Below, piece by piece: positions 1 to 64,000 of a stretch of DNA of 64,000 bases. The number at the start of each line of letters is the position of its first letter. The first letter of the stretch is position 1. The position numbers and the translations under genes were made by a program. The notes beneath the pieces are model-generated. The model was not told the DNA's origin. It saw only the letters and a program-made list of their open reading frames with translations, and did no database searches. Source of the DNA: Streptomyces sp. NBC_01244 (GTDB lineage: Bacteria > Actinomycetota > Actinomycetes > Streptomycetales > Streptomycetaceae); NCBI RefSeq assembly GCF_035987325.1, contig NZ_CP108490.1, positions 62,001 to 126,000 on the forward strand, in the 5' to 3' direction.

Positions 1-1521
1 ACCGAGTACTTCGAGCGGGTCCTGCGTCACGACCCGAACTCGCTGACGCAGTTGATCGCGGCCACCAGCGCCAGTCTCCCGCCCATCCGCGCCCTGGCGG
101 CCCAAGGCCGCAGCCAGTACGGGCCGTGGGCTCTGCTCGACGCGGCCTGGGTTTCTCTGGCTCGGGGCCGAGACGGCCGGCCGAGCGCAACTAGCGCGGA
201 CCTCCGGCAGATCCTCGACCTGTTCCTGGCCCTGGACGATCCGGTCCGCCTGGAACCGGAAGGGATGGAGCGCTGGGAGGGGTACCTGCAGCGGGTCATC
301 CACCACCAGGGCCCGTGGCAGGAGGACGACTACTCGCAGCTGAGCCGCTCCATCGCCCTGCTGGCTCAGACCCCCTACCCAGACGATTCAGAAGACCCGC
401 TGGAAGTGATCCTCCCGGGTTGGGACCACGACCGGCTTGGCTGTTCCCTGGCGGACTACCTCGGCATCGTCAACCTCGTCTGGAGCTGCGCCACCTCCCA
501 CCCGAATCCGAGCCACCGCGGCCGGTTCGCCGTGGACTGGTACCCCAATGCGGACTACGACCAGTTCGACGGGCTCCGGTCCCCGGCACAGATCAAGGCG
601 GTGCTGAACCGACACTTCAGCACCACCAAGAACAAGCTCCGTGCCAGCTTCCCCGCCAACCACGACCCGCTCCTGCGCCGCTACCGGCACAACCCGCTCC
701 GTTCTACTCCGCTGGTCCGTGGCGTCACGGGCGGCTACCTCGTCCCGGTGCCGGCCGCCGTGCTGGGAAAGGCGACCCCTCTCGGCCTGTACTACACCGG
801 GGGCGACAACCAGTCGCCGTGGGGGCAGTCGTTCACCACCGACGTCGGCAGGCTCTTCGAGCGCTACGTCGGCCGTCAGCTCGCCCTGCTGCCCGACGCC
901 GATGTTCAGCCGGAGACCCTGGTCAAGATCTCGAAGAAGGTGAGCAAGAAGACGGTCGACTTCTTCGTCGTCTTCCCCGACCTCGTCCTGCTGATCGAGG
1001 TGAAGTCGACCCGCCCGAGTGAGTCGCTGCGGCTCGGCGGGCCCGACTTCACCACCCTTCTCCCCAAGACGCCGATCGGGAAGGGGTTCGAGCAGATCAA
1101 CCGATCGGCCGGCTTTCTCCACTCCGGCGAGCACCCAGAGCTTGCCGACATCCCAAACGACCGACGGATGATCGGGATGGTGGTGACCGCAGAGCCGTTC
1201 CACCAGATCAACACCCCCGCGCACCGCGTGGACCTGCCCGAGACCAGGATCCCGGTGATGGTCACCGCCATCGCCGAACTGGAGCAGGCCGTCACCATCA
1301 CCGGCACCAGCCTGGCCAAGCTCCTCTGTGCGGCCGTCGACACCGGTGCCGCGGACCTGCGCCAGCTGTTCCCCCAGTACGAGTTCCTGGACCACAACGC
1401 CGTCCTGGAGCAAGGGTGGTCCGCAATCCCGCTCGCCCGACCCCGCCGGCCGCAGGCCCAGAACGCCGCTGCGGCCGAGCCGGGCAACGGTCCCGAGAAC
1501 CGAGTAGACGAGCCCGGCTGA
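1..1521 (+). CDS. PD-(D/E)XK nuclease-like protein, 5' truncated by window edge
   Basis: The reading frame is open from base 1, so the gene starts outside the window; 506 residues are visible. A C-terminal core has a hydrophobic strand ending in Asp (visible residue D320), then a strand LLIEVKS giving E333 and K335. This D...ExK pattern is the usual catalytic signature of PD-(D/E)XK (restriction-endonuclease-like) folds. The last ~30 residues are Ala/Pro/Gly-rich. No neighbour is co-directional downstream. A DNA-cleaving role in defence or plasmid maintenance is inferred from the motif only; the upstream part that would decide the family is missing. Confidence 0.55.
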   Translation, partial: TEYFERVLRHDPNSLTQLIAATSASLPPIRALAAQGRSQYGPWALLDAAWVSLARGRDGRPSATSADLRQILDLFLALDDPVRLEPEGMERWEGYLQRVIHHQGPWQEDDYSQLSRSIALLAQTPYPDDSEDPLEVILPGWDHDRLGCSLADYLGIVNLVWSCATSHPNPSHRGRFAVDWYPNADYDQFDGLRSPAQIKAVLNRHFSTTKNKLRASFPANHDPLLRRYRHNPLRSTPLVRGVTGGYLVPVPAAVLGKATPLGLYYTGGDNQSPWGQSFTTDVGRLFERYVGRQLALLPDADVQPETLVKISKKVSKKTVDFFVVFPDLVLLIEVKSTRPSESLRLGGPDFTTLLPKTPIGKGFEQINRSAGFLHSGEHPELADIPNDRRMIGMVVTAEPFHQINTPAHRVDLPETRIPVMVTAIAELEQAVTITGTSLAKLLCAAVDTGAADLRQLFPQYEFLDHNAVLEQGWSAIPLARPRRPQAQNAAAAEPGNGPENRVDEPG

Positions 1522-1742
1522 GGCTCGATCCGCGCCACAGAGCGTGCGGGGTGTCCGCCGCAGCACGGTGGACACCCCGACGGCCCTACACGAGGCCCCA
1601 GTCGCTGTCCTCGCGGTTCACGTCCCACTGGGTGTCGATCATGTTCCCTCGCCCCCTCTCGTACGGCCAGGAGCCGGTACGCCCCCGGTCAGCACCGTAC
1701 AGCGACCCGCAGGCCAGACTCACGATGTACGGCGGGCGAACG

Positions 1743-2042
1743 TCACTGCCTGTTCGCCGGGTAAGCGGTACGGCCGCCTCGCCGCACTCCCCGCGGCGCG
1801 ACCTCCTGCGCGCCGAGCAAACGCACGGCGGCAGTGGTCAGCCGCACGCTGCTCCAGTCCCGCGTCCGTCGAGTCAGCAGGCCCCGCTGCTCCAGCTGAG
1901 TCAGCTGGAAGGCGACGGATGAACTGCTGGAGAGTCCCACCGCCGGCCCGAGCTCCCGGATGCTCGGGCCTTGGCCGTGTTCCTCAATGTGACGGGATAT
2001 CTCGTCGAGCATCTGGAACCGGCGGGCCTTGAGCGGGGTCAT
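1743..2042 (-). CDS. LexA-type winged-helix DNA-binding protein
   Basis: A 99-residue protein whose first ~65 residues match the LexA N-terminal winged helix: a helix with EISRHIEEHGQGPSIREL, the recognition segment GPAVGLSSSSSVAFQLTQLE, then a wing around RGLLTR. The LexA Ser/Lys autoprotease domain is absent, so it would be a DNA-binding-only regulator, as in other actinomycete proteins. An in-frame GTG at 2057 would add five residues; ATG 2042 is preferred because a GGTGGGA lies about nine bases upstream. It stands alone on the minus strand; target sites are unknown. Confidence 0.6.
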   Translation of the reverse strand: MTPLKARRFQMLDEISRHIEEHGQGPSIRELGPAVGLSSSSSVAFQLTQLEQRGLLTRRTRDWSSVRLTTAAVRLLGAQEVAPRGVRRGGRTAYPANRQ

Positions 2043-2319
2043 GCCGCAGTATCCCACCCACCCTCAAAGCGGACCAAAAACGGGCATACATGATCTTGGT
2101 GCTCGGAGGTGCCGGGCCTCCCGGTCAGGTGGGGACCAGGGTGAGCTCCCGAGTCCGCGATACGACTGGCATCACGCTGAACCCCGAACTCGCCCTCGCG
2201 GATCCCGCCGCGGCGTTGCGGCCAGCCACCGTGCCGCGACGGGGGTCGCGCCCCGGCACCGGCAGGTCGGCGCTCTTGTGGTGCCGCGGGTCCCTCGACT
2301 TCTGCCACCCCCACGAGGA

Positions 2320-2724
2320 CTACTCCTCGATGTTCAGGCGGGCGATGTCCGCGGCGTACGCGGCGGTGCGGACCGTCGAGGTACCCGACACGAACAGGCC
2401 GGCGCCTCCGATGGCGAAGGGAAGAGAGAGCAGCAGGCCGGCGGTGATCGGGCCCCAGTCGCGCGCGCCGTCGCAACTGTCTCCCTCGTCCACGCGGTAG
2501 GACTCGCGGAGATATCCGGTCTCGTGGAAGGCGCGGGACTTGCACTCGATAGCACCGCGGTGGCCGTCGACGCTGAAGGGGAACACGAGCAAGTACCCCA
2601 GCCACAGCCAGATGAGTACGGCCACGGCCATCAGGCCCCGTCCCCAGCCCTGTTCACGCAGGCCCCGCACCCGGAACTCCCTGTCGTACACCTGCGCCAA
2701 TGAGTTCATAGGGGTGACGTTCAT
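2320..2724 (-). CDS. small two-pass membrane protein
   Basis: 134 residues from ATG 2724 (a second ATG at 2709 is possible). The frame is open farther upstream, but that part is Arg/Gly/Ser-rich and looks like a shadow. Two hydrophobic segments are clear, around residues 29-49 (AVAVLIWLWLGYLLVFPF) and about 90-112 (GPITAGLLLSLPFAIGGAGL), separated by a Cys-containing loop. No family recognised. A short stretch coding for RDWGPITxGLLLS recurs in broken form near 30330-30400 on the plus strand, so a second copy seems to have decayed there. Confidence 0.5.
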   Translation of the reverse strand: MNVTPMNSLAQVYDREFRVRGLREQGWGRGLMAVAVLIWLWLGYLLVFPFSVDGHRGAIECKSRAFHETGYLRESYRVDEGDSCDGARDWGPITAGLLLSLPFAIGGAGLFVSGTSTVRTAAYAADIARLNIEE

Positions 2725-2881
2725 ACGGGTGAACCTAACCCAAGCGCCCCTTGACCCCGCCCTCTCGGCTTCGGGCTGACCCACCAGGCCCTGGATCGAG
2801 GACTCCCGGCCGCCTGACTCCCGCTGTCGCCCGCGGATCCCGCTCGCGGAGGACTGCCCGGCGGGGTCTGGAACCTGGTGG

Positions 2882-3184
2882 TCACGGTGCTGCTGGAATG
2901 AGGCGGTCGTCCCACGCGAACACGCCGGTGCCCCTGGCCCAGCTGAGTCCGTGGACGCCGACCGGCCCCAGCACGCTCGGGACATCCGCCGCGGTCTGCC
3001 GGGGCTTGTGGAAGCGGGTCACGTACCAGACGCCCCGGATCGGGTTACGGCAGTACTGGCCCGCCGCAACGTGGCACTTCGGGCAGGGAACCGCGGCGCA
3101 GGCATCCCAGGCTCGCCGGAGAGCAGGTTCGACATCGGCCGGGTCATGCCCGGTCGTCTTGGACGTGAGCGCGAAGTACTCCAT
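2882..3184 (-). CDS. small zinc-finger-like protein
   Basis: About 100 residues. The centre has the pattern CPKCHVAAGQYCRNP...RFHKPR, i.e. Cys-x2-Cys, a third Cys nine residues later and a His near Arg. This spacing is typical of small zinc-ribbon proteins common on actinobacterial phages and plasmids. A GTG at 3187 directly precedes ATG 3184, so the start is uncertain by one codon. Function is probably nucleic-acid binding; no partner is evident from context. Confidence 0.5.
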   Translation of the reverse strand: MEYFALTSKTTGHDPADVEPALRRAWDACAAVPCPKCHVAAGQYCRNPIRGVWYVTRFHKPRQTAADVPSVLGPVGVHGLSWARGTGVFAWDDRLIPAAP

Positions 3185-3216
3185 CACCTGATGGTGGCAG
3201 TGGGATCAGGCTCCCG

Positions 3217-4002
3217 TCAGCCGGATGTGCCACCTTGTCGACGTCCCCCAACGCGCGCCCTGTCAGCTCTTGTCTGTGACGGGACTCGGGTGCCCGGCTC
3301 CGTCCCGGAAGACGGCGCCGGCACCGCGGGTGTGCCGGGGGCCGGGTTGAGGCGGAGCCACGCCGTCAGGGCGGCCTGGAGCTCGGCGACCTCCCGATGG
3401 GCGAGGGCCTCGCCGCCGGCCCCGACCTGGAGGCGTACGTCGTCGGCGGTGACTCTCCAGCCGATCGCCCGGCGCGCCGGCGAGGTGATGGCGGAGCCAC
3501 GGGCGAGCACGCGAAGCGCTCCGTCGACTCGGGACGCAGGAGGCGCCTGTGTCGGGTCGGCGCGGACGAGATGCTTGGGGCGCGCCGGCAGGCCGATGGC
3601 CGTGTAGAAGTCGCGGAACGCCTCATCGAGGTGCCGCGGAGCGGACGGCGCGAGGCCGATGAACTCCTCCAGCAGCTCCAGGTGCACGGCGGGCGCGTTC
3701 GGCCCGTGCGGGTGGGCGTGGAGCGGGTGCTCGGTAACCCCCAGCCGCACACAGGCGGGTGCCACCAGCACACGGTCGTATCCCCTGCCGGTCAGCTCCG
3801 CGTGGATCTGCCGGAGCCTCGCGGCCTGTCGTGGCACCGGATGAGGATCCACGGAACAGGGCACGGCGGGTTTGGTCGGCTTGGGGGCCAGGCCCATCGG
3901 GCCGTTGCAGCGGTGCAGGACGCCGGCCTGCGTCAGCACGACCGTCACCTGACGCCCCTGCTTGTCAGACCCGAGCCGGAACCCCATCACGGTTGTAGGC
4001 AC
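3217..4002 (-). CDS. hypothetical protein, 261 aa
   Basis: Starts at GTG 4002, four bases after a GGAGG Shine-Dalgarno; an ATG five codons in (3987) is the alternative. No domain recognised. The middle part (VAPACVRLGVTEHPLHAHPHGPN and the segment around LLEEFIGLAPSAP) is hydrophobic/His-rich and codon bias is normal for the organism. The final ~45 residues are Pro/Arg/Gly-rich and probably disordered. It is last in a run of minus-strand small genes that ends where the repeated-promoter region begins. Confidence 0.45.
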   Translation of the reverse strand: MPTTVMGFRLGSDKQGRQVTVVLTQAGVLHRCNGPMGLAPKPTKPAVPCSVDPHPVPRQAARLRQIHAELTGRGYDRVLVAPACVRLGVTEHPLHAHPHGPNAPAVHLELLEEFIGLAPSAPRHLDEAFRDFYTAIGLPARPKHLVRADPTQAPPASRVDGALRVLARGSAITSPARRAIGWRVTADDVRLQVGAGGEALAHREVAELQAALTAWLRLNPAPGTPAVPAPSSGTEPGTRVPSQTRADRARVGGRRQGGTSG

Positions 4003-4568
4003 TCAACCTCCCTGCGGCTGACGGCCACGGTAGCGGGAACCGAGGTGACCGCGGGGAGGATTGCCCGACCCCGCCGAGGAGCACCTGCCGGGTCCACTCC
4101 CTCTCGGCCGCCCCGCCGGACGCCCCCTCGAACGGCGCCGGGGCGCCGCTCTGGGCCCCGGGTGGCGCCGGCCCGCAGAACACCGACTGGCCCGGTCTAG
4201 CCCGGCCGTCCCGGCACTGACCGGGCGTCCGTACGGGCTGGAGTGGCGTACTGCAGCGGGGCGCTGCCCCGGACCCCGGCCTCACTCCCAGAGGGGCCGG
4301 GGGACCGTCGCCGGGTGCGGGTGGCCGGTGGTGGGGGAGGCGGGGCGTGGGGGGTCCCTCCGGTCGATCGACGTCCGAACCCTGCCACCCCCGGCCGGGA
4401 CGGCCGAGCCAAGCCGCTACGCGGTCGCTACGCGAGCCCGACCGTCCCGACCGGGCGCGGCACCCACCGCGCCGCCGACCGACCGGAGGGACCCCCCACT
4501 CACGGGGTCGCCTATCTGCGGGGCGCAGAAATCCCGCTAAAAGATCATGGGAATCCGCCGCTCTCACC
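4003..4568. other. gene-free spacer with large inverted repeats
   Basis: No convincing gene is seen between the divergent genes. The stretch is dominated by G/C-rich inverted repeats, listed separately at 4349-4497; a weaker one near 4267-4308 has arms resembling CCCCGGACCCCGGCC and GGGGCCGGGGGACC. Either a recombination/transposon scar or a structured regulatory site would fit. Confidence 0.5.
4349..4497. repeat. 22-bp inverted repeat enclosing a nested inverted repeat
   Basis: Outer arms 4349-4370 and 4476-4497 are inverted copies with one mismatch (core GGGGGGTCCCTCCGGTCG). Inside, CCCGGCCGGGACGG pairs with CCGTCCCGACCGGG, again with one mismatch, and the centre has a repeated CGCTACGCG. 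The whole 149-bp unit could form a long cruciform. Size and inverted ends resemble a MITE, but no target duplication was seen. Confidence 0.55.
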
Positions 4569-4647
4569 TTGCCAACCCACCCCCAGTCAGGTAGATTAGT
4601 ACTTGTCGGAACGGGGAGGGCAAACCCCGGGACGGACACCACGAACC
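4569..4647 (+). promoter_or_regulatory. repeated promoter + structured leader, copy 1
   Basis: -35 TTGCCA (4569-4574), 17-bp spacer, -10 TAGATT (4592-4597). The predicted start is about 4605, at the GTCGG that opens the conserved leader. The leader folds as arms CGGGG/CCCCG around loop AGGGCAAA, followed by a GGACACCACGAACC block. It drives the DUF932 operon. The same unit occurs ten times between 4.5 and 17.4 kb. Confidence 0.85.
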
Positions 4648-4668
4648 AGCCTCACACAGGAGCGCATC

Positions 4669-5853
4669 ATGGCTATCGAGACCGCCGAGCAGTTCACCCG
4701 CCGCGCCGCCGTCGTCATCCCGACCGACGCAGCGTCGAGCGCGCGCAACGCCGACCTCTCCGACCTCGCGCAGATCCTCCAGCGCCAGCAGAACGCCAAG
4801 ATCGACATGGTGGCCCCCGCGTCCGCGCTCACCGTCCAGGGCGGCAACGTCACCGTCCAGGGCCTCCCCCCGATCCTCACCGACACCGGCGTGACCATGG
4901 CGGACGGCACCTACCGGCCCACCACCGTCGCGGACGAGGGCATTGCCGCCAAGCTCGGAATCCCGCTCGCCTACCTGCGCCGCATGCGCGCCGACAAGGT
5001 GGACCTGTACGACGCCAACGTCATGGGGTGGCTCGCCGAGGACCCCTCCCGCAAGTTCCTCCTGCGAGGATTCACCGGCGAGCAGGGCGGCGAAGGCATC
5101 CTGCGCGCGTTCCTGTCCGACAGCTACAAGCGGATCGACAACTTCGATGTCCTGATGGCCGCGCTGAGCGGCGTGAAGGAGTCCGGCCACGAGGTCAAGA
5201 TCACCGGATGCGACCTCACCGAGCGCCGCATGATCGTCCGCGTCGAGTCCGAGCACATCAAGGTTCTCGCCCCCGCGCTCCTGCGCGGCTACCGCTCGCC
5301 CTTCACCGGCCAGAGCGGGGACGAACTCCCGATCGTGTCCGCCGGATTCGTCATCGCCAACAGCGAGGTCGGCGCCGGAGCGTTCACCATCACCCCCCGC
5401 ATCACCGTCAAGGTGTGCGAGAACGGCATGACCATCCAGAAGGACGCCCTGCGCGCCGTCCACCTCGGCGCCAAGCTGGACGAGGGTGTCATCCGGTGGT
5501 CGGGCGACACCGAGACGAAGAACCTGGAGCTGATCACCGCCCAGGCCCGCGACGCCGTGACCACCTTCCTTGACCGCGACTACGTCGAGGCCAAGCTCAC
5601 CGCCATCGAGAAGGAGGCGGGGCGCCAGATCACCGACCCCGTCAAGACAGTCGAGGTCGTTTCGAAGAAGCTCAAGTTCACCGACAGCCTTCGCGAGTCG
5701 ATCATGGGCCACTTCATTCGCGGCGGACAGACCACGGCGGGCGGCCTCATGCAGGCCATCACCGCCACCGCGCAGACCCTGGACGACGCCGACGCCGCGT
5801 TCGAACTCGAAGGCCAGGCCCTCACCGCCATGAGCCTCGCGGCCAACGCGTAA
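4669..5853 (+). CDS. DUF932 (phage/plasmid-type) protein
   Basis: 394 residues from ATG 4669, behind AGGAG at the end of the conserved leader. The layout is that of DUF932 proteins: an N-terminal region with IPLAYLRRMRADKVDLYDANVMGWL, a central LLRGFTGE...RAFLSDSYKRIDNFDVL block and a beta-rich part ending MTIQKDALRAVHLGAKLDEGVIRWS. DUF932 proteins are common on conjugative plasmids and phages near replication or antirestriction genes; their biochemistry is poorly known. As first gene of the first repeated-promoter unit it probably acts early after entry. Family call is firm, function open. Confidence 0.8.
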   Translation: MAIETAEQFTRRAAVVIPTDAASSARNADLSDLAQILQRQQNAKIDMVAPASALTVQGGNVTVQGLPPILTDTGVTMADGTYRPTTVADEGIAAKLGIPLAYLRRMRADKVDLYDANVMGWLAEDPSRKFLLRGFTGEQGGEGILRAFLSDSYKRIDNFDVLMAALSGVKESGHEVKITGCDLTERRMIVRVESEHIKVLAPALLRGYRSPFTGQSGDELPIVSAGFVIANSEVGAGAFTITPRITVKVCENGMTIQKDALRAVHLGAKLDEGVIRWSGDTETKNLELITAQARDAVTTFLDRDYVEAKLTAIEKEAGRQITDPVKTVEVVSKKLKFTDSLRESIMGHFIRGGQTTAGGLMQAITATAQTLDDADAAFELEGQALTAMSLAANA

Positions 5854-5971
5854 CCCCGGACCGCCGCTCCCCGGGGCCAGCACCACCACCCCGGCCCCGG
5901 GGAGCGGCACCCCGGCCCGCCCGGACCTCTCCCCCGGGCGGGCCAGGCCCCCGGGGACGGGCCGCGAGCGC

Positions 5972-5988
5972 GGCGGCATCGAGCCGCC
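5972..5988. repeat. ATCGA-loop hairpin, copy A
   Basis: Perfect inverted repeat GGCGGC-ATCGA-GCCGCC in the gap after the DUF932 gene, followed by a CGCGCACACCCC tail. Related hairpins with different stems but the same ATCGA loop occur at 6466, 15004 and 15143. Confidence 0.65.
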
Positions 5989-6081
5989 CCGCCCGCGCAC
6001 ACCCCCCGATCCCCGCCGTCGGCCCCAACCACCGCGCCGCACGCCGCGAACACCCCCGCGACCCGAACGAAGGGCACCGCC

Positions 6082-6399
6082 ATGCAGGCCACCGCCACCC
6101 GCCCCCAGCCCACCGAGACCGCCCCGCCCGCCGCGCGTCCCGGCACGTGGTGGCTTGTCGTCACCCAGTCCGGCACCCACATGCTCACGCTCTGCCCCGC
6201 CACCTCCTACGCCCCCGTCAGCGTCTACGAGAACGGCTACCTCGTCACCATCCGCGCCCGGGAGATGTGCACCCCCGCCGAGCGCCCCGACGTCCGCCTC
6301 GAAGTCCGCCCCGACTACAGCGCGTACGAGGCCTCCTGCCACATCCCCGCCGACCACCCCGCCCACCGCGCGGTAATGCGCCACATGAAAACGCTCTGA
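6082..6399 (+). CDS. hypothetical protein, 105 aa
   Basis: Second gene behind promoter copy 1, ATG 6082 after GAACGAAGGG. The first ~20 residues are Ala/Thr/Pro-rich; the rest forms one small folded-looking domain (TWWLVVTQSGTHMLTLC, YENGYLVTIRARE, ending HRAVMRHMKTL). No family recognised. Position suggests it belongs to the early-entry set. Confidence 0.55.
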   Translation: MQATATRPQPTETAPPAARPGTWWLVVTQSGTHMLTLCPATSYAPVSVYENGYLVTIRAREMCTPAERPDVRLEVRPDYSAYEASCHIPADHPAHRAVMRHMKTL

Positions 6400-6465
6400 C
6401 GCCAGCCCGGGGCGGGGTGCTCCCCCCGCCCCGGAAGAGCCGGCCCGGTGGGCGACCGCGATCCC

Positions 6466-6482
6466 GGCGGCATCGAGCCGCC
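6466..6482. repeat. ATCGA-loop hairpin, copy B
   Basis: GGCGGC-ATCGA-GCCGCC in the 164-bp gap between two small genes, preceded by GGCGACCGCGA as in copy C at 15004. Too weak a U-tract follows to call it a simple terminator. Confidence 0.65.
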
Positions 6483-6563
6483 GCGCTCGCGCGCGCCCAA
6501 GCCCCGGCCGGCCCACCGCCGCACGGCGGCCGCCGCCCACCTCCCCGAAAGGCCCGAACCGTC

Positions 6564-6860
6564 ATGCCCACCCTGACAGCCGTCGACCCGCCCAGCTGCG
6601 CGTGCACGGAATGCATCACCGGCCAGTACGTACCTCTCGACCGCGCCATGCCCCGGGACATCGCCGCCATGCTCAGCGGCCGGCTGGACAACCACACCGG
6701 GGCCGCGCTCCGCGTCACCCTCGTCTACGCCCTCAGCCCCGGAGGGAGCCTCACCACCGCCGTACCGGACACCGTCCGCGTCGACTTCCAGAACTTCTCC
6801 TGGGATCTCGAACCCTGGCACGCCCACACCGCCTCCGCCTCACCGCCGGGCGACTCGTGA
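6564..6860 (+). CDS. hypothetical protein, 98 aa
   Basis: ATG 6564 follows a GAAAGG. The N-terminus has SCACTECITG, a Cys-x-Cys-x2-Cys cluster that may bind metal; the remainder is beta-rich (RVTLVYAL, VRVDFQNFSWDLEPWH). No family recognised. Its stop overlaps the next start (GTGA), so the two are probably translated in series. Confidence 0.5.
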   Translation: MPTLTAVDPPSCACTECITGQYVPLDRAMPRDIAAMLSGRLDNHTGAALRVTLVYALSPGGSLTTAVPDTVRVDFQNFSWDLEPWHAHTASASPPGDS

Positions 6861-7042
6861 ACTCCGCTGCCACCCCCTCCGCGTGCCGCTGGTGCGGCAT
6901 CCCGGCACGCGACCACTTCCAGCAGTGGAAGCCCCCCGTCGGCTGGCACAAGTACGCCCTCCCCACCACCGAGCAGATCAAGGCCCGGATGCGTGAACGG
7001 CGCCGAGCACGCAGCCCGAAGCCGCCCGCGCACGCCTCCTGA
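6857..7042 (+). CDS. small Cys/His protein, 61 aa
   Basis: Starts at GTG 6857 inside the previous stop region (GTGA overlap), a strong sign of translational coupling. Residues 9-20 read CRWCGIPARDHF, a Cys-x2-Cys ... His pattern suggestive of a mini zinc ribbon; the C-terminus is Arg-rich (MRERRRARSPKPP), consistent with nucleic-acid binding. No family recognised. Confidence 0.45.
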   Translation: MNSAATPSACRWCGIPARDHFQQWKPPVGWHKYALPTTEQIKARMRERRRARSPKPPAHAS

Positions 7043-7157
7043 CCTCCGAGAGGTCGGGCGCGGTCTCCCGCCCCACTCGGGCCCGCCACCCCGGACCGTC
7101 GCCCCCGGATCCGGAGCAACACCCACCGAACCCCCTGGACCCCACCCGAAGGACACC

Positions 7158-7799
7158 GTGACCATCACCGCCCCGAACACCCCGCCCGCGCACGCCGAGC
7201 AGCACCTCGGCTCGTACGGACTCCTGCGCATGGACATCACCACCGACCTCGCCGACGCCTCCACCACCTACCGGCTCCGCGGACCCCACGTCACCGGCAG
7301 CGTCGTTCTCTCACCAGGGACCACCCTGTCCGACCCCACCGATCCGGACCGCTCCTGGTCACCCGACCTGCACATCCTCTTCGGGACCGCCCCCATCACC
7401 CCCGCCCACCGGCGCGCAGACCCCCTCACCGTCAACGGAATCGAACTCGCCCGCAGCTCCCGCGTGTTCTTCGCGCACCTCGACGCCGGCTCCCCCGCGC
7501 CCACCTCACGGCGGGACAAGAACACCAACACGGTCCCCCTGCCACCCGCCACCCGCCGGCACGCCCAGGCCGTACTCGCCGCTGTCGTCGCCCACTGGCG
7601 CGCCAGCCCCGACCGCGAGGCCCTCGAAGACGCAGGACGCAAGATCGCCGCCGTCTACTGGCTCGCCAGGTACAGCAAGGACCTGCACCAGCTGGACCAG
7701 ACCCTCACCGAGACCCGGGCCGCCCGGGACAGGACCTCCCGACGGGCCGAGGACCTCCGCGCCCACCTCGCCAGCACAGAGCGCCCGGCCGCGGCGTAA
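7158..7799 (+). CDS. hypothetical protein with C-terminal coiled coil, 213 aa
   Basis: Last gene behind promoter copy 1. Start GTG 7158 after GAAGGACACC. The first ~110 residues are beta-rich with no recognised motif. From about residue 120, an Ala/Arg/Glu-rich helical part (HAQAVLAAVVAHWRASPDREALEDAGRKIAAVYWLARY...LDQTLTETRAARDRTSRRAEDLRAHL) looks like a coiled coil. No family assigned; co-transcription with the DUF932 gene is inferred from spacing and the lack of another promoter copy. Confidence 0.5.
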   Translation: MTITAPNTPPAHAEQHLGSYGLLRMDITTDLADASTTYRLRGPHVTGSVVLSPGTTLSDPTDPDRSWSPDLHILFGTAPITPAHRRADPLTVNGIELARSSRVFFAHLDAGSPAPTSRRDKNTNTVPLPPATRRHAQAVLAAVVAHWRASPDREALEDAGRKIAAVYWLARYSKDLHQLDQTLTETRAARDRTSRRAEDLRAHLASTERPAAA

Positions 7800-8354
7800 C
7801 CAGCACGAGCACCACCCCGCCCCGCGCTCCCGAGGCCCCAGCTCCTCCGGCGCGGGGCCCCGGAGTGCGCACCGAACCGGCCAGGTACCGCGCCGGATCG
7901 CGGCCGACCCGCCGCGGTACCCCTCTCCGAAGCGACAAGAGCCGGTGCTGCGCACCGGAAGGAGCCCGGCTGCGCCGGGCGCTGCTCACCCCGACACCGA
8001 CCTGCGCTTCGCTCCGGCCGGCACCGGGGTCTTCCTCCATCCCCGGCTTTCTGATTGTGGGCGCGGGAGCCTGCCCCTCAAGCGCTCCAGTCCGTGTCCT
8101 CGCCGGCCCGCTCCTACGTCGCTATACCGCCTGCGGTACTCCTTCCCGCGCTTGACCGCCAGACCCCCGCGCCCTGGTACTGCCTTTACCGGGGCGGGAG
8201 AAAGAAAGGTCTGCGGCCACCTGCACGTCCACGCCACGGCCGCACACCGGCTGACGGGCCGACCGGGGCGAACACTGCGCAAGGACACGCGGACGCTGCG
8301 CGCCCGCCAGCCCGGCACGGGGCCGAGCCAGCACGGAAACCGACCCGCCCAGGG
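7800..8354. other. gene-free spacer
   Basis: 555 bases without a convincing gene: frames present lack codon bias, starts with ribosome sites, or recognisable products. It contains several short G/C-rich inverted repeats but no repeat shared with the rest of the region. Confidence 0.4.
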
Positions 8355-8432
8355 TTGCGAAAAACCACCCGGACGACTAGAATAGTAAACGTCGGAACGG
8401 GGAGGGCAAACCCCGGGCCGGACATCACGAAC
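8355..8432 (+). promoter_or_regulatory. repeated promoter + structured leader, copy 2
   Basis: -35 TTGCGA (8355-8360), 17-bp spacer, -10 TAGAAT (8378-8383), leader from GTCGG at 8391 with CGGGG/CCCCG arms. Here the base before GTCGG makes ACG, so a peptide starting at this point is not conserved. Confidence 0.85.
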
Positions 8433-8452
8433 GCCGAGCCGAGGAGACCCCC

Positions 8453-8851
8453 GTGACCACCACCCGCCCGGACAAGACCGCCTCCAGCGCCACCACTACG
8501 CCCGTCACGGGAACCCTTCGGGCCGACCGGACCGAGGTGAACAGCATCTACGACGACGCGGGGCGCAGCGTCGTGCGGTACTTCACCTACGTGCGCCGCG
8601 ACTACTTCCTTGCCGGGGCCCCCGACATCCGTGGGGCGGGGCGCCGCTACCCCTTCCACCCCACCGGCACCTCCCTCTCTTGGGCCCGTATGAACACCGA
8701 CGCGTGGGAGCTGCGCAGCGTCAACGTCAGCGGGGTCCGCGTGCTCAAGTCCGGCGCGCCGGGCGCGGAGGTCCCGCACCTCATGCTGCTCATGCGCGAA
8801 GTGCCGCAGTGGCTGCTGTCCTTCGCCGAGGCGAACCGCCCCACGGACTGA
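8453..8851 (+). CDS. hypothetical protein, 132 aa
   Basis: Single gene behind promoter copy 2. Start GTG 8453 after GAGGAGACCCCC. After a Thr/Ala-rich first 20 residues the protein looks like one compact domain with many aromatics (SIYDDAGRSVVRYFTYVRRDYF, WARMNTDAWELRSVNVSGVRVL, EVPHLMLLMREVPQWLLSF). No family recognised. Being the only gene of its unit, it must carry that unit's function alone. Confidence 0.55.
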   Translation: MTTTRPDKTASSATTTPVTGTLRADRTEVNSIYDDAGRSVVRYFTYVRRDYFLAGAPDIRGAGRRYPFHPTGTSLSWARMNTDAWELRSVNVSGVRVLKSGAPGAEVPHLMLLMREVPQWLLSFAEANRPTD

Positions 8852-8855
8852 GCAA

Positions 8856-8892
8856 ATCCGGGGCGGGGGAGGTTGACTCCCCCGCCCCGGAT
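8856..8892. terminator. 15-bp perfect hairpin with the next -35 in its loop
   Basis: Arms 8856-8870 (ATCCGGGGCGGGGGA) and 8878-8892 pair perfectly around the loop GGTTGAC. It starts four bases after the preceding stop, so it is probably that gene's terminator; yet the loop contains the -35 TTGACT of promoter copy 3. Confidence 0.7.
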
Positions 8893-8952
8893 AGGTAGAA
8901 TAGTAAATGTCGGAACGGGGAGGGCAAACCCCGGGCCGGACACCACGGACCA
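8873..8952 (+). promoter_or_regulatory. repeated promoter + structured leader, copy 3
   Basis: -35 TTGACT (8873-8878), 17-bp spacer, -10 TAGAAT (8896-8901), leader from 8909. It heads the unit containing ardA. Confidence 0.85.
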
Positions 8953-8970
8953 CCGAGCCCAGGAGTCACC

Positions 8971-9240
8971 ATGGTCGCCGTCATGACCGAGGCCCCGCCC
9001 GTCCTCATCACCCCGCAGCCGGCCTGCGACCCGATCCAGTGCGACCGGTGCGGCGCACGCTCCGGCTTCCCGGACGACGGCGACGAGGGCGCCTGGGCCG
9101 CCCATGACCACGGCTGGCACGTCGCCACCTTCACCCGCGACTCCTGCAACTGCCCCCACCTGTGCGCCGACTGCGCGCACGACTGGTGCGGAGAGACCGA
9201 CGACAGCCCGCGCCTTATCGGAATGCGCGTCATCGGATAA
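8971..9240 (+). CDS. Cys-rich small protein, 89 aa
   Basis: ATG 8971 after CCAGGAG. Contains CDRCGARSGF and later CNCPHLCADCAHDWC; together with nearby His residues this could bind one or two zinc ions. No family recognised. It precedes ardA in the same unit, so a role in establishment or anti-defence is a reasonable but untested guess. Confidence 0.55.
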   Translation: MVAVMTEAPPVLITPQPACDPIQCDRCGARSGFPDDGDEGAWAAHDHGWHVATFTRDSCNCPHLCADCAHDWCGETDDSPRLIGMRVIG

Positions 9241-9315
9241 CCCCTCCCGGGCGGCCCCCACCGGGCCGCCCGGCCCCGCCCCGCACCGGCACGCAAAGGC
9301 AAGGACACGAACCCC

Positions 9316-9852
9316 ATGAACGCAATCTATGTCGCCTCTCTCTCCGACTACAACGCCGGACGACTCCATGGAAAGTGGATAAACATCGGCGATGACGCCG
9401 AGGCCGTATACGGAGAGATTACCGGCATTCTCGAAACGTCCCCGCAGGGAGATGCGGAAGAATACGCGATCCACAGCTTTGAGGGGTTCGGCGGTATCAA
9501 TATTGCCGAGACGGAGGAAATCGAAGACCTTATACTCATTGCCGAAGTGCTGGACAAATTTCCTTCCGATGTTGTCAAGCACATTTATGAAACGTGTGAC
9601 GCTGAACACCTTTCGGAAAAGTGTCAGGAAAAGTACATCCGGACAACTGAATTCAACGTCAGTCCCGAATCGGCCGTAGCTGAGTACGCGCTCGACTACC
9701 TCACCGACCACGGCACCGATGGGGTTCCGCAACTGTGGCTGGACCACATCGAGGCCGTCGCGGAGTCGCTCGCCGTCCACATGATCAACAGCGGCAGTGT
9801 GATCCCGCTCTATGCCGGAGCGGGCACCTATCACCTTGTGCGAGGAAACTGA
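9316..9852 (+). CDS. ardA: ArdA-type antirestriction protein
   Basis: 178 residues, close to the usual ArdA length. The N-terminal IYVASLSDYNAGRLHGKWI and the block AEEYAIHSFEGFGGINIAETEEIEDLI match the conserved ArdA pattern of acidic, DNA-mimicking proteins that inhibit type I restriction enzymes. The protein is strongly acidic. Codon use and G+C are clearly lower than the neighbours up to about position 9660, suggesting later acquisition. ArdA genes typically sit in plasmid leading regions and are made immediately on entry, which fits the surrounding repeated promoters. Confidence 0.85.
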   Translation: MNAIYVASLSDYNAGRLHGKWINIGDDAEAVYGEITGILETSPQGDAEEYAIHSFEGFGGINIAETEEIEDLILIAEVLDKFPSDVVKHIYETCDAEHLSEKCQEKYIRTTEFNVSPESAVAEYALDYLTDHGTDGVPQLWLDHIEAVAESLAVHMINSGSVIPLYAGAGTYHLVRGN

Positions 9853-9853
9853 A

Positions 9854-10323
9854 ATGACATACGGAACCCCTCACCCGCTGCACCTTTACCGTGCCCACGT
9901 GCCCGACGCCGAATACGCCGAGCACCTGCGGAAACTCGCCGACGCGGCATTCGCGGAACGGGCAGCCGAGCAGAAGAGCCTGCGTGCCGTCCTCCGCGCC
10001 GACGGCGACGTGTACGGCATAGGCCCGCTCGCACTCGCCCAGGAGAAGGCCAGGAGAAGGCCAGGATATGGCGCAAGGTCCGCGCGAGGGCCGCAGGACA
10101 CCCGGAAATGGAAGGCCAGGCCGCAGGAGCCGTATTCACACCGACCGACGACAAGTTGATAGAAGAGGTCCGCAGGATGCGCGCGGAACTTCGCAACCAC
10201 GAGGAATACGGAACCGAGTACGAAGAATGGGAAGCAGCCCGCCTATTTCTCTCCCTCACCGCGTTTCTCGATTCCCCGGAAGAAAGCGCCGGGCGAGTTG
10301 ACACCCACGCGAATGTTAGGTAG
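9854..10323 (+). pseudogene. small gene disrupted by an 11-bp tandem duplication
   Basis: ATG 9854 follows the ardA stop by two bases. The frame reads a sensible protein (YRAHVPDAEYAEHLRKLADAAF...GPLALAQEKAR) up to ~10050. It then runs into Arg/Pro-rich shadow sequence and stops at 10159. A second frame continues with ARIWRKVRARAAGHPEMEGQ...LFLSLTAFLDSPEESAG to the TAG at 10321-10323. Removing one of the two copies of GGAGAAGGCCA (10042-10063) joins both into one ~150-residue protein. Either a pseudogene or a reversible on/off switch; the stop coincides with the next -10 box. Confidence 0.75.
10042..10063. repeat. 11-bp tandem duplication causing the frameshift
   Basis: GGAGAAGGCCA at 10042-10052 and again at 10053-10063. 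Eleven is not a multiple of three, so gain or loss of one unit toggles the reading frame. Confidence 0.85.
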
Positions 10324-10376
10324 ATTAGTACTTGTCGGAACGGGGAGGGCAAACCCCGGGCCGGACACCGCGAACC
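10298..10376 (+). promoter_or_regulatory. repeated promoter + structured leader, copy 4
   Basis: -35 TTGACA (10298-10303), 17-bp spacer, -10 TAGATT (10321-10326), leader from 10334. The first three bases of the -10 are also the stop codon of the upstream frame. Confidence 0.85.
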
Positions 10377-10393
10377 GAACCGAGGAGACGCAC

Positions 10394-10684
10394 ATGCCCA
10401 CCGTGATGCTGACCGCCGCCGACCAGCTCGACACGATCCGCGAACTGGCCCACGAGCTGTACGCCGGACGCGCCGAGACCGTCGACCGGGCCGGGTTCGG
10501 GTACTACCGGGCCGACGAGTACGCCTACGGGTCCGAGTTCTGCGCCCCCACCCGGGTGGCCCTGGACAGCATCGCGGCGACCAAGCTGCGCCATGAACTC
10601 GCCCTCCACGTCGCCGAGTACGCCGAGGACCCCGAGGCGGACCCCGACCAGGTCATGGACCAGGGCGAGACGGTCCGCCTGTAG
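10394..10684 (+). CDS. hypothetical protein, 96 aa
   Basis: ATG 10394 after CGAGGAG. Helix-rich, acidic protein (LDTIRELAHELYAGRAETVDRAG, ATKLRHELALHVAEYAEDPEADPDQVMDQ). No family recognised. First gene of the unit behind promoter copy 4; its acidity (many Asp/Glu) resembles, without proving, DNA-mimic anti-defence proteins. Confidence 0.5.
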   Translation: MPTVMLTAADQLDTIRELAHELYAGRAETVDRAGFGYYRADEYAYGSEFCAPTRVALDSIAATKLRHELALHVAEYAEDPEADPDQVMDQGETVRL

Positions 10685-10787
10685 CCCTCCCGCTCCCCGC
10701 GCCCGCCACGGGCGCGGGGAGCCCCTCCACCGGCCAGGGGACCCCGGCCGGCCTCCAGGCCCGACCGCGACCCAGAACGGACCCCCA

Positions 10788-10976
10788 GTGCCCAGCCAGA
10801 GCCCCGCAGACCCGCAGGCGGACCTGCTCGCCCGCGCCGCCGCAGGCGACCGCGCCGCCCAGGCCCGGTTCACCGCCGCCCGCACCGCCCGCGTACAGGC
10901 CCGCGAGTCCTTCACCGCCAGCGGCCGCGCCGCCGCCCGCCGGATGCTCCGCCCCGAGGGAGTGACCGCACGATGA
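10788..10976 (+). CDS. small helical protein, 62 aa
   Basis: GTG 10788; nearly all Ala/Arg/Gln-rich helix (DPQADLLARAAAGDRAAQARFTAARTARVQARESFTASGRAAARRML). The stop overlaps the next start (ATGA at 10973), supporting real translation. No family recognised. Confidence 0.45.
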   Translation: MPSQSPADPQADLLARAAAGDRAAQARFTAARTARVQARESFTASGRAAARRMLRPEGVTAR

Positions 10977-11443
10977 CCACCACCGCCCCCACGCCGCCCA
11001 TGCCCGACCCGTACTCCGACCCCGCCGGGTATCTCGTCGCCCGCTGCTCCCAGCTCCATCAGGCCAACACGGAACTCGCCGGAGCCTTCCTCTACTCCGC
11101 CGCGCCCACCATTCGGGCCATCTGCCCCACGGCCGCGCGCGTGATCTTCGACCGCACCGCCAACGACGCCGACCCCCGTCAGCCGGTCACCTTCCTGCGC
11201 ATCGAGGACGCGTACGGTTCGGAACTCGCCACCCGCGAGGACGCCGACACCCTCAACCAGCAGGACCAAGCACTACTGCGCCAGGCCCTCGGCGAGGCCT
11301 ACGCCGCCGTACTCCACTGGAACGCCGGAGCCACCCCCGGGCCCCGCCCGTGGAGCGTGGAGAGCACCTACGGCTTCCAGGACGGGGCCGCGCCGCCGTT
11401 CCTGAGCACCGTCACCCTTCCCCCGGCCCGGCCCGCGAGTTGA
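10973..11443 (+). CDS. hypothetical protein, 156 aa
   Basis: ATG 10973 overlaps the preceding stop. After a Pro-rich start the protein has a regular domain (LVARCSQLHQANTELAGAFLYSAAPTIRAICPTAARVIFD, VTFLRIEDAYGSELA, LNQQDQALLRQALGEAYAAVLHW). No family recognised. Its TGA stop (11441-11443) lies inside the -35 box of promoter copy 5, so the next unit is packed directly against it. Confidence 0.5.
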   Translation: MTTTAPTPPMPDPYSDPAGYLVARCSQLHQANTELAGAFLYSAAPTIRAICPTAARVIFDRTANDADPRQPVTFLRIEDAYGSELATREDADTLNQQDQALLRQALGEAYAAVLHWNAGATPGPRPWSVESTYGFQDGAAPPFLSTVTLPPARPAS

Positions 11444-11518
11444 CGCACTCCACCGAGCGAAGTAGACTAGTCAATGTCGGAACGGGGAGGGCAAGCCCCG
11501 AGCCGGACACCACGAACC
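11440..11518 (+). promoter_or_regulatory. repeated promoter + structured leader, copy 5
   Basis: -35 TTGACG (11440-11445), 17-bp spacer, -10 TAGACT (11463-11468), leader from 11476 with CGGGG/CCCCG arms and loop AGGGCAAG. Confidence 0.85.
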
Positions 11519-11540
11519 ATCGAGACGAGGAACCGTTCCC

Positions 11541-12023
11541 ATGGGATACACCCACTCCTTCGCCTACACGCCCCAGGCCGAGACCTTCCGCAGCAACTGG
11601 CTCCAGCTGCGCCTGGACGCGGCGGCCGTCGTGGACTTCGCCAAGAAGTCGGGCGTGGCGCTGGCCGGGCCGGACGGCACCGGCGCCCCGGTGATCAGCG
11701 AAGACCTGATCGCCTTCAACGGACGCGGTGACGGCGCCTGCGAACACTTCCGCCTGGAGCTCACCCCCCGCCGCCTCTCGCAGTCCGGCCCGTTCGTCTG
11801 GAGCTTCACCAAAACCGCAGGCCTCCCCTACGACATGGCCGTCACCGCCGTGCTCCTGCGCGCACACACCCTGATGCCCGAGGTCTTCGCCATCAACAGC
11901 AACGGCGACTGGAACGAGGACTGGCAAGAGGCCCGCGCCATCCACCAGGCCCTTTTCGGCGACCCGGGTACCGCCGACCCGCTCACGGACACCACCGTCG
12001 GACCCGCAGCCGTCCGCAGCTGA
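11541..12023 (+). CDS. MGYTH-type hypothetical protein, 160 aa
   Basis: ATG 11541 after GAGGAACCGTTCCC. It opens with MGYTHSFAY and has a later EHFRLELT...FVWSFTKTAGLPYDMAVTAVLL; I recall similar MGYTHY-starting proteins from phage and plasmid genomes, with unknown function. It is a single compact domain without a signal or membrane segment. It heads the unit behind promoter copy 5. Confidence 0.55.
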   Translation: MGYTHSFAYTPQAETFRSNWLQLRLDAAAVVDFAKKSGVALAGPDGTGAPVISEDLIAFNGRGDGACEHFRLELTPRRLSQSGPFVWSFTKTAGLPYDMAVTAVLLRAHTLMPEVFAINSNGDWNEDWQEARAIHQALFGDPGTADPLTDTTVGPAAVRS

Positions 12024-12244
12024 CCCATCGCCCGTCCGGGGTCCGCGCCCGCAGCCGCGCGGACCCCGGACGGTGGCCGGCCCCAGCGCGCCGACTCCAG
12101 CGACCACACCACCGCCCGGCGGCCGGCCGTTCGCGTCCAGGCCGTTCGGCGACGGCACCGCCGCCCCGACGCGGCCCGGCACGCACCTTCAATCCCTTCG
12201 CCCCGCCCGCCGACAAGGGCCCTTACGGCAACCCCGAGGTCTTC

Positions 12245-12769
12245 ATGAGCATCACCATGTCCGAAGCGAGCGCCACCACCCTCCGTATGGCGGTCGAGTC
12301 CGCGAAGGCCGCCGCGGCGGCAACCGCCCACACCGCGGCCATGATCATGATCGAGGCGGGCGGCGGCCAGGGCAGCATCCACTGCGCGTGGAGGGGCGAA
12401 GGCCCCGACGCACTGTGCCTGATCACCGCCACCTCCTTCAGCGGCCACGTCATCGCCGGGTCGCACGGCGACCGCGTCCAGATCACCCTTCCCGGCCTCA
12501 CCCCGGCCGCGTACGAGCAGATGCGCACCTGGTCCCAGGACCGCAACGAGTGCCATCACGAGCACGACTGCGACTGCCTGACGGACCCGTGGCCCACGCT
12601 CGCCACCCTCTCCGGGGACGACGAAGAGCACGACATCGACTACCGCGACGACCCCGAGTACGCGCGCGGGAGCGCCCGCCTGGCGTTCGGGCGCGTCACA
12701 GTCAAGCTCGACGACGAGCCCGTGACCGTGGCGGACACCCTGATCCGAATCTCCCGCCACCACGCCTGA
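12245..12769 (+). CDS. hypothetical acidic protein, 174 aa
   Basis: ATG 12245 follows CCCCGAGGTCTTC (weak ribosome site) 221 bases after the previous gene. N-terminal Ala-rich helix, then a beta-rich domain with a Cys/His cluster (NECHHEHDCDCLTDPW) and an acidic stretch (SGDDEEHDIDYRDDPEYA). No family recognised. No new promoter copy lies between it and the MGYTH gene, so they are probably co-transcribed. Confidence 0.5.
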   Translation: MSITMSEASATTLRMAVESAKAAAAATAHTAAMIMIEAGGGQGSIHCAWRGEGPDALCLITATSFSGHVIAGSHGDRVQITLPGLTPAAYEQMRTWSQDRNECHHEHDCDCLTDPWPTLATLSGDDEEHDIDYRDDPEYARGSARLAFGRVTVKLDDEPVTVADTLIRISRHHA

Positions 12770-12823
12770 TACGGCCAGGAGGCCGACCGGCCCGCCGTCC
12801 ACCTGCTAAAGCGGGATGGGGAG

Positions 12824-12901
12824 TTGACACCCACCCCCCATAGGGTAGACTAGTCCATGTCGGAACAGGGAGGGCAAGCCCTGGGTCGGCCACCGCGAAC
12901 C
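12824..12901 (+). promoter_or_regulatory. repeated promoter + structured leader, copy 6 (compensatory variant)
   Basis: -35 TTGACA (12824-12829), 16-bp spacer, -10 TAGACT (12846-12851). The leader stem reads CAGGG/CCCTG instead of CGGGG/CCCCG: both sides changed together, keeping the pair. This is direct evidence that the stem matters. Confidence 0.85.
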
Positions 12902-12923
12902 AGTGCCGCAACGAGGAGCACCA

Positions 12924-13334
12924 ATGGCCAGGACCACCGATCGAGCCGCCCGCGACCGCAAGTTCTTCGAGGACCGCCTGAAGACCGCCGCCGAGGCCGG
13001 CCGCAAGGACGCCCATCGTTACGCGAACGACTGGTGGGACCGCCTGCACGAGGAGCGGCTGAGCGCGGAGAACGTCCGGATGGACGGCTTCTTCGAGCAC
13101 ATCACCGGCTACCAGTTCCAGATCCAGTTGTGGACCGACCTCATAGAGGCCCTGGCCGTCAGCCGGGATGCCGTCGCGACGTGGCATGAGCAGATGGCGA
13201 AGGCCGAGGGGAACTCCACCCCGACCGGAGGGACGATGGGCAACCCCGTCGCCGACGCCCGGCGGCACCTTTGGCGCGACGCGAACGGGAAGTTCGCCCA
13301 CTACGCCGCCGACCTCTTCCGCCGCGTCAGCTGA
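12924..13334 (+). CDS. hypothetical helical protein, 136 aa
   Basis: ATG 12924 after GAGGAGCACCA. Mostly charged helix (RKFFEDRLKTAAEAGRKDAHRYANDWWDRLHEERL, FQIQLWTDLIEALAVSRDAVATWHEQMAKAE), with a C-terminal HLWRDANGKFAHYAADLFRR. No family recognised. Sole gene of its unit. Confidence 0.5.
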   Translation: MARTTDRAARDRKFFEDRLKTAAEAGRKDAHRYANDWWDRLHEERLSAENVRMDGFFEHITGYQFQIQLWTDLIEALAVSRDAVATWHEQMAKAEGNSTPTGGTMGNPVADARRHLWRDANGKFAHYAADLFRRVS

Positions 13335-13376
13335 CCCACTCCGCCCCCGGGTCCGGCAGGCGGTTCCCGTCGGACC

Positions 13377-13400
13377 CGGGCGGGGTTGACACCCCGCCCG
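13377..13400. terminator. 9-bp perfect hairpin with TTGACA as loop
   Basis: CGGGCGGGG / CCCCGCCCG arms pair perfectly around exactly TTGACA, the -35 of promoter copy 7. As at 8856-8892, a terminator-like hairpin presents the -35 hexamer in its loop. Confidence 0.65.
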
Positions 13401-13463
13401 CATGAAGTAGAATAGTAAATGTCGGAACGGGGAGGGCAGGCCCCGGGTCGGACACCGCGAACC
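13386..13463 (+). promoter_or_regulatory. repeated promoter + structured leader, copy 7
   Basis: -35 TTGACA (13386-13391), 16-bp spacer, -10 TAGAAT (13408-13413), leader from 13421; stem CGGGG/CCCCG, loop AGGGCAGG. Confidence 0.85.
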
Positions 13464-13483
13464 ACCGAGCGAGACGAGGGAAC

Positions 13484-13768
13484 ATGTCCACCGCCACCGC
13501 AGCCCGCCCCACCGTCGGACCGCGCATCCTCCAGACCTCCAGCGAGAGCGTCTACGCCGAGCCGAGCGAGACCCACGTCCGCAACATCGGCGGGACCTTC
13601 TACCGCTTCCACCGGTGGGAGTACCGCTCCGGCGACACCTTCGTCGACGTGTCCGTCCCCGACGAGGCCACCCTCGCGATGATCGACATCTTCCCCGACT
13701 TCGCCGACATGCCCGCGCACTTCGGATGGACCCTCAAGCGCCAGTTCGCGAGCTACATGTTCGACTGA
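13484..13768 (+). CDS. hypothetical protein, 94 aa
   Basis: ATG 13484 after GACGAGGGAAC. One small aromatic-rich domain (GGTFYRFHRWEYRSGDTFVDVSVPDEATLAMIDIFPDFADMP, ending LKRQFASYMFD). No family recognised. First gene behind promoter copy 7. Confidence 0.55.
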   Translation: MSTATAARPTVGPRILQTSSESVYAEPSETHVRNIGGTFYRFHRWEYRSGDTFVDVSVPDEATLAMIDIFPDFADMPAHFGWTLKRQFASYMFD

Positions 13769-13878
13769 CCCGCCCGCCGGGGCCGCGCCACCGCAGCCCC
13801 GGCCCGAAGGCCCCCGCACGGCACGCGGCCGGGCCCGCCCGCACGCCCAAGCCGGCCAGCACACCGCAGCGAGGAACG

Positions 13879-14334
13879 ATGCCCACACCCACCGACCCCC
13901 ACGACGGCGAACACCCCGCGCCCCCGCCCGCGTACCCGAAGAGCGCCGCGCAGCTCACCGCCACCGACTTCACCCACTGCCGCATCGGCATTGAACACCG
14001 GCCCGCCCGGTCCGCCTACTACTGGCGACTTGAGCTCTTCACCGGCGAGGCCGGCCACTCGTTCACCAAGACGACCCGCGCGCGGATCTCCGAGCACACC
14101 GACCCCCTCCCCGTCGCACACGACGAACTGGCCGCACTCGGCCTGGAGATCGACCCCTCCCACGAACGCGGCCCGCTCAGCACCTACCGCGTACGCCCCG
14201 CCGCCAAGGGCCCGGCAGGAAGGCCCCGCCCCGCGCCAGGCACCAGGGAGGCTCCGCGCCCATCGGCCCCGGGCGCCGAGATCCGCCCGCCCGCGCACGC
14301 CGGGGAGGTTGACACCCACACCCCGGTTGAGTAG
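13879..14334 (+). CDS. hypothetical protein, 151 aa
   Basis: ATG 13879 after GAGGAAC. The folded part is residues ~25-110 (ATDFTHCRIGIEHRPARSAYYWRLELFTGEAGHSFTKTT, ELAALGLEIDP). The last ~45 residues are Pro/Arg-rich and read through the -35 of promoter copy 8. The TAG stop (14332-14334) is the start of that promoter's -10. No family recognised. Confidence 0.5.
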   Translation: MPTPTDPHDGEHPAPPPAYPKSAAQLTATDFTHCRIGIEHRPARSAYYWRLELFTGEAGHSFTKTTRARISEHTDPLPVAHDELAALGLEIDPSHERGPLSTYRVRPAAKGPAGRPRPAPGTREAPRPSAPGAEIRPPAHAGEVDTHTPVE

Positions 14335-14388
14335 AATAGTAAATGTCGAGAAGGGGAGGGCAAGCCCCGGACCGGCCGCCACAGAACC
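14309..14388 (+). promoter_or_regulatory. repeated promoter + structured leader, copy 8 (ssb promoter)
   Basis: -35 TTGACA (14309-14314), 17-bp spacer, -10 TAGAAT (14332-14337). The leader starts GTCGAG at 14345, diverged just before the stem, but keeps GGGG/CCCC and loop AGGGCAAG. Confidence 0.8.
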
Positions 14389-14408
14389 ACACACGAGGAG
14401 ACACTCCC

Positions 14409-14885
14409 ATGGCAGGCGAGACCACCATCACCCTGATCGGCAACCTGGTCGACGACCCGGAGCTGCGCTTCACCCCCAACGGGGCCGGAGTCGCCAAGTT
14501 CCGTGTCGCCTCCACCCCCCGCGTCTTCAACAAGACCACCAACGAGTGGACGGACGGCGAAAGCCTCTTCCTGACCTGCTCCGTCTGGCGCCACGTCGCC
14601 GAGAACGTCGCCGAGTCCCTCACCAAGGGCATGCGTGTCATCGTCACCGGCCGACTGCGCCAGCGCACCTTCGAGACCAACGAGGGCGAGAAGCGCACCG
14701 TCTACGAACTCGACGTCGAGGAAGTCGGCCCGAGCCTGCGCAACGCGACCGCGAAGGTCGCCAAGGTCCAGCGCAACAACGACAACCAGCAGGGCGGCTG
14801 GGGCCAGCAGGCCCCGCAGCAGCGCACCGCGCCGACGGCCGACGCCTGGGCCGCCGCCCCCACCGACGAGAACCCTCCCTTCTAG
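14409..14885 (+). CDS. ssb: single-stranded DNA-binding protein
   Basis: 158 residues from ATG 14409, behind ACGAGGAG. Residues 1-110 are a standard OB-fold SSB ([75 protein letters not shown]). A Gln/Gly-rich linker follows, then the acidic tip DENPPF that recruits replication and repair partners. Plasmid-borne ssb genes in leading regions coat the incoming strand and dampen the SOS response. It has its own copy of the repeated promoter, which ties the repeat to the transfer process. Confidence 0.95.
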
Positions 14886-15003
14886 CCCGTCCGCCGGTGC
14901 CGCGCCCGTACGGCGCGGCACCAGGCCCGCGGACCACGGGATCGCGACCGCCAGGGGCGAGGGCTGAACAGCCACCAGTCCCGCCGCTCGGCGACCGCAG
15001 CCC

Positions 15004-15022
15004 GGCCGGCATCGAGCCGGCC
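15004..15022. repeat. ATCGA-loop hairpin, copy C
   Basis: GGCCGGC-ATCGA-GCCGGCC: both arms differ from copies A and B in a way that preserves pairing, while the loop is unchanged. Preceded by GGCGACCGCAG. Confidence 0.65.
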
Positions 15023-15142
15023 CGGCTGCGCCCGCGCCGACAGACCGGAGCGGGCCGCGGCCGTACGCCCCGCCACCGCTCCCCCGGGCTGCGGCGCGCG
15101 GCCGCCCGGAGCTCACGGCCCCCGCCGCGCAGCCAGACCGCC

Positions 15143-15219
15143 CTGGGGGCGGCATCGAGCCGCCCCCAGCGCGCACACCCCCTCTGCATCGAGCCGCCCC
15201 CAGCGCGCACACCCCCTCT
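15143..15219. repeat. ATCGA-loop hairpin, copy D, with 34-bp tandem repeat
   Basis: CTGGGGGCGGC (15143-15153) and its complement (15159-15169) form an 11-bp perfect stem around ATCGA. The right half plus its CGCGCACACCCC tail is then duplicated: 15152-15185 equals 15186-15219. Confidence 0.75.
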
Positions 15220-15275
15220 GCCTCGCGCCGTCACCAAGGGTGCGGCGCCACCGAACCCCAGAACGAAGGCCCCAC

Positions 15276-15557
15276 GTGAAGAAGACCCCGGTCGGCATCC
15301 GGTTCACCACCGGCTGCGGACACTCCTGGAAACGCCCGCACGCCCGCTGGAGCGCCGCCGACCTCCGCGGAGCTGTGGCCGACTGCCGCGTCTGCGACGA
15401 GTACCTCCTGATCGTCATCCCCGACGACGTGCCCGCCGACCGGGTACCTGCCGACGTGCACTGCCCCCGCTTCCACCCCTACCTCGCCCAGCTGACCAAC
15501 GGCGACTGGCCCGCGGACGGCGCCGGCACCTTCGCCGCGGCGTTCGACGCGCACTGA
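15276..15557 (+). CDS. hypothetical Cys-containing protein, 93 aa
   Basis: GTG 15276 (VKKTPVGIRF). The sequence TTGCGHSWKRPHARW and DCRVCDEYLLIVIP give Cys-x-His and Cys-x2-Cys pairs ~30 residues apart, compatible with a zinc site. Acidic C-terminus. No family recognised; second gene of the ssb unit. Confidence 0.5.
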   Translation: MKKTPVGIRFTTGCGHSWKRPHARWSAADLRGAVADCRVCDEYLLIVIPDDVPADRVPADVHCPRFHPYLAQLTNGDWPADGAGTFAAAFDAH

Positions 15558-15601
15558 CCCTCCCCGGCCTCCGACCCGACTTGCCCACGGAGCAGCACCC
15601 G

Positions 15602-16084
15602 ATGAACCGCACCCCCGAAGCCCAGGCCACCGCCGCCTTCCTCGCCGAACTCCTCGGCCACGCGCCGGCCTGGCTGCCCCAGGTCGACAACTGGGAGCTC
15701 TTCCGTGAAGACGACGGCCGCTACTCCCTGAGCGGCGCCATCACCCCCGGCACCCGCCCGGTCGCCGACCTCCTGCGGGGTGCCGCGGACGCCAACGGCG
15801 GCTCGTACGAGGAAGGCCGCGCCTCCTTCGCCCGGTTCACCCTCGAAGGCCGCGACATCACGCTCTACCACCACGCACCCCCGGCCCACCGGCCGGCGCC
15901 CAGCTGCACGACCTGCGGGAGCTCCCTCACGGGCCCCTGCGTACCTCTCGTGTGGATCGGGACCGTGCCGCAGGCCATCTGCGTACCCTGCCGCGACCGG
16001 ATGCACCACGACTTCCTCACGGCGAACAAGCCGGAGGCCCTCGCGGTCCGGAAGGAGTTGACCACCCATCCCCACGTGAGGTAG
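15602..16084 (+). CDS. hypothetical protein with C-terminal zinc ribbon, 160 aa
   Basis: ATG 15602 after CACGGAGCAGCACCCG. An N-terminal helical part (AQATAAFLAELLGHAPAWLPQVDNWELF) and a beta-rich middle are followed by SCTTCGSSLTGPC...AICVPCRDRMHHDF, two Cys-x2-Cys pairs typical of a zinc ribbon. Its TAG stop (16082-16084) is part of the -10 of promoter copy 9. No family recognised. Confidence 0.55.
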   Translation: MNRTPEAQATAAFLAELLGHAPAWLPQVDNWELFREDDGRYSLSGAITPGTRPVADLLRGAADANGGSYEEGRASFARFTLEGRDITLYHHAPPAHRPAPSCTTCGSSLTGPCVPLVWIGTVPQAICVPCRDRMHHDFLTANKPEALAVRKELTTHPHVR

Positions 16085-16138
16085 ATTAGTACTTGTCGGA
16101 ACGGGGAGGGCAAGCCTCGGGCCGGACACCACACACCA
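16058..16138 (+). promoter_or_regulatory. repeated promoter + structured leader, copy 9
   Basis: -35 TTGACC (16058-16063), 18-bp spacer, -10 TAGATT (16082-16087), leader from 16095. One stem base is changed so that CGGGG pairs with CCTCG through a G-U wobble. Confidence 0.8.
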
Positions 16139-16220
16139 CCCGCACCACGAGAGCCGCTGCACCAGCAGCTCTCCCGCCCGCAACAGCGGCCCGGAGGTGC
16201 CCGTCAGGAAGGAAGTCGCC

Positions 16221-16724
16221 GTGACCGCCACCACCATCAACGGGGTCCAGGTTCTCGAGTCCGAAGCCATCGAGGCCCCGATCAGCACCCCCGACCGGCG
16301 CGTCTACTTCAAGCAGATCCGACGACTCCTCCTGGCCGACGGCGCCGAACACTACGGCTGCATCCACTGCCCCTTCACCTCCCCCAAGATCGGACTGGTG
16401 CGCACCCACCTCAAGGAACACCGCACCAGGGACACCACCCCCGCCACACCGCCGAAGTCCCCGAAGCCTTCGAAGGCCAAGCCCTCCCCGACCCCGGCGA
16501 AGACGGACCCCCTGCACGTCTCCACCATCTCCGTCGCCTCCCTCTCCTCCCTCAACCTCGGCGAACTCGTCGAACGGGCCCAGGCCACGAACCAGGCCGT
16601 CAAGCAGCGCGACCTCGCCAGGAAGGAACGCGACGCCGCCCGCGAGGCCCTCACCTCCTGGATGGACCGGGCCAAGCAGGCCGAACACAAGCTCTCCGAA
16701 GTCCAGCGGGCGCTCCAGCCGTAG
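16221..16724 (+). CDS. C2H2 zinc-finger protein, 167 aa
   Basis: GTG 16221 sits five bases after GGAAGGAAG. Residues C47, C50, H63 and H67 form a classical C-x2-C-x12-H-x3-H finger (YGCIHCPFTSPKIGLVRTHLKEH). A Pro/Lys/Ser linker (residues ~70-100) leads to a C-terminal coiled coil (LGELVERAQATNQAVKQRDLARKERDAAREAL...KLSEVQRAL). Likely a dimeric nucleic-acid-binding protein. C2H2 fingers are uncommon in bacteria outside the Ros/MucR family, which this does not otherwise resemble. Confidence 0.6.
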   Translation: MTATTINGVQVLESEAIEAPISTPDRRVYFKQIRRLLLADGAEHYGCIHCPFTSPKIGLVRTHLKEHRTRDTTPATPPKSPKPSKAKPSPTPAKTDPLHVSTISVASLSSLNLGELVERAQATNQAVKQRDLARKERDAAREALTSWMDRAKQAEHKLSEVQRALQP

Positions 16725-16791
16725 ACCCACCCCACGCGTCGCCCGCGCAGCCGGGCGGCGCCCACCCCGCCGTACCACCAGGAGCCCCACC

Positions 16792-17349
16792 ATGTCCGAA
16801 CGCGCCGTCATCGACTGGCTCGACCCCAACGGCCGCCCCGAGGCCCGCCTGTACTCCCGCTGGTCACCCCCCGCCCAGCAGATCCCCGCGCTCGCCGACT
16901 TCATCGCCGCCCATCCCCACCCCGACGCCTGCGGCCTCGCCGACTACCGCGCCTGGGTCACCGAACACGCGCCCCACCTGATCACCGCCGTCACCGCGCC
17001 CACCGCCCCCGAACCCGCAGCCGCCATCGCCTACCGGTACACCGTCCAGACCAACCCCCTGCGCATCGTCGCGCAGACCTACCGCCACGAACGCTGGGAG
17101 ACCTCCACCACCACCGGATCCCCCGGTGAACTCTTCGCGGCCGCCGCCCAACTCCTGGCCGCCCAGGCCCTGCGGGTGCGCGCCCTCACCGAAGCCTTCC
17201 CCCGCCCGCCTTACGCCGCCCACCTCGCCAGCCCCCACGCCCTGGAAGCCGCAGCCGTCCGGCACGAAGCCAACGCGGCGGCCGCCGGCTGGTGGCCCGA
17301 CGAACACCCCGACCACGCCCCGCTTGACCCCACTCACTCCGAACAGTAA
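16792..17349 (+). CDS. hypothetical protein, 185 aa
   Basis: ATG 16792 after CCAGGAGCCCCACC. Regular mixed domain (VIDWLDPNGRPEARLYSRW, AYRYTVQTNPLRIVAQTYRHERWET, LFAAAAQLLAAQALRVRALTEAFP). The TAA stop (17347-17349) is also the start of the -10 of promoter copy 10. No family recognised. Confidence 0.5.
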   Translation: MSERAVIDWLDPNGRPEARLYSRWSPPAQQIPALADFIAAHPHPDACGLADYRAWVTEHAPHLITAVTAPTAPEPAAAIAYRYTVQTNPLRIVAQTYRHERWETSTTTGSPGELFAAAAQLLAAQALRVRALTEAFPRPPYAAHLASPHALEAAAVRHEANAAAAGWWPDEHPDHAPLDPTHSEQ

Positions 17350-17400
17350 TTTAGTACACGTCGGCGATGGGAGGGTAAACCCGGACCCGCCACCACGACC
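17324..17400 (+). promoter_or_regulatory. repeated promoter + structured leader, copy 10 (most diverged)
   Basis: -35 TTGACC (17324-17329), 17-bp spacer, -10 TAATTT (17347-17352), leader from GTCGG at 17360. Stem reduced to TGGG/CCCG (one wobble) with loop AGGGTAAA, yet position and loop are kept. Confidence 0.75.
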
Positions 17401-17421
17401 ACCAGAACAGGACAAGCCGAC

Positions 17422-17862
17422 ATGACCACCACGCTCCCCCTGCTCCACGACGCCGCCCACCACGTCCTCACCCAAGCCCAGGCCGCCGCCCCCTCCGTCG
17501 CCCAGACGGTCGCCCACCTCAGCCCCTGCACCCACCTCCCCGCCTGGCACACCCGGCCCATCCGGCTCTCCCCCGACATCCGCGAGCACCAGCTCCATTC
17601 GCGTACCTTCCACGACGCCCTCACATCCACCCGGTGCACCTGCCTGCACGGCCTCCCCGAGCAACTCCTCGCCGCCGTCGCCAAACGCTGGGCCGACGCC
17701 CTGGACGCCGGCGCCTGGTACGGGCAGTCCGCCCACCGCTCCTCCCGCGAAGTACGCGACCACAGCCGCCGCCAGTACGACAGCGCGATACGCGACCTCC
17801 AGGCCCTCACCGACTGGATCACCAGCGGAAGCGCCGCCCACACCGCCCGGGGCACCTGGTGA
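17422..17862 (+). CDS. hypothetical protein, 146 aa
   Basis: ATG 17422, with AGGACAAGCCGAC upstream. Helix-rich; central CTCLHGLPEQLLAAVAKRWADALDAGAWYGQSAHRSSREVRDHSRRQYDSAIRDLQALTDW. Several His and Cys residues (LSPCTHLPAWH, RCTCLH) could bind metal. No family recognised. Confidence 0.5.
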   Translation: MTTTLPLLHDAAHHVLTQAQAAAPSVAQTVAHLSPCTHLPAWHTRPIRLSPDIREHQLHSRTFHDALTSTRCTCLHGLPEQLLAAVAKRWADALDAGAWYGQSAHRSSREVRDHSRRQYDSAIRDLQALTDWITSGSAAHTARGTW

Positions 17863-17959
17863 CCCGCCACCCCAGCCCACGGTCCCCAAGACCCCCACGG
17901 CCAACCTGAGGAGCACCGCCCACGACCACCACACACCATCAGGCGCAGCCGACGACGGA

Positions 17960-17995
17960 CGCGGTGTTCCCGTACACAGGTACGGGAACACCGCG
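17960..17995. terminator. 16-bp perfect hairpin
   Basis: CGCGGTGTTCCCGTAC (17960-17975) and its exact complement (17980-17995) flank ACAG. It lies ~100 bases after one gene and ~70 before the next. A terminator is the simplest reading; the long perfect dyad could also be an operator for the downstream helix-turn-helix protein. Confidence 0.65.
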
Positions 17996-18067
17996 CACCC
18001 GCCGTCGGCCTCTCCGCGTATCCGCCCACGGCAGCCGCCACACCCCGACCACAAGGAGCACCCGCAC

Positions 18068-18943
18068 ATGAAGTCCCTCGACGAAGTCAAGGCCGCCTTC
18101 GACCTCCTGCCGCAGCGCGTCACCATCAAGCAGATCGCCGACGCCACCGGCCGTGAGCTGGACTCCGTCCGCAACTGGGTCTACGACAAGACCGCCGGCT
18201 TCCCCCCGGACGTTCCGCCCACCGGAGACCGCGGCACCAAGTACCGCGACCGCGACGCCGTCTTCAACTGGTACAAGGAGCAGTCCTTCGCGGCCGCCGA
18301 GGAAGGCAGCACCCCCAGCGGCCCCCGCAACGTCGCCGAGACCGCCCGCAGGGCACGCCCCCGCCACGCCAAGATGGACGCCAAGGACCTCGCCCGCACC
18401 CTCGGCATCACCGTCCGCGGCGTGAACTACTACGCCGCGACCTACAGCGCCGAGAAGAGCGAGAACCCCTTCCCCGAAGCCGACGCCCAGGGGCAGCGCG
18501 ACTGGTCCGAGGTCCGGACCTGGATCATCGAGAACGCCGAGCGCGACCGCAAGCCGTCCAAGCCCTCCAGCCGCGACGAGCGTGGACTCACCGCGCGCGA
18601 GCGCGAAGTCCTCGAGCTCGTCCAGGCCGCGGACGCCGAGGGCAAGGCCGTCACCGTCCCCTGGCTCACCGAGAGGCTTGGGCTGAAGAACCCCGACTCG
18701 GCGCGCAGACTCCTGCGGGCCATCGACCAGCACCGCGGGCCCGACGCGTCCAAGATGCTGCGCCCGGCCGCCCTCGCGGAAGCAGCCGGCACGACCACCG
18801 ACATGCTCAAGTACTACGCGAAGACCTTCACCGCCGGCGAGGACCCCTTCCCGGCGAAGAACGCCAACAGCGAGCGCAACGTCGACGACGTCAAGGCGTG
18901 GATCGAACGCCGGAAGAACGCCCAGGCCAAGCGCAGCTCGTGA
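18068..18943 (+). CDS. multi-domain helix-turn-helix protein, 291 aa
   Basis: ATG 18068 after ACAAGGAGCACCCGCAC. Three MerR/AlpA-like units are visible: residues ~18-70 (VTIKQIADATGRELDSVRNWVYDKTAGFP...FNWYKEQ), ~100-160 (DAKDLARTLGITVRGVNYYAATYS...NPFPEAD...VRTWI) and ~237-285 (LRPAALAEAAGTTTDMLKYYAKTFTAGEDPFP...VKAWIERR). Between them lies a fourth winged-helix segment (LTAREREVLELVQAAD...LTERLGLKNPDSARRLLRAI). Units two and four share YYAxTYS/F and NPFP/DPFP, so they look duplicated. A multivalent DNA binder: plasmid regulator or relaxosome accessory protein. It is the last gene before the oriT side. Confidence 0.55.
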   Translation: MKSLDEVKAAFDLLPQRVTIKQIADATGRELDSVRNWVYDKTAGFPPDVPPTGDRGTKYRDRDAVFNWYKEQSFAAAEEGSTPSGPRNVAETARRARPRHAKMDAKDLARTLGITVRGVNYYAATYSAEKSENPFPEADAQGQRDWSEVRTWIIENAERDRKPSKPSSRDERGLTAREREVLELVQAADAEGKAVTVPWLTERLGLKNPDSARRLLRAIDQHRGPDASKMLRPAALAEAAGTTTDMLKYYAKTFTAGEDPFPAKNANSERNVDDVKAWIERRKNAQAKRSS

Positions 18944-18960
18944 AACCCCCACCGGGCAGC

Positions 18961-19012
18961 AAGCGGCCCCCGACCCCAGCACCCTTCGGTGCCACGAGGT
19001 CGGGGGCCGCTT
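18961..19012. terminator. bidirectional terminator between convergent genes
   Basis: AAGCGGCCCCCGACC (18961-18975) pairs perfectly with 18998-19012; an inner hairpin GCACC-CTTC-GGTGC fills the loop. Located exactly between convergent stops at 18943 and 19023. Confidence 0.8.
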
Positions 19013-19022
19013 CGTGTTCGCG

Positions 19023-19526
19023 CTACGCCGCCGGAACCCCGATCGGCTCCTCCACGCCGGCACCCTCTCCGGTGCCGTCCGTCTCCGCCGTGACGACGCT
19101 CTCCGGCACATCATCAGAGGCGGGCCCGTCACCGGTAACCGGGAGATCAGGCGCCGGCTCCTGCCCCCGGGCAGGGGGCTCAGTCGTCTGGACATTGGTC
19201 GTCGCCTCCGGCTGGCCGTCCTTGTCCTGGTTCAGGTACCGGCGTATGTCCCCCAGCGTCAGCCCCAGCTGCTCGGCCGCGTTCGGCTGACTCCCGAAGA
19301 CCTCCACCGCCTCGACGATCGTCGCGCCCATCTCCCGCTCGACAGCCGCCACCTCCACCGCCGCGGCGCTCTCGATCGCGGCGATCTTCTTCTCCTTGTC
19401 CTCGTCGATCGAGGCCAGCTTCTTCTCGTGCCGCTCGACCGTGTCCAGCACCTTCAGCTGGCGCCTCTGCTGCTCCCGGAGCTTCTGCTTCCGGGACAGC
19501 GCTTCCTCGTTGCTACGTGACGTCAT
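19023..19526 (-). CDS. coiled-coil protein with short DNA-binding-like motif, 167 aa
   Basis: ATG 19526 near a TTTAGGATCCGGGC. Residues ~5-75 are a highly charged coiled coil (NEEALSRKQKLREQQRRQLKVLDTVERHEKKLASIDEDKEKKIAAIESAAAVEVAAVEREM). Then EAVEVFGSQPNAAEQLGLTLGDIRRYL looks like a helix-turn-helix. The last ~60 residues are acidic, Pro/Thr-rich and disordered. Such small coiled-coil/HTH proteins often sit by the relaxase in actinobacterial plasmids; a relaxosome accessory role is a guess from position. Confidence 0.5.
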   Translation of the reverse strand: MTSRSNEEALSRKQKLREQQRRQLKVLDTVERHEKKLASIDEDKEKKIAAIESAAAVEVAAVEREMGATIVEAVEVFGSQPNAAEQLGLTLGDIRRYLNQDKDGQPEATTNVQTTEPPARGQEPAPDLPVTGDGPASDDVPESVVTAETDGTGEGAGVEEPIGVPAA

Positions 19527-19777
19527 GCCCGGATCCTAAACCGGTGATAAACGCCGAACCCTGCCCGCGACCTGCGGCAATGCTCACACCCGGCCTGCCG
19601 GCCCCACAGCAGCAATCACCACCCCGAGCACCCACGCGCATCCATGAAGCACCCCAACACCCCCTCACCCAGACGGAGGTGTCGTCCTCGGCATCCTGCC
19701 GCTGGAAGGGTCAGCGACTCCCAGGGAGTGGTGCCTACGCACACCCTGCTCTCACGTGTTCACCGCAGAGGTCCTCA

Positions 19778-20104
19778 TCAGGACTGCCCTCCATCCCCGC
19801 GGAACCTCCCCAGCCAAGCGGCGGGGTCGGGCTCGAACAACCTGCCACCGGCGATATCCCTGAGCATCACGATGTTGCCCTTGTCCATCGCCATCATCAC
19901 CCCGGTGCCCACCAGGGCGGAGGAGACGTTGAGCATGTCCGTGTCGCTGTACAGCGCCGATACGGCAAGGAGGAGGTCCTCCTCGCAGTGTTCACTCATG
20001 CGCAAGCCGAGGCGCTCCATCCGATTGGCCGCAAGGCGCAGCTCAACCGCTGTCGAGCGCGCCTGGCGGGCAAGGTCGGTGAGTTCCTCGTTCGGATTCC
20101 CCAT
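19778..20104 (-). CDS. hypothetical protein, 108 aa
   Basis: Start taken at ATG 20104 (MGNPNEELTDLARQARSTAVELRLAANRMERLGLRMSEHCEEDLLLAVSALY...). The frame is open upstream but there reads Arg/Gly/Pro-rich shadow sequence. One helical domain with an amphipathic middle (SSALVGTGVMMAMDKGNIVMLRDIAGG). No family recognised; divergent from the next gene pair. Confidence 0.5.
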   Translation of the reverse strand: MGNPNEELTDLARQARSTAVELRLAANRMERLGLRMSEHCEEDLLLAVSALYSDTDMLNVSSALVGTGVMMAMDKGNIVMLRDIAGGRLFEPDPAAWLGRFRGDGGQS

Positions 20105-20418
20105 GGCTCCACAATGGCACCGGACGGCCCCGGTGCCCCCTGCGACAGGCTGCCCTCGATCGGCACCGGGCCGACTCCGGTTCCCGGAGGCCCTCGACCA
20201 TGACCACCCAACCCTGGCCCCGGCGGCGCCCCCTCCGGGGGCCGGCCTCGAAGCGAGGGCACACGGCGTCCTGCGCGCCGGCGGCCCCGCGAGGATTCCC
20301 GCACTTCGCCCAGAGAGCCGTGGGGCAATGGGCGTGCAGCCTCTCCGCACCCCGACGCGGAGAACAGGTCTGCTCTGCCAGGAGATCGGGCTGCCTGCCC
20401 CTCGGAAAGGACCATCAC
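20105..20418. other. divergent intergenic region
   Basis: 314 bases between divergent starts. No gene supported. Holds a strong short hairpin near 20222-20241 (GGCGCCCCCTCCGGGGGCC) and no obvious match to the repeated promoter. Confidence 0.35.
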
Positions 20419-20601
20419 GTGAACACCGACCCACTCGACCCCGGAGGGGTCGACGGCTCCCGTCTCCCCGTCCTGCTGCTCGTGGCCGCCATCACCGTCC
20501 TCGCGGTCCAGAGCGAGGCCTGGGCGAGCGCCATGGGAACGGCGGTCACCCTCTACACCGTCCTCACCTCCGACAGCAACAACCGCAGGATCCGGCCATG
20601 A
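20419..20601 (+). CDS. small single-pass membrane protein, 60 aa
   Basis: GTG 20419 with GGAAAGG nine bases upstream. One hydrophobic helix, residues ~17-34 (LPVLLLVAAITVLAVQSEAWA), then a polar tail. Its stop overlaps the next start (ATGA), so the two genes form a translationally coupled pair. No family recognised. Confidence 0.5.
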   Translation: MNTDPLDPGGVDGSRLPVLLLVAAITVLAVQSEAWASAMGTAVTLYTVLTSDSNNRRIRP

Positions 20602-21638
20602 CCCGTACGAAGCCCTCCGCCATCGATCTCGCGCTGATCGCCGAGGCCGGCCGACACGAGGTCACCGTCACCGCGACCCAGCTGGAACGGTGGCGCCAGC
20701 AGCTGTGGCTGGCCCGGGCGAAGAACAGCCTCACCCCCGACAGCGCCACGGAGCTCCGTCCCGACGTCGTACAGCGGGTTCTTCACCTCGCGGCCGTCTC
20801 GACGCCCGGGCGCAGCATCAGCTGGATCGCCTGGACGTTCTGGGCGATCGACGACACGGCCGAGTCCGCCACCCGGTTGCGCAACGCGCTGGTCGCCGCT
20901 CTCAAGCGGCCGCTGGAGCGAGCGGGGATCGACATCGGGCAAGTCCCCACCGGAGACTCCGACGAGGCGTTCCACGCGAGGGAGGACATCGCGGCCCAGC
21001 TGCTGAAGAACCGGCGCTCCCCCCGTCGCGACCTCGACGGGATCCTGCGATCCCACGCGGCCGAAGCCGGAGTGGAACTGCCGCCGGCCCGCACCGTGGC
21101 GAACATCTTCCACCGGGCCCTGACCGAGCCCGGCGCCCGGCTCTTGGTCGGCGGCACGGACAACGTCTCCTTCGACGACGTGATGGAGTCCTGGGCAAAG
21201 GCCTGGCCGGCAAGCACCGAGGTGATCGACCTGATCCGCGACGCCCACCGGGAAGCCGCCCTCACCGGAGTGGACCTGATGGCACAGTCCCCCATGGCAG
21301 GAGGCATGACCGGTCTGGTGAGGGCAGTGGAGCAGGCCGAGGACAAGGCGTTGTGCGCGGCCGTCCGCGCGTGCACGAAAGCCTCCGGGACCCTTGGAAC
21401 CCTCTGGGCCCGGGAGGAGGTCGCGGCACGGGCCATCCCGCGGCTGATGCACGACGTCATGTGGGACCAATGGGTACGCGTGGGGGGACTCGCGCCGGCG
21501 GGGGCCGCGGGCGAAGCCGCGATCGCCATCAGCACCATCCAGTACCTGCTGACCCCGCACTGGGCCGAGGACCTGCACCGCTTCCAGAGCCTCATGGAGG
21601 CCCTGCTGGCCGCCCCAGCCGGTGATCCGTCTCCCTGA
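20598..21638 (+). CDS. hypothetical protein, 346 aa
   Basis: ATG 20598 overlaps the previous stop. It opens with a segment that looks DNA-binding (IDLALIAEAGRHEVTVTATQLERWRQQLWLA) and continues as an all-helical soluble protein (ATRLRNALVAALKRPLERAGIDIGQVP, DEAFHAREDIAAQLLKNR, VMESWAKAWPASTEVIDLIRDAHREAAL). No catalytic motif seen and no family recognised. With the small membrane partner in front and the putative oriT behind, a transfer-related job is possible but unproven. Confidence 0.5.
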   Translation: MTRTKPSAIDLALIAEAGRHEVTVTATQLERWRQQLWLARAKNSLTPDSATELRPDVVQRVLHLAAVSTPGRSISWIAWTFWAIDDTAESATRLRNALVAALKRPLERAGIDIGQVPTGDSDEAFHAREDIAAQLLKNRRSPRRDLDGILRSHAAEAGVELPPARTVANIFHRALTEPGARLLVGGTDNVSFDDVMESWAKAWPASTEVIDLIRDAHREAALTGVDLMAQSPMAGGMTGLVRAVEQAEDKALCAAVRACTKASGTLGTLWAREEVAARAIPRLMHDVMWDQWVRVGGLAPAGAAGEAAIAISTIQYLLTPHWAEDLHRFQSLMEALLAAPAGDPSP

Positions 21639-21659
21639 CCCGCCCGCGGCGCCGGTCCG

Positions 21660-21963
21660 TCAGTCCAGCAGGGAGAAGTCGAGGCCGACGATGACCTGCT
21701 CGATCCGGTCCGGGTCGCCGTCGAAGAAGTCCCGCAAGTCGCTCCAGAGGTCCCCCCCGTCGAAGGAGTCGTGGATACGGAGCTTCAACGCTCCGCGCGG
21801 CGCACCACTGCCCGGCACACCGTCCGCTCCGTGGGCATGCTCCAGTCGATAGCAACACCGTGACTTCCGCGGCGTCGTTCTCGACAGCCACGACATCCCT
21901 CTGCAGCCTCTTCGGCGACGTCCCCACTGGTTCCTCACGTGTCCAGAGCACGTACCCAGGCAC
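21660..21963 (-). pseudogene. frameshifted small gene
   Basis: From ATG 21963 one frame reads well for ~39 codons (MPGYVLWTREEPVGTSPKRL then QRDVVAVENDAAEVTVLL). It then dissolves, while a second frame takes over near 21845 (LEHAHGADGVPGSG, then ALKLRIHDSFDGGDLWSDLRDFFDGDPDRIEQVIVGLDFSLLD) to the stop at 21660. One indel near 21845-21850 would join them into a ~100-residue protein. A sequencing error could give the same picture. Confidence 0.55.
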
Positions 21964-22264
21964 TTCCCCAGCGCTACACCGTCACTGCCAAATCCCTGCG
22001 CGTCCCACTGACACCGTCCTGGTCTTCAAACCGCTCACCCCTCCCGCCGATCCTCTACCTCCCCCTTCACTGTCACCTCACTGATCCTCCTTCTCTGACC
22101 ACCTCTTCACCTCACTGACCTCTACCTTCCAACTCACACAGTTCTTCCTTCACACCATCTCTCACGTGCTCATTCTCCAATCATCGAGATCTTTTCAAGA
22201 TCATCTAGTCACACCATGTGCATTACCTTTGGCATATGCCATCCGGCTGTCTAAGATCACCTCT
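21964..22264. other. pyrimidine-rich gene-free region, candidate oriT
   Basis: Composition changes abruptly: from ~22000 to 22180 the plus strand is almost all C and T with very few G, and overall G+C falls well below the flanks. It contains direct repeats TCACCTCACTGAYC (22073-22086 and 22107-22120, 34 bp apart) and the inverted repeat GATCTT-TTC-AAGATC (22188-22202). It directly precedes the MobF relaxase gene, where oriT commonly lies in this class. The nick site cannot be assigned from sequence alone. Confidence 0.5.
22231..22240. promoter_or_regulatory. palindrome GGCATATGCC upstream of relaxase
   Basis: Perfect 10-bp palindrome about 25 bases before the leader-peptide start, close to a possible -10 (TAAGAT, 22252-22257). 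Candidate operator for relaxase autoregulation. Confidence 0.4.
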
Positions 22265-22339
22265 ATGTACCGTCCGATCACGCTCCCCCAGGCCACCGGC
22301 CAGGACGTGATGAACGGGATGCTGGGGACGGCATGCTGA
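22265..22339 (+). CDS. possible 24-aa leader peptide overlapping the relaxase start
   Basis: ATG 22265 encodes MYRPITLPQATGQDVMNGML plus four more residues. The stop (TGA 22337-22339) overlaps the relaxase ATG (22333) by seven bases. The relaxase has only a weak ribosome site, so its translation may depend on this small frame. No homology claim is possible. Confidence 0.35.
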   Translation: MYRPITLPQATGQDVMNGMLGTAC

Positions 22340-25300
22340 CGATCCACCCGGTCAGTGCCGGCATGGGTATCGACTACCTCCTGAGCACCGTCGCAAGCGA
22401 CGACCGCACGCTCGGCGTCAGCGCGAACGAGGAGCACTGGGCAGCCGGCGCTGACACCCCCGGCTTCTGGATAGGCCAGGGTGCCGAGGCCCTCGGCCTC
22501 TCCGGAGACGTCACTCAGGCCCACGCCGACGCCCTGTTCAAGTACGGCGAGGACCCCCTGACGGGCGAGGCTCTGGGCCGGAGGTGGCGCCAGTACAAGA
22601 CTGTTGAGGAGCGGTACACCGAGCGCCTGCGCCAGGAACCGAAGGCCTCCGACGCCCGCAAGGATGAACTCCGCGCGCTCGTGGAGCGCGAGGGCGAGCG
22701 CTCTGCCAGGGCCGGCTGGGAGATGGTCGTCTCCCCCGTCAAGTCCTTCGCCATCGCGGTCGCCCTGGCCGACGACGAAGGCCGCGAGCGGCTCCTGAGG
22801 GTCGAGGAGCGGGCCTTCCAGAAGATGTGGCAGCGCATCGAATCCAGCGCCGGATACGCCCGTATCGGGGCCAACGGAGTCGCCCAGGTCGAGACCGACG
22901 GCTTGGCCGCGGCCGTCTTCACGCACCGCTCAAGTCGCGCCGGCGACCCTGCGTTCCACCGGCACATCGCGATCAGCGCGAAGGTCTCCGTGGACGGGAA
23001 GTGGCTCGCGCTGGACGCGCGTCCCCTGCACCGGCAGCGCGTCACCTTCGGCGAGATGTACACCGCCGAACTCGAGCGCGGCATGGCCGAAGAGCTCGGC
23101 ATCACCGCCGTCGAGCGCGACGACAGCCTCTCCTTCGACAAGCGCCCCATCCGCGAGTTCCACGGCGTCGACCAGAAGCTGATCACTGAATTCTCCTCCC
23201 GCCGCCAGCAGACCGAGGGCCACCTCCGCGAGCTGATGAAGACCTTCCGGGTCCGCGAGGGGCGGGAGCCGAACCGTGCGGAGTCGTACCGGCTGGCGCA
23301 GGCCGCCGCACTGACCGACCGGCCCCACAAGGAGCTGCGTTCCGAGGCCGACGAACGGCAGATCTGGCGCGAGCGGGCCCGCAAGGAGGGTCTTCGCCAC
23401 CCCGAGGACATAGTCGAGCGAGCCCAGCAGGAGTCCTCCCGAGCCGCCCGTCAGACACCGACGTCGCCGGAAGAGATCGCCCGGGACGTACGCCGGGACG
23501 TACCTCTCGAGGACATCCCCCGCACGGTCGTCGCCGTGCTGGAGCAGCAGCGTGAGACCTGGACGCGCCCCAACGCGGAGGCAGAGGTCATCCGTCAGCT
23601 GGTCGCGGCGGGCTGGCACATAGCCCTGGGCGAGCAGTACGACACGACCGTCCAGCAGCTGACGTCGGCCGTGCTGTCGCCCGAGTTCTGCGAGCTCGTC
23701 GACATGCCCGACCTGCTGCCCGTCCCCACGGACTACCTGCGCCCGGACGGGACCTCGCTGTTCCACGACGCCGGGTGCACGCGCTACACCTCGCACAACA
23801 TCAAGCGGGCCGAGTACGAGGTCGTGCAGGCCGCGAAGACGCCCGCGCCCGTCCGGATCCTCAGCCCCGTACACATCATCGCCGCCCTCGAAGCAGGCCA
23901 TGACCGGCGCGGGTTCACGCCGAGCCAGGAGCAGCTGGACATCGTCCACGGCGTCTTCACCGGCGACCGGCGCGTGCAGGCCGTCATCGGCCGGGCTGGC
24001 TCGGGCAAGACCACGATCATGGCGCTGCTCCGTGAGGTCGGCGACGCCTATGGCATCCCCGTTATCGGCATGGCCAACGGCCAGGTCCAGGCCGATGTCC
24101 TCGGCGAGGAAGCCAGGATCCGCACCGAGAACATCCGCCGGTGGCTGTTCATGAGCGAACTGATCTCGCCCGGAGAGCGGGAGTGGACCCTGCCGGCGGG
24201 CGCCATCGTGATCGTCGACGAAGCAGGCCAGGCCGCCTCCACCGACATGGCCGCACTCCTGCACCAGGTCACCACGGCGGGCGGCCGCCTCCTGCCGGTC
24301 GGTGACCCCCTCCAGCTCGGCGCACCGGGCCCCGGCGGCCTCCTCGCGCAGATCGAGGCGGAAGCGGGCGCCCTCTACCTGACCGAGATCCGGCGCTTCC
24401 GCGACCACGACGGCACCCTGCGAACCTGGGAGATCGAGGCCTCCAAGGCCCTCGCCGAAGGCGACTCCGAGACCTCGTTCGAGGCGTACCACACCCGCGG
24501 GCGCATCCACGCCGGCAGCGCCGACGCCATGGCCGCCAAGGCGTACGAGGCGTGGCTGTCGGACACTGAGGACGGCCTGGTCTCCATCCTCATCGCGCCG
24601 GACAACGCGAGTGCCGCCGCGCTCTCCGCCCGCGCCCGCGAAGACCGCGTGACGGCCGGCGTCGTCGACAACAGCCGGACGGTCTTGCTCCGTGACGGCA
24701 ACTCCGCAGGCTGCGGCGACCGCATCGTCACCCGCGCCATCGACCGCCGGATCCAGGTCCGGGGCGGCCGCGGCTATGTCCGCAACGGCGACATGTGGAC
24801 CGTGACGAAGATCCGCCGCGACGGCGGCCTCGTCGTGAAGTCCACCCACTCCAAGGCGACCGCGCTCCTGCCCGCCGGCTACGTCGAGGCGTCCGTCGAG
24901 CTCGGCTACGCCATCACCAAGGACCGCGCGCAGGGCCTGACCACCGACACCGCGCACGCCCTCTTCGACCAGGGCATGAACCGCAACGCGGCCTACCCGT
25001 CGGCGACCCGTGGCAAGTTCGCCAACCACATGTACTTGATCGTCACCCCCGAGATGGTGCCGATCGTCGGCGACCCGGACCCGGTCCGTACCGCCCGCCA
25101 GGCGTGGGCGCAGATCGTCGAACGGGACGGCACCACCCGGTCGGCGACCGTGGCCCAGCGCGACTCCCTGGACGCCTCCGAGGCCCTGCACACCCTCGTA
25201 CCCCGGCTGCGGTTCACTCTTGACGACCTGGCCGGCGAGCGCCTGGTCGAGCAGCTGCGTGAGCGGATCCCGATGGTCGCATCGATCGTGGAGGCCGAGG

Positions 25301-27333
25301 CGTGGCCCGCGCTGCGCGACGTCCTCACCCGTGTCGAAGCGGGCGGGGCCGATCCGGTCGAGGCCCTGCAGCGGGCTATTCCGGTCCGCGGGTTCGGCGA
25401 CGCCGACGATGTCGCCGCGGTCCTGCACTGGCGGCTCCACAACGACGAGGTGGTCCTCGCTGCTCTCGATGCGGCGGAGCAGCAGCTTGCCTCCGGTCCC
25501 CTGCTCCTGGCCCAGCTGCACCTTCGCCTCCCCGAGGACGACGGCAGCGAGAAGAGCGTCTACGCGCACGATCTGGCGAGCGCCATCACCGCGCGCGCCG
25601 AGGAACTCGCCACCAGCGCCGCGGAGGACGCGACCCTCGGCGAAGGCTGGGCCGGCGCGTACGGACCGGCGCCCCAGGACAGCGTCGAGGCCACGGCATG
25701 GCGGGAGCGGCTGGCGTCCGCCGCCGCCTACCGCGACCTCGCCCAGCTCGACGACAAGGCTCCGCTCGGCCCGGCCCCCGAGCCCGGACCCGACCACCTG
25801 CGCCGCGTGTGGCGCGACGGACAGGTACCCGTCGAGGACGCCGTCGCGGCCGCCCGCGTGCTCGGTGCCGCCGAGGCGGGAGCCCGCTGGCTCGACGCCC
25901 TCGGACCGGTCCCGGCCCCCGAAAGCCCGCTGCGTGAGCCGTGGCTCGCCGCGGCCGTCGCGGTCGACACCTACCGCGAGCGGTGGGACTACGGCCGGGA
26001 AGACCTCTCCCTGGGCCAGCGTCCCGCCGATCCCGTGCAGGCCCTCGACTACGACACCGCGCGCGCAGCCGTCGACGTGTTCCGGCAGAGCACCCCGCCG
26101 AAGGGGGCTCCGCAGGAGAGCGCGCGGCCCGAGCTCCAGGCCAAGGTCCAGCAGGGCGAGATCGGCGCGATCCGCGCCGACGACGCGGCACGCGCCGACA
26201 ACACCCTGCACGCGCAGAGCCGTGCGGCCGACGCGGCGGCGCAGCAGGCCTTGGACGCCCGGAACCGGGCCGAGAGCGCACTCAAGGCGGCGGCGGACCC
26301 CGAGCGGCGCCGCAACCACGAGGCCCTCGCGGCCCGTGCCGCCGAGCTGTCCGCGCACGCCGAGCAGGCCGCCGAGGTCGCCGCCCAGGCACGTCTTCGC
26401 GCCCAGGAAGCAGAGGAGTCCGCCCGCCGGCACGCTCCCCGCGCGCTGGAGGCTCGCGCCGACCACCGGGCGGGCCGCGATGCCGTACGCGCCCTCGACG
26501 CGCTCGGTCCCGAGCCGGCCCCGGCCCGACCCGGATGGCAGCAGCGGCCGTTCGGCACGCTCTCCGAGAACGCCCTGGGCACGGCGGAGGCATCCGCGCT
26601 GGCCCGCGCGCGCCTCGCCGACCAGGAGGCCGACACCGCGTACGCCCGCGCCGACCGGCTCACGGCCGACCTTGCCCCGGGCGGCCGGATCGAGACCGAA
26701 GCGGCCCAGCGCGGCCAGCAGGTCACTGCGGTTCAGGACCTGCGCCGCACCCGCGTGGACCTGACCTCAACCGAGGGCGACCGGGTACGGGCCGAGGCAG
26801 CGATCGCCGCCGCCACGGTCCGGCTGGAGGAGACCGGGCGCTTCAACCGCCCGGTCCTACGCGGCGAAGACCGCCGCATCGCCGAGGAGCAACTCGCCCA
26901 GGCCACCCGGGAGCGCGCGGCCGCCGAGCAGCGCCAGGCCACCCTGCTCGGTGAAGCCCAGCGGCTGGCCCCGCTCGCCGGAGACGAGACCGAACACGAC
27001 CAGCTCCTTGAGGAATGGGCGCAGCTCGGCGGCAACGTCGAGGCGGTCGTCACCAAGGAGAAGGAGGTCACCGGCGGCGACGCGGACCACGCCCGGGCCA
27101 CCGGCGCCCAGATGCGCCGCCGTGCCGAGTCGCACCGCGAGCGGGCGGTGGGCCTTCGCCGTGAGCTATCGGTCCGGCGGAGCATGGACCCCGCGGAGAA
27201 GCAGAGCGAGGACCTGGAGCGCGCACACAACGCCCAGGCCGCGCAGCAGCAGCGGGCCCAGGATGCCGCGCAGGCGGCGGCGCGCCAGCAGCGTGAGGAC
27301 GAGCAGAACCGCCGCGACGACCACCGGTACTGA
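22333..27333 (+). CDS. MobF conjugative relaxase-helicase (TrwC/TraI family)
   Basis: 1666 residues. Residues 1-~300 are the relaxase: candidate nicking Tyr15 (HPVSAGMGIDYLL) and the metal-binding His set H198, H209, H211 in FTHRSSRAGDPAFHRHIAIS. Residues ~530-900 are a RecD-like helicase with Walker A GRAGSGKT (G553-T560) and Walker B IVIVDEAGQ (D629, E630), plus later GYAITKDRAQGLT. The last ~550 residues are Ala/Glu/Arg-rich coiled coil, longer than in TrwC (966 aa). It nicks oriT, stays on the 5' end and unwinds the transferred strand. It lies opposite in direction to the T4SS operon. Confidence 0.95.
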   Translation: MLTIHPVSAGMGIDYLLSTVASDDRTLGVSANEEHWAAGADTPGFWIGQGAEALGLSGDVTQAHADALFKYGEDPLTGEALGRRWRQYKTVEERYTERLRQEPKASDARKDELRALVEREGERSARAGWEMVVSPVKSFAIAVALADDEGRERLLRVEERAFQKMWQRIESSAGYARIGANGVAQVETDGLAAAVFTHRSSRAGDPAFHRHIAISAKVSVDGKWLALDARPLHRQRVTFGEMYTAELERGMAEELGITAVERDDSLSFDKRPIREFHGVDQKLITEFSSRRQQTEGHLRELMKTFRVREGREPNRAESYRLAQAAALTDRPHKELRSEADERQIWRERARKEGLRHPEDIVERAQQESSRAARQTPTSPEEIARDVRRDVPLEDIPRTVVAVLEQQRETWTRPNAEAEVIRQLVAAGWHIALGEQYDTTVQQLTSAVLSPEFCELVDMPDLLPVPTDYLRPDGTSLFHDAGCTRYTSHNIKRAEYEVVQAAKTPAPVRILSPVHIIAALEAGHDRRGFTPSQEQLDIVHGVFTGDRRVQAVIGRAGSGKTTIMALLREVGDAYGIPVIGMANGQVQADVLGEEARIRTENIRRWLFMSELISPGEREWTLPAGAIVIVDEAGQAASTDMAALLHQVTTAGGRLLPVGDPLQLGAPGPGGLLAQIEAEAGALYLTEIRRFRDHDGTLRTWEIEASKALAEGDSETSFEAYHTRGRIHAGSADAMAAKAYEAWLSDTEDGLVSILIAPDNASAAALSARAREDRVTAGVVDNSRTVLLRDGNSAGCGDRIVTRAIDRRIQVRGGRGYVRNGDMWTVTKIRRDGGLVVKSTHSKATALLPAGYVEASVELGYAITKDRAQGLTTDTAHALFDQGMNRNAAYPSATRGKFANHMYLIVTPEMVPIVGDPDPVRTARQAWAQIVERDGTTRSATVAQRDSLDASEALHTLVPRLRFTLDDLAGERLVEQLRERIPMVASIVEAEAWPALRDVLTRVEAGGADPVEALQRAIPVRGFGDADDVAAVLHWRLHNDEVVLAALDAAEQQLASGPLLLAQLHLRLPEDDGSEKSVYAHDLASAITARAEELATSAAEDATLGEGWAGAYGPAPQDSVEATAWRERLASAAAYRDLAQLDDKAPLGPAPEPGPDHLRRVWRDGQVPVEDAVAAARVLGAAEAGARWLDALGPVPAPESPLREPWLAAAVAVDTYRERWDYGREDLSLGQRPADPVQALDYDTARAAVDVFRQSTPPKGAPQESARPELQAKVQQGEIGAIRADDAARADNTLHAQSRAADAAAQQALDARNRAESALKAAADPERRRNHEALAARAAELSAHAEQAAEVAAQARLRAQEAEESARRHAPRALEARADHRAGRDAVRALDALGPEPAPARPGWQQRPFGTLSENALGTAEASALARARLADQEADTAYARADRLTADLAPGGRIETEAAQRGQQVTAVQDLRRTRVDLTSTEGDRVRAEAAIAAATVRLEETGRFNRPVLRGEDRRIAEEQLAQATRERAAAEQRQATLLGEAQRLAPLAGDETEHDQLLEEWAQLGGNVEAVVTKEKEVTGGDADHARATGAQMRRRAESHRERAVGLRRELSVRRSMDPAEKQSEDLERAHNAQAAQQQRAQDAAQAAARQQREDEQNRRDDHRY

Positions 27334-27336
27334 CCC

Positions 27337-27359
27337 GTCCGGCGCCCCTCCGGCCGGAC
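27337..27359 (+). terminator. hairpin after the relaxase gene
   Basis: GTCCGGC / GCCGGAC with a nine-base loop, beginning four bases after the stop. Confidence 0.6.
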
Positions 27360-27457
27360 ACGCTGCAGCGCCCCGAAGTGGACGGTCCTGACGCCGTGCC
27401 CGGCGGTGATCACCACGGCAGGCACAAGCCGGCCTGCCCCCAGGGAGCAGTCATCAT

Positions 27458-27493
27458 GGCCCGGTACTCCCGCAGCTTCGGGAGTACCGGGCC
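27458..27493. terminator. 15-bp perfect hairpin
   Basis: GGCCCGGTACTCCCG (27458-27472) and its complement (27479-27493) flank CAGCTT. It sits just after the minus-strand gene ending at 27513 and fits a terminator for it. CGCAGCTTCGGGAGT is repeated near 27847. Confidence 0.65.
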
Positions 27494-27512
27494 TGGTGGG
27501 CTGTTGCCAGGC

Positions 27513-27776
27513 TTATGTGTGGGCGAGTTCCTGCAGCAGCGCGTCAAGGAACTCCGGGTCGCCGTCCTCGTGGAGACCAATCCGTGCGCAGGTCATGCCA
27601 GCGGCGTGCAGGCGGTCGCGGGTGGTGGCGTGTCCGGGGTGAAGGCGTTGGAGGTGTTGTGCGTGCGGGATGGCTTCTTCGGTGCGGTCGAGGAGCGCGG
27701 CGAGCTGACGGGCGGTGAGTTGGGTGTGGCCGGTGGTGGCGAGGGCGCGTTGCACGGCTCGGTCGTAGGCGTTCAT
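27513..27776 (-). CDS. hypothetical protein, 87 aa
   Basis: ATG 27776. Helical protein: LATTGHTQLTARQLAALLDRTEEAIPHAQHLQRLHPGHATTRDRLHAAGM, with a possible helix-turn-helix at residues ~18-50. The acidic C-terminus is EDGDPEFLDALLQELAHT. No family recognised. Confidence 0.45.
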   Translation of the reverse strand: MNAYDRAVQRALATTGHTQLTARQLAALLDRTEEAIPHAQHLQRLHPGHATTRDRLHAAGMTCARIGLHEDGDPEFLDALLQELAHT

Positions 27777-27989
27777 GGGCGTCTACCGTAGCTGCGAGCG
27801 GTCCGATCTGGGCGACAAGGGGAGCGGCGCCTATAGCCTTTTCACTTCGCCGCAGCTTCGGGAGTGCAGGGCCATCATGTGGCGCCCGCCCCCAGGCCCC
27901 GCCGGCGTCTGCCCGTAGTCCGGCCCGCGAGCCCGGTGGTCGGCCCACACTGGAAGGAGCAGATCCCGCCCGCCCGCAGGGAGTACGAA

Positions 27990-28556
27990 GTGAGCACATC
28001 CGCCCCCGTCGCCGTACTGCTGATCGGTCTCCCCGGCTCCGGCAAGACGGTGCTCGCCCGCGCCCTGGCCGACCGCGGGATGCTCCGCCTGTCCGTCGAC
28101 GAGGAAGTCCACCGCCTCCATGGCCGGTACGGCGTCGACTACCCCGAGCACGAGTACTTCGCCCGTGAACGCCCCGTCGTCGACGCCGTACGCCAACAGC
28201 TCGCCGACGAGTTGTCCGCCGGGCACGACGTCGTCCTCGACCACGGGCTGTGGCTGCGCGCCGACCGCGACGCGTGGAAGAAGACCGTCGAGGAGGCGGG
28301 CAGCCGCTGGGTGCTGGCCTACCTCCCTGTCGAGAAGTCGGAGCTGCTGCGGCGCCTGGACGAGCGGAACCAGCGCGCCGACGCGAACGCGCTGACCGTC
28401 ACCCCCAGCGCCCTGGACGACTTCTTCGCCCGCTTCGAGCCCCCCGGCCCCGAGGAGACCGCCCTCAACCCCGACGAACTGGAGGTGGCCCTGGCGGGGC
28501 GGTCGAAGGGTGTCCCGGGTTCCCTCCTTCGCGCCCCGCGGCACAGCCCCACCTGA
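27990..28556 (+). CDS. P-loop kinase (AAA_33/zeta-like)
   Basis: 188 residues from GTG 27990 after CAGGGAG. Walker A GLPGSGKT (G13-T20) opens a small P-loop kinase fold: RLSVDEEVHRLHGRYGVD, then a second-strand motif HDVVLDHGLWLRADRDAW and the lid-like LLRRLDERNQRADANALTVTPSALDDFF. This is the layout of AAA_33 kinases, a group that includes zeta toxins, polynucleotide kinases and antibiotic phosphotransferases. No antitoxin-like gene precedes it directly, so a resistance or repair kinase is as likely as a toxin. It stands alone. Confidence 0.7.
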   Translation: MSTSAPVAVLLIGLPGSGKTVLARALADRGMLRLSVDEEVHRLHGRYGVDYPEHEYFARERPVVDAVRQQLADELSAGHDVVLDHGLWLRADRDAWKKTVEEAGSRWVLAYLPVEKSELLRRLDERNQRADANALTVTPSALDDFFARFEPPGPEETALNPDELEVALAGRSKGVPGSLLRAPRHSPT

Positions 28557-28808
28557 GGAACCTGGAGACGGCCAGGACGTCTTCTGCGGCCTGGGGGCCG
28601 CATCCGCGTTGGCCAATCCGACCGGACGGCACGGGGAGACCCCTCCCCCAGACTCACCGCAGACGGCCCTCCCGGACAAGCCGGCGGGCTCGGCGTTCCG
28701 ATGGCTACCGGATGTATGACCGCCGCCAGATCAGCCTTTCGGTATCGCGTTCACCCACACGAGAAGACGGTCTCGCGGTGATCACCAACGCCGCTACGCT
28801 CCGTCCCC

Positions 28809-29363
28809 ATGACCACACGCGCCATCTCCCTGGCCGCCTGTACCGTCGCCGCCTGCCTCCTCGCCATACCCCCCGCCCACGCCGTGGATCCCGCCCCCTG
28901 TGTCAACGGCGAATCCGAATCGAGGACGAAGAGCGCCGTGGACGACGGCGAGATCCGGTGGACCGACGCAACGAAGTACGACACCGCGCGCACATGGGCG
29001 CTGTCGGCATGGCAGTACCCGGGCGCGAAGATCAAGCTCGCGCCCGACTCGGCCACGACCGTGAACGACCTCGAGTTCCAGGACTACACCGGACCCACCG
29101 GTGACCGGGACCCGGTCGCCTCCTACGTCCGCGACTCCGGGATCGGACGGACCGACTTCATCCGCTTCAACCGGTCGAAGATGGACGGCCGCAACCGGGC
29201 CTACCAGGACTCGGCAGCCGCCCATGAGGTCGGCCACGCGCTCGGCCTGTGCCACAAGGACGGCAAGATCCTCTCGCTCATGTGGACCTCGATCAACGTG
29301 AGCATGCCGGTCACCGAACCCCAGCCCGTGGACAAGGCCAACTACAAGAAAATGTGGGGGTAA
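28809..29363 (+). CDS. secreted matrixin-like metalloprotease
   Basis: 184 residues with a clear signal peptide (residues 1-~25, hydrophobic core LAACTVAACLLAI, cleavage after AHA). The zinc motif HEVGHALGLCH (H139, E140, H143, H149) and M158 as Met-turn place it in the metzincin clan near matrixins. The N-terminal half (IRWTDATKYDTARTWALSAW) also resembles matrixin catalytic domains. A secreted peptidase encoded as plasmid cargo; it is followed three bases later by a membrane-anchored protein that may be its partner or inhibitor. Confidence 0.75.
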   Translation: MTTRAISLAACTVAACLLAIPPAHAVDPAPCVNGESESRTKSAVDDGEIRWTDATKYDTARTWALSAWQYPGAKIKLAPDSATTVNDLEFQDYTGPTGDRDPVASYVRDSGIGRTDFIRFNRSKMDGRNRAYQDSAAAHEVGHALGLCHKDGKILSLMWTSINVSMPVTEPQPVDKANYKKMWG

Positions 29364-29365
29364 CC

Positions 29366-29896
29366 ATGGCCAAGCACATGTGGTGGGGGGCGGGTGCCGC
29401 CGCCCTCGCCATCGCCGGGAGCGCCGGCTCGTACATCGCGTTCTTCAGCGGCGAGGTCCACACCGAGTCGCTCTGCGGAACACCGGCGAACACCCCGGAG
29501 CAGATCGCCACGCACGTGGAGACGCTGGTGGTCGGCACGGTCGGCGAGCAGCGCATCACCCCGGACGCGAGCGGTGACAGCGCGGTGAGCCTGTCGACGC
29601 TCACCGTGGAGAAGTCCCTCAAGGGCACCGCGCCCGCCACCCTGAACCTCGCACAGGGGGTGGTAAAGAAGCCCGACGGGACGTACGGCACCACCGAAGC
29701 CCTGAACGAAGCGCTGCGGCCGGGGAACCGCTACGCCGTCGGCGTCCTCGCCGAGGAACGTGAGGGCGGCGGACGATGGGTGTGGGGTGCCGAGCGTGCC
29801 GACGGACCGGCCGCTGACGCGAAATGGCAGTCAGCCGTGGACGCCCGGGAACCCCTGCCCGAAGCCACGTGCGGCGACGATGTGAGCGGACGATAG
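29366..29896 (+). CDS. membrane-anchored extracytoplasmic protein, 176 aa
   Basis: ATG 29366, three bases after the protease stop. Hydrophobic N-terminus (residues ~7-28, GAGAAALAIAGSAGSYIAFF) acts as signal or anchor; two Cys (near 37 and 170) could form a disulfide. The middle is beta-rich (VGTVGEQRI, LSTLTVEKSLKGTAPATLNLAQG, NRYAVGVLAEE). No family recognised. Tight spacing suggests an operon with the secreted protease. Confidence 0.55.
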   Translation: MAKHMWWGAGAAALAIAGSAGSYIAFFSGEVHTESLCGTPANTPEQIATHVETLVVGTVGEQRITPDASGDSAVSLSTLTVEKSLKGTAPATLNLAQGVVKKPDGTYGTTEALNEALRPGNRYAVGVLAEEREGGGRWVWGAERADGPAADAKWQSAVDAREPLPEATCGDDVSGR

Positions 29897-29947
29897 CTCC
29901 CTAGCCCTGCTCGGCTCCTGTGCCATGGGGAACGTCATTTGTGAGAA

Positions 29948-30283
29948 TCACTCGGCGTCGGGGTCGATGTCGCTCGGGTGGGTACCCGTGAGTTCCCATT
30001 CCAGCATCCTCATCCGCTCGACGCCGCGCCGCGCGGCGGCCACCATCACCGCGTCGAACTCGTGGTCGGGGCGGATGTCCGTGGCGTCGAAGTAGGCGTC
30101 GACCCGGCTGGCGTCGCCCGTCGTGACGAGATGGCGGCACGCGAGGCCGTGCTTGATGCGGGCGCTGCTGATGTCGGGGAAGTTCGCGATCAGCGCGAGC
30201 GCCGCTTCGGCGTCGTCCAGGGTGGCCGGCGCGACGGTCAGGTACAGGGTGCCGAGGTCGTGCTCGTAGGGGTGGTGGGTCAT
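29948..30283 (-). CDS. hypothetical protein, 111 aa
   Basis: ATG 30283 chosen because the frame upstream is Arg/Ser-rich shadow. LGTLYLTVAPATLDDAEAALALIANFPDISSARIKHGLACRHLV and an acidic tail DPDAE. No family recognised; soluble, single domain. Confidence 0.5.
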   Translation of the reverse strand: MTHHPYEHDLGTLYLTVAPATLDDAEAALALIANFPDISSARIKHGLACRHLVTTGDASRVDAYFDATDIRPDHEFDAVMVAAARRGVERMRMLEWELTGTHPSDIDPDAE

Positions 30284-30329
30284 GTCGTGTCCAACGGCTG
30301 TGCGGCGCCGGGGCAGGTCGGCCGTACGG

Positions 30330-30400
30330 GTGACCCGGCGGTGCGACGCCGAACGCGACTGGGGCCCCATAACCGTGGGGCTCCTGCTCTCATCTGAATC
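30330..30400 (+). pseudogene. remnant of the 2320-2724 membrane-protein gene
   Basis: The plus strand encodes CDAERDWGPITVGLLLS, nearly the same as CDGARDWGPITAGLLLS in the gene at 2320-2724. Similarity ends on both sides, so this is a fragment of a second copy. Confidence 0.5.
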
Positions 30401-30501
30401 TCCGGTCCGCCTCGGGCGTGCGACGGAATTTTCAGAAGGCTTCTGGGACACTCCAGCCCGAATGTCAGGTCAGCGGCTCGTGTCCTGTACTCATGGACAT
30501 C

Positions 30502-30522
30502 CGGGCCCCTTCACGGGGCCCG
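30502..30522. terminator. hairpin
   Basis: CGGGCCCC / GGGGCCCG with a five-base loop, in the gap downstream of the lipoprotein gene. Confidence 0.55.
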
Positions 30523-30595
30523 CTCCGGGTACCGGCTCCCTGGTTCTCCCCCCGATCCAGGTCGAGCCGGTACCCGACTCGAGCAGCGGAGCAGG

Positions 30596-30634
30596 CCGCG
30601 CCCAAGGGACCGGTGCCCGGGGCCTTGGGCGCGG
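30596..30634 (-). terminator. 12-bp perfect hairpin after the lipoprotein gene
   Basis: CCGCGCCCAAGG (30596-30607) and CCTTGGGCGCGG (30623-30634); begins eight bases past the stop at 30642. Confidence 0.7.
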
Positions 30635-30641
30635 GGTACGG

Positions 30642-31313
30642 CTACTTCCCCTTCGCCTTCTGGACAGCGGCCGGGAGTTCCTTGGTGACGAGGGATGGCT
30701 CGCCGGACAGCATCACCATGATGGTGCCGGCTCGTACGGCGGTCTGCCGGAGCACTGTGGTGGAGGAGCCGGTCACCACGGTCATCGTCTGCGCGTACTG
30801 CTCGTCGCCGAGGCCCTTGGGTGGGGTTTCCTTCTTGATCTCGATCTTGACTGGGGTGGTGCCCGAGTTCAGGTTGAAGGACGGGCAGGAGGCGTACGCG
30901 TCGAAGAGGGCCTTGGTGCTCTGGGCCAGCTTCGCCGGGGTGTCGCTGTACAGCTCCTCCCCCAGCTTGGAGATGCTCCCGCCGGTGGTCTCGCTGTAGG
31001 TGAAGGACGCCTTGACTCTGGTCGCGAAGTCGAGCGCGCCGTCGCCGGAGGGGCCATCCAGTTTCTCCAGGGCGGGGCAGCCGCTCATGCCGACGCCGTC
31101 GGTGCGGGCGGGTGACGTGGGAACCTCGGTGTAGTCCTGTCCGAGGTCTGCCCCGGTCAGCAGCCGCAGCCGTAGGTCCGACTCGCTGACGGGCGGGGTC
31201 GTGGTGTCGGGCTTCACTCCCGCAGGGGACAGGCCCTGACTGGATGTGCCGCAGCCGACCGCGGCCAGGGCGAGGAACGCGGCCAGGGCGAGTCCGGAGA
31301 TACGGTGGTTCAT
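30642..31313 (-). CDS. lipoprotein with PknH-like sensor domain
   Basis: 223 residues from ATG 31313 after AGGGAGTCTCC. Signal and lipobox LALAAFLALAAVGC, with the lipidated Cys near residue 21. The exported domain has two Cys (GMSGCPAL and YASCPSF) and the helix-sheet order of PknH extracellular sensor-like domains. These are widespread in mycobacteria and Streptomyces as stand-alone lipoproteins. No transfer gene is adjacent, so it is probably cargo; surface exclusion is an alternative. Confidence 0.6.
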   Translation of the reverse strand: MNHRISGLALAAFLALAAVGCGTSSQGLSPAGVKPDTTTPPVSESDLRLRLLTGADLGQDYTEVPTSPARTDGVGMSGCPALEKLDGPSGDGALDFATRVKASFTYSETTGGSISKLGEELYSDTPAKLAQSTKALFDAYASCPSFNLNSGTTPVKIEIKKETPPKGLGDEQYAQTMTVVTGSSTTVLRQTAVRAGTIMVMLSGEPSLVTKELPAAVQKAKGK

Positions 31314-31510
31314 GGAGACTCCCTGGGTGTGTGAGGGCCGACTATAGCCAGGGGCCCGGACACCGTCCGAGGTCAGCCCCGGGCTTTCGGCCCGACCGCG
31401 CCGGAGCCCGGACCGGACTGTGTGGGCACCGCTGGAACCCTCTGACCTGCCGCTTCGGAGTCCTCTGCGATGGCGGGTTTCCCCTTTGGCTGGGCCTGGT
31501 TCCCTGTCTG

Positions 31511-31849
31511 TCAGCTGCACTTCAGGACGACGTCAACGGCAGGACCGCGATCTCGTATGGCAGCGATCAGGTCGCGCAGCTCCTGGTTCGCAGGGTGGTC
31601 GGCAAGCAATCGGACGTCATCGACACTCAGGTAGTACATGGTGCTCGCCTGCCACCGGCGCCATGAGAACCGCCGTTTCTTCTTCTCCGATTCGCGATTC
31701 TCGATCTCGTTCACAACCCCGCGCAACACGTTCATGCACATGCCGATGGGTGTGTCGCGCCTCAGCGTCTTGCCCATTGCGAGGCGTCCGACGCGAAGTG
31801 TCCCTGCCGACTTGTCCGTGTTTCCGATCTTCAGCTCCATGTATCCCAT
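31511..31849 (-). CDS. hypothetical protein, 112 aa
   Basis: ATG 31849 is preceded by GGGAGAGA at good spacing; the frame extends upstream without a better start. Basic middle (NRESEKKKRRFSWRRWQAS) and an amphipathic C-terminus (VDDVRLLADHPANQELRDLIAAIRDRG). G+C is lower than neighbours in the N-terminal half. No family recognised. Confidence 0.5.
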   Translation of the reverse strand: MGYMELKIGNTDKSAGTLRVGRLAMGKTLRRDTPIGMCMNVLRGVVNEIENRESEKKKRRFSWRRWQASTMYYLSVDDVRLLADHPANQELRDLIAAIRDRGPAVDVVLKCS

Positions 31850-32043
31850 TCTCTCCCGGGCCTGCCAGGGGTATACCGGCTTCTCGCCAGCCTTCGAGAC
31901 CGAGTTCCCTCGGCGCACCTGAACAACGCCGCGGCTGAGTGAGGCCGTTCCCGGTGCCACGGCCTGTATCCCGGTGCGTTGGACAGCCCACGGCCAAGGC
32001 TCCGGTGGCCGTCAGGTTTCCGGCCTGGTGGGTCCCTTCGCCG

Positions 32044-33270
32044 TCACATGCGGGCAGCCTGCTGGTGAGGTGCGGTGGCTGTGGCGCGGGCGACGACGGA
32101 GGCGCGTGTCGGGTCGGCTTGGGCTGCGACCTGGCCGGTGATCTCGCGCCGGATGACGGTTTCCGCCGCTCGTTCCTCCGGGCTGAGCTCGGAGCGGCGG
32201 TCGACCTCGCCCTTGGCGGCTTCGGACTGTCCGCGCAGCTCGCTGGCCTGTCCGCGCAGTTCGCCGGCGCGCGATTCCTTGCGCTCGACGTCCTCGCGTT
32301 CGCTGTTCGAGGCCCGCGCGACCATGGCGTCGTCGGCGCCCATCTCCCGCAGCTCGGCGGCCATAGAGCCTCCGCCGGTCGCCTCGTAGTTGGCGCGCAT
32401 CCATTCCGCTTCCCGCTCGGACTCGGCCGCGACAGCGTCGGCGGTGTCGGCGAGCTGGCGGGTCTTGCCGGCCGTCACCATCAGCTCGTGGTCGGTCATC
32501 AGCGACTGCGGTGAGGCGTCCGCGATCCGGTCCGCGGCCGCCTCGGCCTGGTCCGGAAGCAGCGCTTGGACGCCTGCGGCCGGGCCGGTGGCCTCCACGG
32601 CGAGCGGGTTCGGTCGGGCGGGGGCGATCTCCGAGGCCCACGCGAGGATGTTCTGCCGGACCTCCGCGGCCCGGTCCGGGCCGAGGCCGTAGGCGGCGAA
32701 CTTCTCGTCGGGGATCTCGGCGACCTTGCCGAGCTGGGAGCGGAAGACGACCTCGGGGGCCGGGTTGGGGTTGGCCGCGAGGTACTCGTCGACGACCTCC
32801 GCGCCCAGGACGACGTTCATCTCGCTCAGGTCGACGTAGTCCTTGGCCTCGGTGCGCCAGCCCACCGCTTCGGCCTTCATCTGCACGCAGTCCTGGACGG
32901 ACATGGTGCGGATGCCGTTGATGTCGGAGGGGAAGTAGTGCATCTCCATCGGGACCATCTGGATGGTCACCGGCTCGTCCCAAGGCTGTGCGGGGTCGCT
33001 GACGCTCAGGTTCGCGGCCTGGTCCAGGGCCCAGACCTTCTCCACCTCGACGTGGTAGCCGGCGTCGGTCAGCGCGGTGACGACCTCCGCACGGGCATCG
33101 ACGGCGCCCTCGCCGATGTCGGGCATGTTGAACAGGTCGATGTCATCGACCGGCCGCTCGGCCAGACCGTGTGCGCGCAGCGCCATGGAGCCGGCCAGCG
33201 CGTAGTCGTACTTGTCGCCGACCGTCTCCAGGGTGATCCGGGCTATCCGCCACTTCTCCTCCTCGTTCAC
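32044..33270 (-). CDS. AbiEii-like nucleotidyltransferase fused to coiled coil
   Basis: 408 residues. The first ~180 have the nucleotidyltransferase pattern of AbiEii/AbiGii toxins: YALAGSMALRAHGL (GS at 27-28) followed by RPVDDIDLF with D43 and D45, and a later MKAEAVGWRTEAKDYVDL. Residues ~230-408 are a long Ala/Arg/Glu coiled coil unlike stand-alone AbiEii. It is the last gene of the T4SS operon, eight bases after the previous one. It could be a toxin delivered or controlled with transfer, or an addiction function; no AbiEi-type antitoxin is visible beside it. Confidence 0.6.
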   Translation of the reverse strand: MNEEEKWRIARITLETVGDKYDYALAGSMALRAHGLAERPVDDIDLFNMPDIGEGAVDARAEVVTALTDAGYHVEVEKVWALDQAANLSVSDPAQPWDEPVTIQMVPMEMHYFPSDINGIRTMSVQDCVQMKAEAVGWRTEAKDYVDLSEMNVVLGAEVVDEYLAANPNPAPEVVFRSQLGKVAEIPDEKFAAYGLGPDRAAEVRQNILAWASEIAPARPNPLAVEATGPAAGVQALLPDQAEAAADRIADASPQSLMTDHELMVTAGKTRQLADTADAVAAESEREAEWMRANYEATGGGSMAAELREMGADDAMVARASNSEREDVERKESRAGELRGQASELRGQSEAAKGEVDRRSELSPEERAAETVIRREITGQVAAQADPTRASVVARATATAPHQQAARM

Positions 33271-33277
33271 TGCCCGC

Positions 33278-33712
33278 TCACCGTCCCGTGAGCTGCGGGA
33301 AGCGGCTCTCCCACACCCGCATGACGGGTGCTTCGGCCAGGCCCACGGCCCAGACGGACGTCAGGAGGGCGGCGTTGAGGAGCGCGTACTGCTGCGCGGC
33401 GGTTCCGTCTGCGAGGACGACCCGGTACAGCTCGGTGACGGCGCGCGGGTCGGTGAGGTCGACTTCGGCGGGCACGGTGTCGCGTACGAGGTCGTCGGGC
33501 ACGCGGACGGTTCCGGTGGCCGGGCCCTCCAGCCGGTCGAGGTCGTCGACGACGGCGAAGCCGTTGGCGCTCCTCCAGCGGCTGAGCGCGGGATCGGACA
33601 GGGCTTCGGCGATGTCGGCGGCGAGCCGGCCTTCGGCGACCGCGCGGGCGCGGAGTTCCTGCTGGACTTCGCGGCCGCGCGCTGCGCGTTCACGGGGGAC
33701 GGGGGTGCTCAT
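33278..33712 (-). CDS. T4SS-operon hypothetical protein, 144 aa
   Basis: Two ATGs in a row; 33712 is better spaced from GGAGCGC. Helical, soluble: GREVQQELRARAVAEGRLAADIAEALSDPALSRW, then ALLNAALLTSVWAVGLAEAPVM. No family recognised. Its place between transfer genes suggests a cytoplasmic accessory role. Confidence 0.5.
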   Translation of the reverse strand: MSTPVPRERAARGREVQQELRARAVAEGRLAADIAEALSDPALSRWRSANGFAVVDDLDRLEGPATGTVRVPDDLVRDTVPAEVDLTDPRAVTELYRVVLADGTAAQQYALLNAALLTSVWAVGLAEAPVMRVWESRFPQLTGR

Positions 33713-33745
33713 CATGCGCTCCTGGTGATGGTGGTGGGCGGGCCG

Positions 33746-34594
33746 CTAGGAGGCCTGCTGGAGGGCGTCGGCGCCGGCGAGCCACTTGTAGGCCTGCCGG
33801 TGGGCCAGCGTGATGTCGCCTTCCTCGATGCTCTGCTCCTGCGCGACCCGCCACAGCAGGGAGCGCAGTTCGACCGCTCCCCCGGCGGCCGCTCGGCTGG
33901 TGTCGCGGGCCACGCCGACGAGGATGTGCGCGAGGGCCGCGATGTGCGTCTGGACTTCGTCGAGTTCGACCGTGGCGGTCTTCCTGCCGCGCAGGACGCC
34001 TCCGGAGGGCTGTCCGATGGTGAGCGCGGCGAGGTTGCGGGAGACGGGGACGTTGCGGGCCGGGTAGGGGATCGACCAGTGCGCCGTCAGCCAGGGGGTG
34101 AGCGGCTCCGGGACGCGGATGCTCCAGCGGTCCGGGCCGTCCTGCCGGGCGACGGCGTCGGACAGGGCGTGGCGGCGGGCCCGTTGCCACGCCGCGTCGT
34201 CGCCGCGGAAGGCCACGGCGGCGGGCCGGTCGGGCAGGATCGCGAACAGCGGGAACAGGCCTGCCAGGTCCCAGGTGCCCAGGAGGTCGGCCGAGCGGCG
34301 GGGCCAGCCCGGCTGCGCGGGCTCCTTGTCGGCGATGTGCCACCAGTCGGTGGGCCGGTCCAGGAGGTGGCGGGCGAACGGCCAGGTCATGATCTTGGTG
34401 AACTGGTGGCCGGCCGTGTCGCGGCCCATCAGGACCGCGACGCTCTCGGCGTACGGCGGGAGCTCCAGGCGCAGGGACATCTCCTGTCGCAGCGCTTCGC
34501 CGCGTGCGCCGGAGAAGTCGGCGGCGGTGGCCCACCTCGGCCAGATACGGCCCTCAGGCTCGGCGGCGGACGGTACGGATACGGGTACGGTCAC
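33746..34594 (-). CDS. T4SS-operon hypothetical protein, 282 aa
   Basis: GTG 34594 overlaps the preceding stop (GTGA) and has GGGAG upstream, so the longer open frame is a shadow. Soluble protein with WPRWATAADFSGARGEALRQEM, VLMGRDTAGHQFTKIMTWPFARHLLD and a C-terminal helical part (ELDEVQTHIAALAHILVGVARDT). No catalytic motif recognised. Translational coupling ties it to the gene before it. Confidence 0.55.
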   Translation of the reverse strand: MTVPVSVPSAAEPEGRIWPRWATAADFSGARGEALRQEMSLRLELPPYAESVAVLMGRDTAGHQFTKIMTWPFARHLLDRPTDWWHIADKEPAQPGWPRRSADLLGTWDLAGLFPLFAILPDRPAAVAFRGDDAAWQRARRHALSDAVARQDGPDRWSIRVPEPLTPWLTAHWSIPYPARNVPVSRNLAALTIGQPSGGVLRGRKTATVELDEVQTHIAALAHILVGVARDTSRAAAGGAVELRSLLWRVAQEQSIEEGDITLAHRQAYKWLAGADALQQAS

Positions 34595-35136
34595 TGCTCT
34601 GCTCCCTGTCGGATCATCTCGTGAAGGCCCGGGTGGATCAGGGCCTTGTCGGTCATGTCGTCCGAGACCTTGGAGTAGATCTCGAAGGCGCGGTCGTAGT
34701 CCCGGAACTCCCTCACCCGCGGGTCGGTGTGCTTCTGCGCGGTGCACTCCTTCAGCGCGATGCGGGGCACCGTCCGGTAGAGGGCGTCGATCCACTCGAC
34801 CTCGGCGGTATCGCGTTTGCTGCCCGGGCTGTAGGTCCGCACCCAGGACACGAACAACGCGGTCAGCAGCTCGCAGACGTCCTTGTGCTGGTACCAGCAG
34901 GGCGTGAGGTGGGTGAGCGTCCACGGGTAGGTCCGCACCAGCCACTGCACCCAGGTACGGAGCTCGGCCAGGCGCTCGCGGCGGACGGCCGGCTCCATCA
35001 CAACCCAGACCCACCCCGACAGGTCCACCTCCTCCTCTTCTTCTTCCTCGATGTCGAGGTCGTCGAGGATTTCGCCGGTGTCCTCGTCGACGAGGCCGTC
35101 CATGGGCGGGATGTCGTAGGACTCGTCGTCAGGCAC
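34591..35136 (-). CDS. T4SS-operon acidic protein, 181 aa
   Basis: GTG 35136 after AAGGAGC, overlapping the coupling-protein stop by eight bases. Begins with a very acidic segment (EDTGEILDDLDIEEEEEEEVDL) and continues as an aromatic helical domain (WVWVVMEPAVRRERLAELRTWVQWLVRTYPWTLTHLTPCW). No family recognised, but similar acidic-start proteins accompany actinobacterial transfer operons. Possibly interacts with the coupling ATPase. Confidence 0.55.
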   Translation of the reverse strand: MPDDESYDIPPMDGLVDEDTGEILDDLDIEEEEEEEVDLSGWVWVVMEPAVRRERLAELRTWVQWLVRTYPWTLTHLTPCWYQHKDVCELLTALFVSWVRTYSPGSKRDTAEVEWIDALYRTVPRIALKECTAQKHTDPRVREFRDYDRAFEIYSKVSDDMTDKALIHPGLHEMIRQGAEQ

Positions 35137-36586
35137 GTGCCAGCTCCTTGCGTGCGGGGGCTTCCTTGATCAGCCGCTGAAGGTCCTTGTCCTGGAAGAT
35201 CATCCGCAGGCTGACCAGGACGGGCGCCTTGTTGCCGTACTGGACGATCGCCGTGCCGTCCTTCAGCTGCTGCAGGGCGTGGACCGGGGCGAGGTCGCGT
35301 TCGCGGTTGTGGGACTCCGCGGAGATCGAGACCTCGGCGCGGCCCAGCGTCAGGTTGAAGAAGGCCAGCGTCTCGGGGTCGGCGACGCCCGGTAGGAGCA
35401 TGCGCATCGGGGAGGCGGAGATGACGGTGTTGGCCTTGTCGTCGCCCAGGGAGGTCCGCAGCTGGCTGAGGTCGTGCCAGATCGTGAGCATGACGATGCC
35501 CTGGCCGCGGCCCGTCGTCAGGACGGTCGCCAGGTCCGGGTAGCGCAGCACGTTGCCGGCCTCGTCGATCAGCAGGCCGAGGGCAGGCGAGAGCGGCTTG
35601 CCGGTGCGGGCGTACTGGCTTTCGGCGGCGTGGATCACCGAGGCGATCAGTGCGGTGATCAGCGGCGCGTAGCGCCGACTGTCGGAGGCGGAGGCGACGA
35701 TCGCGATGGTGCCGCCCTTGGCTATGACCTCATCGACGTCGAAGTCGCTGGTCGTGCTGGACTCGCGTACGGCCTTGTCCTGGTAGACGCGGGCGATCAC
35801 GTTGAGGGTGAGCTGGATCGACCCGACGCCGTCGCCGTGCAGGCGCCGCCACGGGGAGGCGTAGTCTTCCGCGGCCTCGGCGAACCCGGCGTCGATGAGG
35901 ACACCTTCGACGGTGTCGACGGCGTCCTTGCCCAGTGAGAGCCAGCGCCGGAACGCGGTGATGCCCTCGCCGGAGACGCGGGCGGCCAGCAGGACGCCCT
36001 TGACGATGGGCTGTGCCTGCTCCAGCCAGGTCTGCGCCTTGGGGTCGGCGCTGTTGGCGGAGGCCTCGGTCAGCCATTTCGCCATCTCGTCGGCGTCCTG
36101 CTCGGTCTTGCAGTACTCCACCGGGGACCAGCGGGACGTGACCCGCCCGGGTATGCCCTTGGGGGCCACCACGTGCACCGGCCGGCCCTCGGCGGCGCGC
36201 CGGGCGTAGATCATGTCGAGGTCGGAGGCCTTGACGGTGGTGATGACGAGGGGGCCTGCCCACTCCAGGGCGTTGGGCAGGAGTAGGCCCATGGACTTGC
36301 CGGAGCCGGGGATGCCGAAGGCGAGACCGGACAGGCAGGGTTCCCCCGCGACGAGCTTCTTCGTGACCAGACCGCGGCCCGCGACCAGCCGGTCGGGGCG
36401 GGTCTCCAGGGACTTTTCGGCGCGCAGGTGCTTCTCCACCTTGCGGCCGCCCCAGGTCGCGCCGTCGCTCTGGCGCTCCCACGGCTTGAGGACTACCGCG
36501 GCGACCGGGGCGGCGACGGCCAGCAGGGCCCAGGGCCCGTACTGCATGAGACCGCCGCCTTCGACGAGCGAGGGAAAGTCGGTCAT
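35129..36586 (-). CDS. VirD4/TraG-type coupling ATPase
   Basis: 485 residues from ATG 36586 with a strong GGAGG. One N-terminal membrane helix (~16-34, GPWALLAVAAPVAAVVL). Walker A GIPGSGKS at 91-98; Walker B ALGLLIDEAGNV, and the downstream TTGRGQGIVMLTIWHDLSQL typical of TraM-recognition TraD/TraG/VirD4 proteins. It docks the relaxosome at the secretion channel and pumps DNA. Only one membrane helix is seen where VirD4 usually has two. The upstream gene overlaps by four bases (ATGA). Confidence 0.9.
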   Translation of the reverse strand: MTDFPSLVEGGGLMQYGPWALLAVAAPVAAVVLKPWERQSDGATWGGRKVEKHLRAEKSLETRPDRLVAGRGLVTKKLVAGEPCLSGLAFGIPGSGKSMGLLLPNALEWAGPLVITTVKASDLDMIYARRAAEGRPVHVVAPKGIPGRVTSRWSPVEYCKTEQDADEMAKWLTEASANSADPKAQTWLEQAQPIVKGVLLAARVSGEGITAFRRWLSLGKDAVDTVEGVLIDAGFAEAAEDYASPWRRLHGDGVGSIQLTLNVIARVYQDKAVRESSTTSDFDVDEVIAKGGTIAIVASASDSRRYAPLITALIASVIHAAESQYARTGKPLSPALGLLIDEAGNVLRYPDLATVLTTGRGQGIVMLTIWHDLSQLRTSLGDDKANTVISASPMRMLLPGVADPETLAFFNLTLGRAEVSISAESHNRERDLAPVHALQQLKDGTAIVQYGNKAPVLVSLRMIFQDKDLQRLIKEAPARKELARA

Positions 36587-37569
36587 GGTGTCCTCCTGGA
36601 CGGGTGCGGGGTGGTGCGGGCGTTCTTCGCCGCGGCCAGCGCGGCGCGCGTGCGGGCCATGCCCGCCGCGTTGGTTTCGGGGTCGATGCGGGACGTGAGG
36701 TCCAGCGAGGCGAACGCGGGCGGCGTAGGTGTCGGGAAATCCGCGACGTTCACCACGGGCGGCGTGTTCTCGGTGGCCTTGGCGCGGTGGAAGTCCTCGC
36801 TGCGCTCGGCGCAGCGCGGGCAGGGCATGCCGGTGTCGAGGTTCACGCCGTCCTCGCACCGGGGGTCCGGGCAAGGGCCGGGCCGCAGCAGCGCAATGGC
36901 CACGCCGACCGGCCGGGACAGGGATCCCAGCGCGGCCTTCGTTGCGTAGCCGTGGGCCCACCACCGACGTACGACCCGCGCGGACAGGTCTTCCGCCTGC
37001 CGTCCGGCCGCGAGCGCCGCCCGGACGGCGGCGGTCACAGCGGCCGGGAGCGGCGAGGGCAGCAGCACGGTGAGCTGGCCGGGCAGGGCGTCCAGGACCT
37101 CGCGGACGGCGGCCGCCGTGACGAGCTCGACATCCTGCTCCAGCGGCCCGCCCGTCGCGGCGGCCGCCGCGACGGGTTCGGCGGGCGGGGCCGGCTGGGG
37201 TGTTCCGGGGGCGCAGTCCGGCTCCAGCGTCAGGGTGACGGCTCCGGCATGCCGCCCCCGCACCGCCTCGAACTCCACGGCAGTGACCGGGGTGGGGAAG
37301 ACGTACAGGTCGGTCGCCCACCGCCCGCCTGGGGACTCATACTTCACGCGCAGCAGGAGCCCGTCGGCGGTCAGGGACCGGGCAGCGGCGTGCAGCCGCC
37401 GTACGGGGACGCCGTGCTGCTCGGCGAGGGCCGCCAGCGTGAGCGTCTGGCCGTCTGCGCCGTCCAGCAGGGCGCCCAGGAGCGTGAGCGCCGCACCGTC
37501 CAGACCGGCTGCGCGCAGCGTCTCCTTCTGGACGGCGCCCGCGCCGGGCCGGCCGTGGAAGATCCTCAC
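36583..37569 (-). CDS. winged-helix/zinc-motif accessory transfer protein, 328 aa
   Basis: GTG 37569. Residues ~25-80 form a winged helix (ALTLLGALLDGADGQTLTLAALAEQHGVPVRRLHAAARSLTADGLLLRVKYES). Near residue 250 CPDPRCEDGVNLDTGMPCPRC is a zinc-binding pair resembling DnaJ-type zinc loops. The C-terminus is Pro/Arg-rich. DNA binding with a link to the coupling protein, whose start it overlaps, is a fair inference; no named family. Confidence 0.55.
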   Translation of the reverse strand: MRIFHGRPGAGAVQKETLRAAGLDGAALTLLGALLDGADGQTLTLAALAEQHGVPVRRLHAAARSLTADGLLLRVKYESPGGRWATDLYVFPTPVTAVEFEAVRGRHAGAVTLTLEPDCAPGTPQPAPPAEPVAAAAATGGPLEQDVELVTAAAVREVLDALPGQLTVLLPSPLPAAVTAAVRAALAAGRQAEDLSARVVRRWWAHGYATKAALGSLSRPVGVAIALLRPGPCPDPRCEDGVNLDTGMPCPRCAERSEDFHRAKATENTPPVVNVADFPTPTPPAFASLDLTSRIDPETNAAGMARTRAALAAAKNARTTPHPSRRTP

Positions 37570-37700
37570 GAGGCGCCTCCGGGCCGGAACGCCGACGCCG
37601 CACAGGACTGCAACCAGAGCGCGCGGGCGGCCGGCTGCTCCTGGAGCAGCGGGGCACCGGGCGCGTGGCCGTGTGTTCCGGCGGAGGCGGGAGTCGTCAT
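37566..37700 (-). CDS. small protein, 44 aa
   Basis: ATG 37700 to a TGA that overlaps the next start by four bases (GTGA). Sequence MTTPASAGTHGHAPGAPLLQ then EQPAARALWLQSCAASAFRP. The overlap and position fill an otherwise unexplained 150-base gap inside a tightly packed operon. Confidence 0.4.
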   Translation of the reverse strand: MTTPASAGTHGHAPGAPLLQEQPAARALWLQSCAASAFRPGGAS

Positions 37701-37723
37701 GAGCAGTCCTCAGCAGGTCGTGG

Positions 37724-39169
37724 TCAGGCCGCGGTGAGCGCCGACTCGTCCGAGGTCTCGTCCACCGCGGCTTCGGACATGGCGTTGGACGAGAAGCACA
37801 GCTGCTCCTCGGTGGTGGTCAGCAGGTGCTGGACACCCGGGTAGACGGTTTCGCCGACCTTCCACAGGGCCACCCCGCGGCGCAGCCGCGGAATGTGGTC
37901 GGCTGTCCAGGCCGGCAAGTTCAGGCGGTTGACGACCGCGCGTGCCTCGTCGGCCTTCATCGAGTAGACGACCAGGGTGTCGGCCATCTTCAGCGCGGCC
38001 GCGGTCTCCGTGCTGTCGTCGACATCGCTCAAGTGGTGCACGATGAAAATGCAGGACAGGCCGTAGCCGCGGGCGAACTTGAGGAACTTCTCCAACAACT
38101 TCGCAAGCTGTGGAGTGCCCAGGATGTGCCAGGCCTCCTCGAAGACCAGGATCCTCTTGATCTGGTTGTAGCCGCGGCATCCGGTGTCCGGGTTCCCACC
38201 GCGCTTCCACGCGCCGGAGGCCGTGTCGGTGACGATCCGGGCATGCGTGTCCGGCGGTGTCCCGCACTCGCACTCGCCGCGCAGCCACACCTCCTCCAGG
38301 AACACGGAGATGACGGCCATGAGGATCGTCATCGCGGCGCCGCCGGAGGGGACCCGCGCCAGGTCGAAGACGATCATCAGGGCGTCGAGGTCGACGCTCA
38401 GCGAGGTCGGCCCGTCCAGCATTCCGACCAGGTCTCCGCCGCCGGCCGCATCGTCGGCGGTGCCGCCGCACAGCCGGTCCAGGACGTACGAGGCCTCCAG
38501 GCCGTCAGCCAGGAGCTCGTCCAGGCCGCGCTTCTTCGCGGCGGCGTCCTGCTCAGTGGGGTGGCGCAGCGCGAACGCGACGTCAGGAAGGACCGCGACG
38601 CGGCCCTCCGCCGCCGCCCGCTCGTTGGCCCTGCGCACCGCGATGCGCAGGGCGGATCCGGCGAACTCGTCCAGGCTCCGGTCCAGACCGAGCTCGACGA
38701 CGGTGCGCACGAGTTCGACCTGGCGGCGGCCGCTGATCTCGGGGTCCAGCGGGTTGATGCACGCCGAGCCGGGCCCGCCGCCGGGAACGAACTTGATGGG
38801 CTCGGACCCGGTGAGCGCGCGGCACACCGCCGCCCACTCGCCCTCGCCGGACTCCTTCTGCTCCTTTGTGTCCAGGATCGCCAGGCGGCGGCCCATCCGG
38901 GCCTGTCGCAGCGCGTACGTCTTGGTCAGCGCGGACTTGCCCCGGCCGGTGTCGCCCATGACGAGGCAGTTCCCGCCCGGCAGGCCGTCACCGAAGATGG
39001 AGAACGGGCAGTAGATGAAGGCCTTGCCGGAGAACAGCTCCCTTCCCACGACCGTGCCGGCGGTGCCCAGGGTGGGCGGGGCGATCGGCAGGTACAGGGC
39101 CTGGGAGGCGCGCGTCGTCGTGTACAGCGGACGCATCGTCGTTTCCCGCGCGGGTGCGAAAACGTTCAC
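37724..39169 (-). CDS. VirB4-type ATPase (C-terminal motor domain)
   Basis: 481 residues. Walker A MGDTGRGKS (72-79 for GDTGRGKS) and Walker B ILVFEEAWHIL, followed by FIVHHLSDVDD, as in the C-terminal ATPase of VirB4/TraC proteins. It lacks the usual large N-terminal VirB4 domain; that part seems to be carried by the preceding SCO6880-type gene, whose stop it overlaps (ATGA). The two together would equal a split VirB4. It powers assembly of the transfer channel at the membrane. Confidence 0.85.
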   Translation of the reverse strand: MNVFAPARETTMRPLYTTTRASQALYLPIAPPTLGTAGTVVGRELFSGKAFIYCPFSIFGDGLPGGNCLVMGDTGRGKSALTKTYALRQARMGRRLAILDTKEQKESGEGEWAAVCRALTGSEPIKFVPGGGPGSACINPLDPEISGRRQVELVRTVVELGLDRSLDEFAGSALRIAVRRANERAAAEGRVAVLPDVAFALRHPTEQDAAAKKRGLDELLADGLEASYVLDRLCGGTADDAAGGGDLVGMLDGPTSLSVDLDALMIVFDLARVPSGGAAMTILMAVISVFLEEVWLRGECECGTPPDTHARIVTDTASGAWKRGGNPDTGCRGYNQIKRILVFEEAWHILGTPQLAKLLEKFLKFARGYGLSCIFIVHHLSDVDDSTETAAALKMADTLVVYSMKADEARAVVNRLNLPAWTADHIPRLRRGVALWKVGETVYPGVQHLLTTTEEQLCFSSNAMSEAAVDETSDESALTAA

Positions 39170-40695
39170 TTCCTGATCCCTCCGGCGAGCGGCAGCGTGT
39201 TGGCGAAGGCACGGTGGTGCTCAAGGTCGAGCCACTCGATACCCAGGTGAGAGGAGCGCGCCTTCGCGCCGGTATCCCGCTTGACCTTGGACAGTTCCTT
39301 CTCGGTGCGCGCTGAGACGGTGATGTAGCCGACGATCGCCGCGCCGGCCGCGCCGGACGCGGCCAGCTCCATGCCGCGCTTGGCGGTGGCCTGGGTGGCG
39401 ATCAGGTCGCGGGGGTCGATGTTGCGGCCGAGGCGCATGTCGCGCTGGATCTCGGCCTGGTTGTTGGTGTCCTCGCTGAGCATCCGCTTGACGGCGGCGT
39501 CGTTGGGCTCCAGGTGGGAGGTGATGGCGACGGTGCGGATGATGTCGGGCAGCCCGATGAGCAGCGGGGCCATGAAGTCGGGGCCGACCGGGGTGTTGGG
39601 CCAGCTCACCACCGCGGCGGTGGCGTGGTACCAGCCCTCCGTCGAGTCGGCGGCCCGCGCCCGGAAGGACCGCTTGTCGAGGACCTCCACCTGGCGGGGG
39701 AAGGCGTGCTGCATCGGCAGCGTCTCATCCCAGATCAGGTGGTCCGGGTCGTAGCTGTTGCGGATGAGAGCGGTGAGCGCGCCCAGGTCCATCGGGGCCA
39801 CCACCCGCAGTTCGGCGTCCTCGCAGCGCGCCCACAGCTCCTCGGCGGCCGCCGCCATCACCGCGGCGATGCCCTCGTCACCCGACCCGCGGTCGTGGGA
39901 CTCGGCGGCGAAGTCCTTGTTCCAGGAGGCGTAGGCGACGACGTAGTACCGGTGCTCCTCCGCGCTGGTACTCACCGCGTCCGACAGGGCGTCGTAGGAC
40001 GCGGCCAGCCAGTCGGGGACCTTGGCGGTCGCGGGCGACTGGGCGCGGGTCGCGATGTGCTGCTGGTGGGCCTCGGGGTCGGACTTGAGCTGGCGGGCCA
40101 GCACCGAGATCCGGTCGATCGGGTTGTCGGTGGAGTTCCCGAAGGAGTCCAGGAGGGAGCCCCACCGCTCCAGGGCGAGTTCCTGATCGGAGCGGTCCTT
40201 GCCCGCGTGACCGCGCGAGGCGATCTCCAGGGCGATCGTCACGCAGCCGAGGTCCGGCTGGAGGACGACCGCGATGTCCTGGCCGCGGACCGAGGCCGTG
40301 ACCGGGCGGATCCCCGTGATGCCCGGGGCCGGCTCAAGGGCCTCCGGCGGGATCCCGCCGTCGCGCAGGACACCGGCCTCCACGGCCGGCGAGGTCCACA
40401 CCCCGCCGGTGATCGCCAGAGTCCGCTTGCGGTCCCGCTCGATCCGCCACCACTTGTAGAGGGTGCGGCGCGAGGACGCGCCCTTGGGCTTGTACGGGAT
40501 GAATACCGCCCCGGCCGCGATGCTCACGGGCACCGCGACCGCGACGAACGCGAGGAGCGGGATGGCGGAGAAGAGCCAGGCGCCGAACACGGCGACCGCT
40601 CCCGCGCTGACGAGCAGGACCTGCTCGCCGAGGTCCCGCTTGCCGACCAGACCGGTCGGCCTCGGCTTGCCGAAGACATAGCTGCGATCGGACAT
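39166..40695 (-). CDS. SCO6880-family transfer protein (VirB3/VirB4 N-terminal-like)
   Basis: 509 residues. Two adjacent membrane helices at ~24-66 (EQVLLVSAGAVAVFGAWLFSAIPLLAFVAVAVPVSIAAGAVFIPY), as in VirB3/PrgI proteins, then a large soluble domain with RTLYKWWRIERDRKRTLAITGGVW and conserved WYHATAAVVSWP. This matches the SCO6880 family of Streptomyces transfer operons. It overlaps both neighbours by a few bases and probably forms a unit with the VirB4 motor encoded next. Confidence 0.8.
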   Translation of the reverse strand: MSDRSYVFGKPRPTGLVGKRDLGEQVLLVSAGAVAVFGAWLFSAIPLLAFVAVAVPVSIAAGAVFIPYKPKGASSRRTLYKWWRIERDRKRTLAITGGVWTSPAVEAGVLRDGGIPPEALEPAPGITGIRPVTASVRGQDIAVVLQPDLGCVTIALEIASRGHAGKDRSDQELALERWGSLLDSFGNSTDNPIDRISVLARQLKSDPEAHQQHIATRAQSPATAKVPDWLAASYDALSDAVSTSAEEHRYYVVAYASWNKDFAAESHDRGSGDEGIAAVMAAAAEELWARCEDAELRVVAPMDLGALTALIRNSYDPDHLIWDETLPMQHAFPRQVEVLDKRSFRARAADSTEGWYHATAAVVSWPNTPVGPDFMAPLLIGLPDIIRTVAITSHLEPNDAAVKRMLSEDTNNQAEIQRDMRLGRNIDPRDLIATQATAKRGMELAASGAAGAAIVGYITVSARTEKELSKVKRDTGAKARSSHLGIEWLDLEHHRAFANTLPLAGGIRK

Positions 40696-42512
40696 CAGCT
40701 ACCACTTCCTCCTGGAATGGGCCGGACCGGTGCGGCCGGAGTGGACGGGGCGGACGGAGCACGCGGAGTGCTCGGGGTGGACGGCGTGGACGGCGTGGGA
40801 ACGGTCGCAGGGCCCGCCCCCGAGGACGTTCCGGCCGGGCCGCCCGAGGCCGGAGCCCCCGCCGGAGCGGGAGAAGGCGCGGGAGAAGGCGCGGGAGGGG
40901 AGGCCGGAGAGCCCGCGGGCTGTGCGGGCAGCGGGATGGTGGAAGGGCCCGCGGGTGAGTTCGGACTCGCGGAGGGACTCGAGGCCGCAGAGGACTCCCC
41001 CCCGCCACCGGCCGCGTGGTCGGCGGGAATCGTGGAGGAGCCGACAGGGTTCGCGGTGCCCGCTCCCGCAGCCGCCGGCACGGAGGACGAGTCGCCGCCT
41101 TCCGAACCCGGGGCGCCTTCGCCCCCGGCCGGGACGACCGAACCGCCGGTGGGGCTGGAGGACGGCGCGCTGCTCGGCGCACCCTCACCGCCGGAACCGC
41201 CGCCAGGGCCGCCGGTGGAGGAGCCGCCGGTGGAGGAGCCGCCGGTGGAGGAGCCGCCGGACTGCGGTCCGCCCTCGCCGCCGCCCTGGTCCGCGATGGT
41301 GTCCGCGCCCTGGGCCTTGTTCTTGGCCATGTCGACACCGGCCTTGACGGCGGTCAGGGCCGCGCCGACCGGTCCGGCGGCGGCGGTTCCCTTGCCGACG
41401 ACCGAGCTCGTCATCCGTGCGCTCATCGCCGAGTTCGCGGCCTGCGCCGGACCGGGGACCGCCGCGGCCGGACCGGCTTGCCCGGCGGCCTTGCGGGTGT
41501 TCATCAGGGAACCCATCTCGTCCCCGAAGCCCGGCAGCCACTTGTAGATGGAGGCGCTGGAGAACACCGACAGGAACAGGAGCAGCGCGCCCACGAGGAT
41601 CGTGTTGACCGCGTCGGCGTTGCCGCTCTTGTCCGAGTTCATGATGGCCGCGGCCAGCCCGAACAGGGCGAACAGCACTGGCTTGGCCAGCAGGAGGGCC
41701 AGGAGCATGCCCACCCACTTCTTCGTCTTGCCCCACAAGTCACGGTCGACCAACCCGGCGTTGACCAGCGGACCGAGCGCCGCTCCGATATAGAGGGCGC
41801 CGGCGCGGATCAGCAGCTCGATCCAGACCAGCAGCGCGGCCACGATGATCAGCAGGAACACGATGATCAGGACGACAGGCGCCTGTGTGGCGTCGGTCTT
41901 CAGGATGACCTTCGTCAGCTTCTCGATGAAGGCCTTGCCCTCCTGGATGGCGTTGCCCGCGAACACCTTCGTGATCTCGTCGACGAGCTGGTTGAGGAAG
42001 ACCAGGGCGGCCGGGGTGAAGGCGTTCACCATGACCTGGAGCAGGAGCAGTCCCACCGCCTCGGAGACCGCGGTGACGGGCGAGATCCCGGAGACGACAC
42101 GCTTGGCCACCGCGACGAGCCACAGGATGAGCGTCAGGAGCGTGGAGACGCCGAAGATCAGGGCGTAGGTCTTGAGGAAGCCCGGATTGGTGAAGTCCAC
42201 CTTGGTGGTGGCGTCCATCAGTCCGATGATCTTCCCCAGGAACCATGCCGCGCCCTCGCCCATCTTCTTCGCGATGAACCCGAACGGGTCGGACGCGAAG
42301 TCGGCGATCGCGCCGACCGCATCGTTGATGTCGCAGGCTTCCGAGATGCCGGGGATGTCGCAGGCGCTGGGCAGGGCCTGGGCGGCCGGCGCGGTGAACA
42401 GCAGCCACAGGGGCACCAGCAGCCCGGCGGTGATCGTGGCGGGCAGCGACCGCAGCACCCTCAGGCGCGGTGAGCGGCGCCGGGGGGCTTCAGCGGGAGT
42501 ACGGCGCGACAT
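40695..42512 (-). CDS. VirB6/TrbL-like polytopic membrane protein
   Basis: 605 residues. N-terminal signal-like helix (~28-47), then at least six membrane helices between ~115 and 330 (ALIFGVSTLLTLILWLVAV, SEAVGLLLLQVMVNAFTPAALVFL, VVLIIVFLLIIVAALLVWIELLI, WVGMLLALLLAKPVLFALFGLAAAIM, ILVGALLLFLSVFSSASIY). The last ~200 residues are low-complexity Gly/Ser/Pro/Ala, including three GGSST repeats encoded by a 15-bp tandem repeat (41212-41262). The fold and place fit the inner-membrane channel component VirB6/TrbL. Confidence 0.8.
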   Translation of the reverse strand: MSRRTPAEAPRRRSPRLRVLRSLPATITAGLLVPLWLLFTAPAAQALPSACDIPGISEACDINDAVGAIADFASDPFGFIAKKMGEGAAWFLGKIIGLMDATTKVDFTNPGFLKTYALIFGVSTLLTLILWLVAVAKRVVSGISPVTAVSEAVGLLLLQVMVNAFTPAALVFLNQLVDEITKVFAGNAIQEGKAFIEKLTKVILKTDATQAPVVLIIVFLLIIVAALLVWIELLIRAGALYIGAALGPLVNAGLVDRDLWGKTKKWVGMLLALLLAKPVLFALFGLAAAIMNSDKSGNADAVNTILVGALLLFLSVFSSASIYKWLPGFGDEMGSLMNTRKAAGQAGPAAAVPGPAQAANSAMSARMTSSVVGKGTAAAGPVGAALTAVKAGVDMAKNKAQGADTIADQGGGEGGPQSGGSSTGGSSTGGSSTGGPGGGSGGEGAPSSAPSSSPTGGSVVPAGGEGAPGSEGGDSSSVPAAAGAGTANPVGSSTIPADHAAGGGGESSAASSPSASPNSPAGPSTIPLPAQPAGSPASPPAPSPAPSPAPAGAPASGGPAGTSSGAGPATVPTPSTPSTPSTPRAPSAPSTPAAPVRPIPGGSGS

Positions 42513-43287
42513 TCGCGTCCCCTCCCAGCTGCCGGAAGGAGTCGGGGGCGGACGGCTGGCCGGCCGTCGCCTGCGGGACGAGCCCCGCGGAGCGGGTGAT
42601 GCCGACCGCCCGCCAGTCGCCGTCCACCCACCGCAGGGTGTAGTTCCACTGGTTGAACTCGCTGGTCGGCGTCAGCTTCGAGGTGCTGTCGGCAACGCCG
42701 GTGACGGCGGCCGTCCACAGCTCGACGGTGACGACGTCCGTGCTGAAACTCGTGACCTGCGCCGACAGGGTGGCCTGCCGGTTGATCAGCGGGGCCCCAC
42801 CCTGGGTCAGGCCGCTCTTGAGCACGCCGAGCTTGGCCATGGCCGCCTCGGACTGCTCGTCCAGGGTCTGGAGGCGCTGCGCCACGGACTCCGGGGCCAT
42901 GATCACGTTGGTGATCTTGTGGCGGATGTCCTTGTCGGCGAGGAACAGGGCGGTGGACTGCACGGCCTGGAAGTTCGCGGCAGCCGCCTTCGCCCCCTCC
43001 TTGGTCCGCTCGTACCCGACCGGCACACCGTCCTTCGTGCGCAGGGACCCCGTGGTGCCCGCGCCCTCGGTGTTGCCGCCGTCGGCTTCCTTGCTCTTGC
43101 CGGGGGCAGCGACCGGGGAGCCGGCCTTCGGGGTGCCGGAGGTGAAGAGGTTGGCGATGAGCAGCCCGGCCAGGGTGCAGACCACGACGGCGATGACGAT
43201 GAGGGTCAGCGGCTTGGGGCCGGACCGGCGGGGCGCGCGGTCGGCCGACCACGGTCGGCCTTCGGAGTTGCTGTCGTTGTTCGTCAT
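42490..43287 (-). CDS. VirB8-like membrane protein
   Basis: 265 residues: basic cytoplasmic start (RAPRRSGPKP), one helix at ~27-48 (LTLIVIAVVVCTLAGLLIANLF), linker, then a periplasm-side domain with EGAKAAAANFQAVQSTALFL and a C-terminal WNYTLRWVDGDWRAVGI, which resembles NTF2-like VirB8/TcpC domains. It overlaps the next gene by 23 bases. Structural part of the channel. Confidence 0.7.
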   Translation of the reverse strand: MTNNDSNSEGRPWSADRAPRRSGPKPLTLIVIAVVVCTLAGLLIANLFTSGTPKAGSPVAAPGKSKEADGGNTEGAGTTGSLRTKDGVPVGYERTKEGAKAAAANFQAVQSTALFLADKDIRHKITNVIMAPESVAQRLQTLDEQSEAAMAKLGVLKSGLTQGGAPLINRQATLSAQVTSFSTDVVTVELWTAAVTGVADSTSKLTPTSEFNQWNYTLRWVDGDWRAVGITRSAGLVPQATAGQPSAPDSFRQLGGDANVAPYSR

Positions 43288-43297
43288 GGAGATCGCC

Positions 43298-43618
43298 TCA
43301 GATGCCCATGCCGTAGACGGCCGTGAAGATGGCTGCGGCGGACGCGACGAGGAAGATCCCCACCAGGCCGCCGACGATCTGGCCCTTGCCGGTGTCGGTG
43401 TGCATCGTGCTGTTGCCGGAGCCGACCCAGCCCTTCGACTTGGCGATGCCCATCAGGAACGTCGCCGCCGACACGACCAGGACCCCCGCGGCGATGACGC
43501 CGATGATCACCTTCGAAGTCGCTCCAAGCGCCCCGAAGGGGCCCCAGCTCGGGTCCACACCGCCGATCACGTCACCAACGCTGTCAGCGAGAACCATCCA
43601 CTTACCGTCAGAAGCCAT
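43298..43618 (-). CDS. VirB2/pilin-like small membrane protein
   Basis: 106 residues with two hydrophobic helices (~36-56 VIIGVIAAGVLVVSAATFLMG and ~80-101 GQIVGGLVGIFLVASAAAIFTAV) and a short loop, the layout of VirB2-like pilins or channel subunits. Its place between VirB8-like and peptidoglycan-hydrolase genes supports this. No signal cleavage site is obvious. Confidence 0.6.
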   Translation of the reverse strand: MASDGKWMVLADSVGDVIGGVDPSWGPFGALGATSKVIIGVIAAGVLVVSAATFLMGIAKSKGWVGSGNSTMHTDTGKGQIVGGLVGIFLVASAAAIFTAVYGMGI

Positions 43619-43702
43619 GAGTTTGTCCTTTAATGGGAGATGGGCCCGGACCCCGGAAGAGGGTCCGGACGAAGGGGCGGAAACGCCCGGGGAAAAATGC
43701 GG

Positions 43703-44695
43703 TCATCCGATGTGCCGCATGGCGACGATCTGGCCCTGCCACCAGGACATGGGCTTGATCCGCACGTTCAGTCCGGTCCGCGGGGCCTCGATGACCTCGC
43801 CGTTGCCGATGTACATGCCAACGTGCTCCGGCACGGCGGCGCTGCCCACGCTGAAGAGCAGGTCGCCGGGGCGCAGCTGGCTGATCGCGGCGACCGGGGT
43901 GCCGGAGTGCACCTGGTCGTAGGTGGTCCTCGGCAAGTTCACGCCGGCCGCGCCCCACGCCATCTGCATGAGCGAGGAGCAGTCGCAGCCGTTCATGCTC
44001 TTGTAGGGGAAGTTGCAGCTTCCGCCCCACTGGTAGGGGGTGTTCAGCGCGGTCTTCGCGGCGGCGATGGCCCGCGCTGCGCCGCCGGAGCCCGGGGGCA
44101 GCGGTACCTGGCCGTCGGCAGCCGCGGCCCACTTCGCGGCCAGCGAGGTGATCTCCTCCACGTAGCCGCGGGTCTCGTCGTAGGGCGGGACCCCGTTGTA
44201 GTGCAGGACTGCGCCGTCTCCGGCGTTGTAGGCGGCGAGCATGTTCTTGACCGAGTCGCCGGGCACGTTCTTGACGATCTCGGCGAGCTTGCAGTCGTAG
44301 GCGACCGCGGCCGGGATCGCGTCCGCCGGATTCAGCGGATCCTTCTTCCCGTCGCCGTCGCCGTCGACCCCGTACACGGCCCACGTGCCGGGGATGAACT
44401 GAGCGATGCCCAGCGCTCCCGCGCCGCCGTCGGGCGGGTTCGGCCGGAAGCCGGACTCCTGGTGGAGCTGCGCGGCCAGGAGGGACGCGGTCACCTGGGG
44501 GCAGGTATTCGCCATCGCCTTGTCGATGAGCTTGCGGACCCAGTCGGGCACCGGGGCGTCGGCCGCGATCGAGCCGCCGGGGCCGTTGTTGGCCGCCCGC
44601 GCTCCCCCGGCCCCGCCCAGCATCATCATCAGCGCGAAGACCAGGATGAGGACGAGCACGAAGGCGGCAGCGCCGGCCTGTATCAGCTTGTTCAC
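43703..44695 (-). CDS. bifunctional lytic transglycosylase / NlpC-P60 peptidase
   Basis: 330 residues. N-terminal membrane helix (~9-28). Transglycosylase domain ~50-190 with catalytic Glu80 in QLHQESGF and the GIAQFIPGTW and AAYNAG motifs. NlpC/P60 domain ~205-330 with Cys239 (DCSSL) and His291 (PEHVGMYIG). Such VirB1-like enzymes open the peptidoglycan for the transfer channel in Gram-positive conjugation. Seven bases separate it from the lipoprotein gene upstream. Confidence 0.9.
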   Translation of the reverse strand: MNKLIQAGAAAFVLVLILVFALMMMLGGAGGARAANNGPGGSIAADAPVPDWVRKLIDKAMANTCPQVTASLLAAQLHQESGFRPNPPDGGAGALGIAQFIPGTWAVYGVDGDGDGKKDPLNPADAIPAAVAYDCKLAEIVKNVPGDSVKNMLAAYNAGDGAVLHYNGVPPYDETRGYVEEITSLAAKWAAAADGQVPLPPGSGGAARAIAAAKTALNTPYQWGGSCNFPYKSMNGCDCSSLMQMAWGAAGVNLPRTTYDQVHSGTPVAAISQLRPGDLLFSVGSAAVPEHVGMYIGNGEVIEAPRTGLNVRIKPMSWWQGQIVAMRHIG

Positions 44696-44704
44696 GCCGG
44701 CCGC

Positions 44705-45331
44705 CTACGCGTACGGCAGCGCGATGACGCGCCACGTGCCGTCGGCGCCGCGTTCGAGCTGGATGGCGACCTGCTTGGTCTCGGTGGTGGCCTGCCCCTT
44801 CTCGGGTGCGGTGGTGAGCCGGTACACCACCCGCGCGAGCGCGGAGGTGGCCGTCGGGGCCGGAGCACCGTCGGGAATCGACACCTTCAGGACCGTCGCG
44901 GTGACGGTCGTCTTGTCGGCCGTCCACTGCCGCCACACCGAGTTCGTGCTCGCCCGGGGCGTGCTGATCGACGCACCGAGGTCCGGCGAGGCGTAAACCG
45001 CGGCCCGCTTGCCCGCCTCCGTGTACGCCGAGTCCTTGCCCGGCCGCGCGTCGTGGCTCGCCCAGGCGGCCGCGAAGTCCGCGGCGACCTTCGCGATGTC
45101 CTGCGGGAGCTCGGCCCCTTCGGAGGCGGCCGGGCCCTCGGGTACGGGGATCGTCCCGCTGCCCGGCGCGGGGCCGGCGGCGGCCGACGTGGTGGGGGCC
45201 AGCTCCGGGGGCTCCGCCACTGGGGTGCCGCCGGAGCCGCAGGCCGTCAGGGCAGCACTCAGCGCGGCCAGCGCGAGACCGGAAGACGCCAGACGTGAAC
45301 AAATACGGATAGATAGGAGTTCTGAGGGCAT
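44705..45331 (-). CDS. transfer lipoprotein
   Basis: 208 residues from ATG 45331. Lipobox LSAALTAC with the lipidated Cys near residue 31. A Pro/Ala linker is followed by a domain ending VAIQLERGADGTWRVIALPYA, which resembles the C-terminal strand pair of VirB8/TcpC-type folds. First gene of the T4SS operon; its promoter must lie upstream of 45331. No named family. Confidence 0.55.
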   Translation of the reverse strand: MPSELLSIRICSRLASSGLALAALSAALTACGSGGTPVAEPPELAPTTSAAAGPAPGSGTIPVPEGPAASEGAELPQDIAKVAADFAAAWASHDARPGKDSAYTEAGKRAAVYASPDLGASISTPRASTNSVWRQWTADKTTVTATVLKVSIPDGAPAPTATSALARVVYRLTTAPEKGQATTETKQVAIQLERGADGTWRVIALPYA

Positions 45332-45528
45332 GGAGAATCCGCCTGCGGCTCGGTGAAAGCGAAGAAGAAGATGGGGTGCCGACGGCCCGCCGGGGCCAGA
45401 GGACTGCGCAGTCAGGGCATGCCTTCGCACCCCGGCTCCCGGGCGCGGCTGGTGAGCACCAGGCCGTCCAAGAGGTCAGCGGGAGCGGAGAAGGCCCTGA
45501 GGCAGAGGCAGGGGCCAGCGGCGTGCCG

Positions 45529-45807
45529 CTACGACGGACCCGAGCCGGCCGTCGTACGGTGCGGACCCGCTAGGGGAGTCCGGGCAGCCGCGAACACGGG
45601 GCCGCGGGCCCGGAGCGAGACGCTCGGCCCCGAGCAGCCGGGCGCGAAGTAGGCATGTCCCGCCGACGGCTTCGGCGCCGAGGCGGACAGAGCGGCCGTA
45701 CCCGCGACAGGAGCGGTGTGGCAGGCGGAACGTGACGGTCCGGCGATGGCCGGCACCAGAACCCCGGCGCCGGTGGCGGCCAGGTCTTTGCGTACGAGTG
45801 ATCGCAT
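45529..45807 (-). CDS. possible small secreted protein, 92 aa
   Basis: ATG 45807 encodes MRSLVRKDLAATGAGVLVPAIAG, a basic start and hydrophobic stretch like a signal peptide, followed by Ala/Ser/Pro-rich sequence. No good ribosome site and high G+C everywhere make this weak; it may be a chance frame. Confidence 0.25.
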   Translation of the reverse strand: MRSLVRKDLAATGAGVLVPAIAGPSRSACHTAPVAGTAALSASAPKPSAGHAYFAPGCSGPSVSLRARGPVFAAARTPLAGPHRTTAGSGPS

Positions 45808-46021
45808 GAAAAACTGCCCTTGATCCAGGGAACCGGGCCGCAGCTTCCTACGGCGATACGACCCAGCTCCCGGTGAACCGCGTCCCCTCCCCGGAGACGC
45901 GTCCCGGTGTTCGGGGGATCCCACTCCCCTGAACACCGGCCTTACTCGGGCTCTTTGATGCCGCAGCACATGGCACGGCCCCTCCCCCGACCCCATCCGG
46001 CCCACGTCGAACAGCACGTGC

Positions 46022-46081
46022 TTAGCGGGCTAGACTCCGCGCGCCCAAATCATGAGACGCGCTTCATCTAGCGGGCTAGAT
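46022..46081. promoter_or_regulatory. two TAGCGGGCTAGA operator-like sites
   Basis: TTAGCGGGCTAGA at 46022-46034 and the perfect palindrome ATCTAGC-GG-GCTAGAT at 46066-46081, 45 bp apart, in the A/T-rich region upstream of the XRE regulator. A likely binding site for that regulator. Confidence 0.6.
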
Positions 46082-46300
46082 AAGGCGTGGATCAACATAC
46101 GTCGACGCTCGTTGCGACTGCAAGCCGATAAGTCGTAGATCACACCGTTGCCCGATTCGTCATGGACACGACCAGTCAATAAGCGTTCTAGACGTGGGTA
46201 GTTGTGCCATTTAGCAAATTCCGTCTAGCACAGTAGATAATCAAGGTTGGCGGTTCGGGCTGAACTGCCCCCGCATGGCAACGGACAGGAGTGATTCCCC

Positions 46301-46813
46301 ATGGGCGAAGAGAGCCCGCCCGGCCGCGAGCAGACGATGGCCCAGCGCCTCGACTTCCTGATCCGGACCCTGCACCCGCCCGGCCGCGGGCCGTACACCT
46401 ACCTGGAGATCGCTGACGGCACCAAGCAGCTGCCCGGCCCCTCCGTGTCCCACGGCACTGTGCAGACCATCCACAAGGGCGTCAACACCAACCCCGGCAT
46501 CGACTCGATCCGCGCCCTCGCCGGCTTCTTCGGAGTCAGCACCGGCTATCTGGCCGACGGAGAGAACTCCACCGCGGTCGAGAAGAGGCTGGAGGAGCGT
46601 ATCGCCCGTCTGCACGAGGAGACCCGCAGGGCCGCCGCAGCCGACGAGTTCGCCCAGGTCCTGGAAGACGAGAACGTCCAGGCCGCCGCGTTCCGCCTCG
46701 GCGGCCTCTCGGCCGGATCCCTCAAGTCGGTCACCGCGCTGATCAAGCACCTCCGCAAAACCGAAGGCCTGCCGGACGTCAAGCCCGGCCGGGGCCGACG
46801 CACCAAGAGCTGA
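46301..46813 (+). CDS. XRE-family regulator
   Basis: 170 residues from ATG 46301. Helix-turn-helix over ~12-85: MAQRLDFLIRTLHPPGRGPYTYLEIADGTKQL...VSHGTVQTIHKGVNTNPGIDSIRALAGFFGVSTGYL, the Streptomyces XRE type found next to ImmA/IrrE-like genes. A charged C-terminal helix follows. Downstream come a metallopeptidase and a membrane protein, a three-gene module repeatedly seen in actinobacteria. The paired palindromes upstream suggest autoregulation. Confidence 0.75.
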   Translation: MGEESPPGREQTMAQRLDFLIRTLHPPGRGPYTYLEIADGTKQLPGPSVSHGTVQTIHKGVNTNPGIDSIRALAGFFGVSTGYLADGENSTAVEKRLEERIARLHEETRRAAAADEFAQVLEDENVQAAAFRLGGLSAGSLKSVTALIKHLRKTEGLPDVKPGRGRRTKS

Positions 46814-46977
46814 AACGACACGTCGAGCCCAAATCACCCAAAGCTGCATCTACCTGACATGTGAGCAACAATTTTCAGCCATTGTGAAAATTTCGCCTAA
46901 GCTCCATACCGACAGGGCAGTACAAATCCGGCTCGAAGCAGCAGTGCACCTTCCCGCCGGACGGCGAGAGGCAGTCG

Positions 46978-47670
46978 ATGAGCTGGTGGAAGCGGGGCGA
47001 CCGCGAGTGCGTCGCCATCGTCAACCAGCTGTCCATCCCACAGCCGTTCAACCTTGAAGCATTCTGCGAGGGCATAGCCGCCCTCCGCGGGAGGCCCCTC
47101 ATCCTGCTGCCCCTCGACGGACCACCCGACCCAGCCCTGCCCTGCGGCATCTGGCTCGGCCTCGACGTCGCCGACCTCATCTTCTACGACGCCGCTGCTG
47201 CCGCCATCCTCAAGACGCAGATCGTCTTCCACGAGATCGCGCACATGCTCCTGGGTCACACCGCGCCCGAGCTCGACGTACCGCAGACGCCCTCCGAAGA
47301 CGACCTCTCCCTGGCCGCCGAGCACTTCCAGCGCCTCCTCACCCGCACCCGCGGCGCCGTTTCCGCATTCGACCACCCCGACCTCCCGCTCGGCGCGATC
47401 ATCCGCGCCGAAGCAACCCGGATCCGCGCCCTCGCGTCCATGACCGAAACCGTCGACGAGGAACTTGGGCTGGACCTCAGCCGCATCGCGCACCTGATGG
47501 GCCGTAGCAAGTTCGCCTCGCCCCAGGAACGCGCCGCCGAGACGCTGGCCACCCTCATCCACGAGCGGGCCAGCCGGCACACTACCCACTCCAGCTCCAC
47601 CGAAGCCGAAGACCGCCTGGGCCGTCTCCACGACGCCCTCGGCCACCCGCTGCGGAACACCTGGTCGTGA
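46978..47670 (+). CDS. ImmA/IrrE-like metallopeptidase
   Basis: 230 residues from ATG 46978 after CGAGAGG. The zinc motif is FHEIAHMLLGH (H85, E86, H89), in the context of ImmA/IrrE proteins that cleave XRE repressors. The preceding gene encodes such a regulator, so it is the natural substrate. The C-terminal half is helical. The module may sense a signal and derepress local genes. Confidence 0.7.
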   Translation: MSWWKRGDRECVAIVNQLSIPQPFNLEAFCEGIAALRGRPLILLPLDGPPDPALPCGIWLGLDVADLIFYDAAAAAILKTQIVFHEIAHMLLGHTAPELDVPQTPSEDDLSLAAEHFQRLLTRTRGAVSAFDHPDLPLGAIIRAEATRIRALASMTETVDEELGLDLSRIAHLMGRSKFASPQERAAETLATLIHERASRHTTHSSSTEAEDRLGRLHDALGHPLRNTWS

Positions 47671-47671
47671 C

Positions 47672-48835
47672 GTGCAAGCCGTAGAGGTCGGCGTGCTCGC
47701 CATGCTCTGGACCGTCACGATCTGGCGCGCGCCCTCCGCCTTCCGCACCCCCAAACAGCGGGCCCTGTGGCTGTCCTTCGCCGCCTTGGCCGTCGCCATC
47801 ACCCTGCGCGTGCCTGCCGTCATGCACAGTCTCGACGACTGGTTCCACGTCAACAGCCTCTCCACCCTCATCAAGCACTGGGCGGGCATCGTCGCGGCCG
47901 GCGCCGTCGTCGAGTTCGTCGCCGCCATCTCCCGCCCAGACCACCACCGAGGGTTCCGCCCCCGCCATTACACCGCCCTCGCCACGATGGGGCTCCTCGC
48001 AGTGCTCTTCCAGTTCGTCCCCCGCGAACACGAGGTCGACGACTTCTTCCTGGAACACGCCGGCAGCAGCTGGGCCACCGCCTACTACAGCGCCTTCCTC
48101 TCCTACCTCGGCTTCGCGATGGCCGCTTCCGCCCGGCTCTACTGGACCAGCGTCCGCCACGCCACCAGTCGCTTCCTGCGCTTCGGCCTGCGCCTAATGG
48201 CCATCGGCAGCACCTCCGGAGCCCTCTACGCCACCACGCGCGTCCTCTACCTCCTCGGCCGCCTCCTTGGGGTCACCCCCGTCACCACCGATGCGCTCGC
48301 CGACACCCTCACCGATCTCCTCAAGTACCTCTCCATCAGCCTCATCCTGATCGGCAGCAGCGTCCCTGCGCTCGGGGTCGCCTGCCGGACGATCAGGGAC
48401 TGGCGCCGCCTCCGAAGCCTTCAGCCTCTCTGGCGCGACCTCACCACCTCCACCCCGGAGATCGTCCTCAAGGGCACACTTCTCCGCGGCCCCCGCCTTC
48501 GGCTCCATCGCTGCGTCATCGAGATCAGGGACGCAGGCCTCGCCCTCGCGCCCTACACCAGCGACGCGATCCGCGAAGCCGCATTCCGTACTGCGGACGC
48601 CGCCGGATACGACCACCAGAGCAGCCCTGCGGCGGAAGCCCTCCGGCTGCGCGCCGCCCGGGAGGCCAAGGCAACCGGTCTGCCGCCGGTCGCGGAGGTC
48701 CCGGAGGCTGGAGCCCAAGGCCTCCAGGACTCGGACTTCGACGCGGAGGTCGACCGACTCCTCCAGCTCGCGAGGGTGTACCACTCCCCCATGGCTGACG
48801 AGTTCGTTGCCAGACAGGCCGACAGCGAGGTCTAG
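47672..48835 (+). CDS. MAB_1171c-type polytopic membrane protein
   Basis: 387 residues; GTG 47672 follows the peptidase stop by one base. Seven or so membrane helices are visible in residues 1-240 (WLSFAALAVAITLRVP, WAGIVAAGAVVEFVAAI, ALATMGLLAVLFQFVP, YYSAFLSYLGFAMAAS, LMAIGSTSGALYATTRVLYLLG, LKYLSISLILIGSSVPALG). A cytoplasmic C-terminal domain follows (PEIVLKGTLLRGPRLRLHRCVIEIRD). This matches the MAB_1171c/DUF6545 family that accompanies XRE and ImmA/IrrE-like genes. Probable signal-sensing partner; transport is only suggested by its historical name. Confidence 0.7.
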   Translation: MQAVEVGVLAMLWTVTIWRAPSAFRTPKQRALWLSFAALAVAITLRVPAVMHSLDDWFHVNSLSTLIKHWAGIVAAGAVVEFVAAISRPDHHRGFRPRHYTALATMGLLAVLFQFVPREHEVDDFFLEHAGSSWATAYYSAFLSYLGFAMAASARLYWTSVRHATSRFLRFGLRLMAIGSTSGALYATTRVLYLLGRLLGVTPVTTDALADTLTDLLKYLSISLILIGSSVPALGVACRTIRDWRRLRSLQPLWRDLTTSTPEIVLKGTLLRGPRLRLHRCVIEIRDAGLALAPYTSDAIREAAFRTADAAGYDHQSSPAAEALRLRAAREAKATGLPPVAEVPEAGAQGLQDSDFDAEVDRLLQLARVYHSPMADEFVARQADSEV

Positions 48836-48855
48836 AATGTCCTGTTCTGCGGCGA

Positions 48856-48877
48856 GGTGTTGGCGCGTGCCAACACC
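48856..48877. promoter_or_regulatory. GGTGTTGGC-N4-GCCAACACC palindrome, copy 1
   Basis: Nine-bp arms around GCGT, about 180 bases upstream of the first ParA-type gene. Copies 2 and 3 occur at 51081 and 52457. Each is followed ~40 bases later by ATGAAC/T. Confidence 0.7.
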
Positions 48878-48950
48878 ACCCGCGCTCCCTCTTGGGAGGA
48901 GGCGAATACCGACTCGAGCTGCATGAACGCTCAGTGGGGACCGGGTGCTA

Positions 48951-48977
48951 CCCCCGTGCAAGTGTGTGCACAGGGGG
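48951..48977. repeat. CCCCCGTGCA / TGCACAGGGGG inverted repeat upstream of ParA copy 1
   Basis: Arms around AGTGTG with one bulged base. The corresponding place in the second cassette (52552-52573) has GTGCA-GGTGTG-TGCAC. Confidence 0.55.
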
Positions 48978-49058
48978 CTACGGACCTCATTGGCACAAAG
49001 CCTCCTGGTCGCCTCTCTCCTCTACGGATCTGTACCTCGGGCCGGTACGGTGGCTCCC

Positions 49059-49790
49059 ATGCTCATCGCACTGATCTCCGGCCGTAAGTCCATGAAGACA
49101 ACGGCCGCCTCCCTTATCTGCCACGCTCTCGCGGCACGTACGGCGCCCCAGAGCTACGAGCCGATCGGCTACGACGCGGACTCCGCGAACCACTTCAAGA
49201 TGTGGGCGGACGAGGCCGAGGACAACGAGGCGCTGGAGGAGTACCCGTTCCCTGTCCACTCGGTAGCCCACAACAGGTTCCAGAAGGCGGTCGTCCGCGA
49301 GTACCCCCACGAGGGAAAGGTCGGGGTCGTCGACACAGGCCACATGGAAGATCACGTACCGATCGCCAAATCCGTACTGATGGCCTCGGACGTCGCAATC
49401 CTGGTCCTGGAGCCCACCTTCAACGAGACCGAGCGCTTGGTGAAGCAGCTGAGTCTGTCCACGATCATGCGGGACGTGGACAAGCAGCGGGCCAATGAGG
49501 GAAAGCGCCCTCTGCGCCGGTTGATCATGCTCTCGAAGTACTACTCGGCGACCCGGGACTGGGAGGAGGTCCGGGACGACATCCTCGACCAGCAGGTCGA
49601 GAAGGACGAGCACGGGGATCCCGGCGCCTGGCTGGGATGGGAGATCCTGAGCACGAAAATCCCGTACCGAGCTGATCTGTCCCGAGTCGACGCCTTCAAC
49701 CCTCCGAGCCCGGCGCTCGCCCGCAAGATGGGCTTTGACGAGCTGATCACCGAGCTGGAGCAGAAGGGGATCCTCCAGCATGACGTCTGA
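49059..49790 (+). CDS. ParA-family ATPase-like protein, copy 1 (altered Walker A)
   Basis: 243 residues. Clear paralogue of the gene at 52967 (shared MLIAxIS, KTT, HEGKVGVVDTGHMEDH versus HDGKVGLVDTAHLEDS, and VAILVLEPTFNE versus AVILMTEPNLNE). The Walker A is GRKSMKTT: the glycine before the catalytic Lys is Met and one residue is missing, so ATP binding may be impaired or altered. No Shine-Dalgarno precedes ATG 49059; TACGGT nine bases upstream could be a -10, implying a leaderless mRNA. The partner gene overlaps its end by 11 bases. Confidence 0.7.
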   Translation: MLIALISGRKSMKTTAASLICHALAARTAPQSYEPIGYDADSANHFKMWADEAEDNEALEEYPFPVHSVAHNRFQKAVVREYPHEGKVGVVDTGHMEDHVPIAKSVLMASDVAILVLEPTFNETERLVKQLSLSTIMRDVDKQRANEGKRPLRRLIMLSKYYSATRDWEEVRDDILDQQVEKDEHGDPGAWLGWEILSTKIPYRADLSRVDAFNPPSPALARKMGFDELITELEQKGILQHDV

Positions 49791-50988
49791 GAACACCACG
49801 CGGCGCCGGTCCTCGAAGACGAGCGGCGGTCTGCGAGCTGCAGCCAGAGCTGCCAAACCGACGGCACCAGAAGCGATCGCAGAAGAGGACCAGGCGCCGG
49901 CGATTTCCGAGACGGCAGAGGAGACCCCTTCGGTCCCCTCCGGGTTCAGCGACCGAGCCCTCGCAGTCCCGGCTCAGGCTGTGGTCGGTCAGGTTGCACC
50001 TGAGCCCAAGTTCCAGGTTGTTGCCGGGGGCCGCGGGCAGGGCGGGCACATGCTCGCGCTGGAAGACCTCCCTGACCCGGTGGAGATTGCCGACACCACC
50101 CTGCCTATGTCTGACGGGGACAACCACGTCCTCATGCAGTCGGTGCGCGGAATCGCGCAGCTCAGCACAGCGTGGGAGGTGGCGGCAAAGTCCTGCGCGA
50201 ACGTGAAGTCACGTCAGTTCCACCTCCGTCTCGGATACCTCAGCATGGATGACTTCCTCGCAGAGGAAGCCGGGGGTCGGCTGACCCGGGCACAGTTCTA
50301 CGCACTGTGCCGAGCCTGGGAAACCCGTACGGCCTTCCATGCTGTGTACGGGTCGGCAGGACGGCTCGAGCTGGAAGGCTCCAGCAGCGACCCGGATGAC
50401 GTCGAGGCTGACGGTGTGGTGGTTGCCGCCAGCACGCCCCCGGTACTCGACCAGAAGGCCTACGAGGCCTTCGCCCCGGTGCGTGCGAAGCACGGCGACG
50501 AGATCATGGTCAGTGTCTTCGAGACCGTGAAGGAGGCCACCGGGCAAGAGAAGCCGCCCGTACGGACCATCAAAGCGACCGTGCAGCGGGTGGCGAAGGT
50601 TCTTCCAGGTACCCCCGCTGACGAGATCATCGAAGAGGCGAGGAAGGCCGCTGCCGCGCATGCGCCGAAGCCTCGCACTCCGAAGGCAGGACCGGTCGTA
50701 GCCAGTACGACCGACCAGGACCGGCCCGGTGAAGTGGCGGCTCTTCAGCAGGAGGTCCGTCGTGCCCAGGAACTCGAGGTATCCATCGAAGGCCTGGCGA
50801 ACGTGCCGGCCCGCACGCACCTCTCCGCACTGCTGACGGAAGCCCGCGCGAAGGGGACTGGGGACGACACCAGGCATGCGATCGACGGGCTGATCTCCCG
50901 GTACCGGAATATCGCCCTTGACCTGATGGAGAGGGGAAGCCAGGCGAAGGAGTTGGCGGACATGCTCGACACGATGCGTTCCGTCTAG
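49780..50988 (+). CDS. ParA-partner protein, copy 1 (ParB-like role)
   Basis: 402 residues from ATG 49780. Paralogue of 53674-54888: shared GRGxGGxMLxLxDxPDPV, then TAWEVAAKSCAN...RLGYLSMDDFL and LTRAQFYALCRAWETRTAF. That central part looks like a DNA-binding helical domain. The first ~70 residues are Ala/Pro/Glu-rich; the C-terminal ~100 are coiled-coil-like. No classical ParB motif (GxRR-type box) was seen, so a partition-adaptor role rests on gene order and the ParA partner. Confidence 0.6.
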   Translation: MTSENTTRRRSSKTSGGLRAAARAAKPTAPEAIAEEDQAPAISETAEETPSVPSGFSDRALAVPAQAVVGQVAPEPKFQVVAGGRGQGGHMLALEDLPDPVEIADTTLPMSDGDNHVLMQSVRGIAQLSTAWEVAAKSCANVKSRQFHLRLGYLSMDDFLAEEAGGRLTRAQFYALCRAWETRTAFHAVYGSAGRLELEGSSSDPDDVEADGVVVAASTPPVLDQKAYEAFAPVRAKHGDEIMVSVFETVKEATGQEKPPVRTIKATVQRVAKVLPGTPADEIIEEARKAAAAHAPKPRTPKAGPVVASTTDQDRPGEVAALQQEVRRAQELEVSIEGLANVPARTHLSALLTEARAKGTGDDTRHAIDGLISRYRNIALDLMERGSQAKELADMLDTMRSV

Positions 50989-51558
50989 ACCTGTCTGAGC
51001 GCGGGTATCAACGAGTGCTCCACCCGTAGTCGGCTCGCTCGCCTGGCCGAAGTTGAAAAGGGACCGTTTCCGCACGGCGCTGGTGTTGGTACGTGCCAAC
51101 ACCAGACCGCGGCTACCCCTAGAGTCGGAAGCACGGTACCGCCCATGAACGTGTCGACACCGAGGGCGAGTCGAGCATCCAGCCGGAGGGCTCCAGTAGG
51201 CCCACTCAGGGCCTCCCAGGCGCCCGTCGATCGAATCCCATTACCCGAAGGTCGACGAAGCGCCACAGGGGCATCCAGCGCCCCCGCCGCCTGTCCTGAC
51301 GATCTGTGCGCAGCTCGCGTATGCGCCCGCGCGCCCGCGCGCTTCTGTGGTTGCTGTCAGATAGCTCTGGTGGTGACGGGAGCGACGAATAGCTGAGCCA
51401 CGAAGTACTCAGCCCCGGGCGGGGGGGCCTCCGGGGGGGACCCGCCCGGGGAAGGCCGACGTAGTCGGCACTCCCGGACAACAAGACGGGGGCGAAGCCC
51501 TCGACATCTGTGTGCTTCCAATTCCTCTGTATGTATAGAGAGTCTGTCTGTATATGCA
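50989..51558. other. gene-free region before the iteron array
   Basis: 570 bases. Contains the palindrome at 51081, no supported gene, and an A/T-richer segment at ~51515-51560 (GTATGTATAGAGAGTCTGTC) directly before the TGCAG repeats, which could serve as an unwinding element. Confidence 0.4.
51081..51104. promoter_or_regulatory. GGTGTTGG palindrome, copy 2
   Basis: TGGTGTTGG and CCAACACCA around TACGTG, in the gap after the first ParA-partner gene. An ATGAAC lies ~40 bases downstream (51145), as in the other copies, but the frame there (83 codons, Arg/Ala-rich) is not convincing as a gene. Confidence 0.65.
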
Positions 51559-51702
51559 TGCAGAATTGTGCATGGGGGGCCCCGCAGATTTCTGCGCTGG
51601 GGGGGAATGCAGAAAACTGCACGGGGATCGGACTCCGACACCCCCGTGCAGTTTTCTGCATGGAGGGTCAGGGCAACAAAAACCCCCGTGCAGAAAACTG
51701 CA
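51559..51702. repeat. array of five TGCAG-N4-CTGCA palindromes (iteron-like)
   Basis: Cores at 51559-51572, 51583-51596, 51608-51621, 51647-51660 and 51689-51702; copies 3-5 are near identical (TGCAGAAAACTGCA or its inverse) and flanked by runs of G or C. Spacings are 24, 25, 39 and 42 bp. The last copy on the minus strand is a G/C hairpin followed by TTTTTG, so it can terminate the minus-strand gene. The array may be a replication origin, a centromere or an operator. Confidence 0.65.
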
Positions 51703-51730
51703 CGGGGGGTGGGGCTGGTGACAGGTCGAG

Positions 51731-52102
51731 CTACGGGCGCTCGGGGGCCTCAGGGCGGGACGGGTGCCCGGGCTCGTAGAAGTGGGTGATGAACTCGTTG
51801 GTCGTCTGTCCGCCATCTTCACGGAACCGCGGGACGACCTCAACTGCACCGACCGCCTTCAAGCCGGCCAACGCGTTCTGAACCGTCCGCTTGGACACCG
51901 TGAGGTCCTTGGCAAGGGTGTCGATGCCGGGGAACATCTCGTCGAAGCCGCCGTACCGAGCGCGAAGCCAGTCGTACAGCCACACGGAGGTACGGGCCTC
52001 CCGCACGACCCACCCGGGGGTCATGGAGTACCCGATGGGCCCCAGGTGCCGCATCCGCCCCGCATCGTCCGTCGACGCAGGGCGTTCCTTCTTTTTCGCC
52101 AT
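51731..52102 (-). CDS. small winged-helix protein beside iterons (possible Rep/regulator)
   Basis: 123 residues from ATG 52102 (GTG 52114 possible). Core: VREARTSVWLYDWLRARYGGFDEMFPGIDTLAKDLTVSKRTVQNALAGLKAVGAVEVVPRF, a winged helix of the kind found in plasmid replication initiators and HTH_36 proteins. The basic start (MAKKKERP) and short acidic/Pro tail add nothing specific. It ends 29 bases from the TGCAG array. It may bind the array as an initiator or regulator; it is short for a complete Rep protein. Confidence 0.5.
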   Translation of the reverse strand: MAKKKERPASTDDAGRMRHLGPIGYSMTPGWVVREARTSVWLYDWLRARYGGFDEMFPGIDTLAKDLTVSKRTVQNALAGLKAVGAVEVVPRFREDGGQTTNEFITHFYEPGHPSRPEAPERP

Positions 52103-52114
52103 GCTGTGGTGCAC

Positions 52115-52966
52115 CTCTCCGATCCACAGCCGAGCCGTGGGTGGTCAGACGTGGGTGCGTCCGGTTACCCTGGTTCGGCATACATCTGGAACGGTCCTCC
52201 CTTTGCCGCCAAGCTATCGGGGTGGGCCGTTTCGTCTTTATACCGCCGAGACTACCGCGCAGAAGGCGTAGCTCGGACGGCTCTAGCCACGTGGCAACGG
52301 TGTTCCACGACACTCGGCAGGCATTTGGGCTCAAGTGACGCGCCAGTTCGGGCCGAAGGGCTCTACCACCCCAGCGAGAACCGGGGTTCCCGGGGCGTGT
52401 CGAGCTCCGAGGGAACTAAGAGATCCCTTATCATCACTTATTCGCCTGATTTGAGACTTGGTGTTGGCACGCGCCAACACCAAGGCGATGCCTCGGTCAG
52501 AACGTGGACTGCCGCCGTGACCTGTATGAATCCGCACCAGGTGGAGGAGCGCCCCGTGCAGGTGTGTGCACAGGAGCAGCACCGCGCCCAGGCCCCGCAG
52601 TTGGTTGCACCCCCCTCGCCCTGACCACGCGGGGCCTCCGGACAGCGAGGGCTGGCCCGCTGCGGCCGTGACGCCCCAGCCCTCGCCGGCACACCTTGCT
52701 CGAGATCGCCCGGAGTTCCAACAGGCTCGGCCCGCCGCCGTAGCCCTCGTCCGCCCAGGCGTCCATGGGTTCGTCGTCCATCGCCCGCAGCTTCCTGTGC
52801 CCGCACCCGCGGGCCTTGGCCGCTCCGCAAGCCCGTGGTGGAGTGCAGGAGCCGGGAGCCGGCGCAGGTGATCCATCAGCCCGAGCTGTCCCGGACTGGT
52901 TGGACGCACGTCCCACGGCACCCCGTTCCCTGACGGGTCCCCCGTTTGCGGCTAAGCTCCCCTGCC
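52115..52966. other. intergenic region upstream of second ParA cassette
   Basis: About 850 bases. Holds the palindrome at 52457, a possible 32-codon frame from ATG 52527 (MNPHQVEERPVQVCAQ...) and the GTGCA inverted repeat. A segment near 52190-52214 resembles the ParA2 promoter stretch at 52936-52960 (both contain CTTTGCSGC or GTTTGCGGC then AAGCT). No larger gene supported. Confidence 0.45.
52457..52484. promoter_or_regulatory. GGTGTTGGC palindrome, copy 3
   Basis: CTTGGTGTTGGC and its exact complement around ACGC, the longest of the three copies (12-bp arms). ATGAAT follows 43 bases later. Confidence 0.7.
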
Positions 52967-53674
52967 ATGCTCATTGCCGTTATCTCGAACCGCAACAAGA
53001 CCGGTAAGACCACCGTCGTGTCCTGTCTCGGGCACGCGCTGGCCAACCGCAAGCCGCCGAACAAGACCTACGAACCCCTCGCCTACGACGGTGACTTCTC
53101 CTCGCAGCTCCGCAAGTGGTACAAGGCCGCCAAGGCCGACGAGGACTTCTCCGAGTTCCCCTTCGACGTACGGCTCGCCGCCACCACGCAGTTCGAGGAC
53201 ATCCTGGAAGAGCACCCCCACGACGGCAAGGTTGGCCTGGTCGACACCGCGCATCTTGAGGACTCCCGTGGCTACGCCGAGGCCGTCATGGAGCACGCGG
53301 ATGCCGTGATCCTTATGACCGAGCCGAACCTCAACGAGCTGGAGCGCCTGGAGGCCCTGCCGCTGGCGGACGCGATGGCCAAGGTCGACGCCAACCGTGC
53401 CGCTGCCGGGCGCCCGCCCATCCGCCGTCTCGTGATGTTCTTCCGGGTGCCGACCTCTGTGAACGCCCAGGATGTGAAGACGACCCGGGAGTACATCACC
53501 GATGCCGCCAACGCCGACGAGTGGGGCGGCTGGCAGGTCCTGACGACCAAGATGACCGAGAACCGCAAGCTGGCCCGCCTGTCGGAGACGAACCCCCCGA
53601 GCCTGGACGCAATGAAGTCTTCCGGCATGGATCAGCTCGTCACCGAGCTCGAGAACTTGGGGGTGCTTGTCTGA
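52967..53674 (+). CDS. ParA-family ATPase, copy 2
   Basis: 235 residues. Walker A NKTGKTT (G13 K14 T15) is intact in its GKTT part, unlike copy 1. Later HDGKVGLVDTAHLEDS (Walker A'/switch region) and VILMTEPNLNELERL follow the ParA/MinD pattern. No Shine-Dalgarno: TAAGCT lies ten bases before ATG 52967, so the mRNA may be leaderless. Its TGA overlaps the next ATG (TGATG). ATP-dependent partitioning or positioning with the partner protein is the likely role. Confidence 0.75.
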   Translation: MLIAVISNRNKTGKTTVVSCLGHALANRKPPNKTYEPLAYDGDFSSQLRKWYKAAKADEDFSEFPFDVRLAATTQFEDILEEHPHDGKVGLVDTAHLEDSRGYAEAVMEHADAVILMTEPNLNELERLEALPLADAMAKVDANRAAAGRPPIRRLVMFFRVPTSVNAQDVKTTREYITDAANADEWGGWQVLTTKMTENRKLARLSETNPPSLDAMKSSGMDQLVTELENLGVLV

Positions 53675-54888
53675 TGGCGCAGGCCGCGAAGAACGCCGCG
53701 AACAAGCGACTGGAGGCGAAGCGGGCGAAGGCAGAGGCAGAGGCCAGGGCCGCCATCGAGGCAGCCGGCGCCGACGACGCCCCGGACACCGGGCCGGGGG
53801 AGAAGGCCACCGCCGTGGTCGCTACCTTCTCCGACGCCAAGCCCGCCCGGCCCGCCCAATCCGAGATGCCGACTCTGTACGCCCATGGGCGCGGCTCCGG
53901 CGGCCCGATGCTCTCTCTCGCCGATATCCCCGACCCGGTCGACCTCCCCGAGCGCACCGAGTTCTCCGAGGGTGACGAGTACCTCGCGGACCAGACCGAG
54001 CGTGCCGTCGAGCAGATGGAGGACGCGTGGGAGGTCGCGGCCAAGGCCGTAGCCGGCGCGTACGCGCGCAGGCTCTGGCTCGTCAAGGGCTACACGTCCA
54101 TGGAGGAGTGGGGCCGTGCCATGCGTCGCCCCATGGCGCCGACCGTGTTCTACACGCTGCTCGACGCCTGGAACGTGAAGGCCGGGCTGTCGCAGATGGT
54201 GGAGGCTTCCGCCAACCGCCCCCAGGTCACCTCCCCACGTGGGGAGACTTCGTTCGAATTTGATTCGAACGCTTCCTCCCCACGTGGGGAGGCCACGGTC
54301 GTTGAAGTTCCACAGCTGACGAAGAAGCAGGCCGCCGCGCTTGCTTCGGCGCAGAAGAGGCACGGCAATGAAGGTCTGTCGGCGACGTTGGCCGGCGCGC
54401 AGAAGGCCACGGGGAAGAAGGCGCCCTCGGTGCGGGCGCTGGAGGGCGCAGCCAGGGCCGTCCGGCAGCTCCCGGAGGGCGCCAGCCCCGCGCAGGTCGA
54501 GAAGGTGGCCGAGGACGCTGCCAGGGCCGTCACAAGCGCACCGAAGAAGTTCTCCCCCGTGGCGGTCACCACCACGGCCGATGTCGCCGATCCCGGCGTC
54601 AGCGCAGCGACCGCCCTCATCCAGTGCCACGTACGCAGGGTGAAGGAGGTCAACGCTGTCCTCGACGGCCTGCCGCCGATCCCCGTATTCCAGCATCTGA
54701 CCGGAGAGATCGAGGCCGCCCGTGAGGCCGGTGACGGCGGTGCTGCCCTCACGGCCCTGCACACGGAGATGGATGGACTCGTGAGGACCCTCGGGATGAT
54801 GCTGGCTGCAGCAAAGATGGCCCGAGCCGAGGCTGCCTCCGGCGCCAAGGACAACGCCGAAGTGCCCGCGCAGGCATCTGCCGAGTAA
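53674..54888 (+). CDS. ParA-partner protein, copy 2, with palindromes in its coding sequence
   Basis: 404 residues. Basic/Ala-rich coiled start (KNAANKRLEAKRAKAEAEAR), then the shared GRGSGGPMLSLADIPDPVDLPERTEF and EDAWEVAAKAVAGAYARRLWLVKGYTSMEEW...FYTLLDAWNVKAGL domain. Residues ~188-206 (TSPRGETSFEFDSNASSPRGE) are encoded by two identical palindromes and are absent from copy 1. A C-terminal helical region follows. The protein may bind these or related sites, as ParB-type proteins do. Confidence 0.6.
   Translation: MAQAAKNAANKRLEAKRAKAEAEARAAIEAAGADDAPDTGPGEKATAVVATFSDAKPARPAQSEMPTLYAHGRGSGGPMLSLADIPDPVDLPERTEFSEGDEYLADQTERAVEQMEDAWEVAAKAVAGAYARRLWLVKGYTSMEEWGRAMRRPMAPTVFYTLLDAWNVKAGLSQMVEASANRPQVTSPRGETSFEFDSNASSPRGEATVVEVPQLTKKQAAALASAQKRHGNEGLSATLAGAQKATGKKAPSVRALEGAARAVRQLPEGASPAQVEKVAEDAARAVTSAPKKFSPVAVTTTADVADPGVSAATALIQCHVRRVKEVNAVLDGLPPIPVFQHLTGEIEAAREAGDGGAALTALHTEMDGLVRTLGMMLAAAKMARAEAASGAKDNAEVPAQASAE
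54231..54292. repeat. three nested palindromes inside the ParA-partner gene (parS-like)
   Basis: CTCCCCACGTGGGGAG at 54231-54246 and again at 54276-54291, 45 bp apart. Between them lies CGTTCGAA-N5-TTCGAACG (54251-54271). All are perfect. The CACGTG centre and 16-bp dyad resemble Streptomyces chromosomal parS (GTTTCACGTGAAAC). Confidence 0.75.
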
Positions 54889-54981
54889 CCAGCTGGGGGC
54901 TACGCCGCGGGGCGCTGCCCAGCGATATGGCGGCGCGGTCCACGTCCGATCCGCGCCGCCTCCGAGGGGCGAGCCAGGATG

Positions 54982-55593
54982 TCACGCCCGCCGGGTAGAG
55001 CCGAGAGGGGCGCCCGTGCCGTAGTCGCTGTCATCCACCACGTGGCGGTCGGTGTGTGCGGGGTCGGCATCCCACGGCTTCTCGCTGCCGCCGGGCCCGT
55101 TGAAGGAGACCTGCCGTCCGGCCTGGAGCAGCACGGGCCGGTAGGCGGTGCGGGCCTTGCGGACGTGCTTGAGGAACTCGGCCAGGAGCGGGGTGGTGCC
55201 CTCCAGCGCGGCCAGGGTAGGGAACGGCGGCGTCTCGTACCGGTCGTAGCGGTCGGGGAGGCGCACCGAGTTCAGGCGGCGGCCGGTGAGGTGGCCGCCG
55301 TCGAAGACCATCAGCTGGTACGGGGCGGCCCGGGCGGTGGCGGGGTGAAAGTCGATGGCCAGGAGCGGAGCCGGGCTCTGCAGGGCCAGGCCGGTGGCCT
55401 CTTGGAGCATGCGCCCGGCGGTCTGGAGCGGGCTGTCCTCCCCGGGGCGCATGTACCCGGCGGGCAGCATCCAGCGTCCTGTGCGGGCCGAGCGCACCAG
55501 GAGCGGCCCGGCGTCGTCTCCGTGGGTGATGTAGACGGCGGTCGCAAGTCCGATGGCCAGGCCCTGGCCCTCGCCCAGTTGGGGGCTGCTCAT
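54982..55593 (-). CDS. NUDIX-like hydrolase with degenerate box
   Basis: 203 residues from ATG 55593. Residues ~18-70 follow a Nudix fold: ATAVYITHGDDAGPLLVRS...WMLPAGYMRPGEDSPLQTAGRMLQEATGLAL. The Nudix box GX5EX7REUXEEXGU is only partly kept (G..E..R then M-L-Q-E-A-T-G), so metal binding may be weakened. The start overlaps the previous stop (ATGA). Last gene of the cell-wall cluster; substrate unknown. Confidence 0.6.
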   Translation of the reverse strand: MSSPQLGEGQGLAIGLATAVYITHGDDAGPLLVRSARTGRWMLPAGYMRPGEDSPLQTAGRMLQEATGLALQSPAPLLAIDFHPATARAAPYQLMVFDGGHLTGRRLNSVRLPDRYDRYETPPFPTLAALEGTTPLLAEFLKHVRKARTAYRPVLLQAGRQVSFNGPGGSEKPWDADPAHTDRHVVDDSDYGTGAPLGSTRRA

Positions 55594-56237
55594 GCGGTGG
55601 CCCTTCCGCGGGCCGTGTCGCGCGACACCTCGCCGGCCTTGGTGTCGTGGGACACCGTGGGGGTGGTGTGCCAGCCGTCGTATCCGACGAGGCGGGGGTC
55701 CCAGGCGGGGATCGCGAACTGCCGGTAGGGGGCGCGCTGGAGGGGGAAGGCCCCGAGCCCCATGCCGAATTCGAGGGTGGTGAGGGCGGCCTCGGGGTCG
55801 GGAGTACCGAGGGCTTCAGCTTCCACGTAGGTGCCGATCCCCTTGACGACGGCCAGGGAGACGGCGAAGGCGGGGAAGTTCGGGTTGCGATAGGTGGTGC
55901 GGTGGATCAGTAGGCGGGAGAGGCGGTCCAGGCCGAGGGCTTCGAGGCGGCGGCGCACCGAGGCGTCGTCGCCCTGGGACAGGAGCAGGGCCAGGGCTGC
56001 GGGGTCGATGTCGTTGGCGCGGTCCGGCCCGCCGTCGGCGGGGGTGTAGGAGACCGCGATGCCGCTGGCGAGGGTGGCTCTCACCAGTACATGCTCATCG
56101 CCGTGCCAGCGCTCGGCGACGGAGACGGTGAAGTACGACTCGTGAAACTCTTCCTCAGTGCCCGGCCGGTAGCCCTTGGCGGTGAGGCGGTCGCGGAGGA
56201 GGGGTGTGCACGAGCTGATTGCCCGCTTGCGGATCAT
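55590..56237 (-). CDS. hypothetical protein (possibly CYTH-like), 215 aa
   Basis: ATG 56237. LLRDRLTAKGYRPGTEEEFHESYFTVSV near the start and AVSLAVVKGIGTYVEAEALG later loosely resemble CYTH/triphosphate-tunnel proteins (acidic strands, then KGIGxYVExE), but the charged EXEXK signature is not clean. The last ~14 codons contain two GTGTC palindromes and read VSHDT and VSRDT, so regulatory DNA is embedded in the coding end. A 113-bp gap with three more palindromes precedes it. Confidence 0.4.
   Translation of the reverse strand: MIRKRAISSCTPLLRDRLTAKGYRPGTEEEFHESYFTVSVAERWHGDEHVLVRATLASGIAVSYTPADGGPDRANDIDPAALALLLSQGDDASVRRRLEALGLDRLSRLLIHRTTYRNPNFPAFAVSLAVVKGIGTYVEAEALGTPDPEAALTTLEFGMGLGAFPLQRAPYRQFAIPAWDPRLVGYDGWHTTPTVSHDTKAGEVSRDTARGRATA
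55615..55656. promoter_or_regulatory. paired GTGTC-N4-GACAC palindromes upstream of NUDIX gene
   Basis: GTGTCGCGCGACAC (55615-55628) and GGTGTCGTGGGACACC (55641-55656); centres exactly 27 bp apart. Confidence 0.7.
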
Positions 56238-56264
56238 CTTCGGTCCCTTCTGTTCCTGTCTGAT

Positions 56265-56332
56265 GTGTCCGGCGACACCGTCGCCGGCAGGGTGTCCCGC
56301 GACACCACGGCCGGCGTGGTGTCGCGGGACAC
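56265..56332. promoter_or_regulatory. triple GTGTC-N4-GACAC palindromes
   Basis: Sites at 56265-56278, 56291-56306 and 56319-56332 with centres at 56271.5, 56298.5 and 56325.5, i.e. exactly 27 bp apart. They fill the only real gap in the 58.9-55.0 kb operon and should control the downstream gene. Confidence 0.75.
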
Positions 56333-56350
56333 AGGCCGCAGGGAGGCGAC

Positions 56351-56950
56351 TTAGGCGAAGCTCACGCCGCGCTCGGCGTAGAACCTGGTGAACACGTCGA
56401 CCGAGATCGCGGCCTTGCGGGCCTGGTCGGTGTGCCCGGAGGGGTTGCGGAAGTGCAGCTGTCCGTCCCGGTGCCCGGTGACGTACACGAGGTGTCCGCC
56501 CTTGCCCGGCGCCGGGTACTCGGGGCGGCGGATCTCCTTGTTGACGGAGGCGATGACGGCGAACCCGTTCCGGACGAGGGTCAGGAGGTCCTCGACAGGC
56601 AGGCGGCCCTGTACCTCCGCCTCGAAGCCGTGCTCGGCGCGGACGTAGTCCACGAACGGGGCGTAGATCAGGCCCCGGATCGCGCCGCCGTCCAGCTCCT
56701 CGTACGCCCCGTACTTGCGGGCGCCGTCGAGGAGGTCGAAGAGGCGCGGGGCGGTGCCGTCGCGGCGCAGGAGCGCCATGCGCAGGCAGGCGATGCCGCA
56801 GATGTTGCCCGCCCAGCGGCTGTAGGTGGCCAGGTTGGGGGCGCCTGTCTCGGGCCAGAGGGGGTCGTCGGCGACCGGGTGCCCGTGGTAGGCCATGGCC
56901 TCGATGAGGTCCTCGCTGGCGTACTGGGTGACGGTCGGGAAGTCATGCAT
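56351..56950 (-). CDS. C39-like papain-fold peptidase
   Basis: 199 residues. Papain-type triad pattern: C51 in NICGIACL, H153 in GGHLVYVTGH and N169 in HFRNPSGH. This layout matches peptidase_C39-like proteins (bacteriocin-processing or cell-wall peptidases). No signal peptide, so it would act in the cytoplasm, unlike secreted muropeptidases. It overlaps the racemase gene by eight bases. It could trim or couple a peptide made by the neighbouring ligases. Confidence 0.65.
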   Translation of the reverse strand: MHDFPTVTQYASEDLIEAMAYHGHPVADDPLWPETGAPNLATYSRWAGNICGIACLRMALLRRDGTAPRLFDLLDGARKYGAYEELDGGAIRGLIYAPFVDYVRAEHGFEAEVQGRLPVEDLLTLVRNGFAVIASVNKEIRRPEYPAPGKGGHLVYVTGHRDGQLHFRNPSGHTDQARKAAISVDVFTRFYAERGVSFA

Positions 56951-57941
56951 GCGCGGGGGTTCCGTTCCTTGTGCGGAAGCTGCTGGTCAGATCATGGAAC
57001 ATGCGAAGGTCCACCCCGCCGCCGGAGACCACGACACCGACCGTCTGCCCGGCCAGGTCGAGGCGGTGGGCGAGAACGGCCGCGAGCGCGACCGCGCCGG
57101 ACGGTTCGGCCACGCACTTGAGGTGCTGGAAGGCGTAGCCCATGGCGGAGGTGATGTCGTGGTCGGCGACGGTGACCACGTCGTCCAGGAGCAGTGAGTT
57201 GACCTGCCAGGGCAGCTCGGAGGGGGTGGTGTGCCCCAGGCCGTCGGCGACGGTACTCGGCACTTCCGCGAGGGAGACGCGGCGTCCGGCGCGCAGGGAG
57301 GCCAGGGTGTCGGCGGCGGAGCGCGGCTCGACGCCGACCACCCGGATTTCGGGGCGCAGGTCCTTGGCGATGACGGCGGTGCCGGCGGCGAGGCCGCCGC
57401 CGCCGACGGGCACGACTAGGGTGGTGATCTCGGGGTGGTCGGCGATGAGTTCCATGGCGGCCGTCCCGGCCCCGGCCATCACGAGGGGCGAGTTCGCCGA
57501 GGGGATGATGGTCAGGCCGTGCTGTTCGGCAAGGTCTGCCACCAGGGCGTCGCGGTCCCCGAAACGGCGGTCGTAGAGGACGACGTCCGCGCCGAGCGCG
57601 ACGGCGCCTTCGACCTTGGCCCTGGGGGCGTCGGAGGGGATGACGACCATCGTGGGCGCGTCGAGGAGCCTCCCGGCCAACGCCAGAGCCTGGGCGTGGT
57701 TGCCGGAAGAGGCTCCGATGATCCCGCGCTGGCGGGCGTCGGCGGGCAGACTCGCGGCGTGGTGGTAGGCGCCCCGGAACTTGAAGGACCCGGTGCGCTG
57801 CATGTTCTCGGCCTTGACGATCACCGTCGCCCCGGCGGCCTCGTTGAGCGCGGGGACAGAGATGTGGGGGGTTCGTACGGCGATGCCGCGCAGGGCGCGG
57901 GAGGCTTCGACGACGTCGTCGGGGGTGATGGGTAAGGTCAC
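56943..57941 (-). CDS. PLP serine/threonine racemase or dehydratase
   Basis: 332 residues from GTG 57941 (overlapping the ligase stop, GTGA). Fold-type II PLP enzyme: Lys54 in TGSFKFRGAY binds PLP; GGGGLAAG holds the phosphate. The motif SSGNHA (S79) carries Ser where dehydratases usually have Ala (SAGNHA); in serine racemases this Ser is the second catalytic base. No ACT domain. The third codon is TTA, the rare Leu codon read by the bldA tRNA in Streptomyces, so translation may be development-linked. Likely supplies D-Ser (or D-Thr) to the adjacent ligase; simple dehydratase activity is the alternative. Confidence 0.8.
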   Translation of the reverse strand: MTLPITPDDVVEASRALRGIAVRTPHISVPALNEAAGATVIVKAENMQRTGSFKFRGAYHHAASLPADARQRGIIGASSGNHAQALALAGRLLDAPTMVVIPSDAPRAKVEGAVALGADVVLYDRRFGDRDALVADLAEQHGLTIIPSANSPLVMAGAGTAAMELIADHPEITTLVVPVGGGGLAAGTAVIAKDLRPEIRVVGVEPRSAADTLASLRAGRRVSLAEVPSTVADGLGHTTPSELPWQVNSLLLDDVVTVADHDITSAMGYAFQHLKCVAEPSGAVALAAVLAHRLDLAGQTVGVVVSGGGVDLRMFHDLTSSFRTRNGTPAHA

Positions 57942-58897
57942 GGCCGGTACCCGCCGCTCAGGTCGGCGCTGGTCAGGATCATCCGTACGAGCTGGTCGTA
58001 GTCGATCCCGGCCACGTTCGCCATGGTGGCGAGGTTGCCGTGGTGGGACAGCCCAGGCAGGGAGTTGAGCTCCAGCCAGACGACCTGCCCGGCGGTGGTG
58101 ACGATGAAGTCGCTGCGGGAATGACCGGAGCAGCCCAGCGCCCGGTGCGCGGCCACAGCGCTGGTCTGAAGGAAGGCGATGACGTCGGCGGGGAGCTCGG
58201 CCGGACACCGGTACTCGTGCAAGGTGTCGTCGCGCTTGGAGGCGTAGTCGTAGAACTCCGCGCTCGTAGGGAGGGTCTCCAGCGGCGGCAGCGGCATGAG
58301 GGAGCCGTCGACATCCAGGACCCCGCAGGTGACCGGGGTGCCCTCCACGAACGGCTCGGCGAACCAGCCCTGCTCGGCGTCGATGCGGGCGATGGCGGTG
58401 GTCAGGGTGTCGGTGTCGCGGGCCAGGACCATGCCGATGGAGCCGCCCTCGGAGATCGGCTTGACGATCAGGGGCAGGCCGACGGTGGCCAGGAGATCAG
58501 CGACGATCTCCCCGGTGGTCTTGCCGGGCTCGATCAGGCCGGTGGTGGCGACCTCGATCCCGGCCTCAGCGACGAGCTTCTTCGAGACGGTCTTGGCCAT
58601 GCCGGTGGCGGAGGCCAGGACCCCGGAGCCGGTGTAGGGGACGCCGATGGTCTCCAAGTAGCCCTGGAGGTGGCCGTCCTCGGCGTGCTGTCCGGCGATG
58701 GCGAGGAACGCGATGTCGACGTTGCGGACCTCGGTGTCGAAGTCGGCCGCGGTGGTGTCGAGCATCACAGCGCGGTAGCCCTGGTTGGTGAGCGACTCGA
58801 AGACGGCCTTGCCCGACAGCAGGGACCGTTCCCGCTCGGTGGACTTCCCGCCGGTCACGACTGCGACGAGGGGGTTCTCGTTGGGCACGGGGGCCAT
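57938..58897 (-). CDS. D-alanine-D-alanine ligase homologue with altered specificity residues
   Basis: 319 residues, ATG 58897 after GGAG. ATP-grasp ligase motifs are present: GGKSTERERSLLSG, GQHAEDGHLQGYLE, KPISEGGSIGM, FVEGTPVTCGVL, GCSGHSRSDF (R261), LELNSLPGLSHHGN (N278). By alignment from memory to E. coli DdlB, Ser150 is Gly152, Tyr216 is Arg222 (in EFYDYASKRDD) and Ser281/Leu282 are Gly287/Asn288. These are second-substrate positions, so D-Ala-D-Ala itself may not be the product. First gene of the operon with the PLP enzyme and C39-like peptidase. Confidence 0.85.
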   Translation of the reverse strand: MAPVPNENPLVAVVTGGKSTERERSLLSGKAVFESLTNQGYRAVMLDTTAADFDTEVRNVDIAFLAIAGQHAEDGHLQGYLETIGVPYTGSGVLASATGMAKTVSKKLVAEAGIEVATTGLIEPGKTTGEIVADLLATVGLPLIVKPISEGGSIGMVLARDTDTLTTAIARIDAEQGWFAEPFVEGTPVTCGVLDVDGSLMPLPPLETLPTSAEFYDYASKRDDTLHEYRCPAELPADVIAFLQTSAVAAHRALGCSGHSRSDFIVTTAGQVVWLELNSLPGLSHHGNLATMANVAGIDYDQLVRMILTSADLSGGYRP

Positions 58898-58920
58898 GGC
58901 TGGTGCTCCTCTAGATGGGT

Positions 58921-58961
58921 GTGGTGGACGACACGGGCGCCGGCCATGTGTCGGGGGACAC
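58921..58961. promoter_or_regulatory. GTGTC palindromes between ddl-like and murF-like genes
   Basis: GTGTCGGGGGACAC (58948-58961) and a degenerate GTGGTGGACGACAC (58921-58934), centres 27 bp apart, in the divergent promoter region. Confidence 0.65.
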
Positions 58962-59045
58962 CGCCGGGAGGGCTACGGTCTGCATCGGGCCGGTGGCGCG
59001 CGACTGCACCTCCGGGGAGCCTCTGTACCGAGGGAGTCCTGCACG

Positions 59046-60446
59046 ATGTTGTCCTTCTCGCTGGAAGAGATCGCCGCCGTCACCGGAGGCCGCCTTACTG
59101 ACGTGCCCGACCCGGCCGCGCCGATGACGCAGGGCATCGTCACCGACTCCCGGGAGGTCGTACCGGGCTGCGTGTTCGTCGCGCTCGTCGGCGAGCGTGT
59201 GGACGGCCACGACTTCGCGGCCCGCACCGTCAAGGACGGGGCGGTCGCCGTGCTGGCCTCCCGCCCCGTCGGAGTGCCGGCCATCGTCGTGGACGACACC
59301 CTTGCCGCGCTGGCCGCCATCGGCCGCCACGCCCTGGCCCAGCTCACCGATCCGGTCGTAGTGGGGCTGACGGGATCGGCGGGCAAGACCTCCACGAAGG
59401 ACCTCCTCGCCCAGGTCATCCCCGGGCTCGGCCCGACCTGCGTCACCGACCGCAGCTTCAACGGCGAGATCGGCATGCCCATCACGATCCTGCGTGCCAA
59501 CCCGGATACCCAGTACCTGGTCCTGGAGATGGGCGCCCGGGGAGCCGGGCACATCGAGAACCTGACGACGATCGCCCGCCCGCAGGTCGGCCTGGTCCTC
59601 AACATCGGCAGCGCCCACGTCGGGGAGTTCGGCGGCAAGGCGGCCATCGCGGAGGCCAAGTCCGAACTGGTCGCGGCCCTTCCCGCCGACGGGCTTGCCG
59701 TCCTGAACGCCGACGACCCGCTCGTGGCCAAGATGGCCGAGCGCACGAAGGCACGGATTCGGACGTTCGGCATGGGCGAGCACGCGGACGTGTGGGCCGA
59801 CGAGGTCACCCTGGACCAGGCCGGACGCCCCTCGTTCCGCCTCCACCTGCGAGGCATCGCCAGCACCCGGGTCGAGATGGGCCTGCACGGCGAGCACCAC
59901 GTCGCCAACGCGCTCGCGGCTGCCGCTGTCGCCACCGGCCTGGGCATGCCGCTCGCGGACGTCGCCGAGGCGCTGTCCGGAGCACGGAACCTGACGACCG
60001 GCCGCATGGAGGTCCTGGACCGGCCGGACGGGATGCGGGTGGTCAACGACGCGTTCAACGCGAACCCGGACTCGATGCGCGTCGCGCTGAAGGCGCTGGC
60101 CGCAATGGCCGGCGACCGACGCACCGTGGCGATCCTCGGGGAGATGAAGGAACTGGGCCCGGAGGCCGAGGCCGGACACCGGGAGGTCGGCAAGCTGGCC
60201 GCCGACTCCGGTGTCGGCCTGCTGGTTGCGGTCGGTGGCGAGCACGCGCACGCGCTCGCCACCGCCGCGCGGGAACAGAACCCGCTCCTGGACGTGATCC
60301 GGGCCGTCGACCGCGACGCCGTGCCAGCCGCCGTGGCAGGCGTCCTGACGGCCCGGGACATCGTCCTGGTCAAGGGCTCCCACAGCACCGGCCTGGAGGC
60401 CACCGCACTCCTCCTCGCGAACGACACCGTGGGAGACCACGACTAG
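59046..60446 (+). CDS. MurF-like ligase
   Basis: 466 residues, normal MurF length. N-terminal substrate domain (FSLEEIAAVTGGRL...VTDSREVVPGCVFVALVGERVDGHDF), ATP loop GLTGSAGKTSTKD, and the MurF-type VVNDAFNANPDSM and GRMEV motifs. MurF joins UDP-MurNAc-tripeptide to D-Ala-D-Ala. Here it is divergent from a ddl-like gene and next to a murC-like gene, but no murD or murE is present. So it is a paralogue for a modified precursor, or for a small peptide. Its stop shares CTAG with the convergent murC-like gene. Confidence 0.85.
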   Translation: MLSFSLEEIAAVTGGRLTDVPDPAAPMTQGIVTDSREVVPGCVFVALVGERVDGHDFAARTVKDGAVAVLASRPVGVPAIVVDDTLAALAAIGRHALAQLTDPVVVGLTGSAGKTSTKDLLAQVIPGLGPTCVTDRSFNGEIGMPITILRANPDTQYLVLEMGARGAGHIENLTTIARPQVGLVLNIGSAHVGEFGGKAAIAEAKSELVAALPADGLAVLNADDPLVAKMAERTKARIRTFGMGEHADVWADEVTLDQAGRPSFRLHLRGIASTRVEMGLHGEHHVANALAAAAVATGLGMPLADVAEALSGARNLTTGRMEVLDRPDGMRVVNDAFNANPDSMRVALKALAAMAGDRRTVAILGEMKELGPEAEAGHREVGKLAADSGVGLLVAVGGEHAHALATAAREQNPLLDVIRAVDRDAVPAAVAGVLTARDIVLVKGSHSTGLEATALLLANDTVGDHD

Positions 60447-61861
60447 CTCCGGACAGCGCTGACCGTGTGGGCGAGGAGCGCCTCGCCCACCTCGGCCACG
60501 GCCCCGGTGCCCATCGTCAGCACGAGGTCACCGGGGCGCACCAGCTCCCCGCAGACCTCGCCGGCCGCGGTGATGTCCGGCACGGCGTGCACGGGGGTTC
60601 CGTGCTCGGCGACGGCCGCCGCGACCTTCTCAGTGCCGACCTTCCCGATCGGGGAGTCCAGCAGGGAGTGCACGGGCAGGAGCACGACCTCGTCGGCCTC
60701 CGCGAGCGCCCGGCCGATGCTCTCGCCCAGGGCGGCGGTGCGGGTCCAGCCGGAGGGCTCGAAGACGACCACGACCCGGCCTCCGGCCGAGAGCTGGCGC
60801 GCGGCGCCGATGTCGGCGGTGACGGCGGTGGGGTGGTGGGCGAAGGAGTCCATGACCGTGACCCCGTCCGCATCGCCGACCGGCGTCATCCGGCGGGCGA
60901 CCCCCGCGAAGGTGGCCAACCCGGTGATCAGGGTGCCCGGGTCGATGCCCAGGACGAGACCGGTGGTGTACGCGGCGACAGCGTTCATGGCCGCCGCGTC
61001 GCCGGGTACGGCGATGCCGAGAGTGGTCTCTACGCCGTCGGGGCCGCGCAGGGTGATCAGAGAGCCGGTGCCGTCCGGCCGGATGCCGGTGACGCGCACG
61101 TCGGCGTTGGCCGAGCGCCCGTAGGCGACGGCGAGGGTCTGGCCGTCGACCAGCTCGGCGACGTGCCGGGCGCCCTCGTCGTCGACCGAGAAGACCAGGG
61201 CGTTCGCGTTGCGGGCGAACTCGGCGTAGACGCTGATGGCGTCGTCGCGGTCGACGTACGTCTCGGGGTGGTCGTCGTCCACGGTGAGGATGACGGCGAC
61301 CTCGGGCCGGTAGGCGGTGAGGGACCGGTCGCTCTCGTCGCCCTCGGCGACGAAGATGTCTCCCGGTCCGGTGCCCGCGTTCGCGCCGGTCGCGATCATG
61401 TCGCCGCCGCCGGACCAGCCGGACAGGTGCACGCCGACGGCAGAGGCGAGCATCGCCGTGGTGGTGGACTTACCGTGCGTGCCCGCCACGATGACGGAGT
61501 CCTTGACCTCGGCAACGAGGTGGGCCAAGAGCTGGGAGCGGTGCACTACCGGGAGGCTGGCGCGGTTGGCGGCGGCAACCTCCGTGTTGTCGGTGCCGAG
61601 CGCACTGGACCAGATGACCAGGCTCGGGCTACCGGGGAGCGCCCCGGTGTGGCCGATGCTGATCGTGGCACCGGCCGCTTGGAGGCGGTCGGTGACGGTG
61701 GTGGAGCGCACGTCCGAGCCGGTGACCGTCGAGCCCCGCTGAGCCAGGAGCAGAGCGAGGGAGGACATCCCGGCCCCTCCGATACCCACGAAGTGGGGGC
61801 GGGAGGTGTCGAGGGGACCGTCGGGGACGGTCGGGATCGGAACGTGCTTGGTTTCGACCAC
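60443..61861 (-). CDS. MurC-like ligase
   Basis: 472 residues from GTG 61861, five bases after GGGAG. Mur ligase order: HFVGIGGAGMSSLA, ATP loop AGTHGKSTTT, AEGDESDRSLTAY and MDSFAHHPTAV in place of the usual DDYxHHP. MurC adds L-Ala to UDP-MurNAc. A plasmid paralogue could install a different first residue or act on another carboxylate. The small shifts from MurC consensus (EADESDGS to EGDESDRS, DDY to DSF) hint at changed substrate. Tail-to-tail with the murF-like gene, four bases overlapping. Confidence 0.8.
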   Translation of the reverse strand: MVETKHVPIPTVPDGPLDTSRPHFVGIGGAGMSSLALLLAQRGSTVTGSDVRSTTVTDRLQAAGATISIGHTGALPGSPSLVIWSSALGTDNTEVAAANRASLPVVHRSQLLAHLVAEVKDSVIVAGTHGKSTTTAMLASAVGVHLSGWSGGGDMIATGANAGTGPGDIFVAEGDESDRSLTAYRPEVAVILTVDDDHPETYVDRDDAISVYAEFARNANALVFSVDDEGARHVAELVDGQTLAVAYGRSANADVRVTGIRPDGTGSLITLRGPDGVETTLGIAVPGDAAAMNAVAAYTTGLVLGIDPGTLITGLATFAGVARRMTPVGDADGVTVMDSFAHHPTAVTADIGAARQLSAGGRVVVVFEPSGWTRTAALGESIGRALAEADEVVLLPVHSLLDSPIGKVGTEKVAAAVAEHGTPVHAVPDITAAGEVCGELVRPGDLVLTMGTGAVAEVGEALLAHTVSAVRS

Positions 61862-61937
61862 AGCTACTCCCTTGAACGGATGGAAGCGGTATGGGGCCCG
61901 CCCCCGCGGATACGGGGCCGGGGTGGTGCGGCCCTGG

Positions 61938-62138
61938 TCAGCTGTAGATGGACGGGCCGGTGCGGCGGCGGTGCGCACGGACGGCGGCGATGGCGAAGGC
62001 GAGGGCCATCACCGACGGGCCGAGCGCGGGCAGCTCGCCGTGCAGGAGCGGGGCGAGGGCGAACGGGGTCGCGGTGGCCGCGCTGACGGTCAGGAGGAAG
62101 GTGTCGTTGCGGAACTCGCGCCAGTGGTCGCGGAGCAT
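61938..62138 (-). CDS. small membrane protein, 66 aa
   Basis: ATG 62138 after GAAGAGAG. Hydrophobic in the middle (DTFLLTVSAATATPFALAPLL and LGPSVMALAFAIAAV), ending Arg-rich. The frame is open upstream into a DUF6415-like remnant, but the ribosome site and the palindromes just upstream favour this start. It precedes the murC-like gene by 76 bases. Confidence 0.5.
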   Translation of the reverse strand: MLRDHWREFRNDTFLLTVSAATATPFALAPLLHGELPALGPSVMALAFAIAAVRAHRRRTGPSIYS

Positions 62139-62459
62139 GGGTGGCTCTCTTCTTTCTCGGGTGTCGCAGAACACTGCGGCTAGCGCGGTGTTGTACGACA
62201 CGGTCTGCCGGGTAGTGGATCCGAGGCCGGGCCAGGCAGGCCCCCCGACCCCGGAGCGGTCTGTGGGCCCCACGATCCGGTGGGCTTCTTCGCCCACGGC
62301 CCCCTCCGCGACGCTCAGCAGGTGCTCGGCGTACTGGGCGTGGAAGGTCAGGCGGGCGGCCGGGGCGGAGCAGTTCCTCTTGAGGAGGTTGCGGGCTCCT
62401 TCGAGGGTGTCGGCGGCGATGCCGCACCGCGGAGCGTTCGGCAGGGCGGCGAGCTGCAC
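62139..62459 (-). pseudogene. DUF6415-like remnant
   Basis: CGIAADTLEGARNLLKRNCSAPAARLTFHAQYAEHLLSVAEG matches the core of the intact gene at 63126-63611 (ETLRYASQVLVRKECPSPAARLLIHAKLADHV). The N-terminal half is missing and there is no own stop: the frame runs through the palindromes into the next gene. Confidence 0.5.
62161..62201. promoter_or_regulatory. paired GTGT palindromes upstream of small membrane gene
   Basis: GTGTCGCAGAACAC (62161-62174) and GTGTTGTACGACAC (62188-62201), centres 27 bp apart. Confidence 0.65.
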
Positions 62460-62489
62460 GGTGGTGTGGTGCGGCTCAGGCCGGCGACC

Positions 62490-62503
62490 GTGTCGCCCGA
62501 CAG
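62490..62503. promoter_or_regulatory. GTGTC-type palindrome (imperfect)
   Basis: GTGTCGCCCGACAG, preceded by GTGCGGCTCAGGC, a pairing of motifs that recurs at 62941-62972 (GTGTCTCCGGACAT, 62959-62972). Confidence 0.5.
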
Positions 62504-62523
62504 CCCCAGTGGGGAGGGGTCGG

Positions 62524-62730
62524 TCAGGCCGGGTGGCTGGAGTCTGGCGGCGGGACTTCCGACCACCCGGGGTCGTCGGCCGCCAGGTCCGGAGCGGACA
62601 CGGCGGGCAGCGCGTATGCCGAGGGCGCTACCTCCGAGAGGGCGAGGTAGCCGAGCAGGCCGTATGCGGTGGCTTGGCAGGCGATCAGCCCGAGGGTGAA
62701 GGCCTGCTCTGCCCGGTCTGCTAACGACAT
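62524..62730 (-). CDS. small membrane protein, 68 aa
   Basis: ATG 62730 follows GAGTTAGAGGAC. One hydrophobic helix (~9-33, AFTLGLIACQATAYGLLGYLALSEV), then a Pro/Ser/Asp-rich tail. No family recognised; same strand and same regulatory motif as its neighbours. Confidence 0.5.
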   Translation of the reverse strand: MSLADRAEQAFTLGLIACQATAYGLLGYLALSEVAPSAYALPAVSAPDLAADDPGWSEVPPPDSSHPA

Positions 62731-63125
62731 GTCCTCTAACTCCTCGGGTAGGGCGGTCCCGTCGCGTCTTTCGGCTCCGACAACCCGACGGGGGTGTCTG
62801 GTGGGGCGGGGGAGGCCGCCTGCGGTCCGTGCTGTACGACATGCATCGGTAGTGGGGTTGGAGGGGCCCCTTCGGGTGTGTGGTCCCCGACGGGGCGGGG
62901 AGAGGCTCACATTCCGGGGACAGCTGCCGCGGAAGTTGTCGTGCGGCTCAGGCGGGCCGTGTCTCCGGACATGGGAACGGGTACTGGCTCTGGAGGGCCT
63001 CGGTGAAGCTGATGCCGGGGTGGCCGTCGTCGTCGTACTCGAGCGCGTGCCGGTCGGCCTGGGTGAATGGTCCCAGGCCGAGACAGCGCGCCGGGTGCGT
63101 GTTCAAGCGGGGGGAATGGACACTG
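62731..63125. other. gene-free spacer with imperfect GTGTC sites
   Basis: About 395 bases. GTGCTGTACGACAT (62829-62842) lies ~100 bases upstream of the small membrane gene and GTGTCTCCGGACAT at 62959-62972. No gene supported. Confidence 0.45.
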
Positions 63126-63611
63126 TCAGCGCACCCGTTCGGCGGCCTGCTCGGGGAGGCTCGCCCGGTGGGCCTGGGCGTAGCGGTGCACGTGGTCGGC
63201 GAGCTTGGCGTGTATCAACAGCCTTGCCGCGGGGCTGGGGCACTCCTTCCGGACCAGGACCTGGGACGCGTACCGCAGGGTTTCGTCGGCGATGTCCCGC
63301 CGCCTGCTGAACGGCAGCGAGGCAACGTACTTCTCCGCGTCTCGCAGGTCCTGGCTGATGTGGTTCCGCAGCCGCTCCACCACGGGTCCGGTGGTGGGGC
63401 CGCCGGGCGACCAGCGAGCCAGGCCCTGCGCGGTCTCGATGTCCGCGCTCAGAGCCGGCAGGTAGGTCGTGCCCTGCACACCGCTGGCAGGGTCCATAGG
63501 GACGAGGCCGCGCGGGGGGACGAGGCCGAGGTCCTGGTTCGGATGCGGACTGACCGCGTGCGCTCTGCTGGTGCTCTCGGGGGTCCTTACGTGCTCGGTC
63601 AGGCTCGCCAC
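63126..63611 (-). CDS. DUF6415 family protein
   Basis: 161 residues from GTG 63611 after GGAGCACCACT. Helical, with the family-like segment ETLRYASQVLVRKECPSPAARLLIHAKLADHVHRYAQAHRA. DUF6415 proteins are frequent in Streptomyces, usually beside XRE regulators, with unknown role. A divergent XRE-like gene begins at 63943, matching that habit. Confidence 0.6.
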   Translation of the reverse strand: MASLTEHVRTPESTSRAHAVSPHPNQDLGLVPPRGLVPMDPASGVQGTTYLPALSADIETAQGLARWSPGGPTTGPVVERLRNHISQDLRDAEKYVASLPFSRRRDIADETLRYASQVLVRKECPSPAARLLIHAKLADHVHRYAQAHRASLPEQAAERVR

Positions 63612-63759
63612 AGTGGTGCTCCGTCCACGGGGAGGGGGTGATTGCCGCCCGACGTCCCGGGCTGCCGACTGCCGAGGAAGGGTTCCTCCGAGCTGCCGGG
63701 CGGCTCACATACACCGTGCTCCTGCTTCGAGTTGAATTCAATCTGAACGCGACAGCCGT

Positions 63760-63787
63760 TGCACCCCAACGGCGGATTGGTATATGA
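63760..63787 (+). promoter_or_regulatory. possible promoter of the last gene
   Basis: TTGCAC (63760-63765), 16-bp spacer, TATATG (63782-63787). The palindrome TTGAATTCAA lies just upstream near 63733. Confidence 0.4.
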
Positions 63788-63942
63788 CGGACGCGAACCG
63801 ACTTCAACTGGAGGCGCACCGGCAGGGTTTGGAATCGAACCGGGGGATCCCGGAGGTGAACCGGGGGTGTGCGGAGCCGAGCCCGGGTATCTCGGAGACG
63901 AACCGGCATGACCGCGAGACGAACCGATCGGAAGGGGAAGAG

Positions 63943-64000
63943 ATGGCGGCGAACGTCGGAGCGACGTTCCTCCGGATCATGCTGGGCGCGGAACTCACCC
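63943..64000 (+). CDS. XRE-like regulator, 3' truncated by window edge
   Basis: Only 19 residues visible (MAANVGATFLRIMLGAELT), matching the start of Streptomyces XRE proteins that open with ...LRRxxLGxELRxLR. A strong GGAAGGGGAAGAG precedes ATG 63943; the same frame is open from ATG 63784, but that part is unlike a domain. Divergent from DUF6415, as is common. Confidence 0.45.
   Translation, partial: MAANVGATFLRIMLGAELT

Follow-up and report, generated by a model that had tools for sequence, protein, structure and literature searches.

Organisation of the element-bearing block

The window analysed here is a 64-kb stretch (C3:62001-126000) of contig C3 of Streptomyces sp. NBC_01244, a contig of 187.5 kb that is probably a plasmid. 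Its conjugation genes include a plus-strand gene for a MOBF (TrwC) relaxase of 1666 amino acids with an AAA_30 domain (22333..27333; PF08751, E 6.2e-65) and a minus-strand gene for a type IV coupling protein of the TraG/TraD type (35129..36586; PF02534, E 1.6e-30). Upstream of the relaxase gene, and pointing at it, lies a block of genes punctuated by copies of a promoter-plus-leader element. On the plus strand this block encodes an ArdA antirestriction protein (9316..9852; PF07275, E 1.1e-20), a plasmid SSB (14409..14885; PF00436, E 3.9e-30) and a DUF932-domain protein (4669..5853), which takes its name from the source names of close homologues and has no Pfam match of its own. A Pfam match above the cut-off was absent in 17 of the 19 window block proteins scanned. 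The part of the block outside the window contains a ParB-N domain gene and a Mom gene. Element copies precede ssb, ardA, the DUF932 gene, the ParB-domain gene and many genes without known function.

A promoter consensus check and an alignment recovered all ten copies (10/10) that the initial annotation had placed in the window, with a mean column identity of 79% over 89 columns. Their layout is essentially as it had been described: a TTG-type -35, a spacer of 16-18 bp, a TAGnnT -10, seven bases, and then GTCG and a hairpin. All ten lie on the plus strand and, as also claimed, each is followed by a gene or gene set on that strand. Element 1 (4569..4650; -35 TTGCCA, -10 TAGATT, leader from 4605) precedes the DUF932-type gene, element 3 (8873..8954) an 89-aa gene together with ardA, and element 8 (14309..14391) ssb. 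Genes without known function follow element 2 (8355..8436; gene at 8453), element 4 (10298..10379; genes at 10394 and 10973) and element 5 (11440..11521; genes at 11541 and 12245). Element 6 (12824..12904) precedes a gene at 12924 and has a compensated variant of the leader stem, CAGGG/CCCTG, while element 7 (13386..13466) precedes a gene at 13484. Inverted repeats cross the -35 of element 3 (16 bp) and of element 7 (10 bp). Element 9 (16058..16139) is followed by a gene at 16197 or 16221 with one sub-threshold zinc-finger match, and element 10 (17324..17403), which departs furthest from the other window copies and has TAATTT as its -10, by a gene at 17422.

The block is much longer than the 13 kb first proposed, as copies span about 67 kb, from C3:12704 to C3:79402, with no element in the stretch from about 20.7 to 48 kb. 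Searched with a profile of the ten copies, the contig gave 23 matches, every one on the plus strand (E 2.6e-23 to 1.2e-4). Of these, 22 have a promoter; the remaining one, at C3:14531 between two genes, has the hairpin and no recognisable promoter. This leader-only copy is ill-suited to a pure promoter cassette. The leader model (R2) found exactly the same ten copies within the window. Throughout the genome, matches were confined to C3, with one copy as blastn query (18/18), among the scored candidates of the element search R1 (11/11) and with R2 (19/19). According to a rough gene caller, the -35 lies 92-105 bases before the start codon in 20 of the 22 copies (163 and 175 bases in the other two), and the element-bearing stretches hold 57 predicted genes on the plus strand against 3 on the minus strand. 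By the same caller, the whole region from 12.7 to 81 kb has 71 plus-strand and 14 minus-strand genes, and the rest of the contig 63 and 53. That promoters of sigma-70 type, almost identical and all on one strand, recur with a common leader before unrelated genes would imply one co-regulated set, in line with the original suggestion.

Distribution and position relative to the relaxase gene

The initial annotation held that the element should recur in related plasmids, and related elements were indeed found with both R1 and R2. With the leader model they occurred in 35 of 297 Streptomycetaceae genomes, while in a class-wide sample the home genus alone, out of 137, gave a match. Together with the 22 home copies, 75 copies at E <= 0.1, the weakest of which may be chance matches, make up the 97 copies considered below; they fall into six subfamilies (F1-F6), F1 being that of the home contig. 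One element used as blastn query matched three plasmid records, all from Streptomyces. An 18-19-base leader pattern occurred in 62 stretches of a genome contig collection, 41 of them in Streptomyces or Streptacidiphilus; the remainder, 21 single matches in other bacteria, archaea and MAGs, are probably chance. A phage origin was discarded, as a blastn search of phage records with one element was negative and viral contigs contained neither of two exact patterns. The two plasmids whose mobF genes are most closely related were negative with R2, across 45.0 of the 281.9 kb of NZ_CP109080.1 and all of NZ_CP108407.1, an observation that weighs against an establishment function.

The position of the elements relative to the relaxase gene strengthens the link to conjugation. 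On all 23 tabulated contigs with TrwC close by (89 elements), TrwC lies downstream on the same strand; 13 of these contigs carry similar mobF frames and are relatives, and the table leaves out contigs without a TrwC match, G355, G069, the contigs with a PF03432 relaxase, G199:C2 and the G915 copies at 49.6-58.6 kb, which agree only if that contig is circular. The nearest element lies 5.0-19.8 kb from TrwC across the 23 contigs. G199:C2 has its elements on the strand of the relaxase and likewise agrees only if circular. Among the contigs with a PF03432 relaxase, G266 and G195 agree with the geometry, as does G376 by its own ORF, though it is missing from the PF03432 match listing; G167 disagrees, its element lying downstream of the relaxase on a linear reading. 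Several further observations count against an establishment function. Six genomes with elements have no TrwC at all (G376, G202, G227, G183, G167 and G195), in G284 TrwC is on another contig, in G355 and G069 it is millions of bases distant, and the elements of G284:C2 lie on both strands (7 minus, 4 plus).

A putative nic region, GCACATGGTGTG, lies on the minus strand at 22210..22221 and resembles GCAAGAGGTGT, a sequence that immediately precedes seven other mobF genes. Alignment of the DNA before mobF between the home contig and four distant genomes gave no convincing common block; common DNA emerged once nearer relatives were aligned. In the oriT candidates the putative nicked strand is the template strand, which suggests that the block genes lie on the side expected to enter the recipient first. 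Being on the leading side and directed towards oriT and the relaxase gene, they would have the transferred strand as their template.

On balance, we favour the explanation that a Streptomyces conjugative plasmid has an establishment (leading-region) regulon and that the elements are its common cassettes, each a promoter with a 5' leader. The gene content of the block, with ssb, ardA, DUF932, ParB-N and Mom, is of the establishment type and counts in favour. Because related cassettes are positioned alike on further mobile elements of the Streptomycetaceae, they probably switch on the settling-in and anti-defence genes of the plasmid together.

The leader hairpin

Each element resembles a sigma-70 (HrdB)-type promoter with a predicted transcript start at or near GTCGG, so that the mRNA would begin with a two-tier hairpin. 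Its predicted order is GUCGG, a two-base purine internal loop, a G-rich stem of 4-5 pairs, the loop AGGGCAAN, a C-rich side, GA or GG, and CCGAC; most home copies also have a single bulged G. A C/A-rich stretch and then a Shine-Dalgarno-like site follow on the 3' side. The stems covary: in an alignment (A5) of 28 sequences from four of the six subfamilies (F1, F2, F3 and F6; F4 and F5 absent), 91.1% of 270 cells are paired, a percentage flattered by the hand-picking of clear leaders, and there are seven double changes. None of 500 shuffles scored as high for pairing and covariation. A double-stranded operator within the leader is therefore disfavoured.

Wobble pairs favour the sense strand, which argues that the leader works as RNA. 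The 21 non-home rows of A5 contain 9 G.U cells against 0 A.C cells (and 16 other mismatches), and the inner stem of the 22 home copies has 6 G.U against 0 A.C. Outer pair 2 of F6 is TA in 14, TG in 11, CG in 3 and CA in 3 of the 31 distinct leaders parsed from 38 F6 copies. An automatic stem parse of the F6 inner stem (A.C 23 vs G.U 3) ran counter to this argument. That parse was set aside and column-anchored counts were used, because the stem had run into the loop and included the loop-closing A and C. In the leader analysis, 12 of the 97 copies were omitted because the leader start was absent at the expected place. The F4 leaders fold by the inner stem alone, and the fold of several F2 and other low-scoring copies departs from the model, which speaks against an establishment cassette. 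The initial annotation had recognised no named RNA in the leader, and there was indeed no Rfam match at the gathering score in the 64-kb window. In laxer searches, which covered window positions 4300-18100 together with three related loci, nothing matched a leader on its sense strand; they returned sub-threshold matches only, among them CC3552 (E 0.54), a minus-strand match overlapping element 7.

Acting in the RNA, the hairpin most likely either stabilises the 5' end or serves as a binding site. Placed at the very start of a transcript, a hairpin is a plain design for mRNA stability. The elements might be no more than constitutive promoters of an ordinary kind, multiplied by duplication, each with a 5' hairpin for stability and without regulon-specific control, and the terminal position of the hairpin, the good -35 and -10 matches and the close likeness, judged by eye, of copies within a plasmid all suit this explanation. 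We consider it unlikely, since conservation in several subfamilies reaches beyond a plain stem into the loop, the extended sequence particular to a subfamily, whether around the -10 or ahead of the -35, exceeds the needs of a bare promoter, and the geometry toward the relaxase is strict.

Alternatively, the leader may be the regulatory part, with a plasmid or host factor binding the nascent hairpin and controlling elongation or translation in an antitermination-like manner, while the promoter is constitutive. The hairpin region is common to the subfamilies while their -10 sequences differ, as this would predict, and both the leader-only copy at C3:14531 and an additional hairpin further downstream (core GCGGAGGGCAACCC), present in 7 of the 38 F6 copies, fit as well. 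However, a terminator or anti-Shine-Dalgarno helix was not demonstrated in the leader, an RNA-binding protein was not identified, and F4 keeps the inner stem only, so we regard this option as somewhat doubtful. Equally tentative is the broader proposal that the leader is a new cis-acting RNA class common to promoter subfamilies of Streptomycetaceae conjugative elements, in which an element-encoded factor would set a recipient-specific burst, and promoters would have diverged with lineage-specific regulators while the hairpin was kept.

Proposed expression in the recipient and comparison with known systems

If the elements are establishment cassettes, their genes would be held down in the plasmid-bearing cell and expressed in a burst in the recipient once the entering strand has been copied to duplex, because the DNA would be transferred while the regulator is not. 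This logic is that described for the Bacillus plasmid p576 (PMC8708921). A candidate regulator for the home subfamily is a 291-aa protein encoded on the plus strand beside the block (18068..18943); it has several helix-turn-helix (HTH) matches below threshold and co-occurs with the elements. Homologues were found in 6 of 392 genomes, including its own; five of the six are among the 23 genomes from the R1 search, and the sixth, G187, proved to bear elements when its locus was read. None was detected in genomes with F3 or F6 elements, which rules the protein out as a universal regulator. Among the 19 window block proteins and 30 further block proteins scanned, the RHH family was absent; one of the latter 30 gave an HTH_17/MerR-type match.

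Expression could also precede second-strand synthesis if the entering T-strand folded into a duplex-mimicking promoter of the Frpo/ssi type. Place and orientation would fit, with ssb and ardA in a block on the leading side of the putative oriT and the T-strand as template. In F1, pairing of the -35/-10 core with upstream DNA is slightly better for a copy's own flank than for flanks taken from other copies (mean z about -1), and 3 of the 22 home copies (C3 60634, 70873 and 75386) have inverted repeats, 10-16 bp long, across the -35. Yet these long repeats place the -35 inside or beside the loop, and they are perhaps terminators of upstream genes; no excess of inverted repeats across the -35 was found in the other subfamilies. 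Core-flank complementarity was assessed from DNA duplex energies against partner swaps drawn from all subfamilies, for 94 of the 97 copies (three were omitted for incomplete flanks). F3 and F6, the two largest other subfamilies, showed no excess (mean z -0.36 to +0.16, both strands and sides), and in the small subfamilies F2, F4 and F5 mean z reached -1.0 at most. Moreover, the conserved hairpin is located downstream of the promoter, with a wobble bias that suits the sense strand rather than the T-strand. We therefore reject a single-stranded promoter as the general design, given that complementarity in F3 and F6 was no better than in the swaps, and consider a mechanism of this kind improbable.

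The start-associated sequences of cluster K mycobacteriophages, likewise from an actinobacterial mobile genome, are reportedly short repeats before many genes, at the Shine-Dalgarno site. The Streptomyces element differs in being a promoter with a 5'-terminal hairpin. EGeRS2 of p576 and clade II pLS20-family plasmids is described as a sigma-70-type promoter sequence before several establishment operons, including an anti-restriction gene, in a multi-operon arrangement with variable gene content (PMC8708921). The home elements likewise place the same promoter region before several operons, one with an anti-restriction gene. There are four copies on p576, against 22-23 on the home contig, and EGeRS2 carries a dual heptamer, TTATCCCnnTTATCCC, bound by an RHH repressor (PMC8708921), whereas the Streptomyces elements have a conserved 5' RNA hairpin instead. 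Neither this dual heptamer (<=1 mismatch per half) nor an exact single heptamer occurred in any of the 97 copies, on either strand of 60 bases upstream plus 100 bases.

EGeRS1 of pLS20 is also repeated, structured and directly upstream of the ribosome-binding site and establishment operons (PMC8708921). It measures 420-751 bp, its authors detected no promoter and the transferred strand is reported as the non-template strand (PMC8708921), whereas the Streptomyces element measures about 85 bp, has a clear -35 and -10 consensus and would have the transferred strand as template. A definition by 400-750 bp, multiple inverted repeats and the lack of a sigma-A promoter does not describe it. Frpo/ssi of F-like and ColIb-like plasmids resembles our elements in its ssb and anti-restriction genes, and in the leading-region place and T-strand orientation that are predicted for them (PMC11541004). 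In contrast, the Streptomyces -35/-10 core has no general self-complementarity.

Our literature searches found no establishment regulon or leading-region promoter family described for Streptomyces or other actinobacteria. The element offers a sequence tag marking probable leading-region genes in the Streptomycetaceae, and promising candidates for new anti-defence proteins lie beside ArdA, SSB and Mom. With it, the switching on of genes in a new cell by single-strand-transferring elements of high-GC Gram-positive bacteria becomes directly testable.

Element copies on the home contig and the genes behind them

The ten copies of the element described in the initial annotation were all found where it had placed them, with the -35, -10, spacing and GTCGG leader that it had assigned. 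The home genome comprises 10.0 Mb in three contigs, of which C3 (NZ_CP108490.1; 187,536 bases) encodes a relaxase of the MOBF class together with a type IV coupling protein, and is therefore taken for a plasmid; the window spans C3:62001–126000. An overlap of the C3 ends was looked for and none was found. A profile built from the ten copies located 23 element places on C3, all on the plus strand. The first group (C3 12.7–20.7 kb) consists of four copies with a promoter and one leader-only copy, at C3:14531 between two genes, which has no -10. The second group (C3 48.0–79.4 kb) contains 18 copies. Between them, ~27 kb without elements (C3 20.7–48 kb) divides the block in two; this stretch may have been inserted later or may mark a functional boundary. 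Across the genome, element matches were confined to C3, in the blastn search (18/18) as well as for every scored candidate of the 82-position element model (R1) and the leader model (R2). The predicted start codon lies 92–105 bases downstream of the promoter in 20 of 22 copies.

The genes behind the elements of the window include a DUF932-type gene (labelled from the names of close homologues), the ardA unit and ssb, among others. The leading regions of F plasmids carry similar genes. No Pfam match above cut-off was obtained for 17 of the 19 scanned block proteins of the window. Outside the window the block encodes a ParB-N domain protein, and 30 further block proteins, scanned together, gave one match each to the Mom, Gp3-like, subtilase, HTH_17, VWA and MerR families. 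ParB-N was the most widely shared gene family (9 of 21 gene-called loci).

A second repeat family forms hairpins with GGCGGCATCGAGCC cores, perhaps terminators, at window 5951–6002, 6445–6496, 14984–15035 and 15127–15219, and includes an exact 34-base tandem duplication (15152–15219). Just 3' of the relaxase gene, window 27936–28556 holds an AAA_33/zeta-toxin-like/chloramphenicol-phosphotransferase-like kinase gene. At another locus (L047 2087–4518), a terpene synthase and a cytochrome P450 gene follow an element of subfamily F2 and its first gene on the same strand.

Distribution and structure of the leader

At E <= 1e-4, R1 matched 23 of 392 Streptomyces genomes, our own included, and R2 matched 35 of 297 genomes of Streptomycetaceae, which belong to 5 of the 17 genera. 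A class-wide sample (E <= 1e-3) gave matches in only 6 of 394 genomes, and of its 137 genera the home genus alone was represented among them. These genome counts are lower bounds, set by strict filters and few scored candidates per genome; G187, for instance, lies outside the 23 matches and showed two clear elements when its locus was read. In G069, an element 729 bases from the end of a 9.6-Mb contig (L053 729–815) has an equal-scoring copy at the opposite end, as if carried by a terminal inverted repeat. Five elements on one strand of contig G820:C18, ~6.4 kb apart, suggest a tandemly repeated unit or an assembly concatemer.

The elements fall into six lineage-specific subfamilies, grouped by eye (F1–F6, with F1 the home subfamily). 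All share the hairpin region, while the -10 varies (TAGAAT-like, TAAATT, TAATCT/TATTCT, TAGATT, TTTAAT). Of the 11 F2 copies, 8 have the box GACGCGTAAA immediately before the -35.

In an alignment of 28 chosen sequences from four of the six subfamilies, the leader fold consists of GUCGG, an internal loop of two purines, a stem of four or five pairs (mostly G-C) and a loop, with CCGAC closing. In this alignment, 91.1% of 270 stem cells were paired, and 7 had changes on both sides. None of 500 shuffles, which ignore relatedness, reached the observed covariation score or paired fraction, and displacing the partner by 1–3 columns lowered pairing to 28–59%. F4 leaders have the inner stem only, and some weak copies fold differently. 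A duplex operator in the leader is disfavoured because the stems covary.

Wobble cells were G.U in 9 cases and A.C in none among the 21 non-home leaders of this alignment, and G.U in 6 and A.C in none in the inner stem of 22 home leaders. The second outer pair of F6 was TA in 14, TG in 11, CG in 3 and CA in 3. An opposite bias in the F6 inner stem, from an unanchored parse, was dropped since the parse ran into the loop. Selection on the template strand would reverse the wobble bias; hence, it is probably the sense-strand structure that is under selection, used as RNA. An Rfam search returned no family that fits the leader.

Promoter type and a candidate regulator

In a single-strand promoter, the -35/-10 core would have to base-pair with the sequence flanking it. 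The home subfamily does show weak pairing of this kind, but the two largest other subfamilies show none, which makes such a promoter unlikely. Because core-flank pairing is weak or absent and the leader stems covary, we favour predicted promoters of the sigma-70 type that work as duplex DNA and carry a functional RNA leader, with control that differs between lineages.

A 291-aa multi-HTH protein, with only sub-threshold Pfam matches, is encoded close to where the block ends on the relaxase side (window 18068–18943, plus strand). Homologues occur in 6 of 392 Streptomyces genomes, our own included; five belong to the 23 genomes matched by R1, and the sixth showed elements once its locus was read. 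In G284, the homologue is on contig C2, which bears elements and gave no TrwC match, linking the protein to the elements rather than to the relaxase. No homologue was detected in genomes with F3 or F6 elements, and thus the protein could be the regulator for only some subfamilies. The gap separating the last element-driven gene from the HTH gene contains an inverted repeat, CGCGGTGTTCCCGTAC-ACAG-GTACGGGAACACCGCG (window 17960–17995).

Relaxase geometry, transfer polarity and known systems

On the 23 tabulated contigs with a TrwC match close by, all 89 tabulated elements lie upstream of the TrwC gene and on its strand, the nearest on each contig at 5.0–19.8 kb. Thirteen of these contigs are relatives, with mobF frames of 1480–1509 codons, which lowers the number of independent cases; distinct ones are at least the home contig, the G095/G141 type, the G875/G908/G872 type and the F6 type. 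Against a uniform geometry, G284:C2 carries seven minus-strand and four plus-strand elements, G167 has the reverse arrangement relative to its PF03432 relaxase, and in G355 and G069 TrwC occurs only millions of bases from the elements. R2 found no match in the searched portion of the two plasmids whose mobF genes are closest.

On the strand that is transferred, MOBF nic sites are located 3' of a hairpin, and the F plasmid is nicked at GGTGT|G. Eight aligned F6-type loci have a hairpin of 23 bases, its arms of the GTATCGTCAC type, within ~100 bases before mobF, and one of these loci shows a compensatory change of both arms. Just 3' of this candidate oriT hairpin, minus-strand CTTGGTCCT is identical in all eight, and sequence farther away is less conserved. 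Seven other loci have GCAAGAGGTGT on the minus strand shortly before mobF, and across the 1.39 Mb of loci fetched there are 7 occurrences of this 11-base core. The putative nic region of the home contig, GCACATGGTGTG (window 22210–22221, minus strand), resembles it. Should nicking occur at these sites, the minus strand would be transferred, and the element block would enter first, its genes having that strand as template.

Among described systems, EGeRS2 of p576-type Bacillus plasmids is the closest; there, repeated promoters precede establishment operons and a non-transferred repressor closes them (PMC8708921). The present elements have the same layout, whereas the EGeRS2 operator is absent from them and an RNA hairpin is added. 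No RHH repressor was found in the scanned block genes. With Frpo, the single-stranded-DNA promoters (PMC11541004), the elements have only location in common. Our literature search, with most subscription papers outside its scope, found no description of elements of this kind from actinobacteria. These results make it fairly likely that the elements are cassettes of an establishment (leading-region) regulon, each combining a predicted promoter with a 5' RNA hairpin.
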